Source: a virus. From it: a stretch of 40,216 bases of DNA. The notes under the pieces were generated by a model. It had not been told where the DNA came from and searched no databases. It worked only from the letters and a program-made list of their open reading frames with translations. Positions 1 to 40,216 of this stretch are shown here, in pieces (within the stretch, counting starts at the first letter, position 1; each line of letters begins with the position of its first letter). Position numbers and translations under genes: made by a program. Location of the stretch: IMG/VR virus record IMGVR_UViG_3300013125_000017, positions 1-40,216 of that record; one strand, given 5' to 3'.

Positions 1-243
1 ATGTCCTTTATTACATAATACATCTAATTTTTGTTTATTATTAACATATTCAGTTGATAATAATTTATATCCCCTTTCTGCTTCTATACATTCTTTTACA
101 TAAGTAAAATTATATTTAGGTGTGATATTACAAACAGAACACCCTCTACCATTTGAAAACATATCAAATCTTATCTGAAATTTATGTCCTTTATTACATA
201 ATACATCTAATTTTTGTTTATTATTAACATATTCAGTTGATAA
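1..243 (-). repeat. In-frame 60-bp perfect direct repeat (1-60 and 184-243) in the endonuclease gene
   Basis: Bases 1-60 are identical to bases 184-243. The period is 183 bp, exactly 61 codons, so the repeat duplicates one zinc-ribbon module (GYKLLSTEYVNNKQ...CNKGH) in frame. The copies may continue beyond the left edge. Identity at DNA level means recent duplication or gene conversion. Confidence 0.95.
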
Positions 244-306
244 AAGTTTATATCCATGTTTTTCAAATTTTTTACTTACCTCTTCAATTGCCAATTTTTT
301 AGGCAT
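1..306 (-). CDS. Homing endonuclease with tandem zinc-ribbon modules, inside the fractured portal gene (partial, runs off left edge)
   Basis: Reading leftward from an ATG at 304-306 the frame stays open to the window edge (102 codons) and begins MPKKLAIEEVSKKFEKHGYK. It shows two modules of the form GYKLLSTEY...C-x2-GH, the first completed by C-x2-C (CSVC). The same module makes up the proteins at 3218-4099 and 27756-28847, which end in a Vsr/EDxHD-like nuclease domain, so that domain is expected beyond the left edge. The start overlaps the stop of the portal/N-intein gene (ATGCCTAA), so translation is probably coupled. An endonuclease gene lying between two halves of a split intein is the known 'fractured gene' arrangement. 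The nuclease domain itself is not visible, so the assignment rests on the module family and position. Confidence 0.8.
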   Translation of the reverse strand, partial: MPKKLAIEEVSKKFEKHGYKLLSTEYVNNKQKLDVLCNKGHKFQIRFDMFSNGRGCSVCNITPKYNFTYVKECIEAERGYKLLSTEYVNNKQKLDVLCNKGH

Positions 307-625
307 ATTCTACTAAGTCCATTTCTTCTGTTAAGTTCTGAGCTTCAACTTCAATTATACTTGTTTTGGTTTCATCTGACCATACTAAAAATTTATGGTC
401 TAGTGTACAGTCAATATATTTTTCATCATCGAGCCACACCCTGATTATTTTTTCATCAAACCTTGTCAATGCTGCATTTTTAATTTTTCCTGGTTCAACG
501 TTCAACGTTTTCTGGTCAATTGAATAAACCCAATTTTCTTTACCTTCAGAATGTTCTTGAACTAATTGGTCTAATGTCAAGAACCTACCATCTAATAATG
601 GTATTTCTGTATCATGTTTTATACA
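299..625 (-). other. N-half of a canonical split intein (portal intein IntN)
   Basis: This is the intein portion of the portal N-gene: Cys331 (codon 623-625) to the stop at 299-301. Block A (CIKHDTEIPLLDG) and block B (IDCTLDHKFLV, with the catalytic Thr and His) are both present. Blocks F and G are absent and must be supplied by a separate C-intein gene beyond the edge. The flanking extein reads NEPEVF before the Cys, a conserved part of the portal. Confidence 0.85.
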
Positions 626-1615
626 AAACACTTCTGGTTCGTTGGTAAGAGCCCCAGACTGAGGATTATACGTTTGTTTCTTTATAAATGATTGTTTGAT
701 TTTTTCCACGAATTTCATAGCTTTGTCACGAGGCATGGCACCTGTATCGATCTTAAAGACCAATCTTTCAGGCGACCTAATAAGTCTATAAATAATAACA
801 GATGTTTCCAAAAGTTTTAATTGGTTGTATGGTACTCTGGCCTTTTCAAGATAACCAAGTACATTTATTTTTGTTTGACCATATATACCATAGTTGATAT
901 ATCCAATCTGAGCCGGTTCAAATATAATTAATTTACCAAGTTGAGCATCTTTTTCAGCAGATTGTTTATTAGGTGGTCTTCTCATGTTTGGAAGAAGATA
1001 TTGATAATATCCCATGATTCTACCGGTTTTGGGATCATATTCATAATCCATTGTATCAGAAGGAAGTTTTTTTACAGATATAATACCTTTACTTTTATTA
1101 TTTTGATCTACTATTCTTTCATAAAATAATCTACCATCAATAAGATATGATCTCATCCAATCCCATAATGTATCATTAGCATCTATTCTTTCATAAAAAA
1201 GAGATTTAAATTCGTTATATAGTATTTTACTAATATTTTCATTATCAGCAAGTTTAGGGTCTGTAATGTCAAGAGATAACATATTTTCATCTTCATCAAC
1301 ATCACACATTTCGTTACAAGCATCTTCAATAACATCTGAAATTTCTGGATATTCAGCCATTTTTCTATATTCCATAATTCTTGCATATTCATTTTCAAAT
1401 GCTCTACTAATATATGAATTATAGAATGAATTAAAAGAACCAAGAGATTGAGAACCATATGCACCAGCTAATTGAAGCATTAAAACATCTTCAATACCTT
1501 CACCTGTTCTCTTTTTAAAATCAGATGCTGTCATGTTAGCATCTCTATCTTTACCCTTAAATGCTGCTATTCTTTCATCAATCCTTTTATCACTGAGAAG
1601 ATTATACCACGCCAT
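299..1615 (-). CDS. 20: Portal vertex protein gp20, N-terminal part fused to the N-half of a split intein
   Basis: Residues 1-330 resemble the N-terminal two thirds of T4-like portal proteins (start MAWYNLLSDKRIDERI; internal LPSDTMDYEYDPKTGRIMGY and RLVFKIDTGAMPRDKAM). The portal forms the dodecameric ring through which DNA is packaged and to which the neck binds. At Cys331 the portal stops and an intein begins: block A CIKHDTEIPLLDG, then block B with the TxxH motif (CTLDHKF). The gene ends 108 residues into the intein, a usual length for the N-half of a canonical split intein. The C-intein and C-terminal portal are expected left of the window. A functional portal would need trans-splicing. 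The start follows an 'aggag' site and lies 9 bp after the stop of the upstream gene. Confidence 0.88.
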   Translation of the reverse strand: MAWYNLLSDKRIDERIAAFKGKDRDANMTASDFKKRTGEGIEDVLMLQLAGAYGSQSLGSFNSFYNSYISRAFENEYARIMEYRKMAEYPEISDVIEDACNEMCDVDEDENMLSLDITDPKLADNENISKILYNEFKSLFYERIDANDTLWDWMRSYLIDGRLFYERIVDQNNKSKGIISVKKLPSDTMDYEYDPKTGRIMGYYQYLLPNMRRPPNKQSAEKDAQLGKLIIFEPAQIGYINYGIYGQTKINVLGYLEKARVPYNQLKLLETSVIIYRLIRSPERLVFKIDTGAMPRDKAMKFVEKIKQSFIKKQTYNPQSGALTNEPEVFCIKHDTEIPLLDGRFLTLDQLVQEHSEGKENWVYSIDQKTLNVEPGKIKNAALTRFDEKIIRVWLDDEKYIDCTLDHKFLVWSDETKTSIIEVEAQNLTEEMDLVEYA

Positions 1616-1624
1616 TTGATACTC

Positions 1625-2005
1625 CTATTCTAAATTATTATCCTGTATAAATTTTCTTCCTTCTTCAAGAATCTTATTTCTTTTAGTAATAAAATTATCC
1701 CATATTAAGCATGGTTCATTACCAGCTAAAAGTTTTTCTGTTTTGGCCTTTTCTTCACCTAACATAGGTATCATATTTGACATAATTTTATTTATGTCCC
1801 TTTTTGATTTCACTATTTGATGATAAAATACTGGTGGATTTTTTATATATTCCCATTTTCCATCAATAAAACATACAGAAAATCCTTCTTTCTTTTCTAA
1901 AGGCTCTATTGTAGTTGAATTGGGGGGAAGTACTTTACCAGAAAACATTAATGTATCAGCATGACGTTTACTTTGTGGATCAAATATATGTAATAAAATG
2001 CCCAT
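1625..2005 (-). CDS. Tail-fibre-assembly-like small protein
   Basis: 126 residues. The N-terminal half (FDPQSKRHADTLMFSG...LPPNSTTIEP...GFSVCFIDGKWEYI) has the layout of phage tail-fibre assembly proteins and fibre-adjacent chaperones: a proline-rich T-x-x-x-P linker followed by a small aromatic strand ending in WEY. The C-terminal half is charged and helical. It lies 15 bp downstream of a tail-fibre-like gene on the same strand, which fits a role in fibre folding or attachment. The family assignment is by pattern only. It is separated from the portal gene by 9 bp, so the three genes are probably one late transcript. Confidence 0.45.
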   Translation of the reverse strand: MGILLHIFDPQSKRHADTLMFSGKVLPPNSTTIEPLEKKEGFSVCFIDGKWEYIKNPPVFYHQIVKSKRDINKIMSNMIPMLGEEKAKTEKLLAGNEPCLIWDNFITKRNKILEEGRKFIQDNNLE

Positions 2006-2019
2006 TTATATTTCTCCTT

Positions 2020-3111
2020 TTAATAATATATAACTATTGAACCTGGTATGACATAAGTATAAAATGTTCCATTAAAACGAAGTTTAGTTACAGGACTATC
2101 AATCGTATTATAATCATAAAAACCATATACACCACTCGCCCATGGTATATTGAAATGGTAAAATATACTATCGGTCATAGGATTATGATAAGATTCTAAT
2201 TCAGATGGCACCCTATAAGTATAAAATACACCATGATAAACAAAATTGTGATATATACCAATACCTACATGATCTGTAATAGATGTTGATTGTGTAAGAC
2301 CATCAACATCACCCCCAGTGGACCTTCCATATGTAATCCCATTATATACTACTTGTGATGCTCCTCCATCATTATAATTACCACCACTAGCACCTACACT
2401 AATAGATACTATTTCTCCTTCTAAAACAGGGATATCAGTGATACAATAACCACCCATTGAACCAGGTTTGACATAATCAGCAAGACCTTCAATAGTGAGA
2501 ATACTGTAACCACCATCACCACCTCTAACTTCTACTAATATACTAGTTACCCCTGATGGTACAGTCCATGTGGTTGACCCTGGTGTATCAAATACAACGC
2601 TTCTGGGTTCTCCAGTGGGCCAAAGTCCACTATCAGCACTCGTCCCACTCGTCCCACTCGTCCCACTTGGTCCGATTGCTCCATTCACACCACTCGTCCC
2701 ACTTGTAACACTTATACCAGAAGTCGGTGTTCCCCATGTGGGTCCTGATGATGTTGCTTTTAAATATTGGCCTACATGTCCATCATAAGGTGGAAAATCT
2801 CCGATATCAGACAATGATGCCCTACCTAATACAGTTGCAATAGTTTCAAATACTATAACACTATTAGTTTCATCAACTGCTACAATATAACCATCTTTCC
2901 CTGTATATGATGCTGGAGCATCTTCTAATTCAGTGAATAATTGTTTCCCTGATACCTTCCAATTAGAACCATCACCAACATATAATAATTTAGTATCTTG
3001 GCAAAATTCTAATCTTCCCTCTGAAGGTGTCTTACTTATTAACATATCAGCATATGTTGCACATCTTTCAACTTTTATTGACCCAACAGAATCTATTTCA
3101 TGGAATTTCAT
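2020..3111 (-). CDS. Tail fibre or virion adhesin with a short collagen-like segment and glycine-rich domain
   Basis: 363 residues. The N-terminal 130 residues include CATYADMLISKTPSEGRLEF and DTKLLYVGDGSNWKVSGKQL, typical of fibre domains that list display parameters. A short collagen-like stretch (GPSGTSGTSGTS) follows at about 148-160. The rest contains TTWTVPSGVTSILVEVRGG, the signature of glycine-rich lectin-like phage fibre domains, and two repeats of the form FxYHGVFYTYRVP / FNGTFYTYVIP. The collagen-like unit is the same as in the large fibre at 37392-39533, tying the two ends of the window to one tail structure. Start at 3111 has a weak purine-rich leader. Two T4-type late promoter matches lie upstream. 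Confidence 0.7.
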   Translation of the reverse strand: MKFHEIDSVGSIKVERCATYADMLISKTPSEGRLEFCQDTKLLYVGDGSNWKVSGKQLFTELEDAPASYTGKDGYIVAVDETNSVIVFETIATVLGRASLSDIGDFPPYDGHVGQYLKATSSGPTWGTPTSGISVTSGTSGVNGAIGPSGTSGTSGTSADSGLWPTGEPRSVVFDTPGSTTWTVPSGVTSILVEVRGGDGGYSILTIEGLADYVKPGSMGGYCITDIPVLEGEIVSISVGASGGNYNDGGASQVVYNGITYGRSTGGDVDGLTQSTSITDHVGIGIYHNFVYHGVFYTYRVPSELESYHNPMTDSIFYHFNIPWASGVYGFYDYNTIDSPVTKLRFNGTFYTYVIPGSIVIYY

Positions 3112-3142
3112 TTATATAAGTACCTCATGTTGTATTTTCTAT

Positions 3143-3188
3143 TATTTATAAGAATCAAAATATTTTATCAACCATGATATTATTTATA
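3143..3188 (-). promoter_or_regulatory. Two T4-type late promoter motifs (TATAAATA) upstream of the fibre gene
   Basis: On the minus strand TATAAATA is present at 3143-3150 and 3181-3188, 32 and 70 bp upstream of the start at 3111. Position and target (a structural gene) fit late transcription by a gp55-type factor. In DNA this AT-rich the octamer is expected about 14 times per strand by chance in 40 kb, so this is suggestive only. Confidence 0.4.
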
Positions 3189-3217
3189 AAATTATATATA
3201 GTTTGTAATGTAAATTT

Positions 3218-4099
3218 TTATAAATTATTTGTAGCATTATTAATTCCCTCTAATAATAAACCTTTACAAATAGACTTATTCTTCTTCCATTCATTACTAT
3301 TAATAGTTATAAGTTTTATGTTATTCTTCAAACATAACTTGTTTTTTATAATATCACGTTTATAATGTTCATTTAATGTATGATAATATCCATTATACTC
3401 TATTGCCATGTTTATATCTGGCATCCATATATCTAATTCTAACCAATGATTTGTATTTGGATTTATTAATTGTGTTCTATCATTTTCAATTATTGTTCCT
3501 TTATATATTGTTTTTATAAAATCTAATACTTCCTTTTCTTCTCCACTGTATAAACATTTTGGACATCTATAACCTCTTTTAAAATTATGAAATGTGGTTC
3601 TATAATGATGTTTTGATTTACATTCTATTGTTATTATTGAATTTACATTTTTATATAACATCATATCAGATATAATCTTGTATCCAAATTGTTTTATATA
3701 ATTTTGTATATATCCTTTTGTATATTTTTGTTTACCAGAGCATATATTACATCGTGTTTTATTGTTTTTAAAATTATTTATTGATATATAACATTCATGC
3801 CCTTTATTACAAATCATTTTTAATTTTTTTGAATTATTTTCATATATTTCTGATACTAAAATATACTTTTCCTTTTCTACAATTTCTTTTACATTATCAT
3901 ATGATAATTTTGGTGTGCCAAAACATACAGGACATCTATTCCCATTATAAAAAGAATTAAAATGGGCATCATATAGATGCCCATTATTACATATTATATG
4001 TAATTTTGTTTTACTGTTTGTGTATTCAGTAGAAAGTAATTTATATCCTGTAGATGATACAAATGATTTTATATATTCATATGACAATTTCGGAGGCAT
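3218..4099 (-). CDS. Free-standing homing endonuclease, zinc-ribbon array plus Vsr/EDxHD-like nuclease
   Basis: 293 residues. Three modules of about 60 residues occur in a row, each with a GY(K/I)hhS strand, C-x2-GH or C-x-x-KH, and C-x2-C: HIICNNGH...CPVC, KMICNKGH...CNIC and TIECKSKH...CPKC. The C-terminal domain (about 200-280) has the Vsr/EDxHD fold pattern: GEEKEV, LELDIWMPD, IEYNGYYH (about 231-238), a KNKLC helix and a final LITINSNEW strand. The N-terminus (MPPKL) matches the portal endonuclease (MPKKL). It is inserted between the glycosyltransferase stop (4117) and the fibre gene and leaves both intact, so it is a free-standing selfish gene. No good ribosome site is seen at the start. 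Confidence 0.85.
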   Translation of the reverse strand: MPPKLSYEYIKSFVSSTGYKLLSTEYTNSKTKLHIICNNGHLYDAHFNSFYNGNRCPVCFGTPKLSYDNVKEIVEKEKYILVSEIYENNSKKLKMICNKGHECYISINNFKNNKTRCNICSGKQKYTKGYIQNYIKQFGYKIISDMMLYKNVNSIITIECKSKHHYRTTFHNFKRGYRCPKCLYSGEEKEVLDFIKTIYKGTIIENDRTQLINPNTNHWLELDIWMPDINMAIEYNGYYHTLNEHYKRDIIKNKLCLKNNIKLITINSNEWKKNKSICKGLLLEGINNATNNL

Positions 4100-4116
4100 A
4101 TAGTCATAAGTCCATA

Positions 4117-7100
4117 TTAAATAAATTTTTGTATACCCTCTATTACAGATGTGTATTCAATTGACGTTGAACACTCAAAATTTTTACTTCGTGGGCACCA
4201 GTTCCAATTTCCTCTATCTAAAACAGTATCTCTATCATTAAAACAACCGGAACATTTTCCTTTTGGTGTAATTATTCTAGCACAATTATCTTGAAACTCA
4301 CCCCATACAGCACTATAACCAGAGATTAATACAGTAGGAACATCTAATGCCCATGCCATCCAAGTAGGACCAGAACTTACACCAATAAATAAGTCTGCAT
4401 GCTGTATATTATTTATAGTTTCTTCCATTGGCCTATTAGTTTTATCTATAATTCCTTTAAGATTTGTTGGTTCTTTACTTATAACCATGACCTCATATCC
4501 TTTTGCCTTCAAATATTCAATAACCATAGGCCATCCTTTTTGGTTTAACCAATATTTACATTGAAATGTTGAATGTTCTGAAATTGCAACATATTTTTCT
4601 TTTATAGGTCTATCCTTAGTGGATTTTGTTATTTTAGGTCGTATTTCTTGATAATCTAATCCAAGATAATCAGAAGCGACTTTTTGTAAAGGAACAGACC
4701 TCCAATTATTTTTATTGGAATTATAATCATTATCTCTGCATCCTACTTCATAGTAAGCATATATATTTTCTACAGGGGCTTTATCAGGAAATACCCATAT
4801 GATATCAGGATATTCTTTTTCATATAATGAATTATGAAATGTTCTCCCATATACTTTACAATTATGTTTTTTTCTAAATTCATTTATATAAGGTATCCAT
4901 GCTATTGTATCACCAAGGGATGAACTATCTGTTTGTATCATAACATTTTTTCCTGTGCAATCAAATATATGTCGTGATACTTCTTTGCCATCATGTTTAA
5001 TAATGATATCCCAATTTATATAATATCTCGGAGAAGGAGATCCCCAATGATTTGGTGTTAATGTAGTTTTATATACAGATAATCCGGTATCTCTATTAAT
5101 GAAATCTACTTCATATTCTTTTGATGATTTACCAACAATCTCAACTTTAGCACCATTCATAAATGAATATATGAATTTATCATCATCTACATCCATAAAA
5201 CCATCATCATATTCACTGTTCCATGTAATACATTTGATTCTATCATCATAAAATCTAAATATGGTATCTTGATATGTCATATTAGGATCTATGACAAATT
5301 CTTTATAATAATTACCAGACGATACTTTTATCACACCTATTTTTTCCATAACACTATATTCGGTTTTACCACTTTCTAATGTACCTTCATATATATCTGA
5401 TACACCATCAACGATATGTTCAACTTTATATGTGCCCACAGAATGTACTCTATCATCTCTCATAACAAACATAATGAGCTTGTGATCATCTGTTTCAGAT
5501 ATACGAAAGTGCATTTCAGGTTCTTCATCCATTTGATCTCTTATATTCCCTCGTATAATTATCTTTTCTTTTTCTTCTGTTGATAAAATATAAGTATCCT
5601 TTAACATATTTCTATCTTTAAAATAATGATATATCCAGTGCTCTAAAATTAAATCAGATGTTGCATTTATTCTATCACACATTCTTGCAGATTCATCTCT
5701 ATATTCTGACCATTTCTTCATTTCAATAATATTATCATCAAACCATTTTATATCAAATGAGAAAAAATTAGTTATAATACCATCTTGTTTTGGAATTGTA
5801 TGGTGATAATCAAACCCTATGAATTTTTTACCTTTTGATCTATGGTAATTGGCCCTTTTTATATATGATTCTAAATTAGCTTCGACATCATATTCTATAA
5901 AATGGGCAAAATTATATTTATTTCTAAGAAATGTAGCAGCGTTTTTCATAGAAGTGAGACAACACAATCCATGATAAGGATTATTGAGTGATGTAACTAT
6001 TTTTAATTTTTTATAAGAATTCATCCAGAATGTTAGACTGTAATTCTCACTTAAAGGGTTATTTTTATCATATATTAAATAATCAACTTTCTCTATAATG
6101 TTTAAAGGTAATGGATAATGAGTTACCAGAGCGATAGGTAAATTAGTTTCTTTTGCTTTATCTATACTATTTAATAGAATATCCATCTTTTCTTCTGTGT
6201 TAGGATAACAATCCATGATAATTACTTCATCATCATATTTTATTTCTTTTTTGTATGCAATTGCCTCAATACAATCTTGAGAATGTGAAAAAACCTTTTT
6301 TATTGAGATATCAAAAAATCCCGTATCTAATAACATATCTCTCAATATATCTACTGTAAATCCAAACTTATGTTCTTCTCCTTGTCTTGTCTGAAGGCCA
6401 AATATGGTATCCATAGAAAATCCTGTTTTATCTTCTGATTTTTTCCATTCTTCAATAATAGATTCAAAATCAGGGACTTCTATATGTATTTTTCCTTCAT
6501 ATTTTAATATTCTAAACCATTCATTTAATGCTTGTTTTATATCATATTTGTTTAGATGTTCAAGAAGATGTGATGAATAGAGTTCAGATACAGAATGATC
6601 TTCATATGGAAGAGATAGTGCATCAGCCATTTGGTCAGCTTTATCATAATATTTATCGATATTGATATATCCTTTTTTTGGATATTCACCACTACCTATA
6701 TTTAATTTTACTGGATAATACTTGGTATAGTCAATTTTATTAATTATATCCATAGCAATATTTGCAGAATTTTGCCAAGTAAAATTTCTAATAAAATCAA
6801 TGTTATCCATTGTGTATTTTCTACATTCGTCATAATTTTCATATATATATCTCATCTGTTTTTTCATGTCATCAAAATCAGGTTCAGACCATACACCAGG
6901 CACATTATCTTGAATAAATACATTTTCAGGTTTTTTAAATTCTTTTACTTTCACTTTATAAGCATATTTACCAAATTCTAATGAAGCACCCCAATCAACT
7001 ATAAGTGTAGGTGTTCCACAAGCAAGAGCTTCACATGCCGGAAGACCCCATCCTTCTGATCTGGATACCATCAATAAAGCATGTCCTCTTTGCAAGTAAT

Positions 7101-7851
7101 CTATATATTTTTCATCGGATGGAAAATGAAGGATTTCAATTCTATCATCTTGTAATCCATATTTTTCAAGTCTTTCTTCAGTCGATTTGTATTCATCAAC
7201 AGGCCACGGATTATCAGCTGATATTATTAAACCTACTGGTTCGTCTTTTTCAAATTCCTCTATAAATGCTTGAACCATTTCTTTTGTATATTTTCTATAA
7301 TCCCACCTACCAAATATCATAAACTTGAATCTTCCATCATCAAATCTTTTTTTATTGAACCAATCAATAGGTTTAAATTTATCTATATCAACACCTTCTG
7401 GGACAACAAATACTTTATCACTGGATATCCCTTGTTTTATTGTGCAATCTCTTTGCCATTGAGTAGGAACCCATATTTGATCAAATTCTTTTAATTTCTC
7501 AAAAAATTGTACTGGTTGTTCGGTTGATTCCCATACGTTTAGCGCTATTTTAGGCCCTTGATAAGAATCGTAAAAATACATGTGATTAGTTTCCATCAAG
7601 ATTATATTCAACAATTTTTCATTGGATTTTGGGTTGAAAGGTGTTCCTATTTCCCAAGGCGGTTCTCCCCATGTTTGATGAACTACCATATCTTTTTGTG
7701 ATTGAGTTAAATATGATATATTCGATGTATGGGTAAAATTACGAATTCTTACAGGTATCCGTTCATTTAATGCAGTAAAAAATTCTCTGGCATGATTTGC
7801 ATAGCCTGTGTGTCCACAAAAAGGCGCATGCGCATATATTAAGCTAAACAT
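4117..7851 (-). CDS. Multidomain glycosyltransferase (GT4 + methyltransferase-like + GT-A-like + heptosyltransferase-like)
   Basis: 1244 residues from the ATG at 7851, which is preceded by GGGGAG; an upstream in-frame ATG at 7869 lacks a ribosome site. Domains in order: a GT-B family 4 glycosyltransferase (1 to about 370; FMIFGRWDYRKYTKEM and the acidic E-x7-E region SRSEGWGLPACEALACGTP near 265); a SAM methyltransferase-like domain (from about 382; LNIGSGEYPKKGYINID, then SSHLLEHL); a region at about 541-740 that may be a degenerate GT-A fold (IIMDCYPNTEEK...HFIEYDVE); a linker with beta-rich repeats; and a C-terminal family 9 / TibC-like heptosyltransferase domain (from about 965; TDSSSLGDTIAWIPYINEF, SSGPTWMAWALDVPTV). 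The last domain ends in CSGC...CP...C (from about 1200), the iron-binding cysteine pattern of autotransporter heptosyltransferases. A likely role is glycosylating virion fibres or host surface sugars; the substrate is not known. Confidence 0.75.
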   Translation of the reverse strand: MFSLIYAHAPFCGHTGYANHAREFFTALNERIPVRIRNFTHTSNISYLTQSQKDMVVHQTWGEPPWEIGTPFNPKSNEKLLNIILMETNHMYFYDSYQGPKIALNVWESTEQPVQFFEKLKEFDQIWVPTQWQRDCTIKQGISSDKVFVVPEGVDIDKFKPIDWFNKKRFDDGRFKFMIFGRWDYRKYTKEMVQAFIEEFEKDEPVGLIISADNPWPVDEYKSTEERLEKYGLQDDRIEILHFPSDEKYIDYLQRGHALLMVSRSEGWGLPACEALACGTPTLIVDWGASLEFGKYAYKVKVKEFKKPENVFIQDNVPGVWSEPDFDDMKKQMRYIYENYDECRKYTMDNIDFIRNFTWQNSANIAMDIINKIDYTKYYPVKLNIGSGEYPKKGYINIDKYYDKADQMADALSLPYEDHSVSELYSSHLLEHLNKYDIKQALNEWFRILKYEGKIHIEVPDFESIIEEWKKSEDKTGFSMDTIFGLQTRQGEEHKFGFTVDILRDMLLDTGFFDISIKKVFSHSQDCIEAIAYKKEIKYDDEVIIMDCYPNTEEKMDILLNSIDKAKETNLPIALVTHYPLPLNIIEKVDYLIYDKNNPLSENYSLTFWMNSYKKLKIVTSLNNPYHGLCCLTSMKNAATFLRNKYNFAHFIEYDVEANLESYIKRANYHRSKGKKFIGFDYHHTIPKQDGIITNFFSFDIKWFDDNIIEMKKWSEYRDESARMCDRINATSDLILEHWIYHYFKDRNMLKDTYILSTEEKEKIIIRGNIRDQMDEEPEMHFRISETDDHKLIMFVMRDDRVHSVGTYKVEHIVDGVSDIYEGTLESGKTEYSVMEKIGVIKVSSGNYYKEFVIDPNMTYQDTIFRFYDDRIKCITWNSEYDDGFMDVDDDKFIYSFMNGAKVEIVGKSSKEYEVDFINRDTGLSVYKTTLTPNHWGSPSPRYYINWDIIIKHDGKEVSRHIFDCTGKNVMIQTDSSSLGDTIAWIPYINEFRKKHNCKVYGRTFHNSLYEKEYPDIIWVFPDKAPVENIYAYYEVGCRDNDYNSNKNNWRSVPLQKVASDYLGLDYQEIRPKITKSTKDRPIKEKYVAISEHSTFQCKYWLNQKGWPMVIEYLKAKGYEVMVISKEPTNLKGIIDKTNRPMEETINNIQHADLFIGVSSGPTWMAWALDVPTVLISGYSAVWGEFQDNCARIITPKGKCSGCFNDRDTVLDRGNWNWCPRSKNFECSTSIEYTSVIEGIQKFI

Positions 7852-7862
7852 TTTCTCCCCTT

Positions 7863-7952
7863 TCAACATATTATATTTTTTAAAGATTCTGATATTTTTT
7901 TATTTCTTTCAGCACTTGATTCATGTCCTTTCAATGCTTTAGAAATTTTTTC
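7863..7952 (-). pseudogene. Relic of a NUMOD3-type (GIY-YIG homing endonuclease) DNA-binding segment
   Basis: In the gap upstream of the glycosyltransferase the minus strand reads EKISKALKGHESSAERNKKI followed by SESLKN, two NUMOD3 motifs, ending at a stop at 7863. NUMOD3 is the repeated DNA-binding motif of GIY-YIG homing endonucleases. A ribosome site (AAAGGAG, 7973-7979) and ATG (7960-7962) lie just upstream, but an A6 run puts them one base out of frame. Deleting one A would give a 32-residue reading frame. No GIY-YIG nuclease domain is present, so this is a remnant. Confidence 0.6.
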
Positions 7953-8021
7953 CTATTAACATAACAACTTATCTCCTTTAATCTTTTTAATTATTTACTA
8001 AAATATGGTTGATGTGTAAAT

Positions 8022-8354
8022 TTATTTCTTATCTTTAATTCGTTTCAAATAGTAATACCATCTATTAGGTGTTATTATAAAATATATTATATTAAATATC
8101 CACCCAATAGGATATCTTTTAAAAGCATAAAAATCAGCCTCTCTTTCATCTTCTAGCCAGAATTCATTATCAGGATCAATAGAATGGTATTGTTCATGTG
8201 CTATTATATAGTTTTGATGTTGTTTATTTAACCACAAGTTTTTCCATAAATCTTTTCGTACTTTTAGATTATATGTTCCATCTTCGTGATGAATACATAC
8301 ACCTATCTGACCCTTTTCAAGTTCTGATTCATCTATTAATTCAGGTTCAATCAT
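8022..8354 (-). CDS. Small HExxH zinc metallopeptidase-like protein
   Basis: 110 residues with a clear HEQYH motif at 53-57 (IIAHEQYHSID) and a downstream acidic element EDEREAD at 69-74, the layout of IrrE/ImmA-like and related gluzincin domains in which the third ligand is an Asp/Glu. Residues about 82-97 (IGWIFNIIYFII) are hydrophobic and could anchor the protein to the membrane. The start has a strong ribosome site (AAGGAGATAATATA-ATG). It lies 12 bp after the UvsY-like gene and is probably co-transcribed with it from the promoter at 8833-8861. The substrate is unknown. Confidence 0.6.
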   Translation of the reverse strand: MIEPELIDESELEKGQIGVCIHHEDGTYNLKVRKDLWKNLWLNKQHQNYIIAHEQYHSIDPDNEFWLEDEREADFYAFKRYPIGWIFNIIYFIITPNRWYYYLKRIKDKK

Positions 8355-8366
8355 TATATTATCTCC

Positions 8367-8813
8367 TTATAAACCGGCTTTTATCATTCCGTCCATAAAT
8401 TCTTTCATATTCCATTGCATCTTTTCAAGAGCCTTTCTTAATCCATCATAAAAATCAACAACCCATTTTTGCCTTCGGGCAATCTGATTCATTTTCATCA
8501 TTTTTGGATCTTTTGGTATATAAAATTTTTCAATCTCACTATATTTTAAATCTAGTTGAATGTTTGTTTTATAATGGTTATATAATTGTCCTGTGAGTTG
8601 TTCTTTCATTTCCATTATTTTATCATATTCGTTTTTTTCTCTGTGAAACAGTTCTGTGAAATGCCATATTTGTGAAGCATTTGTTGATAATTTTTCTTGA
8701 ATATTAATTTCACTAAATGATAGTAATTCCTTTATATTCCAACGTACTGATAATTCCTCTATTACTTCATCATATGATTGTTCTTTTTTTTCATCTTGCA
8801 TGATTATATACAT
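8367..8813 (-). CDS. uvsY: UvsY-like recombination mediator
   Basis: 148 residues, close to T4 UvsY (137). The helical layout matches UvsY: a KLSTNASQIWHFTELFHREK segment, a central helical hairpin ending in SEIEKFYIPKDPKM (the conserved E-I-E-x(4)-D element), then QKWVVDFYDGLRKALEKMQWNMKEFMDGM, equivalent to the conserved C-terminal helix ending with an aromatic and FxxG. UvsY loads the UvsX recombinase onto gp32-coated single-stranded DNA. GGGAGG lies 1 nt before the first ATG and 13 nt before the second (8801), so the start is uncertain. UvsX and gp32 are not in the window. The call is by pattern only. Confidence 0.6.
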   Translation of the reverse strand: MYIIMQDEKKEQSYDEVIEELSVRWNIKELLSFSEINIQEKLSTNASQIWHFTELFHREKNEYDKIMEMKEQLTGQLYNHYKTNIQLDLKYSEIEKFYIPKDPKMMKMNQIARRQKWVVDFYDGLRKALEKMQWNMKEFMDGMIKAGL

Positions 8814-8832
8814 ACCTCCCGATTTTTATATT

Positions 8833-8861
8833 ATTTTATCAAATGATGAATAAAATGTAAA
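8833..8861 (-). promoter_or_regulatory. Sigma70-like promoter with extended -10, leftward
   Basis: On the minus strand TTTACA (8856-8861), 17-nt spacer, TAAAAT (8833-8838), with TGa directly before the -10 (extended -10). It drives uvsY and the metallopeptidase. It is back to back with the rightward promoter at 8867-8895, the two -35 boxes being 5 bp apart. Confidence 0.65.
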
Positions 8862-8866
8862 TTAAC

Positions 8867-8895
8867 TTGACATTTCTTTTTATTTATGTTATTAT
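8867..8895 (+). promoter_or_regulatory. Sigma70-like promoter with extended -10, rightward
   Basis: TTGACA (8867-8872), 17-nt spacer, TATTAT (8890-8895) preceded by TGt. It is the first of three plus-strand promoters with the same layout (others at 9393 and 14946). It should drive the Cys-rich gene at 8945. Confidence 0.75.
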
Positions 8896-8944
8896 AATAT
8901 ATAAGAAATAGAAATATACTATAATTTTAGAAGAGAGGAAGAAG

Positions 8945-9382
8945 ATGATAAAGAGTTCTAATGTTGTTTATCGTAGAGATGGGCATTGGTTCACTGGTAG
9001 TATAACAGAAGATAGTCTTAGGAAAAAGAAACAGATTCAAAAATTATCAGATGTCACAAATACAGAGAAATATCTTACATTAAAACAATGGATTAAAATG
9101 AATAAAGACTCTGTTAATGCAGATGAATATCTTAAAAAACTAAAGATAGAACGTTTGTATATAAAGATGCCTGATGATATTAATGTTTCTAAGTCAAAAA
9201 AGATTACAAAAACAAAATCAGTGGATACAGTACCCCCAGAATCAAAGGAGATAAAAGAACAAAGAGGATTAACAGAAAAGGAATGGTGGTCAAAATATAA
9301 TGACTTATGTGTAACATGTAAGAAGAAATGTAAACAATCATCACATGTTACAATTATTAAATGTAAGAGAGAACCTATGTAA
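8945..9382 (+). CDS. Basic protein with a C-terminal Cys4 zinc-binding motif, function unknown
   Basis: 145 residues, lysine-rich. The N-terminus (SSNVVYRRDGHWFTGS) looks like a small beta domain. The C-terminus has CVTCKKKCKQSSHVTIIKCK, that is C-x2-C-x3-C-x10-C, a plausible zinc finger. Start follows an AAGAGAGGAAGAAG ribosome site. It sits alone between its own promoter and the helicase promoter at the head of the replication region, so an early DNA- or RNA-binding role is plausible but unproven. I do not recognise a family. Confidence 0.65.
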   Translation: MIKSSNVVYRRDGHWFTGSITEDSLRKKKQIQKLSDVTNTEKYLTLKQWIKMNKDSVNADEYLKKLKIERLYIKMPDDINVSKSKKITKTKSVDTVPPESKEIKEQRGLTEKEWWSKYNDLCVTCKKKCKQSSHVTIIKCKREPM

Positions 9383-9392
9383 AAATTCATTA

Positions 9393-9421
9393 TTGACTTT
9401 TTATAATAATAATGTTATAAT
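9393..9421 (+). promoter_or_regulatory. Sigma70-like promoter with extended -10, upstream of gene 41
   Basis: TTGACT (9393-9398), 17-nt spacer, TATAAT (9416-9421) preceded by TGt. It lies 68 bp upstream of the helicase start and just after the stop of the preceding gene. Confidence 0.75.
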
Positions 9422-9488
9422 AGTGTCTTATTCAGATAAAAATTACTATAACTTATAAAATGTTTGAATCAAAAAGGAATAGAAGATA

Positions 9489-10298
9489 ATGAATTCAAAT
9501 TTACTTGAACAACTTATAATAAAAGCATGTCTACAAGATACAGGATTAATAGCAACCCTTTCATCTACGTTTAAAAAGGATTATTTTGATAATTTAACAG
9601 CCTCACAAATTTATAATTATATAATAACTAAATTTAAGCAATATCAAACAATTCCACCTAGAGTAGAAATCATTGCTGAAATTGATAAAGAAAATGATAA
9701 TGCTGAAGCATTTATTCGTGATGTTGACAGTATAGATTATGATATAACCAGAAATTATACAAGTTTGTTTGATAGTATTAATGATTATTTAAAAGAAAAG
9801 GCCGTAAAGAAGTCTATATTAACTTCTGTTGATGTAATAAACAATAAACCCGATGAAATATCAAGTATAAAAGGAATTATTGAAGAAGCATTATCAAAAG
9901 ATCTGAAAATAGACTTAGGTTTAGATTATTTCGGGGCATTAAAGGATCGTTTGATAAGAATAATGAGTACAGATGTTACAAGAGTACCATCATATTTTCC
10001 TAAATTTGATGAATATATATCTGGTGGGTTTCCGCCATATACACTATCCATAATGCTCGCCAGGATACATGGTTTTAAGTGTATTTATGGTGATGGTATT
10101 ATTACCATTATGGATTCAAAGAATTTTATTAAAAAAATAAAAATATCTGATTTATATAAACATTCTTGTATAGATGAATGTAAGCAACAAAATAATTTTG
10201 AACAAAAACCAAAACTACTTTTGTTTCAAAGGAAATATGGAGAAATAGAAGGAGAAAAAAGATATAATGAGTGGCAGAATATCAACAAGAAAGGGTAA
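9489..10298 (+). CDS. 41: Replicative DNA helicase gp41, N-terminal piece fused to a very short N-intein
   Basis: Residues 1-197 are the N-terminal helicase (DnaB/gp41-like) up to its Walker A loop: SGGFPPYTLSIMLARIHGFK. Directly after the P-loop lysine an intein starts at Cys198 (CIYGDGIITIMD, then IKISDLYK). This N-intein resembles the roughly 25-residue N-fragment of atypically split inteins such as AceL-TerL (C-x-Y-G-D...IKIxDLYK). The frame then runs on in a linker and one KYGEIEGEKRYNEW repeat, shared with the endonuclease at 11669-12895, before the stop. The Walker A serine is on the next piece (10510-11637), so the helicase cannot bind ATP until it is spliced. Start follows AAAAAGGAATAGAAGATA. 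Confidence 0.85.
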   Translation: MNSNLLEQLIIKACLQDTGLIATLSSTFKKDYFDNLTASQIYNYIITKFKQYQTIPPRVEIIAEIDKENDNAEAFIRDVDSIDYDITRNYTSLFDSINDYLKEKAVKKSILTSVDVINNKPDEISSIKGIIEEALSKDLKIDLGLDYFGALKDRLIRIMSTDVTRVPSYFPKFDEYISGGFPPYTLSIMLARIHGFKCIYGDGIITIMDSKNFIKKIKISDLYKHSCIDECKQQNNFEQKPKLLLFQRKYGEIEGEKRYNEWQNINKKG

Positions 10299-10509
10299 GG
10301 GATCTCTTCCTTGGTATATTAAGAAATATGGTAATATAGAAGGAACGAAAAAATACCAAGAAAAAACAAATAAATTGAAGGGCTGTCACTCCCTTCCTTG
10401 GTATATTGAGAAATATGAAGGTAATAAAAGATATCAAGAGTATTGTTCCTATAAAGAGATTATAATAATAATCCGGTTGAAACAATTCAGAAATGTTTGG
10501 AGTTCATAA
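10213..10509 (+). pseudogene. Decayed homing endonuclease repeats between the two halves of the first helicase intein
   Basis: Three copies of a repeat with consensus KYG-x-IEG-x-K-(R/K)-Y occur here in two frames: QRKYGEIEGEKRYNEW in the frame of the helicase N-piece, and WYIKKYGNIEGTKKYQE and WYIEKYEGNKRYQEY in the frame of 10267-10509. In a further frame, NPVETIQKCLEFING runs to a TAA that overlaps the ATG of the next gene (ATGGATAA). The same repeat stands near the N-terminus of the intact endonuclease at 11669-12895. No nuclease domain remains, and at least two frame changes separate the pieces, so this is a remnant of an endonuclease that once occupied this intein. Confidence 0.7.
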
Positions 10510-11637
10510 ATGGATAATATTTGTAAAGAGTATAGAAAATGTGAAGATATTTCGATATATACAAATATAGGATGGGTTCCTGTTGATTATGTATTAAAAA
10601 CAATCCCATTTGAAAAATATATTGTACTATTTGAATCTGGCAGAGAAATAGAATGTGCTGATAGACATGCTTTCATAAATGAAGAATATAAAACAATCAT
10701 AACCAAGGATTTAAAAATAGGGGATAGAATACTTTCTGATGATGGTGTTGATATTGTGTTTGATATATTCAATACTGGTGAATATGAAGAAATGTATGAT
10801 GTCAGTCTAAGAGACCATCATCTTTATTATGCAAACGGTTTATTGTCACACAATTCAGCATTTTTGGCTAATATGGCGGCAAGACAAGTTCTAAATGGAT
10901 GGAATGTTGTTCTTGCTTCATTAGAAATGTCAGAAGATGCCTTTGCACAAAGATTTGATGCTATCTTTTCAATGTATGATATAAACAAATTATATAAGGA
11001 TTCCCAAGTAAGGAAAAAACTTCCTTCGGCATTAGATAAGGTAAAGGGTACATCTGGTAGAGGAAATCTTTGGATAAAGCAGTATCCTACAGGTAAGGCA
11101 ACGGTTGAGGATTTTAGAAAATACATAAGAGAATTAACAATGAGAGGACTGAACCCTCAAATATTTATTTGTGATTATATGAATCTGATGAAGCCAGCAT
11201 ATAAAAGCAAAGGAGATATGTATAATGATGTTAAAACAATTTCAGAAGAATTAAGAGCAATGTCATTTGAATTTAAAATGCCTATAATATCTGTTAGTCA
11301 GTTGAATAGGGAGGGTATGAATATACCCTTTGAACAAGTTGATTTTACATATATATCAGAATGTTTATCTTTAGATACCTCTGTGTTGAAATGGGATGGT
11401 AAAATATACATTGCTGAAAAAATATCAAATCTAAAGAAAGATGATATAATTATGGGTAGCAAGGATAATGTTTGTGTAAAAAGACTCTTCAATAAAAAAA
11501 TTAAAAAAATGTATAAAATAAAAACGAAAAGTGGTAAGGAAATAATTTGTTCAGCAGATCATAAATTCCCAACATCAGAAGGTATAAAAAATATAAATAG
11601 TGGTCTTTGTGTTGGTGAAAAATTGAAAACTTTATAA
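10510..11637 (+). CDS. 41: Helicase gp41, middle piece, flanked by a C-intein and a second N-intein
   Basis: 375 residues in three parts. Residues 1-115 are a long C-intein: block B-like ESGREIECADRHAF, then blocks F/G HHLYYANGLLSHN ending in Asn115. Residues 116-284 are helicase extein starting with the Ser that completes Walker A (SAFLANMAARQ), then Walker B-type IFICDYMNLM and the sensor loop SVSQLNREG, ending YISE. Residues 285-375 are a second, canonical N-intein (CLSLDTSVLKWDG; block B SGKEIICSADHKFPT), very like the known gp41-1 split intein. This one polypeptide must take part in two trans-splicing reactions. It has no obvious ribosome site and starts by overlapping the stop of the decayed endonuclease frame. 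Confidence 0.88.
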   Translation: MDNICKEYRKCEDISIYTNIGWVPVDYVLKTIPFEKYIVLFESGREIECADRHAFINEEYKTIITKDLKIGDRILSDDGVDIVFDIFNTGEYEEMYDVSLRDHHLYYANGLLSHNSAFLANMAARQVLNGWNVVLASLEMSEDAFAQRFDAIFSMYDINKLYKDSQVRKKLPSALDKVKGTSGRGNLWIKQYPTGKATVEDFRKYIRELTMRGLNPQIFICDYMNLMKPAYKSKGDMYNDVKTISEELRAMSFEFKMPIISVSQLNREGMNIPFEQVDFTYISECLSLDTSVLKWDGKIYIAEKISNLKKDDIIMGSKDNVCVKRLFNKKIKKMYKIKTKSGKEIICSADHKFPTSEGIKNINSGLCVGEKLKTL

Positions 11638-11640
11638 ATA
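11633..11640 (+). promoter_or_regulatory. T4-type late promoter motif before the intein endonuclease
   Basis: TATAAATA overlaps the stop of the middle helicase piece, 29 bp upstream of the endonuclease ATG at 11669; a second copy is at 11592-11599. T4 homing endonucleases such as I-TevI are known to be delayed by late promoters, which fits. The motif is common by chance at this base composition. Confidence 0.3.
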
Positions 11641-11668
11641 GATATAAATCAGTTGTGGGGGTAAGACG

Positions 11669-12895
11669 ATGGTAAAGTTTTCAATGCTAAATAAAGAAGA
11701 TAAGTTGAATAGATTATATAATAGCCCTGTATGGATAAAAAAAATTGGTAATTTTTATATTGATAAAGAAAGGGAAACTATTATAATATCTATTATTTCC
11801 AAATGGGAGAAACTATATATTACAGATATAGTAAGTTTAGCGAGGCTTATAAGATATGCTGAAGTTGATGAAATAAAAAATAACTATAATGTGTTATCAA
11901 CAACAGATGGTATTGAAAAAAGAAAACGAAAATTAAATATGTTCATTCTTCAATATGGGAAAAAAGAAGGTAGCGCACGATATGGCCAATTTACCAATAA
12001 ACTTAATATATTGAATAGATATATTAAAAAATATGGTGAAATAGAAGGATATAAAAAATATGGTCTTTATATAAAAAAACTTTCTGTTTCACAGCAAAAA
12101 AAGGTTATTCGTGAAGGAAAAATAATTCAAAAAGAGAGATCCCTTTTATGCAAGGAGTATTGGATGAAAAGGGGATATTCTAAAGACGAATCAATTTTAT
12201 TAGCAAAAAACCATTCTAATATGTTAGTAAAAAATTCTCATAGTGTTGTTCATGTTGTACCAAGAATACATAGACTCAATACATTAGATTATTGGTTATA
12301 TAATGGATATGATTATGAAACAGCATGTGTAATGAAAAAAATACAAACTGATAAATCTATACAATCAAAAGAGGAATATAAAAAGAAATATGGTGAAAAA
12401 TGGGAAGAAAAATGGGATGTAATGCAAGAAAAGAGAAGGATAAAAACACTCAAAACTATATCAAAAAATAATGGGTTTAAATGTAATGCATCTAAACAAT
12501 CTTTATTGTATTTTTTACCTTTAAAGTGTTGGATAATGAAAAAATATAATATATCAGAAGATGATATATATATAGGGATTGATGGTTCAAAAGAATTTTT
12601 TCTTGCCAATTCAACACAATATTATTTTAGATATGATTTTACAATAAGGACAAAAAAGATTATAATAGATTATCATGGAGAGAGATTTCATCCGTCAAAA
12701 CATATAATACCTGATAAAGAATGGTATAAGTGGAAATCACCATATGGAATATCTTCTACTATACAGTATAATATAGATATTAAAAGAAAAATAGTAGCAG
12801 AAGAATTAGGGTTTAAATATTATGTAATATGGTCATATAAAGAATATGATGATGAAATAAAAAATGTAATGAAATTTATTGAGGATAATATATGA
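11669..12895 (+). CDS. Homing endonuclease of the fractured-gene (Vsr-like) family, in the second helicase intein
   Basis: 408 residues between the N-half and C-half of the second helicase intein. The N-terminal part has KYG-x-x-EG-type repeats (QYGKKEGSARYGQF, KKYGEIEGYKKYGLY) thought to act in DNA recognition. The middle has YWMKRGYSKDESILLA and DYWLYNGYDYETA repeats. The C-terminal domain is Vsr-like: YDFTIRTKKIIIDYHGERFHP (about 320-342), then a long helix with DIKRKIVAEELG and a final YYVIWSYKEY strand. This matches the free-standing endonucleases described between split intein halves in phage fractured genes. It starts after GGGGG and its stop overlaps the next ATG (ATGA), which couples it to the C-intein gene. 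Confidence 0.85.
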   Translation: MVKFSMLNKEDKLNRLYNSPVWIKKIGNFYIDKERETIIISIISKWEKLYITDIVSLARLIRYAEVDEIKNNYNVLSTTDGIEKRKRKLNMFILQYGKKEGSARYGQFTNKLNILNRYIKKYGEIEGYKKYGLYIKKLSVSQQKKVIREGKIIQKERSLLCKEYWMKRGYSKDESILLAKNHSNMLVKNSHSVVHVVPRIHRLNTLDYWLYNGYDYETACVMKKIQTDKSIQSKEEYKKKYGEKWEEKWDVMQEKRRIKTLKTISKNNGFKCNASKQSLLYFLPLKCWIMKKYNISEDDIYIGIDGSKEFFLANSTQYYFRYDFTIRTKKIIIDYHGERFHPSKHIIPDKEWYKWKSPYGISSTIQYNIDIKRKIVAEELGFKYYVIWSYKEYDDEIKNVMKFIEDNI

Positions 12896-13302
12896 TAGAG
12901 TATAATGATGAAATAGAATCTATTGAATATGTTGGTGAATTAGAATGTATGGATATTGAGGTATCAGGAGATCATTTATTCTATGCTAATGATATACTTA
13001 CAAAAAATAGTATTGGAACAATGGCGAGTGCTGATTTTGCTCTTATCTTTGGTAGTGATGAATCTCAGGCAGTATATGAATCTGAACTATTTTATAAAAT
13101 TGTAAAGAATAGATTAGGTGGTAGGGTAGGTGAAATTGATAAATTTTATACAGATATGAGAAATTTAAAGATGTATGATAGTATGGAATTAGATAAATGG
13201 CTTGATGATTCTGGAATATCAGGTGATACCAGAAAAAAGGCAGAAGTTATAGATAGAGTTGAAAATAATAGAGGTAGAAGATCAAGAAGGGAAAGAAGAT
13301 AA
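12892..13302 (+). CDS. 41: Helicase gp41, C-terminal piece preceded by a canonical C-intein
   Basis: Residues 1-39 are a C-intein (ECMDIEVSGDHLFYANDIL, ending TKN39), the same length class and nearly the same sequence as the gp41-1 C-intein. The usual penultimate His is replaced by Lys (TKN instead of THN). From Ser40 the helicase resumes: SIGTMASADFALIFGSDE through VKNRLGGRVGEIDKF, then a tail rich in Arg. Joining YISE to SIGTMASADF gives the continuous gp41 motif. The three exteins sum to 197+169+97 = 463 residues, close to T4 gp41 (475). Confidence 0.88.
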   Translation: MIEYNDEIESIEYVGELECMDIEVSGDHLFYANDILTKNSIGTMASADFALIFGSDESQAVYESELFYKIVKNRLGGRVGEIDKFYTDMRNLKMYDSMELDKWLDDSGISGDTRKKAEVIDRVENNRGRRSRRERR

Positions 13303-13324
13303 TACTATATAAAGGAGATGATAA

Positions 13325-13516
13325 ATGTCAGATAAAGTTTATGTAAAGTTATTTGGTTCGGGGGATGATGAAGTTTTTATAAAGATTCCATATGGATCGC
13401 CTATTCATAATGTAACAAAAGATTCTAATAAAAAACCAAATATGAATTTTTTATCTAAAATATTTCCATATAAAAAATTGGTTGGTGATAAGTTAGCATA
13501 TATACTAAAAAATTAA
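13325..13516 (+). CDS. Small hypothetical protein
   Basis: 63 residues with a strong ribosome site (AAAGGAGATGATAA-ATG), 22 bp after the helicase. The N-terminus (SDKVYVKLFGSGDDEVFIKIPYG) predicts a short beta domain and the C-terminus is basic. No family is recognised. Its place suggests transcription with gp41. Confidence 0.6.
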   Translation: MSDKVYVKLFGSGDDEVFIKIPYGSPIHNVTKDSNKKPNMNFLSKIFPYKKLVGDKLAYILKN

Positions 13517-13542
13517 AAATATAAAAAAAGGAGAATATTATA

Positions 13543-13848
13543 ATGCTAGATTTAGTTAGTCCTAAAGAAGTACATGAATACGCAAAAGAAAAGGGTTGGT
13601 GGGAAAAGAACAGGGAAATACCAGAACTTCTATGTCTTATTCATTCAGAAATAAGTGAAGCATTAGAAGGATATAGAAATAATATACCCATTGGTGATAA
13701 GGGATGGGTTGGTGAAGAACTTGCTGATGCTGTTATTCGTATTTGGGATATGTGTGAAGCATATAACATAGATATTGTTTCAGAAATGAATAAGAAACAT
13801 CAAATAAATCTAGAACGTCCATATAGGCACGGTAATAAAAGGTGTTAA
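13543..13848 (+). CDS. MazG-like nucleoside triphosphate pyrophosphohydrolase
   Basis: 101 residues, single-domain MazG type. The metal-binding helices are visible: ELLCLIHSEISEALEGYR (E-x-x-E helix) and EELADAVIRIWDMCEAYN (E-x-x-D helix), then the usual NKKHQINLERPYRHGNKRC ending. Phage MazG-like enzymes hydrolyse (d)NTPs or alarmones and are common in replication and nucleotide-metabolism clusters. Start follows AAAGGAGAATATTATA. It lies between the helicase and a uracil-DNA glycosylase-like gene. Confidence 0.85.
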   Translation: MLDLVSPKEVHEYAKEKGWWEKNREIPELLCLIHSEISEALEGYRNNIPIGDKGWVGEELADAVIRIWDMCEAYNIDIVSEMNKKHQINLERPYRHGNKRC

Positions 13849-13882
13849 TAATTTTTTAAATATGATGTATAAGGATGGGATA

Positions 13883-14074
13883 ATGAAGATTCAAATATTG
13901 AGAGCAAAACACAATAATTTATGGTATAATAATAAGATATTGCAAGAATTTGAGGTCGATGAAAATAAAGTGAATGATAAAATGTTTTTTTTATCTAAAA
14001 AAGAATTAAAAAGAATGAAGAAAGCTCGTCATCTTGATATAGGCATACTTAAAGAAGATTGTTTAGAGATTTAA
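13883..14074 (+). CDS. Small basic hypothetical protein
   Basis: 63 residues from the ATG at 13883 (MKIQILRAKHNN); upstream in-frame ATGs at 13862 and 13865 are possible, but AAGGATGGGAT just before 13883 favours the later start. The C-terminal half is a charged helix (KKELKRMKKARHLDIG). The stop overlaps the next start (TAATG), so it is translationally coupled to the glycosylase-like gene. No family is recognised. Confidence 0.55.
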   Translation: MKIQILRAKHNNLWYNNKILQEFEVDENKVNDKMFFLSKKELKRMKKARHLDIGILKEDCLEI

Positions 14075-14649
14075 TGATGGATGCTACTACTAAAAGAAAA
14101 TTAAATTTATTAGATAATATGATAAATGGATGTAAAGGATGTGAATTATATCATAATGGTAGAGTAAAACCATATTGGACAGAACAATCTTCTTATATCA
14201 TAATAGGTGATGTCCCTAATGAAAATGAAGTTTCTAATAATGAACCATTTACAGGAAAAGATAAATCTATATTTTGGGAAATAATGAAACAATATGGATT
14301 TAAAAAAGAACAGTTTCTTATTATCAACTGTGTGAACTGTAAACCAATAAACCAAGATGATAAATTTATGGAATATGGATTAAAATGCTGTAATAAATGG
14401 TATATAAAATATCTTAATGTATTATTACCACTTAAAGGTATCATATTTGGACAAAATACTCAAAAAATTATTTTAAATGAAAATAATAATATGATATACT
14501 GTAATGCAACTATTACATCTTATAGAATAGAAAATTTTAATTCTCCTCTGATCCCTTTTGTAAGGTCTGTTCCTCCTATATATGCTACATATACAGAAGG
14601 AGGTAAACGATTATTAGAAAATAGTATAAGTAAATTTAAATTAATTTAG
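14074..14649 (+). CDS. Uracil-DNA glycosylase-like protein (Fe-S, family 4/5 type)
   Basis: 191 residues. The N-terminal CKGC (20-23), the motif IIIGDVPNENEV...EPFTGKD (equivalent to the GE-x-PG-x-x-E...PFVG motif of family 4 enzymes) and the later cysteines in IINCVNCKPIN and LKCCNKW give the four-cysteine layout that binds a 4Fe-4S cluster. These enzymes excise uracil from DNA, or in phages may handle modified bases. The catalytic GE is GD here, and the C-terminal His-containing loop is not clearly seen, so activity is uncertain. Start overlaps the upstream stop. Confidence 0.7.
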   Translation: MMDATTKRKLNLLDNMINGCKGCELYHNGRVKPYWTEQSSYIIIGDVPNENEVSNNEPFTGKDKSIFWEIMKQYGFKKEQFLIINCVNCKPINQDDKFMEYGLKCCNKWYIKYLNVLLPLKGIIFGQNTQKIILNENNNMIYCNATITSYRIENFNSPLIPFVRSVPPIYATYTEGGKRLLENSISKFKLI

Positions 14650-14658
14650 GGGTGTATT

Positions 14659-14943
14659 ATGGATATTGTGAATATAAGAGAGTATGAACAATACTTACGA
14701 AAATGGAAATCAAAATTTAATATTCTTTGGTTTTGGGATATAAAAATTATTAATGATAAAAAAACATATTGTCAGATAAGATATAATATAAAAGATAGAT
14801 ATGCTATTATATATCCATGTGATATAGAAAATCCTGAAGATTATGTTTTACATGAAATAGTAAAATTAGCTATGATAGCATCTCAAACACAAGAAGATCA
14901 ATTATCTTTTATTGAAGATTTATGTACCATCATAGAAAAATAA
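14659..14943 (+). CDS. Hypothetical protein, possibly an inactive metallopeptidase-like fold
   Basis: 94 residues. The second half (YAIIYPCDIENPEDYVLHEI followed by VKLAMIA) has the spacing of phage HExxH mini-domains, where a D-x-x-x-D strand precedes hhHE-x-x-H. Here HExxH reads HEIVK, so a ligand is missing and catalysis is unlikely. Ribosome site AGGGGTGTATT. The family call is tentative. Confidence 0.5.
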   Translation: MDIVNIREYEQYLRKWKSKFNILWFWDIKIINDKKTYCQIRYNIKDRYAIIYPCDIENPEDYVLHEIVKLAMIASQTQEDQLSFIEDLCTIIEK

Positions 14944-14945
14944 TC

Positions 14946-14974
14946 TTTACAAAATAATCATTTTATGTTATTAT
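14946..14974 (+). promoter_or_regulatory. Sigma70-like promoter with extended -10, upstream of gene 43
   Basis: TTTACA (14946-14951), 17-nt spacer, TATTAT (14969-14974) preceded by TGt, 36 bp upstream of the polymerase start. It shares the block ATGTTATTATAA with the promoter at 8867-8895. Confidence 0.7.
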
Positions 14975-15009
14975 AAGAAATAAATTAGAAAATATAAGGA
15001 AAATTTGTT

Positions 15010-17790
15010 ATGTTTCGTAATGTCTATTATGATACAAGAAAAAGTAAAATTTGTTTGTGGGATCAAGTGCGAGGTAAAAATGTATATACCAGCATTAATT
15101 GGGTTCCATATGTATATGAATTAGCTGACGATGGTGATATAAAAACTATCGAAGGAGAAACAGCAAAAAAGATAACATTTAATACATACAATGAGTATTA
15201 TGTATATGCTAAGGAACATCCAAATTGCAAAGAAAATTTATTACGGCCAGAAATTCAGTTTCTGGCCGAATATTATCATAAAATCCCTGATGATGAAGTA
15301 GAAAATCCAAATTTAAAGGTATATTCTTTGGATATAGAAGTGTGTGCAGATAAAGCATTTCCAAAAGCTACCGAAGCCAAAGATCCTGTATCACTTATAT
15401 CTGTATATGATATGATGAATAAAACAACCATATCATTCGGTATTAAACCATATGACGGTAAGTATTTGAATGAACCTTGGTTTACATTTGTTCATTGTAA
15501 AGATGAAGAAATGTTACTAAGACAGTTCTTTGGATGGATGCATAAAAATCCATGTGATGTTATAACGGGTTGGAATTGTATTCCATTGACGAATTATATA
15601 TTCAAGTCAAATGAAATTGCACAATTATCAAGTATTATTCCGGGTGATATGCTATCCTTATCAAATGAGGTTGATATAGTATATCCGAGGTCTAAAAAGT
15701 TGGTTAGAAGGATAAAACTTGGGAATGGCAGTTCAATTGAAACATCAGGAGATCATATCATACCAATAAGATATATTAATAAGAATTCCTATACAAAACT
15801 TATAAAAAACGATAAATCTAATAATCACATATATGATGTGGATATGAAAGTTGATGATATACCATTTGAAGAACAATCCTGTTTTGTTCATGTTCCGTTT
15901 GATTTGAATGTAAATAAGTGTAATGATATTGATAATAACTTATTATATTTAGCAGGATTAATATACACCGATGGATCATTGAGAAATAAATCGTGTATAT
16001 ATGATGAATATAGAATATATGAATCAAATACAGAATTATTGAATAAAATACCATATATTACAACAAAAATATGTGGAAATAGAGATCATGGATTTTATCG
16101 AAATGTAAAACACTCTATTGTAAAACCAGTTCATAATCTCATATATGATGAACAGGGTAATAAGGCCTTAAATATATCAATGCTTAGTCGGTTATCTAAA
16201 AAACAATTTTATTATTTTCTTTCTGGCCTTCTCGATGGTGATGGGATTGCTAGTTCTACAGGAATGTCATATTGTGATTACACTAAAGACGGAATTGATA
16301 AACTATATAACTTATGCTTATGGAATGGTATATTTATAACAAGAAGTAAAAATATTATGCATTTTATAGAGTATGACTTCAATTCATTACATTTAAATCA
16401 TCCATATAGATGGAAGTCAATGAAAAAAAGTAGTTTAAATAGGAATTCATCTCAAAAAGCTTCTAAAATCAGATTCAAAAAAATTGATAATGAATATTAT
16501 ATAAGAATAACTGATATTGAAGAAACGGATAAAGAAGTAGAAATGGGTGATATAAAAACAAAGACAGGATATTTTATATCAAATGGTGTAAATGTTCACA
16601 ATTGTATGACATTTGACTTACAGTATTTGATAAACAGGATAGAACGAATTACAGGTGATGAAGGATCATATGCTCTTTTATCTCCTATAAAAAATGTAAG
16701 AACATGGAAACCAAAAGATGGTGATGATGTAAATATAGATATAGCTGGTGTTACTATACTTGATTATCTTGATATATATAAATGGTATAGTCCTAAAAAA
16801 CTTGAACGATATACTCTTGATTATGTATCTATCTTTGAACTCAAGAAAGGAAAGGTAGATTATTCTGTATATAATGATTTACGTCAACTATATCATGATG
16901 ATTGGAATTTATATGTAGAATACAATGTAATTGATTCATTACGAGTAGGACAATTAGAAGAAAAACTTGGATATATAAAATTAGTTCAAACATTATCGCT
17001 ACTTACAAAAGTACCCATGAAGTATTATCATATACAAACAGCTCTGATTGAAGGTATGTTTATTACATATTTTAGAAGAAATGGTATGTGTGCACCCACT
17101 TTTTATGGTGGCACACAAGAAAGTTATGAAGCTGCTTATGTCAAATCTCCAATTCTTGGTATGCATAATTGGGTAATAGATTTAGATATTACATCTTCGT
17201 ATCCAACAGCTATCATTACATTAAATATGTCAAATGAAACATATTATGGTAGAATACTTGGTATGACAGAGGATCAAGTAATGAGTTATTCAAGAAATAA
17301 AAATTTTCCAGAATTTCAAATGATGAAAAATATAGGAAAAATGGAATTTTCAAATAAAAGACTTGATTTATTTAATAATGCTTTAAAAAAGAAATTATTG
17401 TGTATAGCTCCATGTGGATCTGTTTTTATTACTAATCCATTGGGTGTTATTGCTACCGTGGAAAAAAATACTTTTCATAAAAGAATTGAAGTAAAGAAAA
17501 AAATGATAAAACTAAAAAAATCTTTACCTGATTTAAGAGGTAAAATGCTTGAGGATACAAAAGAAAAAATTGCCAGATATAATAGTTTACAGAATGCTTT
17601 AAAAATTATTCTAAATGCTACATATGGCGTTCTTGCTACACCATACTTTAGATATTTCAATATAAACATAGCTGAAGCCATCGTTTCTTGTGGAAGGCAG
17701 ACAATAAAAGCAGGTGAATCAATAGTAAATAATTTATTAAACAATCCTAATGATGAATTAAAGGAAATATTGAAAAATATCAAAGAATAG
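15010..17790 (+). CDS. 43: Family B DNA polymerase gp43, N-terminal and palm part, with an in-frame LAGLIDADG intein
   Basis: 926 residues as translated. Exonuclease motif I is YSLDIEV (Asp108, Glu110). Exonuclease II is split by an intein: VITGWN189 / C532 MTFDLQYL. Polymerase motif A is DLDITSSYPTA (about 724) and motif B is KIILNATYGVLATPYFRYFN (about 865). The gene then stops at TAG 17788-17790, after the helix ending LKEILKNIKE, before motif C (DTDS), which is found in the next gene. Exteins of 189+395 residues plus about 280 after the break approach the length of T4 gp43 (898). The promoter is at 14946-14974. The polymerase must be spliced, and the break before motif C must be bridged or complemented in trans. 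Confidence 0.88.
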   Translation: MFRNVYYDTRKSKICLWDQVRGKNVYTSINWVPYVYELADDGDIKTIEGETAKKITFNTYNEYYVYAKEHPNCKENLLRPEIQFLAEYYHKIPDDEVENPNLKVYSLDIEVCADKAFPKATEAKDPVSLISVYDMMNKTTISFGIKPYDGKYLNEPWFTFVHCKDEEMLLRQFFGWMHKNPCDVITGWNCIPLTNYIFKSNEIAQLSSIIPGDMLSLSNEVDIVYPRSKKLVRRIKLGNGSSIETSGDHIIPIRYINKNSYTKLIKNDKSNNHIYDVDMKVDDIPFEEQSCFVHVPFDLNVNKCNDIDNNLLYLAGLIYTDGSLRNKSCIYDEYRIYESNTELLNKIPYITTKICGNRDHGFYRNVKHSIVKPVHNLIYDEQGNKALNISMLSRLSKKQFYYFLSGLLDGDGIASSTGMSYCDYTKDGIDKLYNLCLWNGIFITRSKNIMHFIEYDFNSLHLNHPYRWKSMKKSSLNRNSSQKASKIRFKKIDNEYYIRITDIEETDKEVEMGDIKTKTGYFISNGVNVHNCMTFDLQYLINRIERITGDEGSYALLSPIKNVRTWKPKDGDDVNIDIAGVTILDYLDIYKWYSPKKLERYTLDYVSIFELKKGKVDYSVYNDLRQLYHDDWNLYVEYNVIDSLRVGQLEEKLGYIKLVQTLSLLTKVPMKYYHIQTALIEGMFITYFRRNGMCAPTFYGGTQESYEAAYVKSPILGMHNWVIDLDITSSYPTAIITLNMSNETYYGRILGMTEDQVMSYSRNKNFPEFQMMKNIGKMEFSNKRLDLFNNALKKKLLCIAPCGSVFITNPLGVIATVEKNTFHKRIEVKKKMIKLKKSLPDLRGKMLEDTKEKIARYNSLQNALKIILNATYGVLATPYFRYFNINIAEAIVSCGRQTIKAGESIVNNLLNNPNDELKEILKNIKE
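15577..16602 (+). other. Full-length intein with LAGLIDADG homing endonuclease in the exonuclease II motif
   Basis: Residues 190-531 of the polymerase, 342 residues. Block A is CIPLTNYIFKSNE; block B is NGSSIETSGDHIIP (T-x-x-H); the LAGLIDADG motifs are LAGLIYTDG (314-322) and LSGLLDGDG (404-412), both with the catalytic acid; block F/G is GYFISNGVNVHN, followed by Cys532. All splicing residues (Cys1, block B His, His-Asn, +1 Cys) are present, so both splicing and nuclease are probably active. It lies between N189 and C532 of VITGWN-CMTFD, so the exonuclease cannot function unless it is spliced. Confidence 0.9.
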
Positions 17791-17848
17791 TGTTCTATCA
17801 ATAAATGTAAGGATGGTTTCATTATATGATTACAAAAGGAGATAAAAA

Positions 17849-17877
17849 AGTAGAGAACATTGATTATGTTCTCTACT
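17849..17877 (+). other. Perfect 12-bp hairpin in the polymerase break
   Basis: AGTAGAGAACAT (17849-17860), loop TGATT, ATGTTCTCTACT (17866-17877): 12 uninterrupted base pairs. It lies 3 nt before the in-frame GAA TTT GAT ACA GAT that encodes the start of motif C, and after an SD-like AAAAGGAG (17834-17841). There is no T-run, so it is not a terminator. It contains the candidate ATG (17866) of the second polymerase gene, which folding would hide. Confidence 0.85.
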
Positions 17878-18729
17878 CCTGAATTTGATACAGATAGTTT
17901 GTTCATAAATGTTGGTTTGTTTATAGAAAAAAATATTGGTAAAGAAAAATGGCTTCAAATTACTGATGATAAGAAAATAAGTATTATAAAACAAGTAGCA
18001 AAGGTGATTGAAGAGAATGTAAATGATAAATCATATCGTGAAATACAAAGAAAAACATATAATTCCTCTGAAACAGATTTTCGTATAAAATTTAAACAGG
18101 AGATTATTGCTAAATCAGTTCTTTTTGTAAAAAAGAAAAAATATTCTTGTTGGATAATAGAAGAGGAAGGGGCTTCAGTTGATTATATTAAGACAACTGG
18201 ATTAGAAATTGTCAGATCAGATACACCTGAAATTGTAAGGCCCTTTTTAAAAGATATAATTACAATGATATTAAAAGGATCTTCTGATTACGAAATATCT
18301 GATAAAGTACAAAAGGTTAAGAAAGATTTATTAGCATCTATACCAGAAGAAATATCAACTAATATAGGGGTACATGAATTATCAAAGTATATAGGAGTAA
18401 ATAATTTATGTAAAAAGGGAACCCCAATGCATGTAAAAAGTGTTGCTAATTATCGTTCGTTATTGAATATATTGAAGTTGGAAGATAAATATGAAGATAT
18501 AGTTGATGGAACAAAGGTAAAGGTTGTATATTTAAAAAAGAATAAATTTGGATTTGAAAGTATGGCCTTTCTTAGATGGCCTACTGAATTTGACAAGGTT
18601 ATTCAAATTGATTATAATAAACAGGTAGAGAAAACTTTTACAAATAAAATAAGTATCTTATTAGAGCCAATGAATAAATTAAATATTATGAATGGAAAGA
18701 TTAAAGAAGTTATAGGTTTATTTTTTTAA
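17866..18729 (+). CDS. 43: DNA polymerase gp43, C-terminal part (motif C and thumb)
   Basis: 287 residues from the ATG at 17866 (TTG 17860 is possible). It begins with motif C, FDTDSLFINVG, holding the second catalytic Asp pair, then KSVLFVKKKKYSCWI and KTTGLEIVRSDTP, then KGTPMHVKSVANYRSLL of the thumb. It ends IKEVIGLFF, which resembles the C-terminal sliding-clamp-binding peptide of gp43. It is in the same frame as 15010-17790 but separated by three in-frame stops. A third-frame stretch at 17826-17880 reads MITKGDKKVENIDYVLYS, whose end is the expected beta-strand before DTDS. Neither start codon has a well-placed ribosome site. Possibilities are a split polymerase, a recoded or bypassed gap, or decay. 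Confidence 0.75.
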   Translation: MFSTPEFDTDSLFINVGLFIEKNIGKEKWLQITDDKKISIIKQVAKVIEENVNDKSYREIQRKTYNSSETDFRIKFKQEIIAKSVLFVKKKKYSCWIIEEEGASVDYIKTTGLEIVRSDTPEIVRPFLKDIITMILKGSSDYEISDKVQKVKKDLLASIPEEISTNIGVHELSKYIGVNNLCKKGTPMHVKSVANYRSLLNILKLEDKYEDIVDGTKVKVVYLKKNKFGFESMAFLRWPTEFDKVIQIDYNKQVEKTFTNKISILLEPMNKLNIMNGKIKEVIGLFF

Positions 18730-18743
18730 ATTGATGGTAAATA

Positions 18744-19331
18744 ATGAATGTATATCATTGTAATGTATGGGATTTCATAGGAGAAGTTTCTGCTATATGC
18801 ATAACTACTAATGGGTATGTAACTTCAAGTGGAAAAAATATAATGGGAGCTGGAATAGCAAGAGAGGCTAAACGTAGATATCCAAATATAGATTTTAGTT
18901 TAGGAAAAAAGTTGACAAAATATGGAAATCATGTTATGCTACTGACAATAGAAAAGGGAACATCAATATTCTCTTTTCCAACAAAAAGAGATTCATTTGA
19001 TTTTTCATTTCAAGAAAATTTTCCTGGCTTTGCAAATGAAGGTTTGAAGAATAAGATGATAGGATGTTCAAAAATTCCGGGTTGGGCAATAAAATCAGAA
19101 ATAGAATTAATAAAAAGATCAGCTAATGAATTGATGGATATATGTAATTTATATAAATTAGAGTCCGTATTGCTACCCAAACCCGGATGTTCACATGGTG
19201 GATTGAAATGGGAGAATGTATCACCAGTATTAGATAAGATATTAGATCATAGTAAAATATTTATAGTTGAATCAAAGGAGATAGTAGATAGAGAAAGGAT
19301 TATGAAAACAATTGAAGGTCTGATATATTGA
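18744..19331 (+). CDS. Macro-domain protein (ADP-ribose-binding or hydrolysing)
   Basis: 195 residues covering a single macro domain: AICITTNGYV, the ligand loop GKNIMGAGIAREAKRRYP (about 32-49), and the second loop LLPKPGCSHGGLKWENV (about 142-158). The N-I-M-G-A-G-I-A form is close to ALC1/Poa1p and DarG-type macro domains, which remove or bind ADP-ribose on protein or DNA. In a phage this could reverse host DarT-type ADP-ribosylation or modify NAD+ metabolites; this role is inferred. It begins 14 bp after the polymerase, so it belongs to the replication transcript. Confidence 0.8.
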   Translation: MNVYHCNVWDFIGEVSAICITTNGYVTSSGKNIMGAGIAREAKRRYPNIDFSLGKKLTKYGNHVMLLTIEKGTSIFSFPTKRDSFDFSFQENFPGFANEGLKNKMIGCSKIPGWAIKSEIELIKRSANELMDICNLYKLESVLLPKPGCSHGGLKWENVSPVLDKILDHSKIFIVESKEIVDRERIMKTIEGLIY

Positions 19332-19345
19332 GAAAAAGAGGTAAT

Positions 19346-19845
19346 ATGAATATGAATATGGATTGTTGTGATAATATTGAGTGCATGTGTGGAAAAATAG
19401 AAGATCAGGTAGAAAGCCCAAATTCTATTTCTGTAGAATGGAAAGAAGAAGAAAGTGATATTATTAAGCATGCAAAGAGAGAACTTGAACTTTCTGGATA
19501 TGACTTGAATCAAACCGAAGAAGATCCAAATAAATGGATGGTTGAAAATGTTCTTGAACTTTTACGAGTGTTTGATAAACAGGGTCATTCGGGGTTTCAG
19601 GATCATATTGTATCAATTATTTTAAAAAATTAGCAAGTTATGATATACTAACCCCACTTACAGGTGATGATACAGAATGGAATGAAATTGCTGATAACAT
19701 GTGGCAGAATAATAGAGTTGGTCATGTGTTCAAAGAAGCTGATGGATGTTGTTACGCAAGCAAGGATAGTCGTGTTTATATAGAATTTCCATATACCCCT
19801 GTCCATGAATATGTGGATGTTGAAAAGGAGAATAATAATGAGTAG
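19346..19845 (+). CDS. Conserved phage protein read across a -1 frameshift site
   Basis: The first frame gives 95 residues (MNMNMDCCDN... to SIILKN) and stops at 19631-19633. A -1 shift at the heptamer TTTAAAA (19621-19627, read T-TTA-AAA) continues as KLASYDILTPLTGDDTEWNE to a stop at 19843-19845, 166 residues in all. The joined product has the layout of a common phage family (GHSGFxxxxVxSLhxKLAxxxxLTPLTGxDxEWN...QNxR...VFK), so both frames are one gene. This may be a programmed frameshift or loss of one base from an A6 run. The ribosome site AGAGGTAAT precedes the ATG at 19346. The family's function is unknown. Its end overlaps the next start. Confidence 0.75.
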
Positions 19846-20278
19846 ATCTAATAATGAAGAATCAAAAGGAATACGAATGATTGTTAATAATATTTTTCAT
19901 GGATATATTACAAATGGTACAGAAGCAATGGGTCAAATTTTAGAAGTAGGAATTGGTCAGGTTCATTTAATGCCGGAGGATGCTATAAAAGAATGGATTT
20001 TTAAAGCTATTTTAGTTGCCGAAGAAATTCTTACTTGGAAAAAAGATAACGCATTAAAAAGACGTATAATGATGTATAAAAAAAGTTTAAATCATTGTGT
20101 GGGTAGAGATAATGCTATTTCTCTTTATGTAAATATGTCATTGTCATGTAGTGGTATGTCCGTTTTATCAGGATATGGTATGTGTACAACAACAACAAGT
20201 CATGGTAGAATAAAATCACAAAGTAAAATACATTTGAATCCTGAAAAAAGATCAATTTATAAAGGTTCTAACAGTTGA
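19838..20278 (+). CDS. Hypothetical protein
   Basis: 146 residues from the ATG at 19838, which has the ribosome site AAAAGGAGAATAATA; an in-frame ATG at 19805 lies inside the upstream gene. Helical N-terminal half (IRMIVNNIFHGYITNGTEAM), a central WIFKAILVAEEILTW, and a Ser/Gly/Thr-rich C-terminal third. It overlaps the -1 frame of the previous gene by 8 bp. No domain is recognised. Confidence 0.6.
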   Translation: MSRSNNEESKGIRMIVNNIFHGYITNGTEAMGQILEVGIGQVHLMPEDAIKEWIFKAILVAEEILTWKKDNALKRRIMMYKKSLNHCVGRDNAISLYVNMSLSCSGMSVLSGYGMCTTTTSHGRIKSQSKIHLNPEKRSIYKGSNS

Positions 20279-20331
20279 TTAAAAAATTATGAAAAATTAT
20301 TAAAAACTATGTAAAATTAATAATCTATTAA

Positions 20332-20339
20332 TATAAATA
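20332..20339 (+). promoter_or_regulatory. T4-type late promoter motif
   Basis: TATAAATA lies 18 bp before the small gene at 20358, in a very AT-rich 80-bp gap. The position is right for a late gene, but the octamer is frequent by chance here. Confidence 0.35.
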
Positions 20340-20357
20340 CTTAGTGAAAGGTTAAAT

Positions 20358-20534
20358 ATGGAGAAGAAGCCTATGGTCGTAAGAGTTACTAAAACAGAGT
20401 TTGAATTAGATGATGGAAGAATATTTCCTCACCCAGTAGAACTTGATGACGTTCCTACTATTGAGGAATTTCAGAAAATTTATGACAAAAGCCGTAAACT
20501 TGTTTCTGATATGCTGAAGGATGATAATGACTAA
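20358..20534 (+). CDS. Small phage protein, probably truncated by the IS607-type insertion
   Basis: 58 residues: VVRVTKTEFELDDGRIFPHP, then VPTIEEFQKIYDKSRKLVSD, a compact beta-then-helix protein. Its last codons (20520-20534) overlap the transposon tnpA start, so the C-terminus may come from the element. If the element is removed between GG at 20519-20520 and GG at 22697-22698, the frame continues LKERYKRNMW and stops. No family is recognised with confidence. Ribosome site GAAAGGTTAAAT. Confidence 0.6.
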   Translation: MEKKPMVVRVTKTEFELDDGRIFPHPVELDDVPTIEEFQKIYDKSRKLVSDMLKDDND

Positions 20535-21162
20535 TAATCTTATAGATATATCTGAAGCATCTCAACTTCTTGGAGTGGATAAGTCTACTTTGAGGTATTG
20601 GGATAAAACTAATAAACTGAAACCACAGAAAACCGCTGGTGGTCATAGAAGATATTTATTATCTGATATTAAGAAACTTCAAGGTATATCTGAAGACTGT
20701 ATAGATGATGGTATTAATGAAAATAATGTAGCTGTTTATTGTAGAGTTTCCTCACATGAGCAGAAACAAAAAGGTGACTTAGAACGTCAAAAAGGCAGAC
20801 TTCTTGAATATTGTATTAAGAAAAAGTATCAAGTAGAGTATATCTTCGAAGAGGTAGGTTCTGGTATGTCTGATACAAGAACTAAACTACATAGGTTGTG
20901 TGATGTAGCTGAAAAGAGAAAGATATGTAAAATTATAGTAGAACATAAAGATAGATTAACAAGATTTAACTATTTGATATATGAAAGATATTTTAAAAGT
21001 TTAGGCGTTGAAGTTATTATTGTAGAAGAGACTCTACCTAAAACTTATGAAGCTGAGTTAGTTGAAGATATTATGTCTTTAGTAGCCTCGTCTTCATCTA
21101 AAGTTTATGGAAAAAGAAGTGCGGAAAATAGAAGAAAGAAAAAAGAGATGGTTACATGTTAG
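20527..21162 (+). CDS. tnpA: IS607 transposase TnpA (serine recombinase)
   Basis: 211 residues. The N-terminal MerR-like helix-turn-helix (DISEASQLLGVDKSTLRYWD; TAGGHRRY) is followed by a serine recombinase catalytic domain: VAVYCRVSSHEQ (nucleophilic Ser near 75), KIIVEHKDRLTRF and the C-terminal SSSSKVYGKRSAENRR. Length matches IS607 TnpA. The ATG at 20527 is favoured over 20521 because AAGGA lies 5 nt upstream. The gene overlaps the next gene by 7 bp. Confidence 0.92.
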   Translation: MTNNLIDISEASQLLGVDKSTLRYWDKTNKLKPQKTAGGHRRYLLSDIKKLQGISEDCIDDGINENNVAVYCRVSSHEQKQKGDLERQKGRLLEYCIKKKYQVEYIFEEVGSGMSDTRTKLHRLCDVAEKRKICKIIVEHKDRLTRFNYLIYERYFKSLGVEVIIVEETLPKTYEAELVEDIMSLVASSSSKVYGKRSAENRRKKKEMVTC

Positions 21163-21575
21163 ATTTTGAAAACTCTCATCATTTAGAACCAGAAATAACT
21201 TGGCAAGACTGCGCTACATTTATATATGATGCTGTTTTGGATGGAAAATTAAATAGAGAAGATTTCATTAAGCTTTTTATATTATCTGGTCAAGAAATGT
21301 CTGATCCTCGACATGTAAGAATATTTGCTAAAGCATTAGGAGCTTTTTTCAAAAGAGATTATACAGATTTAAAGTCTGAAGAAAAACCCGCAGTGCTTGT
21401 AATAGTAAACAATAAAAAATATTTAGTCTCGCATAACAATGAAGAAATAACTATAAATGAAGCAAATGATTTAAAAGACTTATCAGACTATTCTTTTATT
21501 ATTACACATGAAACTGAAGCAGATGGTAAAATAGCAGCGTGGGAAAGAAAAGAAAAATACATAGAGAGAATATAG
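21156..21575 (+). CDS. Unknown protein encoded between tnpA and tnpB
   Basis: 139 residues, overlapping the end of tnpA and ending 1 bp before tnpB, so it is translated as part of the transposon operon. Acidic N-terminus, a helical segment (DFIKLFILSGQEMSDPRHVR, then IFAKALGAFFKRDY), and a beta-rich second half (PAVLVIVNNKKYLVSHNNEE). IS607 elements usually carry only tnpA and tnpB, so this is an accessory gene of unknown role. It might regulate transposition or the TnpB nuclease. Confidence 0.7.
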   Translation: MLDFENSHHLEPEITWQDCATFIYDAVLDGKLNREDFIKLFILSGQEMSDPRHVRIFAKALGAFFKRDYTDLKSEEKPAVLVIVNNKKYLVSHNNEEITINEANDLKDLSDYSFIITHETEADGKIAAWERKEKYIERI

Positions 21576-21576
21576 G

Positions 21577-22689
21577 ATGAAACTAATAAGATCAACTAAA
21601 TGTAGTCTGAAGTTTGCTACAAAACATAAAACCGCTGAATTACAATCTATCCTTGCAGAGTATGGTAAAGTTTGTAATATCTTTATAGATCACTTTTGGA
21701 AGAACGAAACTCCTTCTAAAGCTGAACTCCTTAAAGATATAGTTGATCTTCCTAAAGAGACTTGGCTATCTGCAAGGTTGAGAAAAGTTGCTGCCCGTGA
21801 ATCTATTGACATGATCAAGGCAACTAAAGAGAGATGGAAGTCTAAACCAGATAAGATGAAGATGCCTATACATAAAGGCAAACGAATGTATGTGTCTTGC
21901 ACCATAGCTGATCTCAATGAGTCAGAAGAGGCTACTGAATTTGATGCTTGGTTACATATAGCTTCGGTAGGAGATAAGCATATTTTAGATTTGCCCATTA
22001 AATTCCATAAGCATTTCAATAAGATAGCTTCTATTGGTAAAAGATTAAATAGTTATATTATTACTGATAAGTATGTTCAATTTAGTTTTGAAGTCGAAAC
22101 CTTACCTAAAAAAGAAGGTAACAAGGTTTTAGGTATAGATACTGGTATTAACGCTCTTGCGTCTCTTTCTAACAAGATACAGCTTGGTACAGATATTAAA
22201 TCTTGTATAGAGAGGATAAAGAGGTGTAAGCAAGGATCAAAAGGTCAGAAACAGGCTCGTAGAGCTTTAAAACAGAGAATAGATGAAGTTGCTCAAGAGA
22301 TTATTAAACTCGATCCTGATATGATTGTAGTAGAAAAGTTGAAGGATTTAGGTAAGAATACAAAAGTCAAACGTCTATTGACTAAAAATATTAGACGCTC
22401 TATCGGAATCTGGAATTGGAAGTATTGGTTAAAAAGGTTAGAACAAGCTTGTGAACTTAACCGTGTTAAGTTCCGCACTGTAGCTTCTTTTTATACCTCT
22501 ACAACCTGTTCAGAGTGTGGTTATTCTGATAGGATGAATCGTAATGGTGAGCTATTTAAGTGTCTAAAATGTAACCACGAGATGAATGCGGATATAAATG
22601 CCGCCTTGAATATACTCAAACGATTCATTACAGGAGTCTACGGTTCCTGTTGCAAACCTGAAGAAGTAATGAACTTTAATTTTTCATAA
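21577..22689 (+). CDS. tnpB: TnpB, RNA-guided nuclease of the IS200/IS605/IS607 group
   Basis: 370 residues, the usual compact TnpB length. RuvC-like catalytic residues are present: Asp188 in LGIDTGINAL, Glu near 253 in IVVEKLKDLG, and Asp near 339 in MNADINAALNI. The zinc finger CSECG...CLKC lies at about 311-330. The N-terminal KLIRSTKCSLKFATKH is the usual OB-fold start. TnpB is guided by an omega-RNA encoded at the 3' end of its gene and cuts DNA to preserve the element. All catalytic and zinc residues are intact, so activity is likely. Confidence 0.92.
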   Translation: MKLIRSTKCSLKFATKHKTAELQSILAEYGKVCNIFIDHFWKNETPSKAELLKDIVDLPKETWLSARLRKVAARESIDMIKATKERWKSKPDKMKMPIHKGKRMYVSCTIADLNESEEATEFDAWLHIASVGDKHILDLPIKFHKHFNKIASIGKRLNSYIITDKYVQFSFEVETLPKKEGNKVLGIDTGINALASLSNKIQLGTDIKSCIERIKRCKQGSKGQKQARRALKQRIDEVAQEIIKLDPDMIVVEKLKDLGKNTKVKRLLTKNIRRSIGIWNWKYWLKRLEQACELNRVKFRTVASFYTSTTCSECGYSDRMNRNGELFKCLKCNHEMNADINAALNILKRFITGVYGSCCKPEEVMNFNFS

Positions 22690-22802
22690 CTTTAAAGGAA
22701 CGGTATAAGAGAAACATGTGGTAAACCACCTTTTGTTATTACTAATTATGTAGAGAAAAAGAAAAATGATACAATAAACTTATTTTTTACATAGGAGATA
22801 TA
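22690..22802 (+). other. Right end of the transposon, possible omega-RNA 3' part, and a broken phage reading frame
   Basis: A GTGG-TAAA-CCAC mini-hairpin lies at 22718-22729 just past tnpB, where the omega-RNA scaffold and guide junction would be. From 22696 an open frame without a start codon (ETCGKPPFVITNYVEKKKND, ending LFFT) runs to TAG at 22792-22794; it may be the severed 3' end of a phage gene. The ribosome site of the next gene (AGGAGATATA) closes the interval. Confidence 0.4.
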
Positions 22803-24137
22803 ATGGATAAAAATGTTAATTTATTCTTTAATACTAATGAAGTTAAAGATGTAGAAATGATTGTTAATACAAATGAAGATTGTATGCCTCTATATACAGA
22901 ATTGAATATGTCACAAGATTTGAATATAGTATGGTCAATAATTCGTGATATGGATGAAAAAACATTTGAGGAATATGCTGAAAGATTAAGAATATATTTA
23001 TTGAATAAGTATGATAATGAACATTATGGTGTCGGTGGTGGAGATGTATCTCTTGAAAATATTATAGATAGATTACAGAAATTTAATAAACTCAATGTAA
23101 ATAATAATGATATGATATATTTTGAAGATAATGGAAACCAAATACTCAAAGGATACAATACATGGTCATCTGTTGTAGATCATTGGTTCCCAGAAATGAT
23201 GGAAGTAGAAATATCAGAAGGATTATCTGGTATTAAACCATCAATTATTGGTGTATTAAGAGATAAAGATTTATGTATGAAAAAAATGAAACGTATATTA
23301 TGGAAAGACAAACTTAATGGATGGCGTGATGATCCTAATAAATCAGTATGGCCAACATTAAAACAAAGTTTAAGAATGGGATCAGGTACTCAACCAGTTA
23401 CAAATATTCGTGGGACAGTTGCTAAATGGGTATGGGAAAATGGAATGTTATCTAATAAACATTTGGATGAAATTGTTGTATATGATCCTTCTATGGGCTG
23501 GGCTGGTCGTTTAATAGCGTTTCTAGCAGCCACAAATAATCCCGAATTAAAAAATAAAAAGTGTGTATACATTGGAACTGATCCTAATTCGAAAATTCAT
23601 TCAAGATATAAAATGATTGAAAATTTTTGGAAAAAATATATTGATCCCACATGTAAAGCTGAAGTAATTCCATTATGTTTGCCAGCAGAAGATATTTGTA
23701 ATGACCCTGTATTTAAAAAATATAAAGGTAAGGTGTGTATTGCTTATACTAGCCCCCCTTATTTTTCCAAGGAACGATATAGTGAAGATGCTGGTCAATC
23801 TTTCAAAAGATATGGTCAATATAATCTTTGGAGAGATGGGTTTTTAAAAGGTACATTAAAAAATTCTTATGATTTACTTATGCCGGGAGGTAGATTGTTT
23901 TGGAATATAGGAAATTTAAAAATTAGTAAAGGTAAATTTTTACCTCTTGAACAAGATAGTGTATCAAAAGCAATCGAATGTGGGTTTACACAAGAGAAAA
24001 CCCTTTTAATGTTACAACGATTTGTTATAGGACGTGATAATAATTTAGAAAAAATGCAAGAAGCGAAATCAATGAATATTGTAAACGTGGACGGTAAATT
24101 AACTAAATATGAGCCTGTATTTCAGTTTAAAAAATAA
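22803..24137 (+). CDS. DNA methyltransferase with SPPY motif (orphan)
   Basis: 444 residues. The SAM-binding motif is YDPSMGWAGRLIAFLA (from 227) and the catalytic motif is TSPPYF (317-320 SPPY), followed by LLMPGGRLFWNIGNLK. SPPY is typical of N4-cytosine or some N6-adenine amino-methyltransferases of the beta-like order. The N-terminal 150 residues are phage-specific. There is no restriction endonuclease beside it, so it probably protects or marks phage DNA. Ribosome site AGGAGATATA. It ends 8 bp before a perfect bidirectional terminator. Confidence 0.85.
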   Translation: MDKNVNLFFNTNEVKDVEMIVNTNEDCMPLYTELNMSQDLNIVWSIIRDMDEKTFEEYAERLRIYLLNKYDNEHYGVGGGDVSLENIIDRLQKFNKLNVNNNDMIYFEDNGNQILKGYNTWSSVVDHWFPEMMEVEISEGLSGIKPSIIGVLRDKDLCMKKMKRILWKDKLNGWRDDPNKSVWPTLKQSLRMGSGTQPVTNIRGTVAKWVWENGMLSNKHLDEIVVYDPSMGWAGRLIAFLAATNNPELKNKKCVYIGTDPNSKIHSRYKMIENFWKKYIDPTCKAEVIPLCLPAEDICNDPVFKKYKGKVCIAYTSPPYFSKERYSEDAGQSFKRYGQYNLWRDGFLKGTLKNSYDLLMPGGRLFWNIGNLKISKGKFLPLEQDSVSKAIECGFTQEKTLLMLQRFVIGRDNNLEKMQEAKSMNIVNVDGKLTKYEPVFQFKK

Positions 24138-24144
24138 TTAAATA

Positions 24145-24176
24145 CTATCCATAATAAAAATTTTTATTATGGATAG
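24145..24176. terminator. Bidirectional terminator, perfect 32-bp palindrome
   Basis: CTATCCATAATAAAAA followed by its exact reverse complement. The AT-rich centre provides a U-rich tail on either strand. It sits between the convergent genes ending at 24137 (+) and 24186 (-), so it should stop both transcripts. Confidence 0.85.
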
Positions 24177-24185
24177 AGTTATTTT

Positions 24186-26294
24186 TTAATCATCTTCTTC
24201 TATTTGATAATATAACATCCATTTATATAAAGATGAACTTTCATCAATTTTTTTCATACTATAAAGTTTGTTATTGGATGATTTTAATATTGTAGCAAAT
24301 CTAGGATCTAATGTCATTTCAAATTTAAACGATGCTCCATATCCAACACCATCTTCTCTAACATTAATAATAGCGATAGGAATATACTCATTAGAACCTT
24401 TAACTTTATATGCTAAGATAGGTGGTTCTTTATCAGTTACGGCTTCTAAATTCTCTTGTATTTCATCCCATTTATCAGTTTTAAAAATATCATTTATAAT
24501 ATTTTTATCTACAGACATATCACCTATAGCCATTGTTTCTTCATTTTCTGTAACTGATTTTAAAGGAAATTCTGATTTTATTTCATCTAACATACCCTTT
24601 TTTAATTTTTCATTGGATGCGATCGCTTTTATTGAATCAATTGCATACATTTTATTCATTCTTTTAATGTCACTTAATGCTTCTTGTGCTTTTTTATCAT
24701 CCATAGATGCTTGTACTTTTAATGATGCAAGAAGTATTTTTCTACTTTCCCTATTATCACCTGTTATAAATTTATTAATGTTTATCTCTTTATTTTTTGC
24801 TAATAAAGCCTTTAGTTCATTTATTTCTGGTGTTGATGCAGAGGATAAAAGTCTATTAATTTCATCTTTATCAATACTATTAGATAAAGACCTTTTTAAG
24901 TTGGAAGCATATACAATAGGATCAATTTCAGGGGGTAAGTTTTTATCCCAAATTTTAAATTTTCCTGTTGATGAATTAAGAAAATTAATATTTTTATCTT
25001 TTTTCAATGAGACTTCATTCAGAATAACCTGGCCATTAGGTAGTTTTAATTTTATATAGACATCTGATGAAAATCCTTTATTTTTCTTATAGTCATTTAA
25101 TCCAAGAGCTTCTACATCATCTTTAGTATCCCAACAAGTATGTGTAATTATTGAGGATGCATCATCAACATTAAATTCTTTTTGTATTCTATTATGAATA
25201 GCAGAAGCATTATTCGTAGCAGCTTTTATCCAATCTTTTGTTATGATTGTCTTTTCATTTTTCTCAAATTGACCTAAATGCGAAATTAAAGATTTACTAA
25301 ATTCATTCATTTCCTTTTTAGATAATGATGTTGCAATCATCGTCATCAATTCCCCAGCTTGAGCTTGTAATTTACCAGCGCCCCCAGCGCCCCCATTTGT
25401 AAAAAATGATATAGGTGGTTCTGTAGAACTTATAGGTCTTGTATTCATCATTCTTATTAATATCTGTAATTCTCTTTGGGGAATCTTATTGGAAGAACTT
25501 AAAAATATAGGAGGTTCCCATTTATTTGATATAGATATATCATTTCCATTATAATCATTTAATTTTTTATAGAAATCATCATCACCTTTATCATAATCAT
25601 AAAGACCTTCTGTAAATGCTTTTTGTTTAGATGTTTCAATTTCTTTTAATGTTTTATCTTTATCTCCTATATGTGTTGGATATTTTTTATCCACGATCGT
25701 TGATTTTAATGAAGATACCTTTGTTGCTGCCTCAGATTCTTTTTTTTCATTATCTTGCTGTATCAATTTGTCTAATTCATCTTGTGCATTTTGAGTCATT
25801 CTTAATCTTCTATCTTTTCCACCATTCTCAAAATACCATTGAGCAATTTCTTTGTCTGTTTTTAAATAAGAAGGTGCTGTACCTGTTTTTGATGCCTCTG
25901 AATCTTGTTTTTCTTTTTTTTCTTTAGGGGAAAGAGTCTCTTGTTTTTGTATAGGATTCTGAATTTGTGAATTCTTATCCCCACTCATTCCTTTATTATC
26001 TAATTCTTTAAAAATTGATCCATCTAATTTACCCTTTCGTGACCCATTTACATAGACATTATGTCCAATGTGTTTCCATCCACCACTAGTCAATTTTTGT
26101 ACCATATCATAATGAGCTTTATCAACACCAAATTGATCTTTATGTATTTCTGGTTTCAGTCTTTCTTTTTTTTTACTATCCTTCTTTTTAGTAACAGGGG
26201 TTTTTGCAGTAGGTTCCTTCTTTTTTGAACCTACCATGCTTTTTACTATATCTTCTTTGACTTCTTCATCCAGATAGTTGACAAATCGTGACAT
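24186..26294 (-). CDS. Large putative virion protein with a head-leader-like N-terminus
   Basis: 702 residues from the ATG at 26294 (MSRFVNYLDEEVKEDIVKSM); this start overlaps the previous stop (TAATG), and an upstream in-frame ATG at 26306 lacks a site. The first 11 residues resemble the short leader ending L/I-x-E that targets T4 internal proteins to the prohead. Next comes a long Lys/Glu-rich linker (to about 190), then a globular part with SDVYIKLKLPNGQVILNEVS ending in LKKD, which could be a PD-(D/E)xK-like metal site, and a C-terminal domain EYIPIAIINVREDGVGYGAS. It is the last gene of the operon that starts at 33334. It is probably packaged in or attached to the capsid; enzymatic function is uncertain. 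Confidence 0.6.
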   Translation of the reverse strand: MSRFVNYLDEEVKEDIVKSMVGSKKKEPTAKTPVTKKKDSKKKERLKPEIHKDQFGVDKAHYDMVQKLTSGGWKHIGHNVYVNGSRKGKLDGSIFKELDNKGMSGDKNSQIQNPIQKQETLSPKEKKEKQDSEASKTGTAPSYLKTDKEIAQWYFENGGKDRRLRMTQNAQDELDKLIQQDNEKKESEAATKVSSLKSTIVDKKYPTHIGDKDKTLKEIETSKQKAFTEGLYDYDKGDDDFYKKLNDYNGNDISISNKWEPPIFLSSSNKIPQRELQILIRMMNTRPISSTEPPISFFTNGGAGGAGKLQAQAGELMTMIATSLSKKEMNEFSKSLISHLGQFEKNEKTIITKDWIKAATNNASAIHNRIQKEFNVDDASSIITHTCWDTKDDVEALGLNDYKKNKGFSSDVYIKLKLPNGQVILNEVSLKKDKNINFLNSSTGKFKIWDKNLPPEIDPIVYASNLKRSLSNSIDKDEINRLLSSASTPEINELKALLAKNKEININKFITGDNRESRKILLASLKVQASMDDKKAQEALSDIKRMNKMYAIDSIKAIASNEKLKKGMLDEIKSEFPLKSVTENEETMAIGDMSVDKNIINDIFKTDKWDEIQENLEAVTDKEPPILAYKVKGSNEYIPIAIINVREDGVGYGASFKFEMTLDPRFATILKSSNNKLYSMKKIDESSSLYKWMLYYQIEEDD

Positions 26295-27709
26295 TATTCT
26301 AGCCATCCTTTAATTCCTTTATTTTCACTTTCATTAGTTGAACTTGTTATACTACTACCAGAAATACTAAGAGCATACCTCTTTGCTGGATTAATAATCA
26401 AATTAGCTTGTGTTATAAATGATCTATTTAATAATACAGGTGTACTCATTGCGACTCTATTACTGATTGTAAATTTTATATCTTTATATGTGTCACCATT
26501 AAAAGTTACATTCAACAAAACAGCTGGTCTTTCTTCCATTTTTCCCATTGTACGAACATTTTTCATTCCATCTAGTTTATGCTCATATTTTTTACCATTA
26601 CAAGTCCATGTAATATATTCTCCATCTATTGTCCATTTATCAGAATGTATAACACAATATGATCCATTACCTGTATCCATTTTGGCTTTCATATCACCTA
26701 AAGTTTCTATATTGATCATTTCTATATAACCACATTCAGTAGGAGTCTTATGCCAATTATTTCTATTAGTTATATGAGTTATAACTTTTTTAGTTATAGG
26801 TATTTTTGTTGCTTTTTCTATTCCTTCTGTTCCGGGAGATGAATTAATTTCGAGAACATACAATTTACCATCTTTCGTTTTCATTATATCAACACCTGCC
26901 CATACAGCACCCACACATTTTGATGCTAGTATAGCTAATTTTTCTACATCTTCAGTTATTTTTAAGGGAGCGACCGAACCTCCTAATGAATAATTAGAAC
27001 GAAAATCTTGCTTAATCTTCATTCTTTTCATACCAGCTATATATTTACCACCTAAGATATGAATTCTCATATCATAATCCGCTTCTAAAAATTCTTGAAT
27101 AATAACCTCTGTTCCTTGTTTTAATTTCCATACCGTTTGTAGAGTAGATTTCATTCCTTCTACAGAATCAACTAAAAATACACCAACTCCTTGCTCTCCT
27201 GTAAGTGTCTTTATTACACAAGGAAATTTACCCCCTACCTTTTTAAAAGCGGCTTCTATACCATTTTCATTAGATATAAGGGCTGTTTTAGGTGTAGGTA
27301 TTTTAGCATCTGACATTTTTAAATAAGTTCTATACTTATCATAACATTCTTCTATACATTGTCTTGAATTTACACAAAATATACCATATCTTTCTAACTG
27401 TGACACAAAATCTAAACTTGCCTGTCCTTTGGTAACACTATTTCTTATTATAGCCACTGTATTATTTTTACTTATTCTGAATCCTACTTTATCACCAACA
27501 TTATAAATTCGTAATTTACCATCATCATCCTTAGCAAGAAACACCTCTTCAGCATATGCAATATAATTTTTTATTTTCATCGTATCACACATTTCTTTTA
27601 TTTTACCTGATGTTTTATAATAACCACCGGACTTTTTACGACTTGTTATTACAATAACTCGTATATCCTTATCTATTTCTTCTTTTAAATAGTCATCTAA
27701 TGATATCAT
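26294..27709 (-). CDS. RimK-like ATP-grasp ligase fused to a retropepsin-like protease domain
   Basis: 471 residues. The N-terminus MISLDDYLKEEID resembles the prohead leader seen in neighbours. Residues about 130-310 are a RimK-type ATP-grasp domain: GGKFPCVIKTLTGEQGVGVF, EVIIQEFLEADYDMRIHILG and GVDIMKTKDGKLYVLEINSS (metal-binding E-x-N). Residues about 325-440 form a retropepsin-like domain of the RimB/'ATP-dependent zinc protease' family: MKAKMDTGNGSYCVIHS, with the catalytic DTG at about 345-347. RimK adds glutamates to ribosomal protein S6, and RimB-type proteases are found beside it; here both are one polypeptide. The substrate is unknown; a host protein or a virion tail are possibilities. 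Ribosome site GAGGAATAAAAT. Confidence 0.8.
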   Translation of the reverse strand: MISLDDYLKEEIDKDIRVIVITSRKKSGGYYKTSGKIKEMCDTMKIKNYIAYAEEVFLAKDDDGKLRIYNVGDKVGFRISKNNTVAIIRNSVTKGQASLDFVSQLERYGIFCVNSRQCIEECYDKYRTYLKMSDAKIPTPKTALISNENGIEAAFKKVGGKFPCVIKTLTGEQGVGVFLVDSVEGMKSTLQTVWKLKQGTEVIIQEFLEADYDMRIHILGGKYIAGMKRMKIKQDFRSNYSLGGSVAPLKITEDVEKLAILASKCVGAVWAGVDIMKTKDGKLYVLEINSSPGTEGIEKATKIPITKKVITHITNRNNWHKTPTECGYIEMINIETLGDMKAKMDTGNGSYCVIHSDKWTIDGEYITWTCNGKKYEHKLDGMKNVRTMGKMEERPAVLLNVTFNGDTYKDIKFTISNRVAMSTPVLLNRSFITQANLIINPAKRYALSISGSSITSSTNESENKGIKGWLE

Positions 27710-27749
27710 ATTTTATTCCTCTTTATAATATTTACAATATTGATAAATC

Positions 27750-28876
27750 TTGACATTAATTCATCTCCAATTCCTTATCAGATAAAAATATTTCTATTCT
27801 ATTCTTTGTATTGTAACTACTTTTATTCCAGTCTTTATCAGATATTGTTAATAATTGGATATTATCTAATTCACATTGTTTTTTCTTTATTACATCATTT
27901 ATTTTCTTTTCAGATCTACTATGCCAATACTCTCCATTGATTTCTATTGCTTTTTTAAGATGAGGAAAATATAAATCAAGTTCAAGAAAATGATTTGTAT
28001 TTGGGTTAATAATAGTTCTCCTATCATTCATTATGTATGTTATGTTTAATGTATTTATAAATTTTCTTATTTCAATTTCTTCTTTTGATACACTACATTT
28101 TCCACATCTCTGACCGTCTCTCCAATGTCTAACTGAAATAGAATGTCTATGTTTGGCAGGACAAATAAATTCTATTTTTGTTGTATTTTGAGTTTTATAT
28201 TCATCTTCCTTTGTTATTACATTATATCCTTCATCTTCAAAAGACTTCTTTATATCAGAAAACTCTATTTGAGCTTGATTTTGACAATATGGACATCTAA
28301 TCCCTCTCTTGAATGCTGTATATGTAATATAGTGACTATGGCCGTTAGGACATTTGTAGTTCAATTTTGTTCTATAACCAGAAATTTTATATTCAGGTAT
28401 AAATACTGTGTATCCATTAGAATTAAATAATTTTAATATTTGCTCATTTGAAATAGGGGAATTTTTTCTACATTTTCCACATCTTTGCCCAGAAATCCAA
28501 TTACCCACACTTATTCTATGATAATGTCCATTAGGGCATGTAAAATATAAAAATTGATACCTATTAATATATTCTTTCGTATGTAAAACATATCCTTCAT
28601 CTTCAAATGATTTACTCAATAAATCGAAATCTAATTTGTTTTTCTGATTTATTATAGGATTTGAACATTTATTTGAACAATATAATAATTTTCCATCAAG
28701 ACGAATAAATTCTTTATTGCATCCCTTACAAATAAAGTAATTATAATGTCGTTTTGGTTTCAAATAATATTCTTCTCTTTCTTTATAAATGTTAAATCTT
28801 TTAATATTTTCTTCTGTAAGTTCTATGGTTTTTGGGTACATTGACATTAATCCATCTCCAATTCCTTATTAGATAA
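27750..28876 (-). repeat. 36-bp direct repeat flanking the endonuclease gene (27750-27785 and 28841-28876)
   Basis: The two 36-bp copies differ at two positions. On the minus strand the right copy is the 3' end of the DHH gene with its stop and the overlapping start (SNKELEMD, TAATG). The left copy is the 3' end of the endonuclease itself (SDKELEMN, TAATG). The endonuclease therefore sits between the original and a duplicated copy of the host gene's end. Confidence 0.9.
27756..28847 (-). CDS. Homing endonuclease with zinc-ribbon array and Vsr/EDxHD-like nuclease
   Basis: 363 residues. An N-terminal zinc finger (CKGC...CSNKC) precedes three modules with C-P-N-G-H or C-P-A-K-H and C-G-K-C/C-P-Y-C, each containing GY-x-h...EY. 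The nuclease domain has KEEIEIRKFI, LELDLYFPH, IEINGEYWH (about 295-303), a KKKQC helix and LLTISDKDW. It is a paralogue of the proteins at 3218-4099 and 1-306. The start is the second base onward of TAATG at the DHH stop, with GGAG just upstream inside the DHH coding sequence, so translation is coupled. The last nine residues copy the C-terminus of the DHH protein. Confidence 0.88.
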   Translation of the reverse strand: MSMYPKTIELTEENIKRFNIYKEREEYYLKPKRHYNYFICKGCNKEFIRLDGKLLYCSNKCSNPIINQKNKLDFDLLSKSFEDEGYVLHTKEYINRYQFLYFTCPNGHYHRISVGNWISGQRCGKCRKNSPISNEQILKLFNSNGYTVFIPEYKISGYRTKLNYKCPNGHSHYITYTAFKRGIRCPYCQNQAQIEFSDIKKSFEDEGYNVITKEDEYKTQNTTKIEFICPAKHRHSISVRHWRDGQRCGKCSVSKEEIEIRKFINTLNITYIMNDRRTIINPNTNHFLELDLYFPHLKKAIEINGEYWHSRSEKKINDVIKKKQCELDNIQLLTISDKDWNKSSYNTKNRIEIFLSDKELEMN

Positions 28877-30277
28877 TTCTCTAACAAGATCAGTAGCTAC
28901 AGCCTTCATAATATTAATAAATCCTTTGCCTATAAAACCCCATCCCGATAGATTTGTTATATTCTTATGCCCACCTGATTGAGCTTGAATAATATCCCAA
29001 GCTGATACTGATATAGTTCTTAATATTTTATGATCTTTCTGTGAAAGTTGACTAAATGGTGTATTCATTATTGTTTTCAACATATCATAATATGTTTCAG
29101 TATCTTGTAAACCTTTAGTATATTTTTTAAATAATGCCATAAAATCATTCATGGTAAATCCCATAGAATTATCGGTAACACCTCGTTCAAATGACATTTT
29201 TATATAATCAGCTGATACCATTATTCGTTTAAGGTCTCCCTTATATTTTGATATTACTTTTTGGGCTAATTCACCTAAATGATATGGATTATCACCTTTT
29301 ATGAACGGGTTTACAGTAGCTTGTAATAAACCAAGAGGCCACATCATTACAAGATATTGAGCTGTAGGATTAACCTTAAATACTGTATATCTATCATATA
29401 CAACTGTCTTACTTACAAGTGAACTACTTCCATATTGGACAACACAATTCCCAAACATCATGGATTCACCTGTTTTCAAATTAATTATATCACTTAAATT
29501 ACCTTGTTTTTTTCTTATTTCTTGATTTTGAATATAATTTTGCATTCCAGAATCTACCTCTTCTGGTGTTTTATATCCATTCTTTTTAGCAAGATATTTA
29601 ATTATAATATACATATTAGTTAAAGAAGGTTTTGCCATTAAAACTAATTGGTCAAGAAATCCCTTTTTATTTTTATATGCTAATAACAACTTATTAACAA
29701 CTAATCCCATAAAAATCCTATTTTTACTAACATCTATTTTAGAATTGACTTCAAATGCCGCTCTCATAACATCATCAGGTGTTATATCATTTTTAGCAAA
29801 ATCAGCACTATCAACCATTGATATGAGTTTTAAATCTTCTTGTGGAAAGGAATCAGATTTTGGTATAATAGTTGATAAATATGCAGCATTAGATGGTGTA
29901 TGTACGAATGATGTTGATGTTCTGTCAGAAACACCTACTTGACCTTCATGATGATCTGTATGAATATGCATTATAGCATCTTTACCATGAGCAAAATCAA
30001 CAAGAACATGAAGTGTTTTATCTTGTGGTTTAGGAACAGAATATTCCATCCCTCCATAATTTATCATATGAGTATCAATAATTTTTATACCATATCCTTC
30101 AAGATATGTCTTGATGGCTATAGCTGATGTTACACCATCAAGGTCTTGATGAAAATATATTTCAGCATTTTTGTGAGTTTTTGCAAGCTCACGAATATTG
30201 CGAATTCCAGATTCATTTAAGACTTGTATCAACCCATCTTCATATAAACAGAAATCTATCTTTTCTACTATATTCAT
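28847..30277 (-). CDS. DHH-family phosphoesterase
   Basis: 476 residues. DHH motifs are present in order: HQDLDGVTSAIAI (Asp45-Gly48), VLVDFAHGKD (Asp94), HTDHHEG (108-110) and VDSADF (about 165). This superfamily contains RecJ, oligoribonuclease NrnA and pAp phosphatases; metal-dependent hydrolysis of a phosphodiester or phosphoanhydride is expected. The C-terminal half (WPLGLLQATVNPF; GERGVTDNSMGF-like region) may be the DHHA1 substrate domain, including a GGHKNITNLSGWGF segment that corresponds to the GGH motif of DHHA1. Start and stop overlap neighbours. A role in degrading short RNA or DNA oligonucleotides is inferred. Confidence 0.8.
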   Translation of the reverse strand: MNIVEKIDFCLYEDGLIQVLNESGIRNIRELAKTHKNAEIYFHQDLDGVTSAIAIKTYLEGYGIKIIDTHMINYGGMEYSVPKPQDKTLHVLVDFAHGKDAIMHIHTDHHEGQVGVSDRTSTSFVHTPSNAAYLSTIIPKSDSFPQEDLKLISMVDSADFAKNDITPDDVMRAAFEVNSKIDVSKNRIFMGLVVNKLLLAYKNKKGFLDQLVLMAKPSLTNMYIIIKYLAKKNGYKTPEEVDSGMQNYIQNQEIRKKQGNLSDIINLKTGESMMFGNCVVQYGSSSLVSKTVVYDRYTVFKVNPTAQYLVMMWPLGLLQATVNPFIKGDNPYHLGELAQKVISKYKGDLKRIMVSADYIKMSFERGVTDNSMGFTMNDFMALFKKYTKGLQDTETYYDMLKTIMNTPFSQLSQKDHKILRTISVSAWDIIQAQSGGHKNITNLSGWGFIGKGFINIMKAVATDLVRELSNKELEMD

Positions 30278-31023
30278 TATCTATCTCCTTCTATTTTCTT
30301 ATTTAAATATTTTCTTAATTTCTTATTTTTTAATTTCCTTCTTTCTATCTTTGTACCAAATTTTGGATAGAACTTTTGTATATTCGTAGATGTTGTTGCT
30401 CCATTAGGATCTGTATATCCCTCTCCCTGTTGTGAACTAGGGGTGCCTCCTGTGTCATCTTCATTTACACTTCCTATATCTTGTTTTATCATTATTATAG
30501 AATTATAAAAATTATTATATATATCAAATTCATCTTGAGATGCATTCATATCTATTAAAACTTTTTTAATTTTTTTAAGAGATGTTAATATATATTCGAC
30601 ATCATTTAACCATTCTTTATAATTTGTTATTTCAATCCCAAATATATTTCTCATTACTAATTTTAACATAGAGGAGAGGCCAATAAATGAATTATCTATT
30701 TCCATAATAAATGAGACAATCCTTTGTCTATTAACACTTTTTATATCTGATTTTAATTTTAATTTTAAATCATCTTTTTCCTTACCATTTTTCGTAATAA
30801 TATATTTACAGATAAGACCAATAATATTAGATACTTCTTTTCCTGCTCTTTCAAGATAATCAAAAATCGTATCAGATCTCTTTATCTGAATGCCTATTTT
30901 ATTACCTACTTTTTTAATATTATCAAATACAGAATCAGGAACACCAATATTTTCATTTAATATGATAAGTGATATATCTTCAAATATATTATCCTTTTTA
31001 AGATATTCATTAAATATATTCAT
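30277..31023 (-). CDS. Putative internal virion protein, mostly helical
   Basis: 248 residues. The N-terminus MNIFNEYLKKDNIFED resembles, less exactly, the leader seen in other genes here. The body is helical without cysteines or catalytic motifs; a disordered Gly/Ser/Thr stretch (DTGGTPSSQQGEGYTDPNGA) precedes a basic C-terminal helix (ERRKLKNKKLRKYLNKK). It lies between the membrane protein and the DHH gene with single-base overlaps, so expression is tightly coupled. Function is not recognised. Confidence 0.5.
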   Translation of the reverse strand: MNIFNEYLKKDNIFEDISLIILNENIGVPDSVFDNIKKVGNKIGIQIKRSDTIFDYLERAGKEVSNIIGLICKYIITKNGKEKDDLKLKLKSDIKSVNRQRIVSFIMEIDNSFIGLSSMLKLVMRNIFGIEITNYKEWLNDVEYILTSLKKIKKVLIDMNASQDEFDIYNNFYNSIIMIKQDIGSVNEDDTGGTPSSQQGEGYTDPNGATTSTNIQKFYPKFGTKIERRKLKNKKLRKYLNKKIEGDR

Positions 31024-31454
31024 TATTTTCCATTCCTTGAAAGAAATAATTCTAATTGTTGTTTCATATTTTCTGTATGCTCCTTTAGGTTTTCTCTCAT
31101 TTCTAATTTTATACCATTTATAATAGATGTTTCTAATTTAAATTGTGTTAAACTAGAAATTATAACACCCAATGTTATAATTATACTGAAAACAGCAATA
31201 AGGATTTTTATTTTAGTAAGTATACTTCTAATTCCATTAACAACATCATTACCTTCAAATTTTCTAATTTCTTCTTTTATTATTCCTATTTCATCAACAA
31301 CAGTAGGTATTGTATCAGAAACCTTAGTTAATGATATATTTATAGAACGTAACATATCAGTATTTGATGTATTTGTTTCTTGCAAATTATCAATTAATCT
31401 TTCTACTATGCCAGGAAGAATATCAGTTGAATTATATTTTTTATCATCTGTCAT
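31023..31454 (-). CDS. Single-span membrane protein with coiled-coil flanks
   Basis: 143 residues. One clear transmembrane helix lies at about 82-101 (KIKILIAVFSIIITLGVIIS). Long polar helices before and after have heptad-like spacing (IGIIKEEIRKFEG; LKEHTENMKQQLELF). There is no signal peptide. It overlaps the 3' end of the PAS gene by 11 bp, so the two are translated together and may act together at the membrane. A tail- or lysis-related role cannot be excluded. Confidence 0.6.
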   Translation of the reverse strand: MTDDKKYNSTDILPGIVERLIDNLQETNTSNTDMLRSINISLTKVSDTIPTVVDEIGIIKEEIRKFEGNDVVNGIRSILTKIKILIAVFSIIITLGVIISSLTQFKLETSIINGIKLEMRENLKEHTENMKQQLELFLSRNGK

Positions 31455-32652
31455 TAGAATATTTCCATTTTCTATTAAATGATAATATTGTATTATTCAA
31501 ATTATTTATAGCTTTTCTAGTTTCTTGTAATGTTTCACCTTCTAATTTTTCCAATTTTCTTATAATTTTATTTTGTTGATGTACTGATTCTGTAATATCT
31601 TTAACAATACCACTACACCCAACAACAGATTTATTATCATCAAGTAAAGGAGATTTTATAATTTCTACAATAATTTCATTTCCGTTTATATTATATTTTT
31701 TTATAAATCTTTCTACTTTATCTGTTATCGTTGTGCATTCCGTAGAATTTAATATATCTTCATCAAGATGAAAATCTCTAAGAGCTTTATTAGCGAATAT
31801 TATATTTTTACATGAATCATTCACCCAAACCATATCATCCATAGAATCAAGAAATGATTCTAAAACTGAATATAATTCTTTAAATTTTTTACGAGAATTA
31901 TCAATATCTTCTTTTGCTTTAATCATTTCGGTTATATCAATAGAAACACCACCTAACAAATCACCGTTTATAGGAAATTTTGTTACCATATATGTATTTC
32001 CATTGATTTTATTTTCAGATATTGAAGATGTTTTCTTTTCAAAAACGATTTTATCATTTTCTGCCATATCATCAGCAATGTCTTTGGGCCATATATCATG
32101 TACAGTTTTACCTATTACTTCTAATGAAGGTTTTTTAAGAATTTTTTCATAATATTTTGATATTTTTATAAATTTTGATTGTTCGTCTTTTATATACATT
32201 GATACCGGACAATATTCAAAAAACTGATTTATAGCCTTTTCACTTTTTCTATAACGAGTTTTATCAATACTTGTATAAATTGTTGCATTTTTTCCTTTAT
32301 ACCATATAACATCTGGATGTATTTCACAATAAAGAGTTTTACCATCCTTTTTTATTATTTCAACTTCTTCATACATGTCTGGAATAGATTCATATTTACC
32401 TTCTAATCTTAATAAGGCTCTTGATGAAAATGTTTCTCTATCCTTATGTGTAAATAGATTACCAAATTTCAATGTTTCTAAATCTTTGTTAGTATATCCA
32501 GTTTTTTGATAAAATGTATCATTAGCATAAAGAATTTCTTCCCCTCTATTAATAATAATTATAACAGTTATTGTGTCTAGAACTGTGGCCAATATATTAG
32601 ATTCACGCCTATCATTTTCCACAGGAATATTAATACGTCGTCTATTATTCAT
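31444..32652 (-). CDS. Triple PAS-domain sensor protein without an output domain
   Basis: 402 residues. Three PAS domains lie in a row: about 16-130 (EEILYANDTFYQKTGYTNKD; EEVEIIKKDGKTLYCEIH), about 132-240 (FFEYCPVSMYIKDEQSKFIK; GGVSIDITEMIKAKED) and about 252-355 (SMDDMVWVNDSCKNIIFANK; CSGIVKDITESVHQQNKIIR). The PAC-type endings (DIT-E) are conserved. The C-terminus is a coiled coil with no histidine kinase, GGDEF, EAL or HTH. PAS domains bind small ligands, haem or flavin or mediate dimerisation. A phage-borne PAS array is unusual. It is the second gene of the operon that starts with the HAD phosphatase. Confidence 0.85.
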   Translation of the reverse strand: MNNRRRINIPVENDRRESNILATVLDTITVIIIINRGEEILYANDTFYQKTGYTNKDLETLKFGNLFTHKDRETFSSRALLRLEGKYESIPDMYEEVEIIKKDGKTLYCEIHPDVIWYKGKNATIYTSIDKTRYRKSEKAINQFFEYCPVSMYIKDEQSKFIKISKYYEKILKKPSLEVIGKTVHDIWPKDIADDMAENDKIVFEKKTSSISENKINGNTYMVTKFPINGDLLGGVSIDITEMIKAKEDIDNSRKKFKELYSVLESFLDSMDDMVWVNDSCKNIIFANKALRDFHLDEDILNSTECTTITDKVERFIKKYNINGNEIIVEIIKSPLLDDNKSVVGCSGIVKDITESVHQQNKIIRKLEKLEGETLQETRKAINNLNNTILSFNRKWKYSNDR

Positions 32653-32656
32653 TACA

Positions 32657-33334
32657 TTAACTCCTTATTATTCTTTTTAATGACCCATCCTTTAAGGCTT
32701 GTAAAGCATAAAATTCTATAGCTGGTTCATTTTCAGGTACATTATATTTATTTCTTATTTTATTTTCAATCTCTTTAGGAATTGATATCTCTAATTCTAA
32801 AAATGCTTGACAATTAGCCTCACTATCATCTATAAGGCGAACTCTTCTGTATAGACCACTTGATAGATATTTTAAAATTGTTAGTTTCTTTTTTGTAGGT
32901 AAATCTGCTTGTGCTTTACCCGGATTACCAACCCTCTCTACATATATATTATCAATAGGAATACCAAAGTCTCTCATTGCTTGTAGAAAAACTTCTTTAT
33001 TGTCTAAATCTGCTCTACCAGTTAATATAACAATCTTTGATCCTCTTTTATTAATATTTTGGAACATTCTTTGGATTCTATTAATCATTTTGGTTACTGG
33101 TTTAGATGTATTTTTAAAATATTCAGCATTTCCATATTCACTAAAATCAAATGTTTCACCTTCTTGTTTATCATAATGAAGAAAGGCAAAATTACCTAAT
33201 CTGTTTGTAATTTTTCCGTTTTTATATACATTTATTTTAGCATTTGTGTAAAGTATGGTATCATCTAAATCCATAAATGTTATGCCAGGGCCATAAATAC
33301 TTGAATTTTCTGAAATAAAAGATTTTAATCTCAT
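32657..33334 (-). CDS. HAD-superfamily phosphatase with a head-leader-like N-terminus (copy 1)
   Basis: 225 residues. MRLKSFISENSS at the start matches the leader of three plus-strand genes nearby. HAD motif I is FMDLDDTIL (nucleophile and acid Asp), motif II is VILTGRADL, and the acidic motif IV is VRLIDDSEA. A Lys in KAQADLPTKKK may supply motif III. It is a divergently transcribed paralogue of 33425-34093. The substrate is unknown; phage HAD enzymes often act on nucleotides or 5'/3' phosphates. Ribosome site GAGGAAAACTT before the ATG. Confidence 0.8.
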   Translation of the reverse strand: MRLKSFISENSSIYGPGITFMDLDDTILYTNAKINVYKNGKITNRLGNFAFLHYDKQEGETFDFSEYGNAEYFKNTSKPVTKMINRIQRMFQNINKRGSKIVILTGRADLDNKEVFLQAMRDFGIPIDNIYVERVGNPGKAQADLPTKKKLTILKYLSSGLYRRVRLIDDSEANCQAFLELEISIPKEIENKIRNKYNVPENEPAIEFYALQALKDGSLKRIIRS

Positions 33335-33376
33335 AAGTTTTCCTCACATAGTAGTTATATTATTTTATATTATTTA

Positions 33377-33393
33377 TTATAAATAATATTTAT
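33377..33393. promoter_or_regulatory. Divergent T4-type late promoter motifs between the HAD paralogues
   Basis: TATAAATA on the plus strand at 33377-33384 and on the minus strand at 33386-33393, 1 bp apart in a 90-bp divergent gap. They point outward to the two HAD genes, 40 and 51 bp from the start codons. This layout is more convincing than isolated copies of the octamer. Confidence 0.55.
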
Positions 33394-33424
33394 ATCAGTA
33401 TATATCTATTTAGGAGAAATTTAT

Positions 33425-34093
33425 ATGAGATTAAAGAATTATATAACAGAAAAGGAAACAAAGGGTTTAGGGATAACATTTGTAGACCTTGATGAGACAT
33501 TATTTAATACATTTGCTAAAATAAACGTCATAAAGAATGATAAAATAATTAAATCACTTACTAATGCAGAATATAATAGTTATAAAAAAGAAGATGGAGA
33601 AACATTTGATTATTCTGAATTTAGAAATGCAAAATTATTTTATGATACATCTAAACCGGTAACCAAAATGATAAAAAGAGTGGTTAGAATTATAAACCAT
33701 TCTGAACAAAGAGGATCAAAAGTTATAATTCTTACGGCTAGAACTAATTTAGATAATAAATCTTTATTCTTAGAAAAATTTAGAAAAGAAGGATTTCCTA
33801 TAGATAAGGTATATGTTGAAAGAGCTGGTAATCGATCTGGTATATCAATACCATATATAAAAAAAGAAATTATAGTTAAATACTTAAAAGATGGTGTTTA
33901 TCGTCGTGTTAGATTATTTGATGATTATTTAACAACATGTAAAGAATTTTTAACAATAAAACAAGATATTCCGACAGAAATTTTAAATAAGGTTCGTAAA
34001 ACATATAATTTATATGATATTGCTGATGAAGATCTTATATCATTTGAATCATATAATGTTCAACCTGATGGGTCTGTCAAGGAGATAAAATAA
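33425..34093 (+). CDS. HAD-superfamily phosphatase with a head-leader-like N-terminus (copy 2)
   Basis: 222 residues, paralogous to 32657-33334 along its whole length. Leader MRLKNYITEKET; motif I FVDLDETLF; motif II VIILTARTNL; motif IV VRLFDDYLT. The region DTSKPVTKMIKRVVRII corresponds to NTSKPVTKMINRIQRMF in copy 1. Ribosome site AGGAGAAATTTAT. Its stop overlaps the next ATG (TAATG). Keeping two divergent copies, both with intact motifs, suggests different substrates. Confidence 0.8.
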   Translation: MRLKNYITEKETKGLGITFVDLDETLFNTFAKINVIKNDKIIKSLTNAEYNSYKKEDGETFDYSEFRNAKLFYDTSKPVTKMIKRVVRIINHSEQRGSKVIILTARTNLDNKSLFLEKFRKEGFPIDKVYVERAGNRSGISIPYIKKEIIVKYLKDGVYRRVRLFDDYLTTCKEFLTIKQDIPTEILNKVRKTYNLYDIADEDLISFESYNVQPDGSVKEIK

Positions 34094-34767
34094 TGAGATT
34101 ACAAAAATATATGGTTAATGAGACAATAGTACCATCATGGATTTTAAAAATTTTTAATATAGTAAAATCAGAATTATATAAAATGTCATTTAGTGAATTT
34201 GTAAAAAAATGTGAGAATGATTATAATAAAATTTTATTATCTGTATTGAAAAAAATAGATACAACGAATAATAAAAATCAAGAACCCATAACGTATAAAA
34301 TATCAGATATTTTAGGTAAGGTATTTTATATTGTAGGTACAACAGATAAAGAAAAAATAGAAGATAAAAAATTTATCAATTTATTATTAAAAACTACTAA
34401 AGATAAAAATATAAAAGAAAGACTTTTCAATTTAGATCAAAAATTAGATATAAATGATTCTTTACGTTATTGTAATAGGAAAGAAATATTTGAAAACCCA
34501 ATAAATGAAGATGCTGCCCATTTATGGAAACTTATAAAAACAGAAGCATTTCCTACTATGTCATTTTATCCGGCTCTTCAGGTTTGGCTTGAACTTGATA
34601 AGGTATTGAAAGGCACAGAATATAGTGGTAAAGTAATTGGTTTTTATGCTTCATTTTGGCTTATATTAATATCTGGTAAACATATAGCTCAATGGATGAA
34701 ATGGAAAAAAGAAAATCCTGAGCAATATAAAAAAGAAAGAGAAGAAGGAAATGGTGGTATCTTATAA
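34093..34767 (+). CDS. Putative internal head protein with C-terminal hydrophobic helix
   Basis: 224 residues. Leader MRLQKYMVNETIVPSW, then helical segments, then the segment AFPTMSFYPALQVWLELDKV followed by a hydrophobic helix GFYASFWLILISGKHIAQWM and a charged tail. It is the intact paralogue of the frame-disrupted gene 34767-35257. It starts at the overlap of the HAD stop and ends overlapping the next start. The leader suggests capsid targeting and cleavage after V-N-E; the enzymatic role, if any, is unknown. Confidence 0.6.
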   Translation: MRLQKYMVNETIVPSWILKIFNIVKSELYKMSFSEFVKKCENDYNKILLSVLKKIDTTNNKNQEPITYKISDILGKVFYIVGTTDKEKIEDKKFINLLLKTTKDKNIKERLFNLDQKLDINDSLRYCNRKEIFENPINEDAAHLWKLIKTEAFPTMSFYPALQVWLELDKVLKGTEYSGKVIGFYASFWLILISGKHIAQWMKWKKENPEQYKKEREEGNGGIL

Positions 34768-35257
34768 TGAGACTTAAACAATATATAGCAAATGAAATGA
34801 TAAATGAGATTGCAATATCATCTTGGATTTCTAAAGTAAAAACAGAGGTTTCTAAACTATCAATAAAAGAAATAGAAAGAAAATGTAGAGAAGCATTCTA
34901 TCAATTAGCTGATGCATTATTGAAAAGATTGGATGATACAAAAAATGATAGTATAACTGTTAAAATAGCTGATGAAATATCTAAACTTTTTATATGGCAG
35001 GCACAACAAAGAAAGAAAGAATGGATACTGATGAACTGATAAAACATATAATAGAATTGAAAAATCGTAAGATAAATGAATCTGTGTCAGCAACAGTAAA
35101 GAAAGATGAAATTGTATCGGTCGTTGTATCTTATCCAGTATATTCACTTGCTATATATATTGATATTATTTCTGGTAGATATATAAAAAATATGAATTTT
35201 ATGTCTATAATATATGCTGCAATATTCTTAGTATATTTGTCTGCTAAACATATATAG
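34767..35257 (+). CDS. Frame-disrupted paralogue of the preceding gene
   Basis: The first frame reads MRLKQYIANEMINE to SKLFIWQ and stops at 35037-35039. The continuation is in the -1 frame, from YMAGTTKKERMDTDELIKHI to LSAKHI (stop 35255-35257). Slipping one base back on the T5 run at 34987-34991 gives SKLF-YMAGTT, which aligns with GKVFYIVGTT in the intact paralogue at 34093-34767. A further in-frame run after the stop (VIKKYKEEQEKKGRR...) to 35331 resembles the paralogue's charged tail, so the 3' end has also gained a stop. One lost T, a -1 frameshift or assembly error could explain the break. Likely a decaying duplicate. Confidence 0.65.
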
Positions 35258-35334
35258 GTTATAAAGAAATATAAAGAGGAACAAGAGAAAAAGGGAAGAA
35301 GGAAGGCCGATTTGCCTTCAACAGGAGGATAGAA

Positions 35335-35580
35335 ATGAACAACGATATAAAGCCAGGTGATTGGGTAGAAGGAACAGCATTAGGTGGTATAATGGACTAT
35401 AGAATGAAAGGTATTTTTATTTCAACATATGGTCAATGGGCTGTAGTGGCTTATTATGATACAACATCTGGTAAGAATAGAAAGAAGAAATATAAGCAAA
35501 TATACAAATATAAGAAGGTTGAAGGAAAACCAGACAATGCATTACTAGCCTTTGCTAAAAACATGGTATGTGGAGGGTAA
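35335..35580 (+). CDS. Small basic hypothetical protein
   Basis: 81 residues after a strong ribosome site (AGGAGGATAGAA). The first 45 residues (DWVEGTALGGIMDYRMKGIF; WAVVAYYDTTSG) predict a small SH3-like beta barrel followed by a Lys/Tyr-rich stretch (KNRKKKYKQIYKYKK). No family is recognised. The stop overlaps the leader of the next gene. Confidence 0.6.
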   Translation: MNNDIKPGDWVEGTALGGIMDYRMKGIFISTYGQWAVVAYYDTTSGKNRKKKYKQIYKYKKVEGKPDNALLAFAKNMVCGG

Positions 35581-35588
35581 AAGATAAT

Positions 35589-36002
35589 ATGAATGAAAGT
35601 ACAGTCAGTAAAATAGATAACTTCTTGAATGAAAAAGAAGAAAAAACAGATATAAAAGTAAAAATTATGGAATTTTTGAAAGATAATCCAAATCCAGAAG
35701 ATAGTAAAATCCATAAGTTTGCTGATGAACATAATATTAATTCACATAAATTAGAGGAAGAAATATACAGTATTCTTACATCATTTCTAAGTAATGGGCG
35801 ATTTAATGAATCCGGTAAAAGTGAAGATGATATATATAAAAAAGAAATAGAAATGGGTATAAAGGTAGAAGCAGAACATACAAATTATCCAATGATGGCA
35901 AGACGTATAGCATTAGATCACCTAGCTGAAATTCCAGATTATTACACGCGTTTGAAAAAAATGGAGGATGAAGGTAAGAAGGAACACAGTATAAAAGAAT
36001 AA
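35589..36002 (+). CDS. DUF5661-like phage protein
   Basis: 137 residues from the ATG at 35589, preceded by GGAGGGTAAAAGATAAT. The middle (SKIHKFADEHNINSHKLEEE) and the end (MGIKVEAEHTNYPMMARRIA, then LDHLAEIPDYYTRL) match the DUF5661 pattern: a helix, then GxxVExEHT...AxxIAxDHLxExPxYYxxL. Function is unknown, but the conserved acidic and His residues suggest metal binding. It ends 1 bp before the gp4-like gene, so it belongs to a structural-gene operon. Confidence 0.7.
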   Translation: MNESTVSKIDNFLNEKEEKTDIKVKIMEFLKDNPNPEDSKIHKFADEHNINSHKLEEEIYSILTSFLSNGRFNESGKSEDDIYKKEIEMGIKVEAEHTNYPMMARRIALDHLAEIPDYYTRLKKMEDEGKKEHSIKE

Positions 36003-36003
36003 T

Positions 36004-36477
36004 ATGTCATATCAAAGTAGCACATATAATCCTAAGAAGCATACTATATACTCACCTATAAACGAAGAAAAGTATATAGGTAAAGAATATCCAATTTGTA
36101 GGTCAAGTTGGGAAAATGTATTTTGTAACTGGTGTGATAGAAACCCAAACGTAGTAAAATGGTCATCAGAAGCAATACAAATACCATATTATGACCCTAC
36201 TAAGAGAAAAATGAGAAGGTATTATCCAGATTTTACTATGATTATATTAGATAAAAATGGTAAAGAAAATAAATATGTTATAGAAATAAAACCAAAATCC
36301 CAAACATATCCTCCTATAAAAAAGAATAAAAAAAGTTCTTCTTATTTATACGAATATGTTACATATCAAATAAATATTGCCAAATGGAATGCTACTATTA
36401 TGTTTTGTAAAAAAATGGGGATGAATTTTAAAATATTAACTGAAGACGATCTATTTAAGAATGGCAAACCAATATAA
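36004..36477 (+). CDS. 4: Head completion protein (T4 gp4/gp50-like)
   Basis: 157 residues, the usual length. RSSWENVFCNWCDRNPNVVK and WSSEAIQIPYYDP are the family hallmark, followed by YYPDFTMIILDKNG and KYVIEIKPKSQT, which give a PD-(D/E)xK-like D...E-x-K site, and a conserved end AKWNATIMFCKKMGMNFKIL. gp4 completes the head after packaging and is thought to be nuclease-like. Flanked by other virion genes on the same strand. Confidence 0.9.
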   Translation: MSYQSSTYNPKKHTIYSPINEEKYIGKEYPICRSSWENVFCNWCDRNPNVVKWSSEAIQIPYYDPTKRKMRRYYPDFTMIILDKNGKENKYVIEIKPKSQTYPPIKKNKKSSSYLYEYVTYQINIAKWNATIMFCKKMGMNFKILTEDDLFKNGKPI

Positions 36478-36500
36478 TATTCATTTATAAAGGAGTAAGA

Positions 36501-37043
36501 ATGTTAATTGTAAAAGATAGAGTACAAGAAGGAATGGTATGGTTTAAGAGTGGACATTTTTATTCATTTTATTATAGTAATTATCAAAATGATCCTATTC
36601 CAACTGTTATTATGTTAAATTATGTTTATGGAACCCACCCAACTACTGGAAATCGACATAATTATATACAGTGTATAAATTTAAGTTATATAAACAGAAA
36701 CATAAGAAAAAAATTTATTGATATGTGGATGCCTACATATCAATATAATAGAGGAAATGTAAAACTTACATGGGATATGGTTATTAAAAAATATCCATAT
36801 CTTAAATTTGCTGTAAGACGATATCTATTGAAAAGAAATATGATGAAATATGCAAAGGAGATAAAAGAAGCTGATATCGAAAAAGAAGTTGTGTCAACAT
36901 GGACAAGAGATTATTCAGTAATGGCAATGAAGCAATTGACTATATTGAATGATAGAATGAGACCACAAAGACCAGGAAAACCAAAGAACCAAATGGCAAA
37001 AAGTTTAAGTAAATACCTATATAAAAGATCATCTATGAGGTAA
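36501..37043 (+). CDS. Conserved phage structural-region protein, function unknown
   Basis: 180 residues. The N-terminal half has GHFYSFYYSNYQNDPIPTVI and YIQCINLSYINRNIRKKF; an N-x-x-x-D-P-x-P turn followed by G-x-N/C-I-N-L-x-Y-h is a recurring pattern in T4-like neck- and head-region proteins. The C-terminal half is basic and helical (YLLKRNMMKYAKEIKEADIE; RPQRPGKPKNQMAKSLSKYL). Ribosome site AAAGGAGTAAGA. It lies between head completion and fibre genes. No specific product is assigned. Confidence 0.6.
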   Translation: MLIVKDRVQEGMVWFKSGHFYSFYYSNYQNDPIPTVIMLNYVYGTHPTTGNRHNYIQCINLSYINRNIRKKFIDMWMPTYQYNRGNVKLTWDMVIKKYPYLKFAVRRYLLKRNMMKYAKEIKEADIEKEVVSTWTRDYSVMAMKQLTILNDRMRPQRPGKPKNQMAKSLSKYLYKRSSMR

Positions 37044-37046
37044 TAA

Positions 37047-37340
37047 ATGTCAGAAACTTATATATATTTTTATAAAAATGAAATAAGAAATATAGAGCTT
37101 ACAATTAGGGATCAAAATGAATCTCCATTTTATCCAGATTATGCGGAATCATATATTGAAGATGTAAATCATAATATTATTGTTGAAAATGCTACAAGAA
37201 GTGTAAGTAGTAATAAAGTTCGTATGTTAATAGATACAGATGTAACATCCGATCCTAAAATATATAATGTGATATGGACAATAAATAAAAATTCTATATC
37301 ATTTAAACATAAAACAATTTTAACTGTACGAAAATTATAA
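37047..37340 (+). CDS. Small beta-sandwich structural protein
   Basis: 97 residues, all beta in prediction: YIYFYKNEIRNIELTIRDQN, then YAESYIEDVNHNIIVENATR, then strands ending HKTILTVRKL. The strand order resembles N-terminal adaptor domains of phage receptor-binding and fibre-linked proteins (BppU-like), and it directly precedes the long fibre gene. It starts 3 bp after the previous stop. The role as a fibre adaptor is inferred. Confidence 0.55.
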   Translation: MSETYIYFYKNEIRNIELTIRDQNESPFYPDYAESYIEDVNHNIIVENATRSVSSNKVRMLIDTDVTSDPKIYNVIWTINKNSISFKHKTILTVRKL

Positions 37341-37391
37341 ATTTGTTTTAAAAATAAATATTATAAACAATATAATAGAGGACTTCAAATA

Positions 37392-39533
37392 ATGAGAAAA
37401 AACTTTATAGGTAGAACCAGAGACACATACGGAAATGCTTCTCCTAATATTGATGTAATTATATATGAAGCAGGAACGACAACACCCGCCAAAATATATA
37501 TAAATATTGATGATGTTATTCCTGTAATAACACCACCACAAGTCACGTCAGATTCGGATGGTTTATTCAATTTTTTCATTGATACAGATGATTATAATGG
37601 AGTATTATTTGATATTGTTGTATCTGATATAACATATGACCATATTGATATACTAAGAACAGGAACATCTGGAACATCTGGTAGCTCTGGAACATCTGGA
37701 TCAAGTGGTACAAGTGGTTGGGGAACATCTGGAACATCTGGTATTTCCGGTAGCTCTGGAACAAGTGGTTTAAATGGAACATCTGGTAGCTCTGGAAGCT
37801 CTGGAAGCTCAGGTACAAGTGGTACTTCAGGCACAAGAGGCACAAGTGGATCAAGTGGTACAAGTGGATCAGGTAGTTCTGGTACATCCGGTACAAGAGG
37901 AACATCTGGTAGCTCTGGAACAAGTGGTTTAAATGGAACATCTGGTAGCTCTGGTACTTCAGGCACGTCTGGTAGCTCTGGCAGTTCAGGCAGTTCAGGC
38001 AGCTCAGGCACGTCTGGTAGCTCAGGTAGTTCAGGCAGCTCAGGCAGTTCTGGTAGCTCAGGTACGTCTGGTAGCTCAGGTTCGTCAGGCACAAGAGGCA
38101 CATCCGGAAGCTCTGGAACATCTGGTAGCTCTGGTACGTCTGGTAGTTCAGGTACATCTGGTAGCTCTGGTACTTCAGGCACAAGAGGCACAAGTGGTTC
38201 ATCTGGTTCATCGGGCAGCTCTGGTACATCTGGTAACTCAGGTAGCTCTGGTTCGTCCGGTATTTCAGGTAGTTCTGGTACTTCAGGTAGCTCAGGCACA
38301 AGAGGTACATCCGGATCAAGTGGTACAAGTGGATGGGGAACATCTGGTAGCTCAGGCAGCTCTGGTATTTCAGGCACAAGTGGTATATCAGGAACGTCTG
38401 GTAGCTCTGGAACATCTGGATCAAGTGGAAGTTCAGGTAGTTCAGGTAGTTCAGGTAGTTCAGGTACAAGAGGAACATCTGGTAGTTCAGGTAGTTCAGG
38501 TACATCATTTTTTGGTGTAACATCAGGCAGTTCTGGTAGCTCTGGTAGCTCAGGCACATCTGGTACTTCAGGTAGCTCAGGCACAAGAGGGACATCCGGA
38601 TCAAGTGGTACAAGTGGATGGGGTACATCCGGTAGCTCAGGCAGCTCTGGTATTTCAGGCACAAGTGGTACATCAGGTATTGATGGATCATCAGGCACAT
38701 CAGGTACTTCTTTCTATGGTGTTACAAGTGGAAGTTCTGGAAGTTCTGGTATAAATGGTTCATCTGGAACATCAGGTAGTTCAGGTATTGATGGATCATC
38801 AGGCACATCAGGCAATGATGGAATATCAGGTAGCTCTGGTACATCAGGAATTGATGGAATATCAGGCACTAATGGCACATCAGGTACTTCTTTCTATGGT
38901 GTTACAAGTGGAAGTTCTGGTATAAATGGTACATCTGGAACATCAGGCACATCCGGTAGCTCAGGAACAAGAGGCACATCCGGATCAAGTGGCACAAGTG
39001 GATGGGGAACATCCGGTAGCTCAGGCTCATCCGGTATTTCTGGTTCATCGGGTACATCTGGTATAAGTATAAATGGAAGTTCAGGTACATCTGGAACATC
39101 ATTTTTTGGTATAACATCTGGCACATCTGGTATAACAGGAACATCTGGTACAAGTGGTGTAACTGGTAATGTATTTCAATACATTGCTGATAATACAGTA
39201 GATGAAGAAATTACTGTAAGAGCAACAAATACAGGAATCACAGCATCAAGATCCTCAAATATAATTTCTTTTACAATTCCTAATGATGTAACAATGTTAG
39301 CAGCCACTATAAGAATAAAAGGATCAAATGTCATAAGTGGCCAGGTAATTATTGATACTGGATTTAATGCTACCGGTTGGTATAATAGATTTGCTCCTAA
39401 TTTTCAAGTTTATAGAGAAGATACCGGTAATATGATAGCAGTAAGTGCTAATCAAAATACAACAGATTTTGATAGATTCACGATTTCTGGATGTAATACA
39501 TCGGCATCAAACTATATAAAACTAGTATTTTAA
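37392..39533 (+). CDS. Long tail fibre with collagen-like Gly-Ser/Thr-Ser repeat shaft
   Basis: 713 residues. Residues 1-90 form a carboxypeptidase-like or adaptor domain (IGRTRDTYGNASPNIDVIIY; SDSDGLFNFFIDTDD). Residues about 91-592 are a collagen-like shaft with Gly at every third position, mostly G-T-S and G-S-S, broken by G-T-R, G-W-G-T-S-G, G-L-N and four F-(F/Y)-G-(V/I)-T-S interruptions. Residues about 592-713 are a globular beta tip (ITVRATNTGITASRSSNIIS; FDRFTISGCNTSASNYIKLV) that likely trimerises or binds the receptor. Proline is almost absent, so stability must come from other contacts or glycosylation. The ribosome site is weak (AGAGGACTTCAAATA). Confidence 0.85.
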   Translation: MRKNFIGRTRDTYGNASPNIDVIIYEAGTTTPAKIYINIDDVIPVITPPQVTSDSDGLFNFFIDTDDYNGVLFDIVVSDITYDHIDILRTGTSGTSGSSGTSGSSGTSGWGTSGTSGISGSSGTSGLNGTSGSSGSSGSSGTSGTSGTRGTSGSSGTSGSGSSGTSGTRGTSGSSGTSGLNGTSGSSGTSGTSGSSGSSGSSGSSGTSGSSGSSGSSGSSGSSGTSGSSGSSGTRGTSGSSGTSGSSGTSGSSGTSGSSGTSGTRGTSGSSGSSGSSGTSGNSGSSGSSGISGSSGTSGSSGTRGTSGSSGTSGWGTSGSSGSSGISGTSGISGTSGSSGTSGSSGSSGSSGSSGSSGTRGTSGSSGSSGTSFFGVTSGSSGSSGSSGTSGTSGSSGTRGTSGSSGTSGWGTSGSSGSSGISGTSGTSGIDGSSGTSGTSFYGVTSGSSGSSGINGSSGTSGSSGIDGSSGTSGNDGISGSSGTSGIDGISGTNGTSGTSFYGVTSGSSGINGTSGTSGTSGSSGTRGTSGSSGTSGWGTSGSSGSSGISGSSGTSGISINGSSGTSGTSFFGITSGTSGITGTSGTSGVTGNVFQYIADNTVDEEITVRATNTGITASRSSNIISFTIPNDVTMLAATIRIKGSNVISGQVIIDTGFNATGWYNRFAPNFQVYREDTGNMIAVSANQNTTDFDRFTISGCNTSASNYIKLVF
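37662..39166 (+). repeat. Degenerate 9-bp/18-bp repeat tract encoding the collagen-like shaft
   Basis: About 500 codons of Gly-x-Ser triplets with synonymous variation (ggtagctctgg, ggaacatctgg, ggcacaagtgg). Higher-order cassettes recur: the F-(F/Y)-G-(V/I)-T-S interruption lies at about 38504, 38706, 38886 and 39098, spaced roughly 180-212 bp. The purine/pyrimidine pattern leaves long open frames on the other strand that are not genes. Confidence 0.95.
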
Positions 39534-39548
39534 GAAATAGGAGGTAGA

Positions 39549-40216
39549 ATGTCTAATACTTTTGCTGCCGGGTATGAAATAATAAATGTTAATGATATTG
39601 GTAATAGTTTATGGTTAGTATCTGGAAATGTTATTGATTATAGTCTTTTTGGATATACTGCTGTTGATGTTATTGAAAATGATATCATCATAGACGAAAG
39701 TTTATATTTTGGTACAAATAATCGGTGGAAAATAGTTAATATATTTTATGCTGTTGGGAAAAGACTTGATTGTTTAGTTCAATGGGATGATTTTGGTGAA
39801 GAAGATACTAATGGCCCATCTATATGTGTTGCTGCTTTATGTAGAACAACAAATGATTTACGAATAAGTGAAATACCTACATCAGAATATGCTCAAATTT
39901 CAGATGTTCTTGAATTACGACTACAATCAATAGATAATAGATTTATTGATAATGGTGTAGGAAATATTAGTTCTGGTGACAGCACCATAGGAACACCTAC
40001 TGATAATAATTGGTTAGATGGGTTTTTTCCTTGGAATAATGAAACTAAAATAAAAGATGCTTTTGATGATATAAATGAAGAATTATTATCTTTAAGTGTC
40101 TCATGCACATCAGGCAGCTCAGGTTCGTCAGGCACATCCGGTAGCTCTGGCACATCCGGTAGCTCTGGCACATCCGGTAGCTCTGGCACATCCGGTAGCT
40201 CTGGTTCATCCGGTAG
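39549..40216 (+). CDS. Second collagen-like tail fibre or baseplate protein (partial, runs off right edge)
   Basis: Starts at ATG 39549 after AGGAGGTAGA and is open to the window end (222 codons). The N-terminal 180 residues (NTFAAGYEIINVNDIGNSLW; WKIVNIFYAVGKRLDCLVQW; NWLDGFFPWNNETKIKDAFD) look like a fibre attachment domain; the segment DNNWLDGFFPW...KIKDAFDDINEELLSL is typical of phage fibre N-termini. From 40108 the Gly-Ser/Thr shaft begins, with a nearly perfect 18-bp tandem repeat (units at 40131, 40149, 40167, 40185). Confidence 0.8.
   Translation, partial: MSNTFAAGYEIINVNDIGNSLWLVSGNVIDYSLFGYTAVDVIENDIIIDESLYFGTNNRWKIVNIFYAVGKRLDCLVQWDDFGEEDTNGPSICVAALCRTTNDLRISEIPTSEYAQISDVLELRLQSIDNRFIDNGVGNISSGDSTIGTPTDNNWLDGFFPWNNETKIKDAFDDINEELLSLSVSCTSGSSGSSGTSGSSGTSGSSGTSGSSGTSGSSGSSG

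Follow-up and report, generated by a model that had tools for sequence, protein, structure and literature searches.

Hef-type phage homing endonucleases with tandem CapR/DUF4379-like modules and a candidate DNA-reading helix

Several genes of one viral contig encode repeated Cys/His modules in front of a nuclease, and the question they raise is what elements these genes are and whether the module array could act as a re-programmable DNA reader. The window analyzed is the whole stretch of 40,216 nucleotides of IMG/VR record IMGVR_UViG_3300013125_000017 (positions 1 to 40,216). It contains two complete module-array ORFs and one truncated by the contig end (Table 1). The analysis directly shows their architecture and homology, the predicted fold of the nuclease, their surroundings in the genome, changes in module number and site-specific divergence. 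We find them to be homing endonuclease genes (HEGs) of the Hef type, the architecture of which is already known. Both complete ORFs consist of tandem modules of ~61 residues followed by a Vsr-like nuclease, while P0003 has two module matches, the second cut short by the contig end. The module and nuclease matches are far beyond chance, as the best E values among shuffled or reversed ORFs were 0.14 and 0.67, respectively. The original prediction gave coordinates and motifs for the three ORFs that proved correct; its claim of three members with modules and nuclease holds for P0001 and P0002, whereas P0003 is without a nuclease inside the window.

Table 1. Positions of the HEGs, their domains and flanking features in the window
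Feature	Position	Strand	Basis
HEG3 5' part (P0003), module 1 and most of module 2, truncated by contig end	1..306	-	profile; L080 continuation
72-bp near-identical patch, second copy, in HEG3 module 2	1..72	-	sequence comparison
72-bp near-identical patch, first copy, in HEG3 module 1	184..255	-	sequence comparison
N-extein of the gp20 portal with the attached N-half of a split intein (intein about 302-625)	299..1615	-	Portal_T4 E 5e-55; Intein_splicing E 2e-8
HEG1 (P0001, 293 aa), 3 CapR/DUF4379-like modules and EDxHD/Vsr-like nuclease	3218..4099	-	profiles; AF2 model pLDDT 92
HEG1 nuclease domain, residues about 185-291	3227..3547	-	profile E 1e-28; fold; conserved columns
HEG1 module 3	3554..3718	-	profile E 3e-16
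HEG1 module 2	3737..3901	-	profile E 2e-16
HEG1 module 1, residues about 7-60, putative ligands C37, H41, C56, C59	3920..4081	-	profile E 1e-21; secondary structure
HEG2 (P0002, 363 aa), N-terminal Cys motif, 3 modules and nuclease	27756..28847	-	profiles
Right copy of 36-bp direct repeat flanking HEG2 (HEG2 3' end)	27750..27785	-	repeat comparison
HEG2 nuclease domain	27804..28088	-	profile E 1e-28; phmmer to 3r3p E 0.014
HEG2 module 3	28092..28259	-	profile E 4e-16
HEG2 module 2	28284..28445	-	profile E 1e-15
HEG2 module 1	28470..28616	-	profile E 1e-15
HEG2 extra N-terminal CxxC...CxxxC motif, residues about 39-61	28665..28733	-	sequence
Left copy of 36-bp direct repeat flanking HEG2 (host gene 3' end)	28841..28876	-	repeat comparison
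Host gene upstream of HEG2	28847..30277	-	sequence

The AF2-modelled nuclease of HEG1 superimposes on I-Bth0305I, an EDxHD enzyme (PDB 3r3p), with a VIA Z of 12.9 over 95 residues (2.2 Å), and reaches Z values of 12.2 with NGO0050 and 11.3 with Vsr (1cw0). With I-Bth0305I and Vsr it shares the nuclease fold and a C-terminal sequence motif, the comparison with I-Bth0305I covering the catalytic domain, the sole part contained in 3r3p. The nuclease profile also matches I-Bth0305I (E 2e-8), and HEG1 residues E188, E221, D223, E234, H240 and K252 are invariant or at least 90% conserved in 47 sequences. Predicted fold, profile match and genomic context thus back the proposal of a HEG with a Vsr/EDxHD-like nuclease, the context comprising a split intein, HEG-free relatives and a flanking direct repeat.

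The modules correspond to the Pfam families CapR and DUF4379. P0001 scores above both curated cutoffs (DUF4379, 39.2 vs 24.5; CapR, 36.5 vs 24.2), P0002 above that of CapR (29.9) and below that of DUF4379 (19.1), and P0003 barely under the CapR cutoff (23.9). Across 544 modules, conservation is highest in the four putative ligand columns, those of the Cys/His set that would coordinate zinc. Family arrays have one to eight modules in a fixed register, and in 141 of 142 ORFs with both parts all modules precede the nuclease. The predicted modular array is thereby borne out, and it has been published before (PMC12350094, PMC10448857). The modules also occur with other nucleases, CapR modules being joined to GIY-YIG in contig L051 and module matches to HNH in L074. 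Modules within one protein had been described as differing as much as modules between proteins; this is roughly so for P0001 and P0002 (within-protein identity 0.24-0.57), but in the family at large modules of one protein are more alike (0.476 vs 0.336 between proteins; 544 modules, 177 proteins). The fold of the module could not be named from structure comparison: the best VIA match, to mitoribosomal proteins, was too weak (Z 5.2), Foldseek with the module alone gave no match at E ≤ 0.001, and the module sequence profile had no convincing match in the PDB. Given such weak PDB matches, RNA or shape recognition remains a candidate. The N-terminal Cys-rich motif of HEG2 differs from the modules.

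By tblastn, matches were found in 389 phage records, many annotated as Hef or homing endonuclease, and the matching PHROG families are endonucleases. Homology to phage Hef covers both modules and nuclease. The Hef proteins of T4-like phage U5 and Campylobacter phage NCTC12673 have the same order of modules and nuclease and are likewise free-standing beside core genes, but they differ in their low identity (about 26-34%) and, in several cases, in a further C-terminal region. Intron-encoded CapR-like HEGs with an EDxHD/Vsr-like nuclease have been described from the Bacillus phages AR9 and PBS1 (NAR 2025, gkaf761, PMC12350094), and an AR9 protein is among the relatives that we found. Those HEGs similarly combine three to five CapR/DUF4379/DUF723-like domains of ~60 aa with a C-terminal EDxHD/Vsr-like nuclease of ~100 aa, whereas the present set extends from one to eight modules, and they reside in group I/II introns, whereas those of the window are free-standing or in a split intein. 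Rfam at the gathering threshold showed no intron around the HEGs and no tRNA was found within the window, and intron-borne HEGs and tRNA-linked insertion, respectively, were rejected on these grounds. CapR is reported to be a Zn-finger domain that binds DNA, and module recombination was described in 2023 for a related HEG family (PMC10448857). In that family, CapR/DUF723 Zn-finger arrays also consist of repeated, related modules that recombine, with target diversification as the proposed outcome, but the nuclease is a different one (T5orf172).

HEG1 is free-standing and intergenic, and contig L104 has the same two neighbours arranged without a HEG; no direct repeat flanking HEG1 scored above shuffles. 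The start codon of HEG2 overlaps the 3' end of the upstream host gene, which reads as a DHH-like protein, and the two repeat copies flanking this HEG are identical at 34 of 36 positions (score 30; shuffle maximum 15). The exact HEG-free junction was not found, the right-hand neighbour being present only in contig L109, where another ORF lies between both genes. At the same site, a diverged HEG2 ortholog (L031:8243-9370) occupies a second, diverged phage with flanks 58-62% identical. This could fit a domesticated role in which some copies are regulators or aid the exclusion of competing phages and are not purely selfish, and modules of this type are said to have given rise to the CapR repressor (PMC10448857). 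We nevertheless consider this quite improbable, as none of the 10 host-gene relatives compared (one with little sequence left) has a HEG directly behind it and two further copies, HEG3 and HEG4, are degraded as selfish elements would be.

These two copies are seen in contig L080, which is 99.7% identical to the window and extends beyond its end. There, HEG3 is enclosed by the two parts of a split intein within the gp20 portal gene, with the intein N-half ORF at 6001-7317, HEG3 from 7310 and, from 8227, a separate ORF with the intein C-half and a second mini-intein. The Intein_splicing match of the N-half is slightly below its cutoff, and contig L084 has the intein site uninterrupted (EPEIM|SLLENFF). 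Fractured genes in which the two parts of a split intein surround a HEG were reportedly described by Dassa et al. in 2009, a study that PMC12350094 cites. The arrangement in L080 resembles these, the host gene here being the portal gene. HEG3 has a third module and then an apparent frameshift ahead of the nuclease, and downstream lies HEG4, a fourth, degraded copy that appears frameshifted as well. The recent duplicate of the original prediction exists, in HEG3, as a near-identical repeat, although it is a 72-bp patch (97.2% identity) and not a whole module; its presence in L080 and L010 shows that it is no contig-end artefact. Together with the motif YYH in P0001, where most relatives have YWH, the frameshifts could mean that every copy here is a decaying, inactive relic. 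That reading is improbable in our view, since neither HEG1 nor HEG2 is disrupted, and both have the full set of module zinc ligands and retain the conserved nuclease residues.

We therefore regard it as highly probable that the copies are Hef/EDxHD (Vsr-like) HEGs of a T4-like phage in which a zinc array binds the target, the nuclease cuts and the modules recombine. We infer that the N-terminal CapR/DUF4379 array recognises an extended DNA target located at the insertion site or close to it and that the C-terminal nuclease cuts HEG-free alleles in mixed infection, by which the HEG would be copied in through repair. HEG1 and HEG2 are free-standing between genes; with HEG3 in the split intein, trans-splicing would have to rejoin the portal protein. 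The modules are probably independent of one another, each contacting DNA mainly through the second of its helices, a short one flanked by the C-x3-H and C-x2-C ligands, and arrays would change as modules undergo gene conversion and recombine unequally.

It is on this short helix, which is polar and lies between the two pairs of zinc ligands, that recent in-array duplicates differ most. In 44 proteins that were not used in finding the pattern, such duplicates differ on the helix 1.48 times (1.33-1.64) as often as at other variable columns. Its columns are 73% RKHNQST and 7% acidic, in comparison with 51% and 19% elsewhere, and the candidate reading residues are module columns 42, 43, 45, 46 and 48. 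Judged from such sequence patterns, the short helix of each module is likely the DNA-reading surface, although not the sole candidate, as loop columns 21-25 likewise show excess divergence. Module number differs between alleles at two loci (5 vs 9; 4-5 vs 8), the 5-module allele being that of phage CP81 and the 9-module allele that of vB_Cj_QDYZ. A first test of orthologs gave P 0.003, but its pair selection had used the tested columns; with these masked, the helix was not significantly more conserved than other columns in same-site orthologs (ratio 1.03-1.14, paralogs 1.35; P 0.07-0.18), and the effect was gone where pairs had no link to a site. Helix conservation in same-site orthologs is consequently not claimed, and the Campylobacter phages showed no significantly higher conservation of the helix than of other columns either (0.086 vs 0.077).

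The suggestion of a re-programmable reader is partly supported: it gains from the divergence of duplicates and the change of module number and loses from the nonsignificant target-linked conservation. In its full form, CapR/DUF4379 arrays would be nuclease-independent, evolvable DNA readers in which each module's helix reads its own few bases and phages retarget HEGs by gain, loss or conversion of modules, the 5- and 9-module alleles being an example; we hold this tentatively and think it rather unlikely. Somewhat short of an even chance is that the modules show little base preference when binding DNA, or recognise its shape, with specificity coming from the nuclease and one or two modules and the array mainly adding affinity and spacing; it would then be the DNA-binding region of a homing endonuclease and no re-programmable reader. 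The similarity of modules within an array, the tolerance of three or four extra modules in alleles at one locus and the nonsignificant helix conservation are consistent with this, as are the lower specificity and heterogeneous contacts of phage-type homing endonucleases (PMC3943268). On the other hand, the polar helix escapes homogenisation and diverges more than any other part of recent duplicates, a pattern replicated in the unused proteins that identical contacts by all modules would not predict.

New here are the candidate DNA-reading helix in each module and the variation in module number between alleles at one site. The five helix columns and the allele pairs of Campylobacter phages CP81 and vB_Cj_QDYZ make the idea of a modular reader directly testable; if true, C2H2 fingers and TALEs would be joined by another natural DNA reader of modular build, one naturally fused to several kinds of nuclease. 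Finally, counted from the C end, modules and their nearest relatives agreed in position in 66 of 231 cases, a weak signal in comparison with the 24% expected.

The homing endonuclease genes (HEGs) of the window, a 40,216-base virus record that also carries T4-like genes such as that for the gp20 portal (Pfam search), belong to an already known kind. Proteins with three to five CapR/DUF4379/DUF723-like domains of about 60 amino acids and an EDxHD/Vsr-like nuclease, the same architecture as that of HEG1 and HEG2, were described in NAR 2025 (PMC12350094), where the group had thousands of UniProt matches and was presented as a large unrecognised outgroup. T5orf172 HEGs with repeated CapR/DUF723 modules, and recombination between modules that was proposed to diversify targets, were described in 2023 (PMC10448857), and Hef was described earlier than either. 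As far as we searched, the additions made here are a helix pattern and array length variants, and earlier reports of these are possible.

The Cys/His modules and C-terminal nuclease proposed from the sequence are present in both HEG1 and HEG2, the best E value of a module or nuclease profile in shuffled or reversed ORFs being 0.14. In Pfam the modules matched DUF4379 and CapR, and in PHROGs the match was to endonuclease families; searches of the whole window gave no Rfam match at the gathering threshold and no tRNA.

HEGs of the window
Feature	Position	Strand	Content
HEG1	3218-4099	-	three Cys/His modules and C-terminal nuclease
HEG2	27756-28847	-	three Cys/His modules and C-terminal nuclease
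HEG3, 5' part	1-306	-	module 1 and the larger part of module 2, then contig end

AlphaFold2 models of the whole protein and of the array reached pLDDT 92 and 91.9, and the predicted module consists of a helix, a short strand, a beta hairpin and a short helix and has C-x3-H and C-x2-C ligands; the module-to-module arrangement is not fixed by the models, as pTM was 0.51-0.59. The nuclease model resembled I-Bth0305I (Z 12.9), NGO0050 (12.2) and Vsr (11.3), and a family profile recovered I-Bth0305I by sequence (E 2e-8). Matches of the module folds in the PDB were weak (best Z 5.2), those of one or two HEG1 modules including kinetoplastid mitoribosomal proteins (6yxx_E2, Z 5.2; 9hny_Fd, Z 4.7). The HEG1 nuclease model also showed weak likeness to mitoribosomal and FASTK-type RAP domains.

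Across 190 surveyed loci, 142 distinct ORFs combine modules (1 to 8, most often 3 or 4) with a Vsr-like nuclease, and in 141 of them all modules are N-terminal to it; the commonest spacing in the first set was 60-61 residues. More than 20 further arrays terminate in other domains, among them GIY-YIG (L051:3624-4871) and HNH (L074:4917-5918) identified by Pfam and further ends judged HNH-like by eye, and the array is thus a portable part.

The original prediction was that the arrays may be re-programmable DNA readers, with modules differing as much within as between proteins. The latter was not borne out across the family: identity was 0.476 within and 0.336 between proteins, indicating that arrays are homogenised or recently expanded. 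We compared recent in-array duplicates (191 pairs from 81 proteins) with between-protein pairs of similar overall identity. Many variable columns differed less often in the duplicates, whereas columns 42, 43, 45, 46 and 48, forming the short helix and turn before the last ligand pair, escaped this reduction, column 42 differing in 0.81 of duplicates versus 0.66 of between-protein pairs. These columns were picked after a first look at the data and re-tested in 44 proteins from loci unused then, where their excess over other variable columns was 1.48 (1.33-1.64). Their residues are 73% RKHNQST and 7% acidic; for the other variable columns the figures are 51% and 19%. If the helix columns read target bases, they would be expected to be conserved among same-site orthologs. 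In a less biased test the ratios were 1.03-1.14 for such orthologs and 1.35 for paralogs (P 0.07-0.18); among four Campylobacter phage genomes, helix and other columns gave 0.086 versus 0.077 in orthologs and 0.73 versus 0.53 in paralogs. The results run in the expected direction but are not significant.

At one and the same locus the array can differ in length. The Hef that lies between the genes for the ssDNA-binding protein and the DNA end protector has five modules in Campylobacter phages CP81, F336 and NCTC12673 and nine in vB_Cj_QDYZ, with the rest of the protein similar (identity 0.84-0.85 over aligned parts; 88-91% for DNA of flanks and outer gene parts). A second pair (L055/L070) has four detected modules, a fifth being degenerate, versus eight.

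Homologs of both HEG1 neighbours adjoin without a HEG in one comparison locus (L104). The HEG2 start sits on the end of its upstream host gene, and its 3' end repeats 36 bp of the host gene's 3' end (34/36 identical). None of 10 host-gene relatives has a HEG directly behind it, one (L105) having little sequence left there, and a diverged phage (L031) carries an orthologous HEG at HEG2's site with flanks 58-62% identical. Just upstream of a host-gene homolog, L109:962-1708 encodes a single zinc module joined to an HNH-like C-terminal end.

Record IMGVR_UViG_3300013131_000203 (loci L010 and L080) is 99.7% identical to the window record and extends past its end. In the L080 continuation the portal gene is split around a HEG: its N-part terminates in an intein N-half overlapped by the HEG start codon, and the intein C-half runs from L080:8227 and ends FIKN|SVLENYFVPQ. 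A second small intein splits the portal again ahead of SSEGRG; in L084, with only this second intein, the first site is unbroken (EPEIM|SLLENFF). The HEG in the split intein, the continuation of HEG3, has a third module, then a frameshift ahead of its nuclease. Behind the portal gene lies a fourth copy (L080:9684-10163), which retains one module and the nuclease; upstream of it are remnants in a different frame. The near-identical duplicate noticed earlier was confirmed as a 72-bp patch, which is present in both contigs and therefore not a contig-end artefact. It spans part of a module with a sharp edge and looks like a product of gene conversion or unequal recombination.

Two inteins also break a DnaB/gp41-type helicase gene (window 9489-13302). 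The second is split around an ORF of 408 aa (11669-12895), without zinc modules, whose C-terminal end weakly matches the Vsr-like nuclease profile, and a short ORF between the parts of the first (10267-10509) appears to be the frameshifted relic of an endonuclease insertion. The intein of the family B DNA polymerase (15010-17790) has a weak LAGLIDADG-like match. A serine-recombinase-like ORF (20521-21162) and, after it, a TnpB-like ORF (21577-22689) together resemble, judged by sequence alone, an IS607-type element (20521-22689), here carried by a phage. Structural-type proteins at 37392-39533 and 39549-40214 have long (GTSGSSG)n repeats, inside which the contig end falls.

What the first reader, a model, noticed from the sequence alone, without database searches (positions are those of the whole stretch)
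9489..13302. Replicative helicase in three genes needing two trans-splicing reactions by two different split-intein types
The gp41 extein is cut at the Walker A loop (GFK / SAFLANMAARQ) and at YISE / SIGTMASADF. The first cut carries an atypical split intein with a very short N-part (block A only, about 30 residues) and a 115-residue C-part. The second carries a canonical gp41-1-like pair (91 + 39 residues). The middle gene has a C-intein at its front and an N-intein at its back, so one molecule must splice at both ends without cross-reaction. The exteins sum to 463 residues, which matches a full gp41. Single fractured phage genes and both intein types are known; their combination in one essential enzyme is the striking point.
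Basis: partly seen in the sequence, partly recalled or inferred. Interest (0 to 1): 0.9.

Follow-up and report, generated by a model that had tools for sequence, protein, structure and literature searches.

The report
Phage helicase assembled from three genes
A phage's essential DNA-unwinding enzyme is encoded in three separate pieces that must be stitched together by two different self-splicing protein tags; each kind of tag is known singly, but two split ones in one gene is unusual, and similar layouts turn up in at least two other phage genes.

Summary
gp41 helicase is encoded by ORFs 9489-10298, 10510-11637 and 12892-13302. Exteins of 197+169+97 aa join into a 463-aa protein, colinear without gap with intact gp41 of relatives at both junctions. 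Site A cuts the Walker A loop between Lys and Ser and carries an atypical (Cat/GOS-TerL-like) split intein. Site B (SE|S) carries a canonical gp41-1-like pair with a free-standing 408-aa Vsr-like/EDxHD endonuclease gene between the halves. A second contig (99.97% identical, 4 SNPs, no indel) has the same layout. About 26 relatives have both sites empty, 12 site B only, 3 the Walker A region only, one a cis intein there plus a split intein at B. Fractured genes and both intein types are known; two split inteins in one gene is the unusual part. I found two further independent cases: a ClpA-like ATPase and a terminase in three scattered genes. Trans-splicing is inferred, not shown. The window is a 40-kb fragment, so an intact copy elsewhere is not excluded. 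New variant of a known kind.

The parts
9489..10298 (+). ORF1: gp41 N-extein (9489-10079, 197 aa) + IntN-A + endonuclease remnant
   Evidence: (phrog_19 positions 159-362); start preceded by AAGGA
10080..10163 (+). IntN-A, atypical N-intein (block A only, about 28 aa, CIYGDGIITI...DLYKH)
   Evidence: best hit of an IntN profile from other phages in all six frames of the window, E 0.0097; alignment
10164..10509 (+). Remnant of a homing endonuclease gene (ORF1 3' tail in one frame, ORF1b 10267-10509 in the next; YG-x-EG repeats, no catalytic domain)
   Evidence: repeat profile from other contigs' endonucleases hits only ORF3 (3.4e-12), this ORF1b frame (4.6e-4) and the ORF1 tail (2.2e-3); next hit 0.63
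10510..11637 (+). ORF2: IntC-A (10510-10854) + middle helicase extein (10855-11361) + IntN-B (11362-11634)
   Evidence: GGAG upstream of ATG
10510..10854 (+). IntC-A, 115-aa C-intein (blocks B, F, G; ends LSHN|S)
   Evidence: CatC (6DSL) E 2.7e-7; 43% identical to the IntC at the same site in L005
10855..11361 (+). gp41 middle extein (169 aa, starts at Walker A Ser)
   Evidence: DnaB_C E 3.7e-18, phrog_19 2.3e-37
11362..11634 (+). IntN-B, 91-aa canonical N-intein (Cys1, block B CSADH)
   Evidence: intein_Nterm TIGR01445 E 2.4e-9, above curated cut-off; gp41-1 6QAZ
11669..12895 (+). ORF3: 408-aa free-standing Vsr-like (EDxHD) homing endonuclease between the site-B halves
   Evidence: invariant E309, D323, H341, D370 in 12 homologues; AF2 of the C-terminal 174 aa, pLDDT 83; Foldseek top hit Vsr 1cw0 prob 0.97, I-Bth0305I 3r3p also listed
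12892..13302 (+). ORF4: IntC-B (12892-13008, 39 aa, ends LTKN|S) + gp41 C-extein (13009-13299); start overlaps the ORF3 stop (ATGA)

Best explanation
The locus is a doubly fractured gp41 (DnaB-type replicative helicase) gene of a T4-like phage. Three polypeptides are translated separately. IntN-A on the first pairs with IntC-A on the second and splices them across the Walker A loop (K|S); IntN-B on the second pairs with IntC-B on the third and splices across the second site (SE|S). The product is a normal 463-aa helicase, and none of the pieces carries a complete ATP site. It arose by two independent invasions by endonuclease-linked intein elements: site B still has its Vsr-like endonuclease gene, while at site A the endonuclease has decayed to a frameshifted remnant and the split intein is retained because the gene is needed. 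The different split points (about 28/115 versus 91/39) probably help keep the pairs from cross-reacting; IntC-A joining IntN-B on the same chain would cyclize the middle piece. Shown: anatomy, colinearity, homology, recurrence, purifying pattern. Inferred: both splicing reactions, their orthogonality, endonuclease activity, order of events.
For: Extein product colinear with intact gp41 at both junctions; about 26 relatives with both sites empty. Catalytic residues present at both sites: Cys1, block B His, terminal Asn, +1 Ser. Each state exists separately: site B alone in L003, Shigella phage ESh36 and ten more contigs, including two without an endonuclease; Walker A region alone in L005, L041 and Vibrio phage vB_VmeM-32; cis intein at the P-loop plus split at B in L062. 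Site-A interval is an endonuclease remnant. Pieces compared with L033/L003 give dN far below dS, with dS near saturation. Ribosome-binding-like sequences before ORFs 1-4.
Against: No splicing was observed. IntN-A carries about 44 extra residues of endonuclease remnant whose effect is unknown. IntN-A alone is only weakly significant (E 0.0097). Site B has Lys instead of the penultimate His, although this is shared by all site-B relatives inspected. The record is a 40-kb fragment, so an uninterrupted helicase gene elsewhere cannot be excluded.
Confidence: 0.82

Rival explanations
1. Site A is a dying intein: the N-piece with its frameshifted endonuclease remnant no longer splices and this strain's gp41 is a pseudogene or replaced by another helicase.
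For: Frameshift and stop between the halves; endonuclease remnant fused to IntN-A; no complete genome to check.
Against: All exteins and both inteins are open with catalytic residues kept; two strains share the layout with no indel; IntC-A has its own start with GGAG; split inteins without an endonuclease are also seen at site B in L059 and L060.
Confidence: 0.1
2. Ribosomes shift frame near 10267-10298 and read through the TAA at 10507, giving one long chain whose site-A intein splices in cis.
For: ORF1b is in the frame of ORF2 and ends in one TAA immediately before the IntC-A ATG.
Against: Would need two recoding events; the frame between is a decayed endonuclease, not a conserved domain; relatives at the same site have separately started IntN, endonuclease and IntC genes.
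Confidence: 0.04
3. The pieces work as a non-covalent complex without splicing, as in some phage enzymes broken by a homing endonuclease without an intein.
For: Genes in pieces without splicing are known in phages; gp43 in this window is itself broken with no intein seen at the break.
Against: Both junctions carry intein halves with catalytic residues; the cut lies between the Walker A Lys and Ser, an unlikely place for a working two-chain ATP site.
Confidence: 0.03
4. Assembly or sequencing artefact.
For: A single metagenomic contig was given.
Against: Second contig, 13.1 kb at 99.97% with no indels, same three ORFs.
Confidence: 0.01

Closest known systems
Fractured genes with split inteins and free-standing endonucleases (Dassa et al. 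2009, doi 10.1093/nar/gkp095; known here through citing papers PMC7891396 and PMC10448857, original not held)
   Same: Essential phage gene broken by a split intein with an endonuclease gene between the halves; gp41 is among the known hosts.
   Different: Here one gene is broken twice, and at one site the endonuclease is only a remnant.
gp41-1 / gp41-8 canonical split inteins
   Same: IntN about 90 aa, IntC about 39 aa; 6QAZ E 2e-22.
   Different: Different insertion site (E|SIG, not SSS) and penultimate Lys.
Atypical split inteins AceL-TerL, GOS-TerL, Cat
   Same: Very short IntN and 104-115-aa IntC (PMC11766414); CatC is the best PDB match; inserted at a P-loop.
   Different: In a replicative helicase, +1 Ser, IntN followed by an endonuclease remnant.
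Mycobacterium smegmatis DnaB with two cis inteins (P-loop and H4 loop; PMC7360933)
   Same: Two inteins in the replicative helicase, one in the P-loop and one, by profile alignment, at about the second loop.
   Different: There both are contiguous in one gene; here both are split.
Engineered multi-piece assembly with orthogonal split inteins (PMC7090010)
   Same: Middle block carries one intein half at each end and orthogonality allows ordered joining.
   Different: Synthetic; here natural.
Shigella phage ESh36 and Vibrio phage vB_VmeM-32 gp41
   Same: ESh36: same site B with an endonuclease-like gene between the halves; VmeM-32: Walker A atypical split intein with an endonuclease-like gene between the halves.
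   Different: Only one fracture of gp41 each.

Membership tests
Fractured gene (split intein + free-standing endonuclease) | Conserved enzyme gene interrupted by a split intein, exteins colinear with intact homologues | tested here: met
   Both sites
Fractured gene (split intein + free-standing endonuclease) | Free-standing endonuclease gene between the halves, site B | tested here: met
   ORF3, Vsr-like fold and EDxHD residues
Fractured gene (split intein + free-standing endonuclease) | Free-standing endonuclease gene between the halves, site A | tested here: not met
   Only a frameshifted remnant without catalytic domain
Fractured gene (split intein + free-standing endonuclease) | Protein trans-splicing activity | not testable with these tools
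   Needs expression
Canonical gp41-type split intein (site B) | Homology over both halves and split at the usual endonuclease position | tested here: met
   6QAZ E 2e-22, 91+39 aa; TIGR01445 and TIGR01443 above cut-off
Canonical gp41-type split intein (site B) | Class 1 nucleophiles and helpers: Cys1, block B His, terminal Asn, +1 Ser | tested here: met
Canonical gp41-type split intein (site B) | Penultimate His (assisting residue, not obligatory) | tested here: not met
   Lys in window, L003, ESh36 and the inspected site-B contigs; splicing without this His is known (reference listed in PMC4031507)
Atypical split intein, AceL/GOS-TerL/Cat type (site A) | Split between block A and block B with IntN 25-37 aa | tested here: met
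   Block A in 10080-10163, blocks B-G in ORF2; reading frame continues to 72 aa with an endonuclease remnant
Atypical split intein, AceL/GOS-TerL/Cat type (site A) | Sequence homology to the family | tested here: met
   CatC E 2.7e-7; helicase, TerL and ClpA relatives; IntN alone weak
EDxHD (Vsr-like, I-Bth0305I) homing endonuclease (ORF3) | Conserved E, D, H, D residues in a Vsr-like fold | tested here: met
   E309, D323, H341, D370 invariant; Vsr prob 0.97 but E 7e-3, I-Bth0305I TMt 0.47
EDxHD (Vsr-like, I-Bth0305I) homing endonuclease (ORF3) | Cleaves the empty site | not testable with these tools
   Needs biochemistry
Group I/II intron | RNA structure in the interruptions | tested here: not met
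   No Rfam match at gathering threshold in the window

The most novel reading that the evidence does not exclude
Multiple fracturing is a recurrent natural state of phage ATPases: helicase (window), ClpA-like unfoldase (L045) and terminase (three genes at about 81, 253 and 290 kb, on both strands, of one 352-kb genome) are each encoded as three genes that need two orthogonal trans-splicing reactions, with the middle piece carrying IntC-extein-IntN and selection against its self-cyclization.
Probability: 0.65. Interest if true: 0.78.

Novelty: new variant of a known kind. Interest (0 to 1): 0.68.

Why it matters
It is a natural counterpart of engineered orthogonal split-intein assembly and gives a ready-made pair (about 28/115 and 91/39) that has evolved to work on one chain. 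The allelic series (both sites empty, one split, cis plus split, both split, endonuclease intact or lost) makes the origin and retention of split inteins directly testable. It also warns that annotation pipelines will miss essential phage genes that lie in three pieces.

Tried and rejected
Assembly error: rejected by the sister contig. RNA intron: no Rfam match. Full-length ORF3 model was poor (pLDDT 65; Foldseek uninformative except Vsr at prob 0.51); the C-terminal domain model was better. A first remnant query used a wrong frame for the ORF1 tail and was replaced by the repeat profile. Dassa 2009 is not held and literature searches for two natural split inteins in one gene found nothing relevant, so priority could not be settled. 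Other phage hits (Atu_ph07, BUCT-ZZ01, XacN1) were fetched; XacN1 gp41 is a single continuous ORF without intein.

Full report
WHAT IS THERE. ORF1 (9489-10298) encodes the first 197 residues of a gp41/DnaB-type helicase (phrog_19) and runs on into an intein block A. ORF2 (10510-11637) starts with a 115-aa C-intein, continues with 169 residues of helicase (DnaB_C E 3.7e-18) and ends with a 91-aa N-intein. ORF4 (12892-13302) has a 39-aa C-intein and the last 97 helicase residues. The sum is 463. The spliced sequence aligned with eight intact gp41 proteins and with the spliced L003 protein shows no missing or added residue at either joint; the complete intact ones are 453-507 aa long, most 453-470.

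SITE A lies between the Lys and the Ser of the Walker A loop (HGFK|SAFL). IntC-A matches the consensus atypical intein CatC best among solved structures (E 2.7e-7). A profile of IntN parts from other phages puts ORF1 first among all window frames, weakly (E 0.0097). Relatives of IntC-A lie mostly at P-loops: helicases (L005=L043, L041), TerL, ClpA/B-like ATPases (L044, L045), and cultured phages' TerL.

SITE B (YISE|SIGT) carries a gp41-1-like pair (6QAZ E 2e-22), but gp41-1 itself is followed by SSS (PMC7090010), so this is another insertion point. Its penultimate residue is Lys; the site-B relatives inspected share this, which argues for a tolerated family trait. A profile of DnaB with its intein (PRK07773) aligns across the site-B junctions from both sides, placing it at about the second known DnaB intein position (inference; PMC7360933 describes P-loop and H4 inteins in M. 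smegmatis DnaB).

ORF3 (11669-12895) is a free-standing endonuclease. Twelve homologues keep E309, D323, H341 and D370, the order that names the EDxHD family; the C-terminal domain model (pLDDT 83) matches Vsr (prob 0.97, E 7e-3) and, lower, the I-Bth0305I catalytic domain. Second, the interval between IntN-A and IntC-A is the wreck of another such gene: a profile of YG-x-EG repeats built only from endonucleases of other contigs hits exactly three window frames, ORF3, 10249-10506 and the ORF1 tail. IntN-A therefore continues in frame to 72 aa.

REALITY OF THE BREAKS. A sister contig carries 13,125 bases of the same region with 4 SNPs and no indel. Two SNPs change amino acids (K29E in ORF1, S341G in IntN-B).

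COMPARATIVE STATES. gp41 with both sites empty: about 26 contigs. Site B split only: L003, Shigella phage ESh36 (ON528746) and ten more contigs; two of these (L059, L060) have lost the endonuclease. Walker A region split only: L005, L041 and Vibrio phage vB_VmeM-32. A contiguous 139-aa intein near the P-loop plus split B: L062. Both split: window and sister contig only. Each step towards the window's state thus exists separately.

INDEPENDENT DOUBLE FRACTURES. L045: a ClpA-like protein in three ORFs with atypical split inteins at both P-loops and an endonuclease-like gene in each gap. L050's 352-kb record: TerL as an N-piece at 81 kb (...RQSGK|C), a middle piece at 290 kb (IntC, cis intein, IntN) and a C-piece at 253 kb (IntC|CAFIAK), on both strands. 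These are computed anatomies, not tested.

MECHANISM. Most likely both pairs trans-splice and give normal gp41. The middle chain has IntC in front and IntN behind, the topology used in the laboratory to make circular proteins, so a cross-reaction on one chain would be a dead end; the unlike split points plausibly prevent it. IntN-A and IntN-B are poorly alike, while IntC-A and IntC-B share the block F/G region, so this needs testing. dN is well below dS for all exteins, IntN-B, IntC-B and ORF3, with dS near saturation.

LIMITS. No splicing data; incomplete genome (one DnaB_C match in each fragment); key older paper not readable here.

Noticed in passing
L050/L073/L074/L075 (IMGVR_UViG_3300032007_000006, 352 kb): Terminase large subunit in three genes at about 81, 253 and 290 kb of the contig, on both strands, needing two trans-splicing reactions and one cis-splicing reaction.
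   Followed up: partly
L045:552-9119 (IMGVR_UViG_3300032268_001605): ClpA-like AAA+ protein in three ORFs with atypical split inteins at both P-loops and an endonuclease-like gene in each gap.
   Followed up: partly
L062:6022-8396: gp41 with a 139-aa contiguous atypical-family intein at the P-loop and a split intein at site B.
   Followed up: partly
window 15577-16602: 342-aa contiguous intein with a LAGLIDADG-like stretch in the DNA polymerase gene (ORF 15010-17790).
   Followed up: no
window 17790-17860: DNA polymerase gp43 is broken into two ORFs (15010-17790 and 17860-18729) with no intein halves seen at the break.
   Followed up: no
L005:8622-11929: gp46/SbcC-like gene in the same contig is also fractured at its P-loop by an atypical split intein with an endonuclease-like gene between.
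   Followed up: no
L011:535-2502 (Vibrio phage vB_VmeM-32): uvsX next to the fractured gp41 is also split by a canonical split intein with a SegG-like gene between.
   Followed up: no
L010:303-6712 (LR756500): Two adjacent topoisomerase-like genes, each apparently fractured by split inteins with endonuclease-like ORFs between; record is unannotated.
   Followed up: no
window 21577-22689 and 27756-28847: Transposase-like (phrog_506) and HNH endonuclease-like (phrog_559) genes: the phage is rich in mobile elements.
   Followed up: no

Follow-up and report, generated by a model that had tools for sequence, protein, structure and literature searches.

How does a phage make its DNA polymerase when the gene is broken just before catalytic motif C? 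The question is raised by a stretch of viral DNA of 40,216 nt (IMG/VR record IMGVR_UViG_3300013125_000017), here called the window, in which a family B (gp43-like) polymerase gene lies in pieces (Table 1). The first piece, 43A, contains the exonuclease, motif A, motif B, and an intein, and it ends with KNIKE-TAG (GAA TAG at 17785-17790, the stop itself at 17788). The same frame reopens past two further in-frame stops and continues to 18729. A third frame runs from ATG 17826 through 18 codons to TGA at 17880-17882 and includes DYVLYS, the strand ahead of catalytic DTDS, while DTDS itself resumes 7 nt past the end of this leader, in a frame different from that of 17826-17879. A sequence-only reading of the locus had described the closing and reopening of the frame, the DYVLYS strand followed by TGAATTT, an SD-like sequence in the gap, and a perfect 12-bp hairpin. 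All of these were located on the sequence, and the strand is kept in relatives.

Table 1. Features of the gene 43 locus in the window
Feature	Position	Strand	Support
Gene 43A, family B (gp43-like) DNA polymerase N-terminal part	15010..17790	+	PF03104, PF00136; 70% identity to unbroken L095
Intein in 43A at ExoII motif (GWN^C...HN^CMTFDLQYL)	15577..16602	+	L095 and L107: identical insertion site
Intercistronic stretch with 43A stop TAG and 43B SD	17788..17825	+	missing from unbroken L095 (net about +35 nt)
43B first 18 codons, MITKGDKKVENIDYVLYS	17826..17879	+	homology to L095 DITKKPSEDVDLILYM and RB69 gp43 FVLYG-DTDS
Internal SD-like sequence AAAAGGAG, 7 nt 5' of hairpin	17834..17841	+	anti-SD duplex -8.7 kcal/mol
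12-bp hairpin AGTAGAGAACAT/TGATT/ATGTTCTCTACT, ends at take-off codon	17849..17877	+	covariation, synonymous recodings
Proposed take-off codon TCC	17877-17879	+	
Proposed bypassed gap UGAAUUU, opens with in-frame stop UGA	17880..17886	+	7-nt excess over L095; counterpart gaps in five lineages
Proposed landing triplet UUU	17884-17886	+	
43B remainder, catalytic DTDS (motif C) to C-terminus, 280 aa	17887..18729	+	full length, purifying selection

The break in the polymerase gene is real. Contigs 3300013123_000392 and 3300013131_000203 (IMG/VR) are the same as the window across the junction and diverge from it elsewhere. The junction is therefore not a single-assembly error, being identical in three contigs that differ elsewhere. 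Compared with the unbroken polymerase of L095 (...NNMERDITKKPSEDVDLILYMDTDSLFINVG), the window is longer in two places: by about 35-41 nt (net +35) after GAA 17787, and by exactly 7 nt (TGAATTT) before GAT 17887. The sequence-only reading had proposed an alignment with relatives to find the residues preceding DTDS; these turned out to be most commonly YI (YIDTDS) in fused relatives, and L095 lacks the 7 nt of the window. The 43B body is under purifying selection (dN 0.31-0.37 vs. dS at least 1.4). Comparison with a syntenic relative showed just one further broken conserved gene in the window, that of the intein-bearing helicase.

A split of gene 43 into 43A and 43B just before motif C, one of the options raised earlier, is supported. 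The two are genes with their own starts that jointly cover PolB, and their products would presumably assemble. The SD of 43B is TAAGGA (17808-17813), and counterpart SDs precede 43B in the other five lineages described below. In relatives, whole genes lie between the halves: three small genes set 43A and 43B apart in L107/L108, and L112 has a 312-aa ORF between them, with an endonuclease-like ORF between the halves. In about a dozen other lineages 43B genes begin just upstream of motif C. The parallel drawn earlier with 43A/43B of Aeromonas phages applies to the splitting and not to its place, since 44RR has an N-terminal piece of about 498 aa, which ends well upstream of motif C. Megablast of the region against the phage collection gave zero matches. 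In the viral scan, apart from near-identical copies, the window 43B alone retrieved a single 30% relative, and profile and 43A queries were needed. The search of bacterial genomes found two fused relatives only, both in an archaeal MAG, and among isolated phages there was no relative closer than about 35%.

The out-of-frame arrangement is shared by six lineages (the window, the L107 group, L112, L142, L143, and L162). In each of them an ATG-led leader ORF of 18-26 aa ends with [VI]-x-Y-[IS]-UGA, so that UGA immediately follows the proposed take-off codon and starts the gap. DTDS follows out of frame after 7 nt (window and L162), 8 nt (L107 and L112), or 10 nt (L142 and L143). While all six leaders stop with UGA, only 4 of the 38 window genes end in TGA. 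Removal of the gap gives an exact YxDTDS in six of six, and x is Ile in five, the commonest residue at this position in fused relatives. Note that the net frame change is +1 for the 7- and 10-nt gaps and +2/-1 for the 8-nt gaps and is thus unconserved among homologues. Take-off and landing codons are the same in L107 (AUU..AUU) and L162 (AUA..AUA) and nearly match in L112, L143, and L142. The UCC/UUU of the window is the weakest match of the six: with a presumed tRNA-Ser GGA it would allow only a U-A and two G.U-type pairs.

The hairpin of the window (arms 17849-17860 and 17866-17877, loop of 5 nt) is the sole perfect 12-bp hairpin with a normal loop in a scan of the 40 kb; the others are AT-rich palindromes or imperfect. 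Hairpins of 12-17 bp are found in all six lineages, with the 3' end invariably 8-10 nt before DTDS. Across the six, 93% of cells are paired and double changes occur in 8 of 15 pairs (0/500 shuffles). In each lineage, none of 1000 synonymous recodings folds as stably as the native sequence. By these comparisons of sequences, the hairpin is under selection. All six lineages also have an SD-like element, whose predicted duplex with the anti-SD is -6.4 to -10.6 kcal/mol (9% of control windows reach -6 or lower). The hairpin is present at 6/6 broken loci and at 0/30 in-frame loci tested; hairpin and SD-like element are conserved and covary with the frame break throughout the six lineages. An Rfam scan of the window found no known RNA family.

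We propose that in the split gene 43B is started on its own, and that a programmed translational bypass of 7-10 nt probably restores YxDTDS. That dropping 7 nt would give YSDTDS had been pointed out from the window sequence, and the idea gains from finding the same UGA frame break, covarying hairpin, and SD-like element in six lineages. Initiation of 43B would take place at its own ATG 17826, separately from 43A. After reading MITKGDKKVENIDYVLYS, the ribosome would stall, its P site on UCC and its A site on UGA. Release of the peptidyl-tRNA would follow, the mRNA would slip forward by 7 nt (UGAAUUU), and re-pairing on the triplet before GAU would let decoding restart to give ...DYVLYS-DTDSLFINVG..., a normal polymerase catalytic hairpin. 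In the wake of the ribosome, the 12-bp hairpin immediately 5' of take-off may close again and so push the ribosome ahead. When closed, the hairpin would bring AAAAGGAG near the landing site, where this SD-like element may hold or position the ribosome. The junction tryptic peptide expected from the hop is VENIDYVLYSDTDSLFINVGLFIEK.

Several observations were counted against a hop. Gap length and landing frame differ between lineages, and in the window itself the take-off UCC and landing UUU are mismatched. The leader is without the nascent-peptide signal which gene 60 needs, and no recognisable KKYK-like motif is conserved in the six leaders. The hairpin is placed upstream of take-off, and an A-site stem-loop of the gene 60 type is absent.

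Programmed +1 slippage at UCC-UGA, similar to that of antizyme, would produce YS-EF-DTDS with two added residues, and we regard it as unlikely. UCC_UGA is the usual +1 shift site of antizyme (PMC5009743), a net +1 frame is required in the window, L162, L142, and L143, and stimulation of +1 shifting is known for an SD-like sequence as well as for an A-site UGA. The sequence-only reading had listed this shift, which is compatible with the window but not with the 8-nt gaps of L107 and L112, where +2 or -1 is required, so that the frame is not conserved. The take-off codon UCC is unique to the window among the six lineages, and the spacing of the SD is distant from the prfB arrangement. Frameshifting would also add two or three unrelated residues (EF, EI, TI, KI, EWL, DGV) at the catalytic turn, whereas the hop yields YxDTDS in 6/6. 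The frameshift junction would read VENIDYVLYSEFDTDS..., and its tryptic peptide would be VENIDYVLYSEFDTDSLFINVGLFIEK.

Similarly doubtful is a coupled restart, in which the leader would serve as a small regulatory ORF, with 43B proper starting near the hairpin, in the style of T4 genes 25 and 38 with an SD and a looped-out hairpin. In their order of SD, 6-7 nt, hairpin, and TTG, L107 and L112 recall the split ribosome-binding sites of those genes (PMC3014915), and under a restart the differing frames would be irrelevant. Candidate restart codons are ATG 17866 or TTG 17860 in the window and the TTG overlapping TGA in L107 and L112. The latter, however, is an unavoidable by-product of ATT followed by TGA. 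The available start codons are scattered at unrelated positions within the stem, and in four of the six (window, L142, L143, and L162) the DTDS frame offers no start codon past the hairpin. Restarting would also cost the protein the strand D[YFS][VI]xY[IS], which is conserved across the leader frames, and would cut it within the catalytic turn. In the window the new N-terminus, MFSTPEFDTDS..., would lie inside the hairpin, with MFSTPEFDTDSLFINVGLFIEK as its tryptic peptide.

An essential gene with two indels and stops could be taken for a dead gene or an assembly error. This is very improbable, since the window allele and the L107 allele are each found in three contigs, six lineages have the arrangement, purifying selection acts on a full-length 43B, and the hairpin is selected; an assembly artefact is refuted by the contigs and the lineages. 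Least probable of all is the bypass suggested earlier on the model of T4 gene 60, which would skip the entire gap of 93 nt from GAA 17785 to GAA 17881 and give a KNIKE-FDTDS junction. These codons are identical, with TAG following the first and a hairpin 3 nt ahead of the second. Such a bypass would, however, remove the DYVLYS kept by all relatives, the second GAA is unconserved in other lineages, and in relatives (L107 and L112) the halves are separated by whole genes and 43B has an SD and ATG of its own.

Three other candidates were rejected. A deleted intein or intron was considered because LR756508 (L012) has a motif C intein within a fractured polymerase; splicing-domain sequence is absent at the present junction, and six covarying hairpins would be left unexplained. 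A -1 frameshift at the A6 run (A AAA AAG, 17844-17850) would work in the frame of 43A, which is closed there by stops. Reassignment of UGA would leave the frames unjoined, and other genes end with TGA.

The proposed bypass is patchy in distribution and possibly mobile. More tentatively, short hops (a UGA-led insert of 7-10 nt plus a zipping hairpin) might form a mobile family moving between phage lineages at the polymerase catalytic motif. It may spread with homing endonucleases splitting the gene at that motif, or protect against them, as is thought for T4 gene 60 bypass and MobA. The site is one that gene splitting (and, in other phages, inteins) also strikes, and a patchy distribution there would support the view that bypass inserts are kept as such protection.

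To our knowledge, programmed bypassing has been studied essentially in T4 gene 60 alone, which has no known natural relatives, and other cases are few or mitochondrial. If confirmed, the present uncultured phages would provide a natural family of ribosome hopping, until now known mainly from one T4 gene. Six diverged versions, alike in spacing and in having a covarying hairpin but varied in their gaps, would let evolution show the rules of hopping (what sets off take-off, what moves the mRNA ahead, and how strict landing is), and these could be tested in simple reporters. Without recoding, these phages would then be unable to produce the catalytic site of the polymerase, and gene-finding programs would be cutting such genes short or placing their starts wrongly.

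Likeness to known systems is partial in each case. Aeromonas phages 25 and 44RR likewise encode a T4-type PolB as a pair of polypeptides whose genes are separated by a short intercistronic sequence or by an endonuclease gene; an out-of-frame second gene is unreported for them. T4 genes 25 and 38 share an SD, a short spacer, and a hairpin with the present loci, which in 4/6 lineages are missing a start codon in the needed frame after the hairpin. Mitochondrial byps of Magnusiomyces capitatus are similar in their short skipped inserts, imperfect take-off/landing matches, and patchy distribution. Here, in contrast, a phage gene is read by bacterial-type ribosomes, the structure is conserved, and one site per genome is seen instead of many. 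Synthetic E. coli stop-hops between matched codons flanking a stop are also short hops over a stop, closest to those proposed for L107 and L162. The present case is natural and conserved, has hairpin and SD-like elements, and outside these two lineages its landing is only partly matched.

In T4 gene 60 the take-off codon is followed by a stop, a 5' stem-loop is thought to zip behind the ribosome, an SD-like GAG precedes landing, and the gene is the second half of one split by a homing endonuclease (PMC5009743, PMC3014915, PMC11194080). The present phages share a skipped non-coding gap that opens with a stop codon, a stem-loop 5' of or at take-off (its function here putative), an SD-like sequence that may act in landing, and a position close to the beginning of the gene for the C-terminal part of a split phage replication protein (39/60, split by mobA, in T4). 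In L112 the endonuclease-like ORF between the halves adds to this likeness. The gap is 50 nt in gene 60 and 7-10 nt here, where its stop is UGA in 6/6 and it holds no take-off stem-loop; the present stem lies within the upstream coding sequence and ends at take-off. Take-off comes after 18-26 codons, while the KKYK region of gene 60 is about 25-30 aa from the P site. Finally, the gene is that of a DNA polymerase, and the arrangement is found in six lineages, with covariation.

The window, a 40,216-base virus fragment from IMG/VR with a GC content of 29%, carries a family B gp43-like DNA polymerase whose first part (43A) ends ...KEILKNIKE, followed by TAG. Between this end and motif C lie two more in-frame stops, AAAAGGAG and a perfect 12-bp hairpin, while the third frame encodes MITKGDKKVENIDYVLYS, closed by TGA. 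The junction sequence is the same in two further contigs, which diverge from the window at other positions. L095 lies on a syntenic contig of 64 kb and is 70% identical to the window across the 43A part; its polymerase gene is unbroken, with a junction that reads ...NNMERDITKKPSEDVDLILYMDTDSLFINVG. The strand preceding the catalytic DTDS is therefore the DYVLYS of the third frame, as the sequence-only reading had proposed, and it aligns with FVLYG-DTDS of RB69 gp43. Relative to L095, the window has a net surplus of ~35 nt downstream of GAA 17787, and one of exactly 7 nt, TGAATTT, directly 5' of GAT 17887.

In two related viral loci (L107 and L108), 43A terminates ...NKIQKEVGEL and is followed by three small genes, downstream of which 43B begins with its own SD and ATG. 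In another, L112, an ORF of 312 aa separates the halves; it has zinc-ribbon domains and resembles a restriction endonuclease weakly (under the Pfam cut-off; homing-endonuclease type at best). In ~12 other lineages, 43B starts a few codons 5' of the strand and runs in frame into DTDS (e.g., MENIENIDYVLYGDTDS, MSEDLVIYGDTDS, and MNKDFIIYGDTDS). These intervening genes and 43B-type starts indicate that 43A and 43B are two separate genes, one of the options first raised. The GAA-to-GAA bypass of the whole gap, also raised, is ruled out for L107 and L112; in the window it would delete the strand. Some Aeromonas phages likewise encode 43A and 43B separately (PMC2988022); the earlier comparison with them holds for the two genes but not for the split point, which lies elsewhere.

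Features of the window and frame breaks in 43B
Feature	Window position	Content	Gap (nt)
Portal-like gene (-)	299-1615	intein N-terminal part
ORF (-)	3218-4099	zinc-ribbon, restriction-endonuclease-like domains
Replicative helicase	9489-13302	intein-like segments
Endonuclease-like ORF	11669-12895	408 aa
43A	15010-17790	exonuclease and polymerase Pfam domains
Intein at polymerase ExoII motif	15577-16602	insertion common to window, L095, L107
Motif C and remainder of polymerase	ORF ending at 18729	DTDSLFINVG
MerR-like/serine recombinase gene adjoining TnpB-like gene	20521-22689	IS607-type element in phage
ORF (-)	27756-28847	zinc-ribbon, restriction-endonuclease-like domains
Protein of 713 aa	37392-39533	long GTSGSSGTSG repeats; probably virion fibre
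Window break		TAC-TCC, TGAATTT, GAT	7
L107 break (with L106, L108)		TAC-ATT, TGACGATT, GAC	8
L112 break		TAC-ATT, TGAAGATA, GAT	8
L142 break		TAT-ATT, TGAGTGGCTT, GAT	10
L143 break		TAC-ATT, TGACGGAGTT, GAC	10
L162 break		TAC-ATA, TGAAATA, GAC	7

The two zinc-ribbon ORFs of the window are of the same type as the L112 ORF and are perhaps free-standing homing endonucleases. The helicase is fragmented by a first intein-like segment (N part ending at 10298), absent from the syntenic relative, and a second, common to both, between whose halves the 408-aa ORF sits; this resembles published 'fractured genes' with split inteins. The portal-like gene reads into CIKHDTEIPLL... and stops after DLVEYA close to the end of the contig; this may be a further split intein. 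L012 (LR756508.1 258000-268000), part of a 484-kb record of an uncultured phage, has a polymerase interrupted ahead of motif C across ~3 kb with other ORFs in between. A Hint/LAGLIDADG-like intein abuts TDSVFYP on its 5' side in the second part, and its block A may be located in the first, i.e., an unusually split intein.

43B itself is frame-broken ahead of DTDS in six lineages. The gap opens with TGA right behind [VI]-x-Y-[IS] codons in all six, its length is divisible by three in none, and TGA terminates only four of the 38 window genes. The fetched loci contain 167 distinct DTD[SG] sites (window copy listed as L001), of which these six alone are preceded by both the break and a long stem near the motif. 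Gap removal yields exactly YxDTDS in every lineage, x being Ile, the most frequent residue there among fused relatives, in five. The earlier remark that dropping 7 nt gives YSDTDS agrees with this restoration and with the surplus over L095.

All six lineages have a stem of 12-17 bp (folding z-scores -3.6 to -7.1) whose 3' arm stops 8-10 nt short of DTDS; none of 30 in-frame relatives has a comparable stem at the same place. The association of stem and break is perfect, and random labels give the same once per ~1.9 million arrangements, yet the sequences share kinship. With the arms set in register by eye beforehand, a step favouring pairing, 93% of aligned cells are paired and both sides have changed in 8 of 15 stem pairs; the covariation score is matched by 0/500 shuffles and abolished by shifting the partner arm. 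Because none of 1000 synonymous leader recodings per lineage equals the native fold stability, the hairpin is selected beyond the encoded peptide. Pairing of the anti-SD with the 18 nt 5' of each stem has an energy of -6.4 to -10.6 kcal/mol; 9% of control windows from the same genes reach -6 or lower.

The reading compatible with all six lineages is a short programmed bypass. The ribosome would pause at UGA, the peptidyl-tRNA would be released from mRNA pairing, and a forward slide over 7-10 nt would follow, assisted by renewed pairing of the hairpin behind the ribosome; the SD-like sequence would help it to land beside DTDS. Codons flanking the gap are identical in L107 and L162; in the remaining lineages the triplet before GAY has a middle U, which may allow at least partial pairing with the take-off tRNA, the match being poorest in the window. 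No nascent-peptide signal was recognised in the six leaders. For a restart of translation, four of the six lineages have no start codon, and it would throw away the conserved strand. The +1 shift also suggested earlier is compatible with the 7-nt gap of the window but not with the 8-nt gaps, and its product would carry extra residues in the catalytic turn.

On a 43A+43B tree of 20 loci, the broken state requires five changes and its monophyly is rejected (AU p 7e-48), so the element has been lost, gained or transferred repeatedly; the state is also scattered over a separate 43B tree of 48 rows. T4 gene 60 provides a precedent for each role in the proposed bypass: pause, release, slide with a hairpin, and SD-assisted landing (PMC5009743; PMC3014915; PMC11194080). 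The homing endonuclease gene mobA divides the gene concerned, whose second half holds the bypass, and the insert there may guard against cleavage (PMC5009743); the putative bypass described here likewise lies within the second half of a split gene.

Follow-up and report, generated by a model that had tools for sequence, protein, structure and literature searches.

The window, that is, the whole stretch of DNA that was analysed, comprised positions 1-40,216 (40,216 nt) of the IMG/VR record IMGVR_UViG_3300013125_000017, which originates from an uncultivated T4-like virus of bacteria. An earlier note had claimed seven leader-like N-termini in this DNA. All seven were found in the ORF list of the window on the ORFs named for them, so that this claim held, with uneven quality of the motif. 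The set was incomplete, since the leader of a DUF5661 gene (start 35589) had been missed. The genes and features concerned were as follows.

299..1615, minus strand: gp20 portal, interrupted by an intein, at the left end of the window.
24186..26294, minus strand: large protein of unknown function; leader MSRFVNYLDE (26265-26294).
26294..27709, minus strand: RimK-like ATP-grasp ligase with an ATP-dependent Zn-protease-like domain, according to Pfam and PDB relatives; leader MISLDDYLKE (27680-27709).
28847..30277, minus strand: DHH-type phosphoesterase-like protein, a tentative assignment from weak DHH matches (Pfam/PHROG); degenerate leader MNIVEKIDFCLYE.
30277..31023, minus strand: protein of unknown function; MNIFNEYLKK, a weak leader without E.
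32657..33334, minus strand: HAD-family phosphatase-like protein, according to a HAD-type Pfam match and paralogue alignment; leader MRLKSFISE (codons 1-9, 33308-33334).
33378..33394: a TATAAATA octamer on each strand, the two standing back to back in the gap that separates the divergent HAD genes; similar to T4-type late promoters.
33425..34093, plus strand: HAD-family phosphatase-like protein with a HAD-type Pfam match; leader MRLKNYITE (33425-33451), Shine-Dalgarno sequence AGGAG upstream.
34093..34767, plus strand: protein of unknown function whose C-terminal part includes a hydrophobic stretch; leader MRLQKYMVNE (34093-34122).
34767..35039, plus strand: truncated copy of the gene before it, probably the result of a frameshift; leader MRLKQYIANE (34767-34796).
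35589..36002, plus strand: DUF5661 protein (Pfam DUF5661); leader MNESTVSKIDNFLNE (35589-35633).

The two HAD genes were divergent paralogues, 50% identical over their full length; their products weakly resembled a polynucleotide kinase PHROG and retained an intact HAD motif I (DxDxT). Close relatives were found neither in INPHARED phages nor by a single-sequence scan; relatives were recovered with a two-sequence profile, and this HAD profile gave no match in the PDB. Alignment of six members of the family demonstrated that MRL..[FY][IL].E was retained and that its E was invariant in all six. The genes at 34093 and 34767 were related to each other over the N-terminal ~80 residues. Because the tail of the next ORF (34994-35257) resembled the C-terminus of the 34093..34767 gene in another frame, albeit weakly (E 0.002), the gene at 34767..35039 was taken as a frameshifted copy, the remainder of which likely sits in 34994-35257. 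The four adjacent MRL starts named in the earlier note were thus present, but they came from only two families, the HAD pair and one pair of unknown function. The leader of the 34093..34767 gene was identical in its counterpart in the related contig G001.

For two of the genes, the listed start was revised. The DUF5661 start at 35589, with GGAGG upstream, was preferred over the listed position 35568, which is likely not the real start. The listed ORF of the 24186..26294 gene opened with MARIMSRF..., and its codon 5 at 26294 was preferred as the start, in agreement with the homologue in G001. Leaders were also found on homologues of this protein in G001 and G007 and on a weakly related one in G009. 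In its AlphaFold model, the N-terminal ~250 residues were of low confidence. A by-eye guess that this protein is a PD-(D/E)XK nuclease is not claimed here, the model being poor (pLDDT 54) and without a fold match. The Zn-protease-like domain formed the C-terminal part of the RimK-like protein. The G001 homologue of the 30277..31023 protein carried the full leader MRLKNFLKE. In the 28847..30277 protein, a second L-N-E was located immediately ahead of the conserved domain.

The leaders comprised 9-15 residues at ORF starts. The form [FY][LI]xE was exact in four of the seven leaders originally named (SFISE, NYITE, DYLKE and NYLDE) and loose in two (KYMVNE and QYIANE), and MNIFNEYLKK had K at the position of E. 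The putative processing sites of the window took the forms IS-E, IT-E, LK-E, LD-E and LN-E. Sites of the L/I-x-E form, after which the earlier note had proposed cleavage, were thus present in the window; MVNE and IANE fell short of the strict form and one leader lacked E.

The excess of the motif over chance was estimated by shuffling. The loose form of the motif was found at 7 of the 46 N-termini of the window (shuffle mean 2.1; 7 was reached in 8 of 2000 shuffles). The tight form, M-x(2-9)-[FY][LIM]xE, was found at 5 of the 46 (shuffle mean 0.65; 5 was reached in none of 2000). One of these tight matches, at 18744 on a protein that appeared macro-domain-like by eye, was probably due to chance and was left out of the leader count. 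For six related contigs, including the window, the tight form occurred at 40 of 456 N-termini (shuffle mean 5.6, maximum 15) and downstream of only 1.2% of internal Met residues. Two near-complete genomes of relatives, which also encode gp20, gp21 and gp23, had 34 tight leaders among 248 N-termini (G022, 161.6 kb; shuffle mean 2.5) and 14 among 259 (G028, 171 kb; shuffle mean 2.3). Enrichment was weak in the isolated T4-like Pelagibacter phage Mosig (5 versus 1.3 by shuffling; 16 of 2000 shuffles). No tight leaders were present in G002, which carries a distant HAD relative; starts similar to MRLRELFTE were present there.

Residues not demanded by the regular expression were also compared. A hydrophobic residue occupied position -6 from E in 85 of 88 leaders versus 108 of 239 internal [FY][LIM]xE sites, and R or K occupied position -7 in 67 of 88 versus 37 of 239. 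The aromatic residue at -3 was built into the expression. For the T4 capsid-targeting sequence (CTS), mutants have shown that residues 4 and 7 are needed for targeting and residues 8 and 10 for processing (PMC9026906). When the ten-residue T4 leader MKTYQEFIAE was aligned on E, these residues corresponded to -6, -3, -2 and 0. The comparison with T4 leaders made in the earlier note therefore held, as the leaders of the clade matched T4 at all four functional positions. Among the T4 internal proteins, IPII and IPIII fitted the loose form and IPI did not.

The modularity of the leader was studied with a DNA pattern for MRLKx[FY][LIMF]xE, which was scanned over 2.9 million viral contigs. This yielded 89 stretches, and 80 loci were fetched. 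At these loci, 62 matches were ORF starts, and they headed 39 families, that is, groups without blastp similarity among them after removal of the leader. When the two central codons of the pattern were swapped as a control, 32 stretches were matched and a single ORF start, which fitted both patterns. One family of 16 ORFs (MRLKGFIIEP...) is possibly not headed by a genuine leader; 38 families remain without it. The alignment of 44 leader proteins gave the consensus MRxxxYLxE and no other common feature. Orthologues exchanged leaders and kept the motif. Leader-bearing DUF5661 orthologues were found in G001, G022, G028 and L082, and the DUF5661 leaders included KIDNFLNE, RISRYLME, KLRNFLRE, RLKNFLKE and KFNSFINE. 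The ATP-grasp orthologues carried LDDYLKE, FDDFVNE, LHNYMTE and, in Mosig, FKNYLEE; a leader was retained in G001, G028 and Mosig, and none was recognisable on the homologue in YerA41. The CCA-adding enzyme of G001 had ~23 extra N-terminal residues with a leader relative to the bacterial enzyme 1miv. The Arg and Leu codons differed among leaders, which makes selection on the protein likely and speaks against a repeat in the DNA itself. The clade also had a longer leader of a second type, M..EKI[DE]KYLxE.

The proteins behind the leaders were diverse. The window cargo comprised two HAD phosphatases, the RimK-like ligase/protease, the DUF5661 protein and proteins of unknown function. In the relatives, leaders were found on a tRNA nucleotidyltransferase, a zeta-toxin-like kinase, GNAT acetyltransferases, a methyltransferase, amidoligases, a C39 peptidase and SprT-like and DnaJ-like proteins. 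Two or three leader proteins of G001 and G007 had a YRG motif and appeared ADP-ribosyltransferase-like by eye; this assignment had no Pfam support. In YerA41, the ATP-grasp homologue bears the annotation "structural protein". For YerA41, 63 particle proteins were identified by LC-MS/MS (PMC7354516), and the annotation is inferred to derive from these proteomic data.

The earlier note had suggested finding gp21, the protease that would cut such leaders. A search of the window record for PF03420 gave no match, because the contig ends inside gp20. The gp20 of the window was a T4-type portal protein, ~26% identical to an Aeromonas phage gp20. Scanning with it revealed the contig IMGVR_UViG_3300013131_000203 (L011), with 100% protein identity, which overlapped window positions 1-20186 (20 kb) at 99.86% nucleotide identity. 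Therefore, L011 represents the same phage as the window, and the search for gp21 was positive: this phage encodes gp21, gp22 and gp23 off the left end of the window. The head genes of L011 followed the standard T4 order: after gp20 came a small acidic ORF, then an ORF for a core protein in the position of gp68, and then gp21, gp22 and gp23. Its gp21 (L011:15160-15795) matched Peptidase_S77 (PF03420, E 4e-29) and was 36% identical to T4 gp21, with the stretches SSRGLG, HP and D.V..PS common to both.

In L011, the ORF in the position of gp68 was MTKTITDRINKFLIEDEDE, and core proteins at this position in related contigs had a similar leader. The gp23 of L011 opened with MDLKELVVKWKDIL..., in which NYMNE|A aligned exactly with SFLTE|A of T4 gp23. 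FLTE|A is the known cleavage site of T4 gp23. In related contigs, the corresponding sites were KYLTE|T, KYLVE|T, KYLTE|A, NYMSE|S and NWLQE|A. Thus, the leader ends and the gp23 site of the clade, at which cleavage is predicted, have one common form, [YW][LM]xE-like. Among the contigs from the pattern scan, S77 co-occurred in 4 of 23 leader contigs versus 1 of 13 control contigs; this comparison carries no information, since most of these contigs were fragments, in which gp21 could be missed. No match to gp20, gp21 or gp23 was found in G015, a 110-kb contig with a leader gene.

The pair of TATAAATA octamers between the HAD genes occurred in the same arrangement in G001 and would fit late expression. 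This possibility rests on weak evidence, because the number of TATAAATA octamers across the window was at chance.

The analysis demonstrated the motif, its position at ORF starts, its modularity and its excess over chance, and it showed that the phage itself encodes gp21 and a gp23 whose site matches the leaders. The likely explanation is that the leaders are T4-type CTSs, cut by gp21 and carried by many enzymes. Core binding, cleavage, packaging, ejection and the roles of the cargo are inferred; no virion proteomics or cleavage data are available for the clade. During prohead core assembly, a leader of the form [KR]-hydrophobic-x-x-[FY]-[LI]-x-E would bind the scaffold core (gp22 and its partners), and the protein behind it would be enclosed in the head. 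The prohead protease gp21 would then cut after the E of the leader and so release the mature protein within the head; the freed cargo would exit with the DNA at infection. The shared tag suggests that the virus carries an enzyme kit and may inject it with its DNA. The earlier reading of a packaged cargo acting at infection is supported by this sequence evidence, from which packaging and cleavage are inferred only indirectly.

Several observations count against the CTS reading. One of the seven leaders lacks E and two fall short of strict L/I-x-E; G015 lacks a gp20, gp21 or gp23 match, the enrichment in Mosig is weak, and the YerA41 ATP-grasp protein has no recognisable leader. T4's own IPI and Alt also do not fit the regular expression.

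Three other explanations were considered. An unlikely one, which nevertheless survives best, is that the leader directs its protein to the prohead core and that gp21 leaves most leaders uncut, the protein being packaged whole or docked to another part of the assembly such as the portal. In its favour, leaders with IANE, MVNE or LKK deviate from a perfect L/I-x-E site, and in T4, Asp at position 10 stops processing while targeting still works (PMC9026906). Against it, tight leaders, in which E is demanded, are ~6-14 times as frequent as in shuffles, all six aligned HADs have the E, and the leader ends agree in form with the clade's gp23 site.

It is very unlikely that the shared N-termini merely reflect descent or DNA-level 5' modules (duplication, recombination patches or translation-initiation signals) without a role in packaging. 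The four MRL genes do form two paralogous pairs, and some leaders have nucleotides in common (families D3 and D4). However, the leaders head 39 non-homologous cargo families with varying Arg and Leu codons, orthologues exchange leader types while the motif residues stay, and the codon-swapped control is almost missing from ORF starts. A short amphipathic helix with another, capsid-unrelated intracellular role (membrane or host-protein docking, or a degradation signal) is not excluded by any structure or experiment in the clade, but it too is very improbable, given that the T4 CTS is matched at all four functional positions, one of them not demanded by the expression, that the same motif closes the gp23 propeptide and recurs in the core proteins encoded at the position of gp68, and that the leader-bearing YRG proteins of the relatives, ADP-ribosyltransferase-like by eye, recall the packaged T4 Alt.

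A bolder version of the CTS reading is that widespread uncultivated T4-like phages load 15-35 different proteins per head, many of them enzymes, via one exchangeable leader, that the kit is delivered before phage gene expression and that the packaged set is predictable from sequence. The evidence tips, by a narrow margin, towards this version. The enzyme activities named in it are RNA or tRNA end repair, peptide ligation, acetylation and proteolysis. If it is true, virion cargo could be predicted from genomes without phage isolation, many genes of unknown function could be assigned to a stage and site of action (moment zero of infection), and injected enzymes that are candidates for counter-defence could be shortlisted for testing. 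The mechanism is already known from T4; provisionally, the scale of its use and the enzyme cargo appear to be new. No description of this scale, of the enzyme cargo or of the longer M..EKI[DE]KYLxE type was found in the open-access literature searched, and subscription papers were outside the search.

The closest known system is that of the T4 internal proteins, whose conserved CTS and variable bodies are well described (PMC3012670, PMC9026906, PMC12373910); the three of them are injected counter-defence proteins with only the leader in common (PMC12373910). As in the clade, the CTS of IPI-IPIII is N-terminal, ~10 residues long, with a hydrophobic residue at 4, an aromatic one at 7, L/I at 8 and E at 10, and it heads otherwise unrelated proteins in a phage with gp21 and gp22. 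The clade differs in the number of leader genes, 14-34 in each near-complete related genome as compared with three in T4, in a cargo that includes enzymes and large proteins whereas that of T4 consists of small inhibitors, and in the additional longer leader type. T4 Alt, a packaged ADP-ribosyltransferase, is likewise an enzyme with a short N-terminal propeptide, comparable to the leader proteins of G001 and G007 with a YRG motif by eye. However, Alt additionally undergoes C-terminal cleavage in T4 (PMC9026906), and the ADP-ribosyltransferase assignment in the clade lacks a Pfam family. The ejection proteins of PhiKZ and SPN3US are similar in that many packaged proteins are cut by a gp21 relative (PMC5694885, PMC9026906). 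The protease of those phages is strongly diverged and has another cleavage motif, whereas the clade of the window has T4-type gp20, gp21 and gp23.

Within the cluster of genes carrying the leader (a short, T4-type capsid-targeting-like N-terminus putatively cut by the prohead protease gp21), the product of 31444-32652 was found to have three PAS domains, which is unusual for a phage, and no leader. A glycine-rich basic segment (GEGY..TT..NI..FYPK) was C-terminal in the protein encoded at 30277-31023, whereas in its counterpart from the related contig G001 (L031:8309-9034) it directly followed the leader, an arrangement that resembles a permutation.

Zinc-ribbon/endonuclease-like free-standing ORFs, apparently of one family, were dispersed between genes at 3218-4099, at 27756-28847, where the ORF separated the DHH gene from the ATP-grasp gene, and at 13681-14160 of L011, a contig of the same phage. 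Judging from ORF reading alone, gp20 (299-1615 and L011:9998-13555) was apparently split by two inteins and endonuclease-like ORFs; inteins likewise seemed to interrupt the replicative helicase at 9489-13302 and the DNA polymerase at 15010-17790. An IS607-like element at 20521-22689 encoded a MerR-HTH/resolvase recombinase followed by TnpB (Cas12f1-like TNB domain).

Long collagen-like GTSGSSG repeats were present at 37392-39533 and 2020-3111, and L001 contained a similar repeat; the repeat protein is likely a tail-fibre protein. The 1250-aa protein encoded at 4117-7869 contained glycosyltransferase group 1, methyltransferase and family 9 glycosyltransferase domains.

In the relative G022 (IMGVR_UViG_3300027917_000020; loci L197-L205), 34 leader-bearing genes were found, grouped in several clusters and mostly belonging to no known family. 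This genome, which is T4-like and near-complete (161.6 kb), is the best candidate for packaged-proteome prediction.

Follow-up and report, generated by a model that had tools for sequence, protein, structure and literature searches.

INTRODUCTION

Phages are known to acquire quorum-sensing receptors and, on rare occasions, complete kinases. Atu_ph07 and Phosso, which come up again below, are rhizobial jumbo phages. PAS domains go unmentioned in a survey of 224 jumbo phages, in which the only receiver-type domain described is a distinct one, cREC (Iyer et al. 2021, PMC7824862). The paper on Atu_ph07 does not discuss the PAS gene of that phage and gives its mechanism of lysis as unknown (PMC6102473). 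On PAS domains linked to holins or lysis cassettes, the open-access literature yielded nothing relevant; modules of the kind described here may have been noticed earlier elsewhere.

Here we describe a PAS sensor gene that overlaps the gene for a membrane coiled-coil protein (TM-CC) in a 40,216-base virus record, a 40-kb fragment from an uncultivated phage. The window, as used below, is this whole stretch of DNA.

RESULTS

Operon layout of the window

The window encodes a portal protein (phrog_213) and phage DNA polymerase families and is, judged by its sequence, a piece of a T4-related phage genome. Its DHH protein matches DHH proteins of metagenomic phages of 630–740 kb, so the window probably comes from a very large phage. 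Two divergent operons meet near the genes considered here, one of them led by a HAD-superfamily phosphatase gene. The features of the HAD-led operon are as follows.

33387..33394, minus strand: TATAAATA, a perfect match to the T4-type late promoter box, ahead of the HAD-sensor-TM operon
32657..33334, minus strand: HAD-superfamily phosphatase, first gene of the operon and the anchor by which the slot is located in relatives; N-terminus MRLKSFISE, resembling T4 capsid targeting
31444..32652, minus strand: three-PAS sensor of 402 aa without an output domain (Pfam PAS_9 three times, PAS_4, PAS_8, PAS), with a C-terminal helical tail
32266..32562, minus strand: PAS domain 1 (PAS_9; genome search)
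31927..32208, minus strand: PAS domain 2 (PAS_9/PAS_4; Pfam and genome search)
31588..31848, minus strand: PAS domain 3; its counterparts by alignment are the final PAS in L108 and the only PAS in L106 and in L102
31444..31586, minus strand: C-terminal tail after PAS domain 3, predicted helical, without the motif W-[KRN]-x-E
31444..31454, minus strand: 11-bp overlap of the sensor and TM-CC genes
31023..31454, minus strand: TM-CC, 143 aa (hydropathy, two long helices, family HMM)
30277..31023, minus strand: w30277-type gene directly downstream of TM-CC, conserved in L018, L021, L024/L102, L025, L100, and L108

The 11-bp overlap suggests that the sensor and TM-CC genes may be translationally coupled, and Shine-Dalgarno-like sequences (AAGGAG and GGAA) occur at both. 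Tail-fiber, portal, prohead protease (PF03420, in a relative), and other head-type genes surround the place held by the pair (the slot), which in the window clade adjoins tail-fiber, glycan, or head-type genes. No recognizable endolysin gene adjoins the slot in this clade.

Elsewhere in the window, DNA polymerase is encoded in two genes (15010–17790 and 17860–18729), a split kept in relatives; residues about 190–530 of the first are missing in relatives and look like an intein insertion. Parts of a DnaB-type helicase (9489–13302) are split by inserts that resemble inteins or homing endonucleases and are contiguous in relatives. An IS607-like element (20521–22689) carries a MerR-HTH serine recombinase and a transposase-family (TnpB-like) gene, and a RimK-type ATP-grasp protein fused to Zn_protease (PF05618; 26294–27709) is 82% identical in L018.

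The PAS sensor

Three stretches of the 402-aa protein match Pfam PAS_9 (E 9e-25, 87 bits, cut-off 27), PAS_4 matches at 50.7 bits (cut-off 23.1), and PAS_8 and PAS likewise exceed their cut-offs. A separate genome search placed the three PAS_9 copies, all above the cut-off and stop-free. Pfam identified no kinase, GGDEF, EAL, or HTH domain in this protein, and neither HisKA nor HATPase_c, by which a two-component sensor kinase would be recognized. A sequence-only reading of this DNA had proposed three PAS domains, no output domain, and an 11-bp overlap with a single-span coiled-coil protein; open reading frames, Pfam, and hydropathy confirmed this description.

In the predicted structure, PAS domain 3 has a pLDDT of about 70–80 and the helices that follow it are confident, and PAS domains 1 and 2, modeled from a shallow alignment, are mostly below 50. 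Matches of the model in the PDB were mostly PAS proteins (E to 6e-8), of the FixL, DosP, NifL, BvgS, and LOV type, with heme, FAD, and FMN proteins among them. Identities were 10–19%, so no ligand or cofactor can be named, and the heme or flavin binding raised in the sequence-only reading gains no support here. PAS sequences diverge widely among relatives, and in direct protein searches neither the window PAS protein nor its TM partner had a relative among viral contigs, phages, or bacterial genomes. Plasmid matches were to generic PAS domains at 20–30% identity, and the MT837829 match was judged bacterial; both were set aside, as were readings of the protein as a chemoreceptor, diguanylate cyclase, or anti-kinase, which had no domain match behind them.

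The same slot in related phages

Relatives were instead found through neighboring genes: a DHH alignment led to syntenic contigs, and the slot itself was reached with w30277 and HAD alignments. Counts refer to the 15 distinct phages, window included, that could be read beyond the same HAD gene. The HAD gene is followed by a sensor and, immediately behind that, TM-CC in 12 of them (the window and 11 loci, in the same order), with sensor-to-TM-CC spacing from a 26-bp overlap to a 10-bp gap. The slots are occupied as follows.

Three PAS domains: window and L108
One PAS domain: L115
One PAS domain and a separate REC: L102 and L106
REC with tail: L100
REC-PAS: L111, L113, L114, and L116
REC-PAS-PAS: L107 and L117
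TM-CC without a sensor: L025
Other small ORFs, including a 76-aa TM protein: L021
Empty, with neither sensor nor TM-CC: L018

Slot sensors thus swap among PAS domains, REC domains, and mixtures of both, an interchange that the sequence-only reading overlooked, and an output domain was found in none of them. The PAS of L102 matches nothing in Pfam at 0.01; it is assigned by alignment, its counterpart being the final PAS domain in the window, in L106, and in L108. REC domains in the 15 related contigs are confined to the slot. No HATPase_c was found in these contigs, which are fragments, and a kinase elsewhere in the genomes is possible.

The PAS domain E-values and the recurrence of the pair in relatives exclude a chance pairing, and the proposed coupling of the sensor to a membrane protein gains from the same adjacency in 11 related loci and from fused or bicistronic forms in other phages. 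L025, with TM-CC alone, and L018, with neither gene, show that the pair is not obligate. The earlier statement on the rarity of sensor arrays in phages is true of the phage collection as a whole but not of this clade, most of whose members have a filled slot.

Bacterial matches to the REC-PAS alignment were generic receiver domains and were discarded, L190 excepted. This locus (JAHWGK010000096.1) lies on a contig binned as a Thermoplasmata archaeon and carries the phage HAD and REC-PAS pair; the contig is probably a misbinned phage.

The membrane coiled-coil family

Hydropathy places a single hydrophobic span at residues about 84–102 of the window TM-CC, which is modeled as two long helices (12–65 and 70–141). 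In leave-one-out tests of a TM-CC HMM, left-out members scored 20–97 bits and shuffles 15 or less; on these profiles, the TM-CC proteins of the slot phages are one family. The window protein matches the family HMM weakly, at 17.5 bits, a score reached by 0 of 1,000 shuffles (best 9.7), and only the HMM relates it to the TM protein of L025, since blastp between the two returned nothing. Members share a motif near the N-terminus (L-F/I-D). In most of them, positive residues lie on the coil side of the span, before it. By the positive-inside rule, the positively charged flank of a span faces the cytosol, so the coil and the sensor would share that compartment.

Some members have weak profile matches to XhlA, hemolysin, holin, or spanin. 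XhlA (PF10779) is matched weakly by 4 of 13 members (best E 0.008), and the window member matches no family at E 0.1. Coiled-coil composition alone may explain the XhlA and holin matches. Searched against the PDB, the TM-CC profile returned coiled-coil noise only.

The sensors of relatives also share a tail, which scored above most shuffles in most, though not all, leave-one-out tests. Its motif W-[KRN]-x-E occurs in 10 of 11 relatives, and L106 has WKEK. The window tail lacks the motif and scores 1.8 bits, with 231 of 1,000 shuffles as high.

Late promoter boxes and head-targeted neighbors

An exact TATAAATA box lies on the operon strand in all five phages checked, usually with a second box serving the opposite operon. 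Shuffle probabilities are 0.04–0.26 per phage, with a product of about 1e-5, to be read with the five phages being related. These boxes and the structural or head-type flanking genes support late expression of the predicted pair, in line with the late operon first proposed as probable.

N-termini that resemble capsid-targeting sequences (MRLKSFISE, MRLKNYITE, MRLQKYMVNE, and MRLKQYIANE) occur in window genes at 32657–33334, 33425–34093, 34093–34767, and 34767–35039, as well as in many genes of L270–L285. Together with PF03420, they suggest that numerous proteins are packaged in the head and may be ejected. HAD phosphatase paralogs number two in the window (32657–34093) and three in L018 (6171–8284) and are related to genes adjoining structural-type genes in other contigs. 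At L285 (contig G001, 3259–7082, minus strand), there is a run of related genes of about 220–300 aa, several with capsid-targeting-like N-termini, which by eye look like ADP-ribosyltransferases.

Similar modules in other phages

The cultured Agrobacterium phage Atu_ph07 has a two-gene unit like that of the window, in which a TM coiled-coil gene overlaps a kinase-less multi-PAS gene (AUZ94860 and AUZ94861). The TM protein has 81 aa, the multi-PAS protein 536 aa, and the overlap is 4 bp; annotation of the multi-PAS gene suggests a kinase, but no kinase domain is present. The same kinase-less unit occurs in the cultured Sinorhizobium phage Phosso (XYS97610 and XYS97609), and the two TM proteins are 37% identical. 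Annotations in these phages read hypothetical, "multi-sensor signal transduction histidine," or "PAS domain S-box protein." Unlike in the window, the TM gene comes first, the span is N-terminal, and no HAD or w30277-type neighbors were seen.

Chryseobacterium phages MA9V-1/-2 and Cellulophaga phage phi14:2 also combine an anchor, a coiled coil, and PAS without an output domain. They differ from the window in that TM, coil, and a single PAS_4 are fused and the gene sits inside a lysis-type gene cluster: in phi14:2 it overlaps a GH19 endolysin gene by 4 bp, and in MA9V-1/-2 a GH108 is nearby. In phi18:3-like contigs, a PAS-like gene, assigned by similarity alone and with no Pfam match, overlaps a 5-TM gene, with a GH108 endolysin immediately after it. 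Contig G001, which carries L018, has two tandem pairs of PAS and one-span genes away from the slot; 4–7 kb from these pairs, and sharing their strand, are endolysin-like and spanin-like genes. With a background of 7% of gene calls for small one-span genes, chance is an unlikely explanation for adjacency that recurs across unrelated lineages.

DISCUSSION

We consider it reasonably probable that the pair is a late, membrane-tethered, kinase-less signaling module with the membrane protein as its output. The phage probably senses something in the infected cell and relays it to the membrane through the pair. The PAS protein would be a cytosolic sensor whose C-terminal helix probably mediates docking on the coiled coil that TM-CC exposes to the cytosol, so that the sensor is tethered under the inner membrane. 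The trigger may be a ligand or redox change in the PAS domains or, in REC-bearing relatives, phosphorylation of the receiver by a host kinase. The triggered sensor would then shift how the membrane protein packs or oligomerizes, and late in infection a membrane event would be permitted or delayed.

The timing of lysis is the leading guess for that event, given the late promoter boxes, the endolysin neighbors in other phages, and the weak XhlA, holin, and spanin matches. Control of lysis as the output is nonetheless speculative, a possibility to which we lean less than to the module itself: coiled-coil proteins match lysis-type profiles easily, and the slot in the window is not beside lysis genes. 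The module is also less secure in the window than in its relatives, as the sensor tail is unlike their shared tail and the TM-CC homology is weak (17.5 bits).

A different role would follow if the pair were a decoy or adaptor of host two-component signaling, with the PAS domains pairing with host PAS kinases, the REC domains draining phosphate, and TM-CC only positioning them. The sequence-only reading had likewise suggested that the pair might dominate host PAS-containing kinases or cyclic-di-GMP enzymes by heterodimerizing with them. Three observations suit a decoy. With no kinase ATPase domain of phage origin found in the 15 contigs, phosphate for the REC members would have to come from the host; their sequences show the phospho-acceptor aspartate retained in several REC copies; and every slot member lacks an output domain. 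We nevertheless find it unlikely, since the promoter boxes are of the late type and do not point to early expression, the REC domains of L111, L113, and L114 lack part of the acidic pair (VEGS for VEDD) and the conserved lysine, and the TM-CC partners form a single conserved family and carry their own motifs, features beyond those that a bare anchor needs. Downstream genes raise the quite unlikely alternative of sensor-gated superinfection exclusion or envelope remodeling in the late phase of infection, with no bearing on lysis. The pair precedes genes of glycan-related appearance, as judged by eye, in L113 and L116 and two lipoproteins in L107, but the downstream genes vary by phage, and the constant neighbors are the HAD gene and, in several, the w30277-type gene.

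That the pair is itself virion-associated or ejected, traveling with the head-targeted proteins around it, would fit the capsid-targeting-like N-termini of its neighbors (37 of 388 gene calls vs 5 of 388 shuffled) and the T4-type prohead protease encoded in a relative. Both the sensor and TM-CC, however, lack an M(K/R)xxxYIxE-like N-terminus, and in phi14:2 the neighbors are recorded as structural by MS/MS, whereas the annotation of the PAS gene there comes from similarity alone; we hold this role to be very unlikely. Least credible is a recently acquired PAS passenger whose overlap with the membrane gene is incidental. The membrane gene stands alone in L025 and the window PAS tail is divergent, as a passenger would predict, yet L108 repeats the three-PAS layout with the same neighbors, and sensor and TM-CC genes are adjacent at 12 loci, with further cases in unrelated phages.

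A conserved late locus in which PAS and REC are swapped before one membrane family, as the signaling module implies, would amount to signaling without a kinase, cyclase, or DNA-binding output, and it would let phages couple a late membrane event to host physiology. A bolder and doubtful extension is that several phage lineages independently built kinase-less PAS/REC switches that gate a holin-like coiled-coil membrane protein, the moment of lysis following the sensed state of the host. If true, lysis timing would be tied to redox, ligand, or host kinase activity, beyond a fixed clock. Phage-borne signaling parts are already known; the newer element would be sensor-gated lysis, a view that we put forward with more reserve than conviction. 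For this question, the Atu_ph07 pair is a testable lysis candidate in a cultured phage.

Among known systems, the 735-kb phage LR756501 resembles the slot phages in encoding both PAS and REC. Its hybrid PAS histidine kinase is unlike the window sensor in that a predicted kinase core and REC are in one protein; no membrane partner was seen beside this kinase, and no TM-CC-type neighbor was found for the standalone REC of that phage. XhlA-type phage hemolysins or holin accessories (PF10779) share with TM-CC a short coiled coil and one span. TM-CC differs in its extra conserved N-terminal motif and C-terminal coil, and the window member is unmatched. The cREC of jumbo phages is, like the slot REC, a receiver-type domain. 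It is divergent and tied to NAD/RNA-repair enzymes, whereas the slot REC is mostly ordinary PF00072 above the cut-off and tied to TM-CC (PMC7824862).
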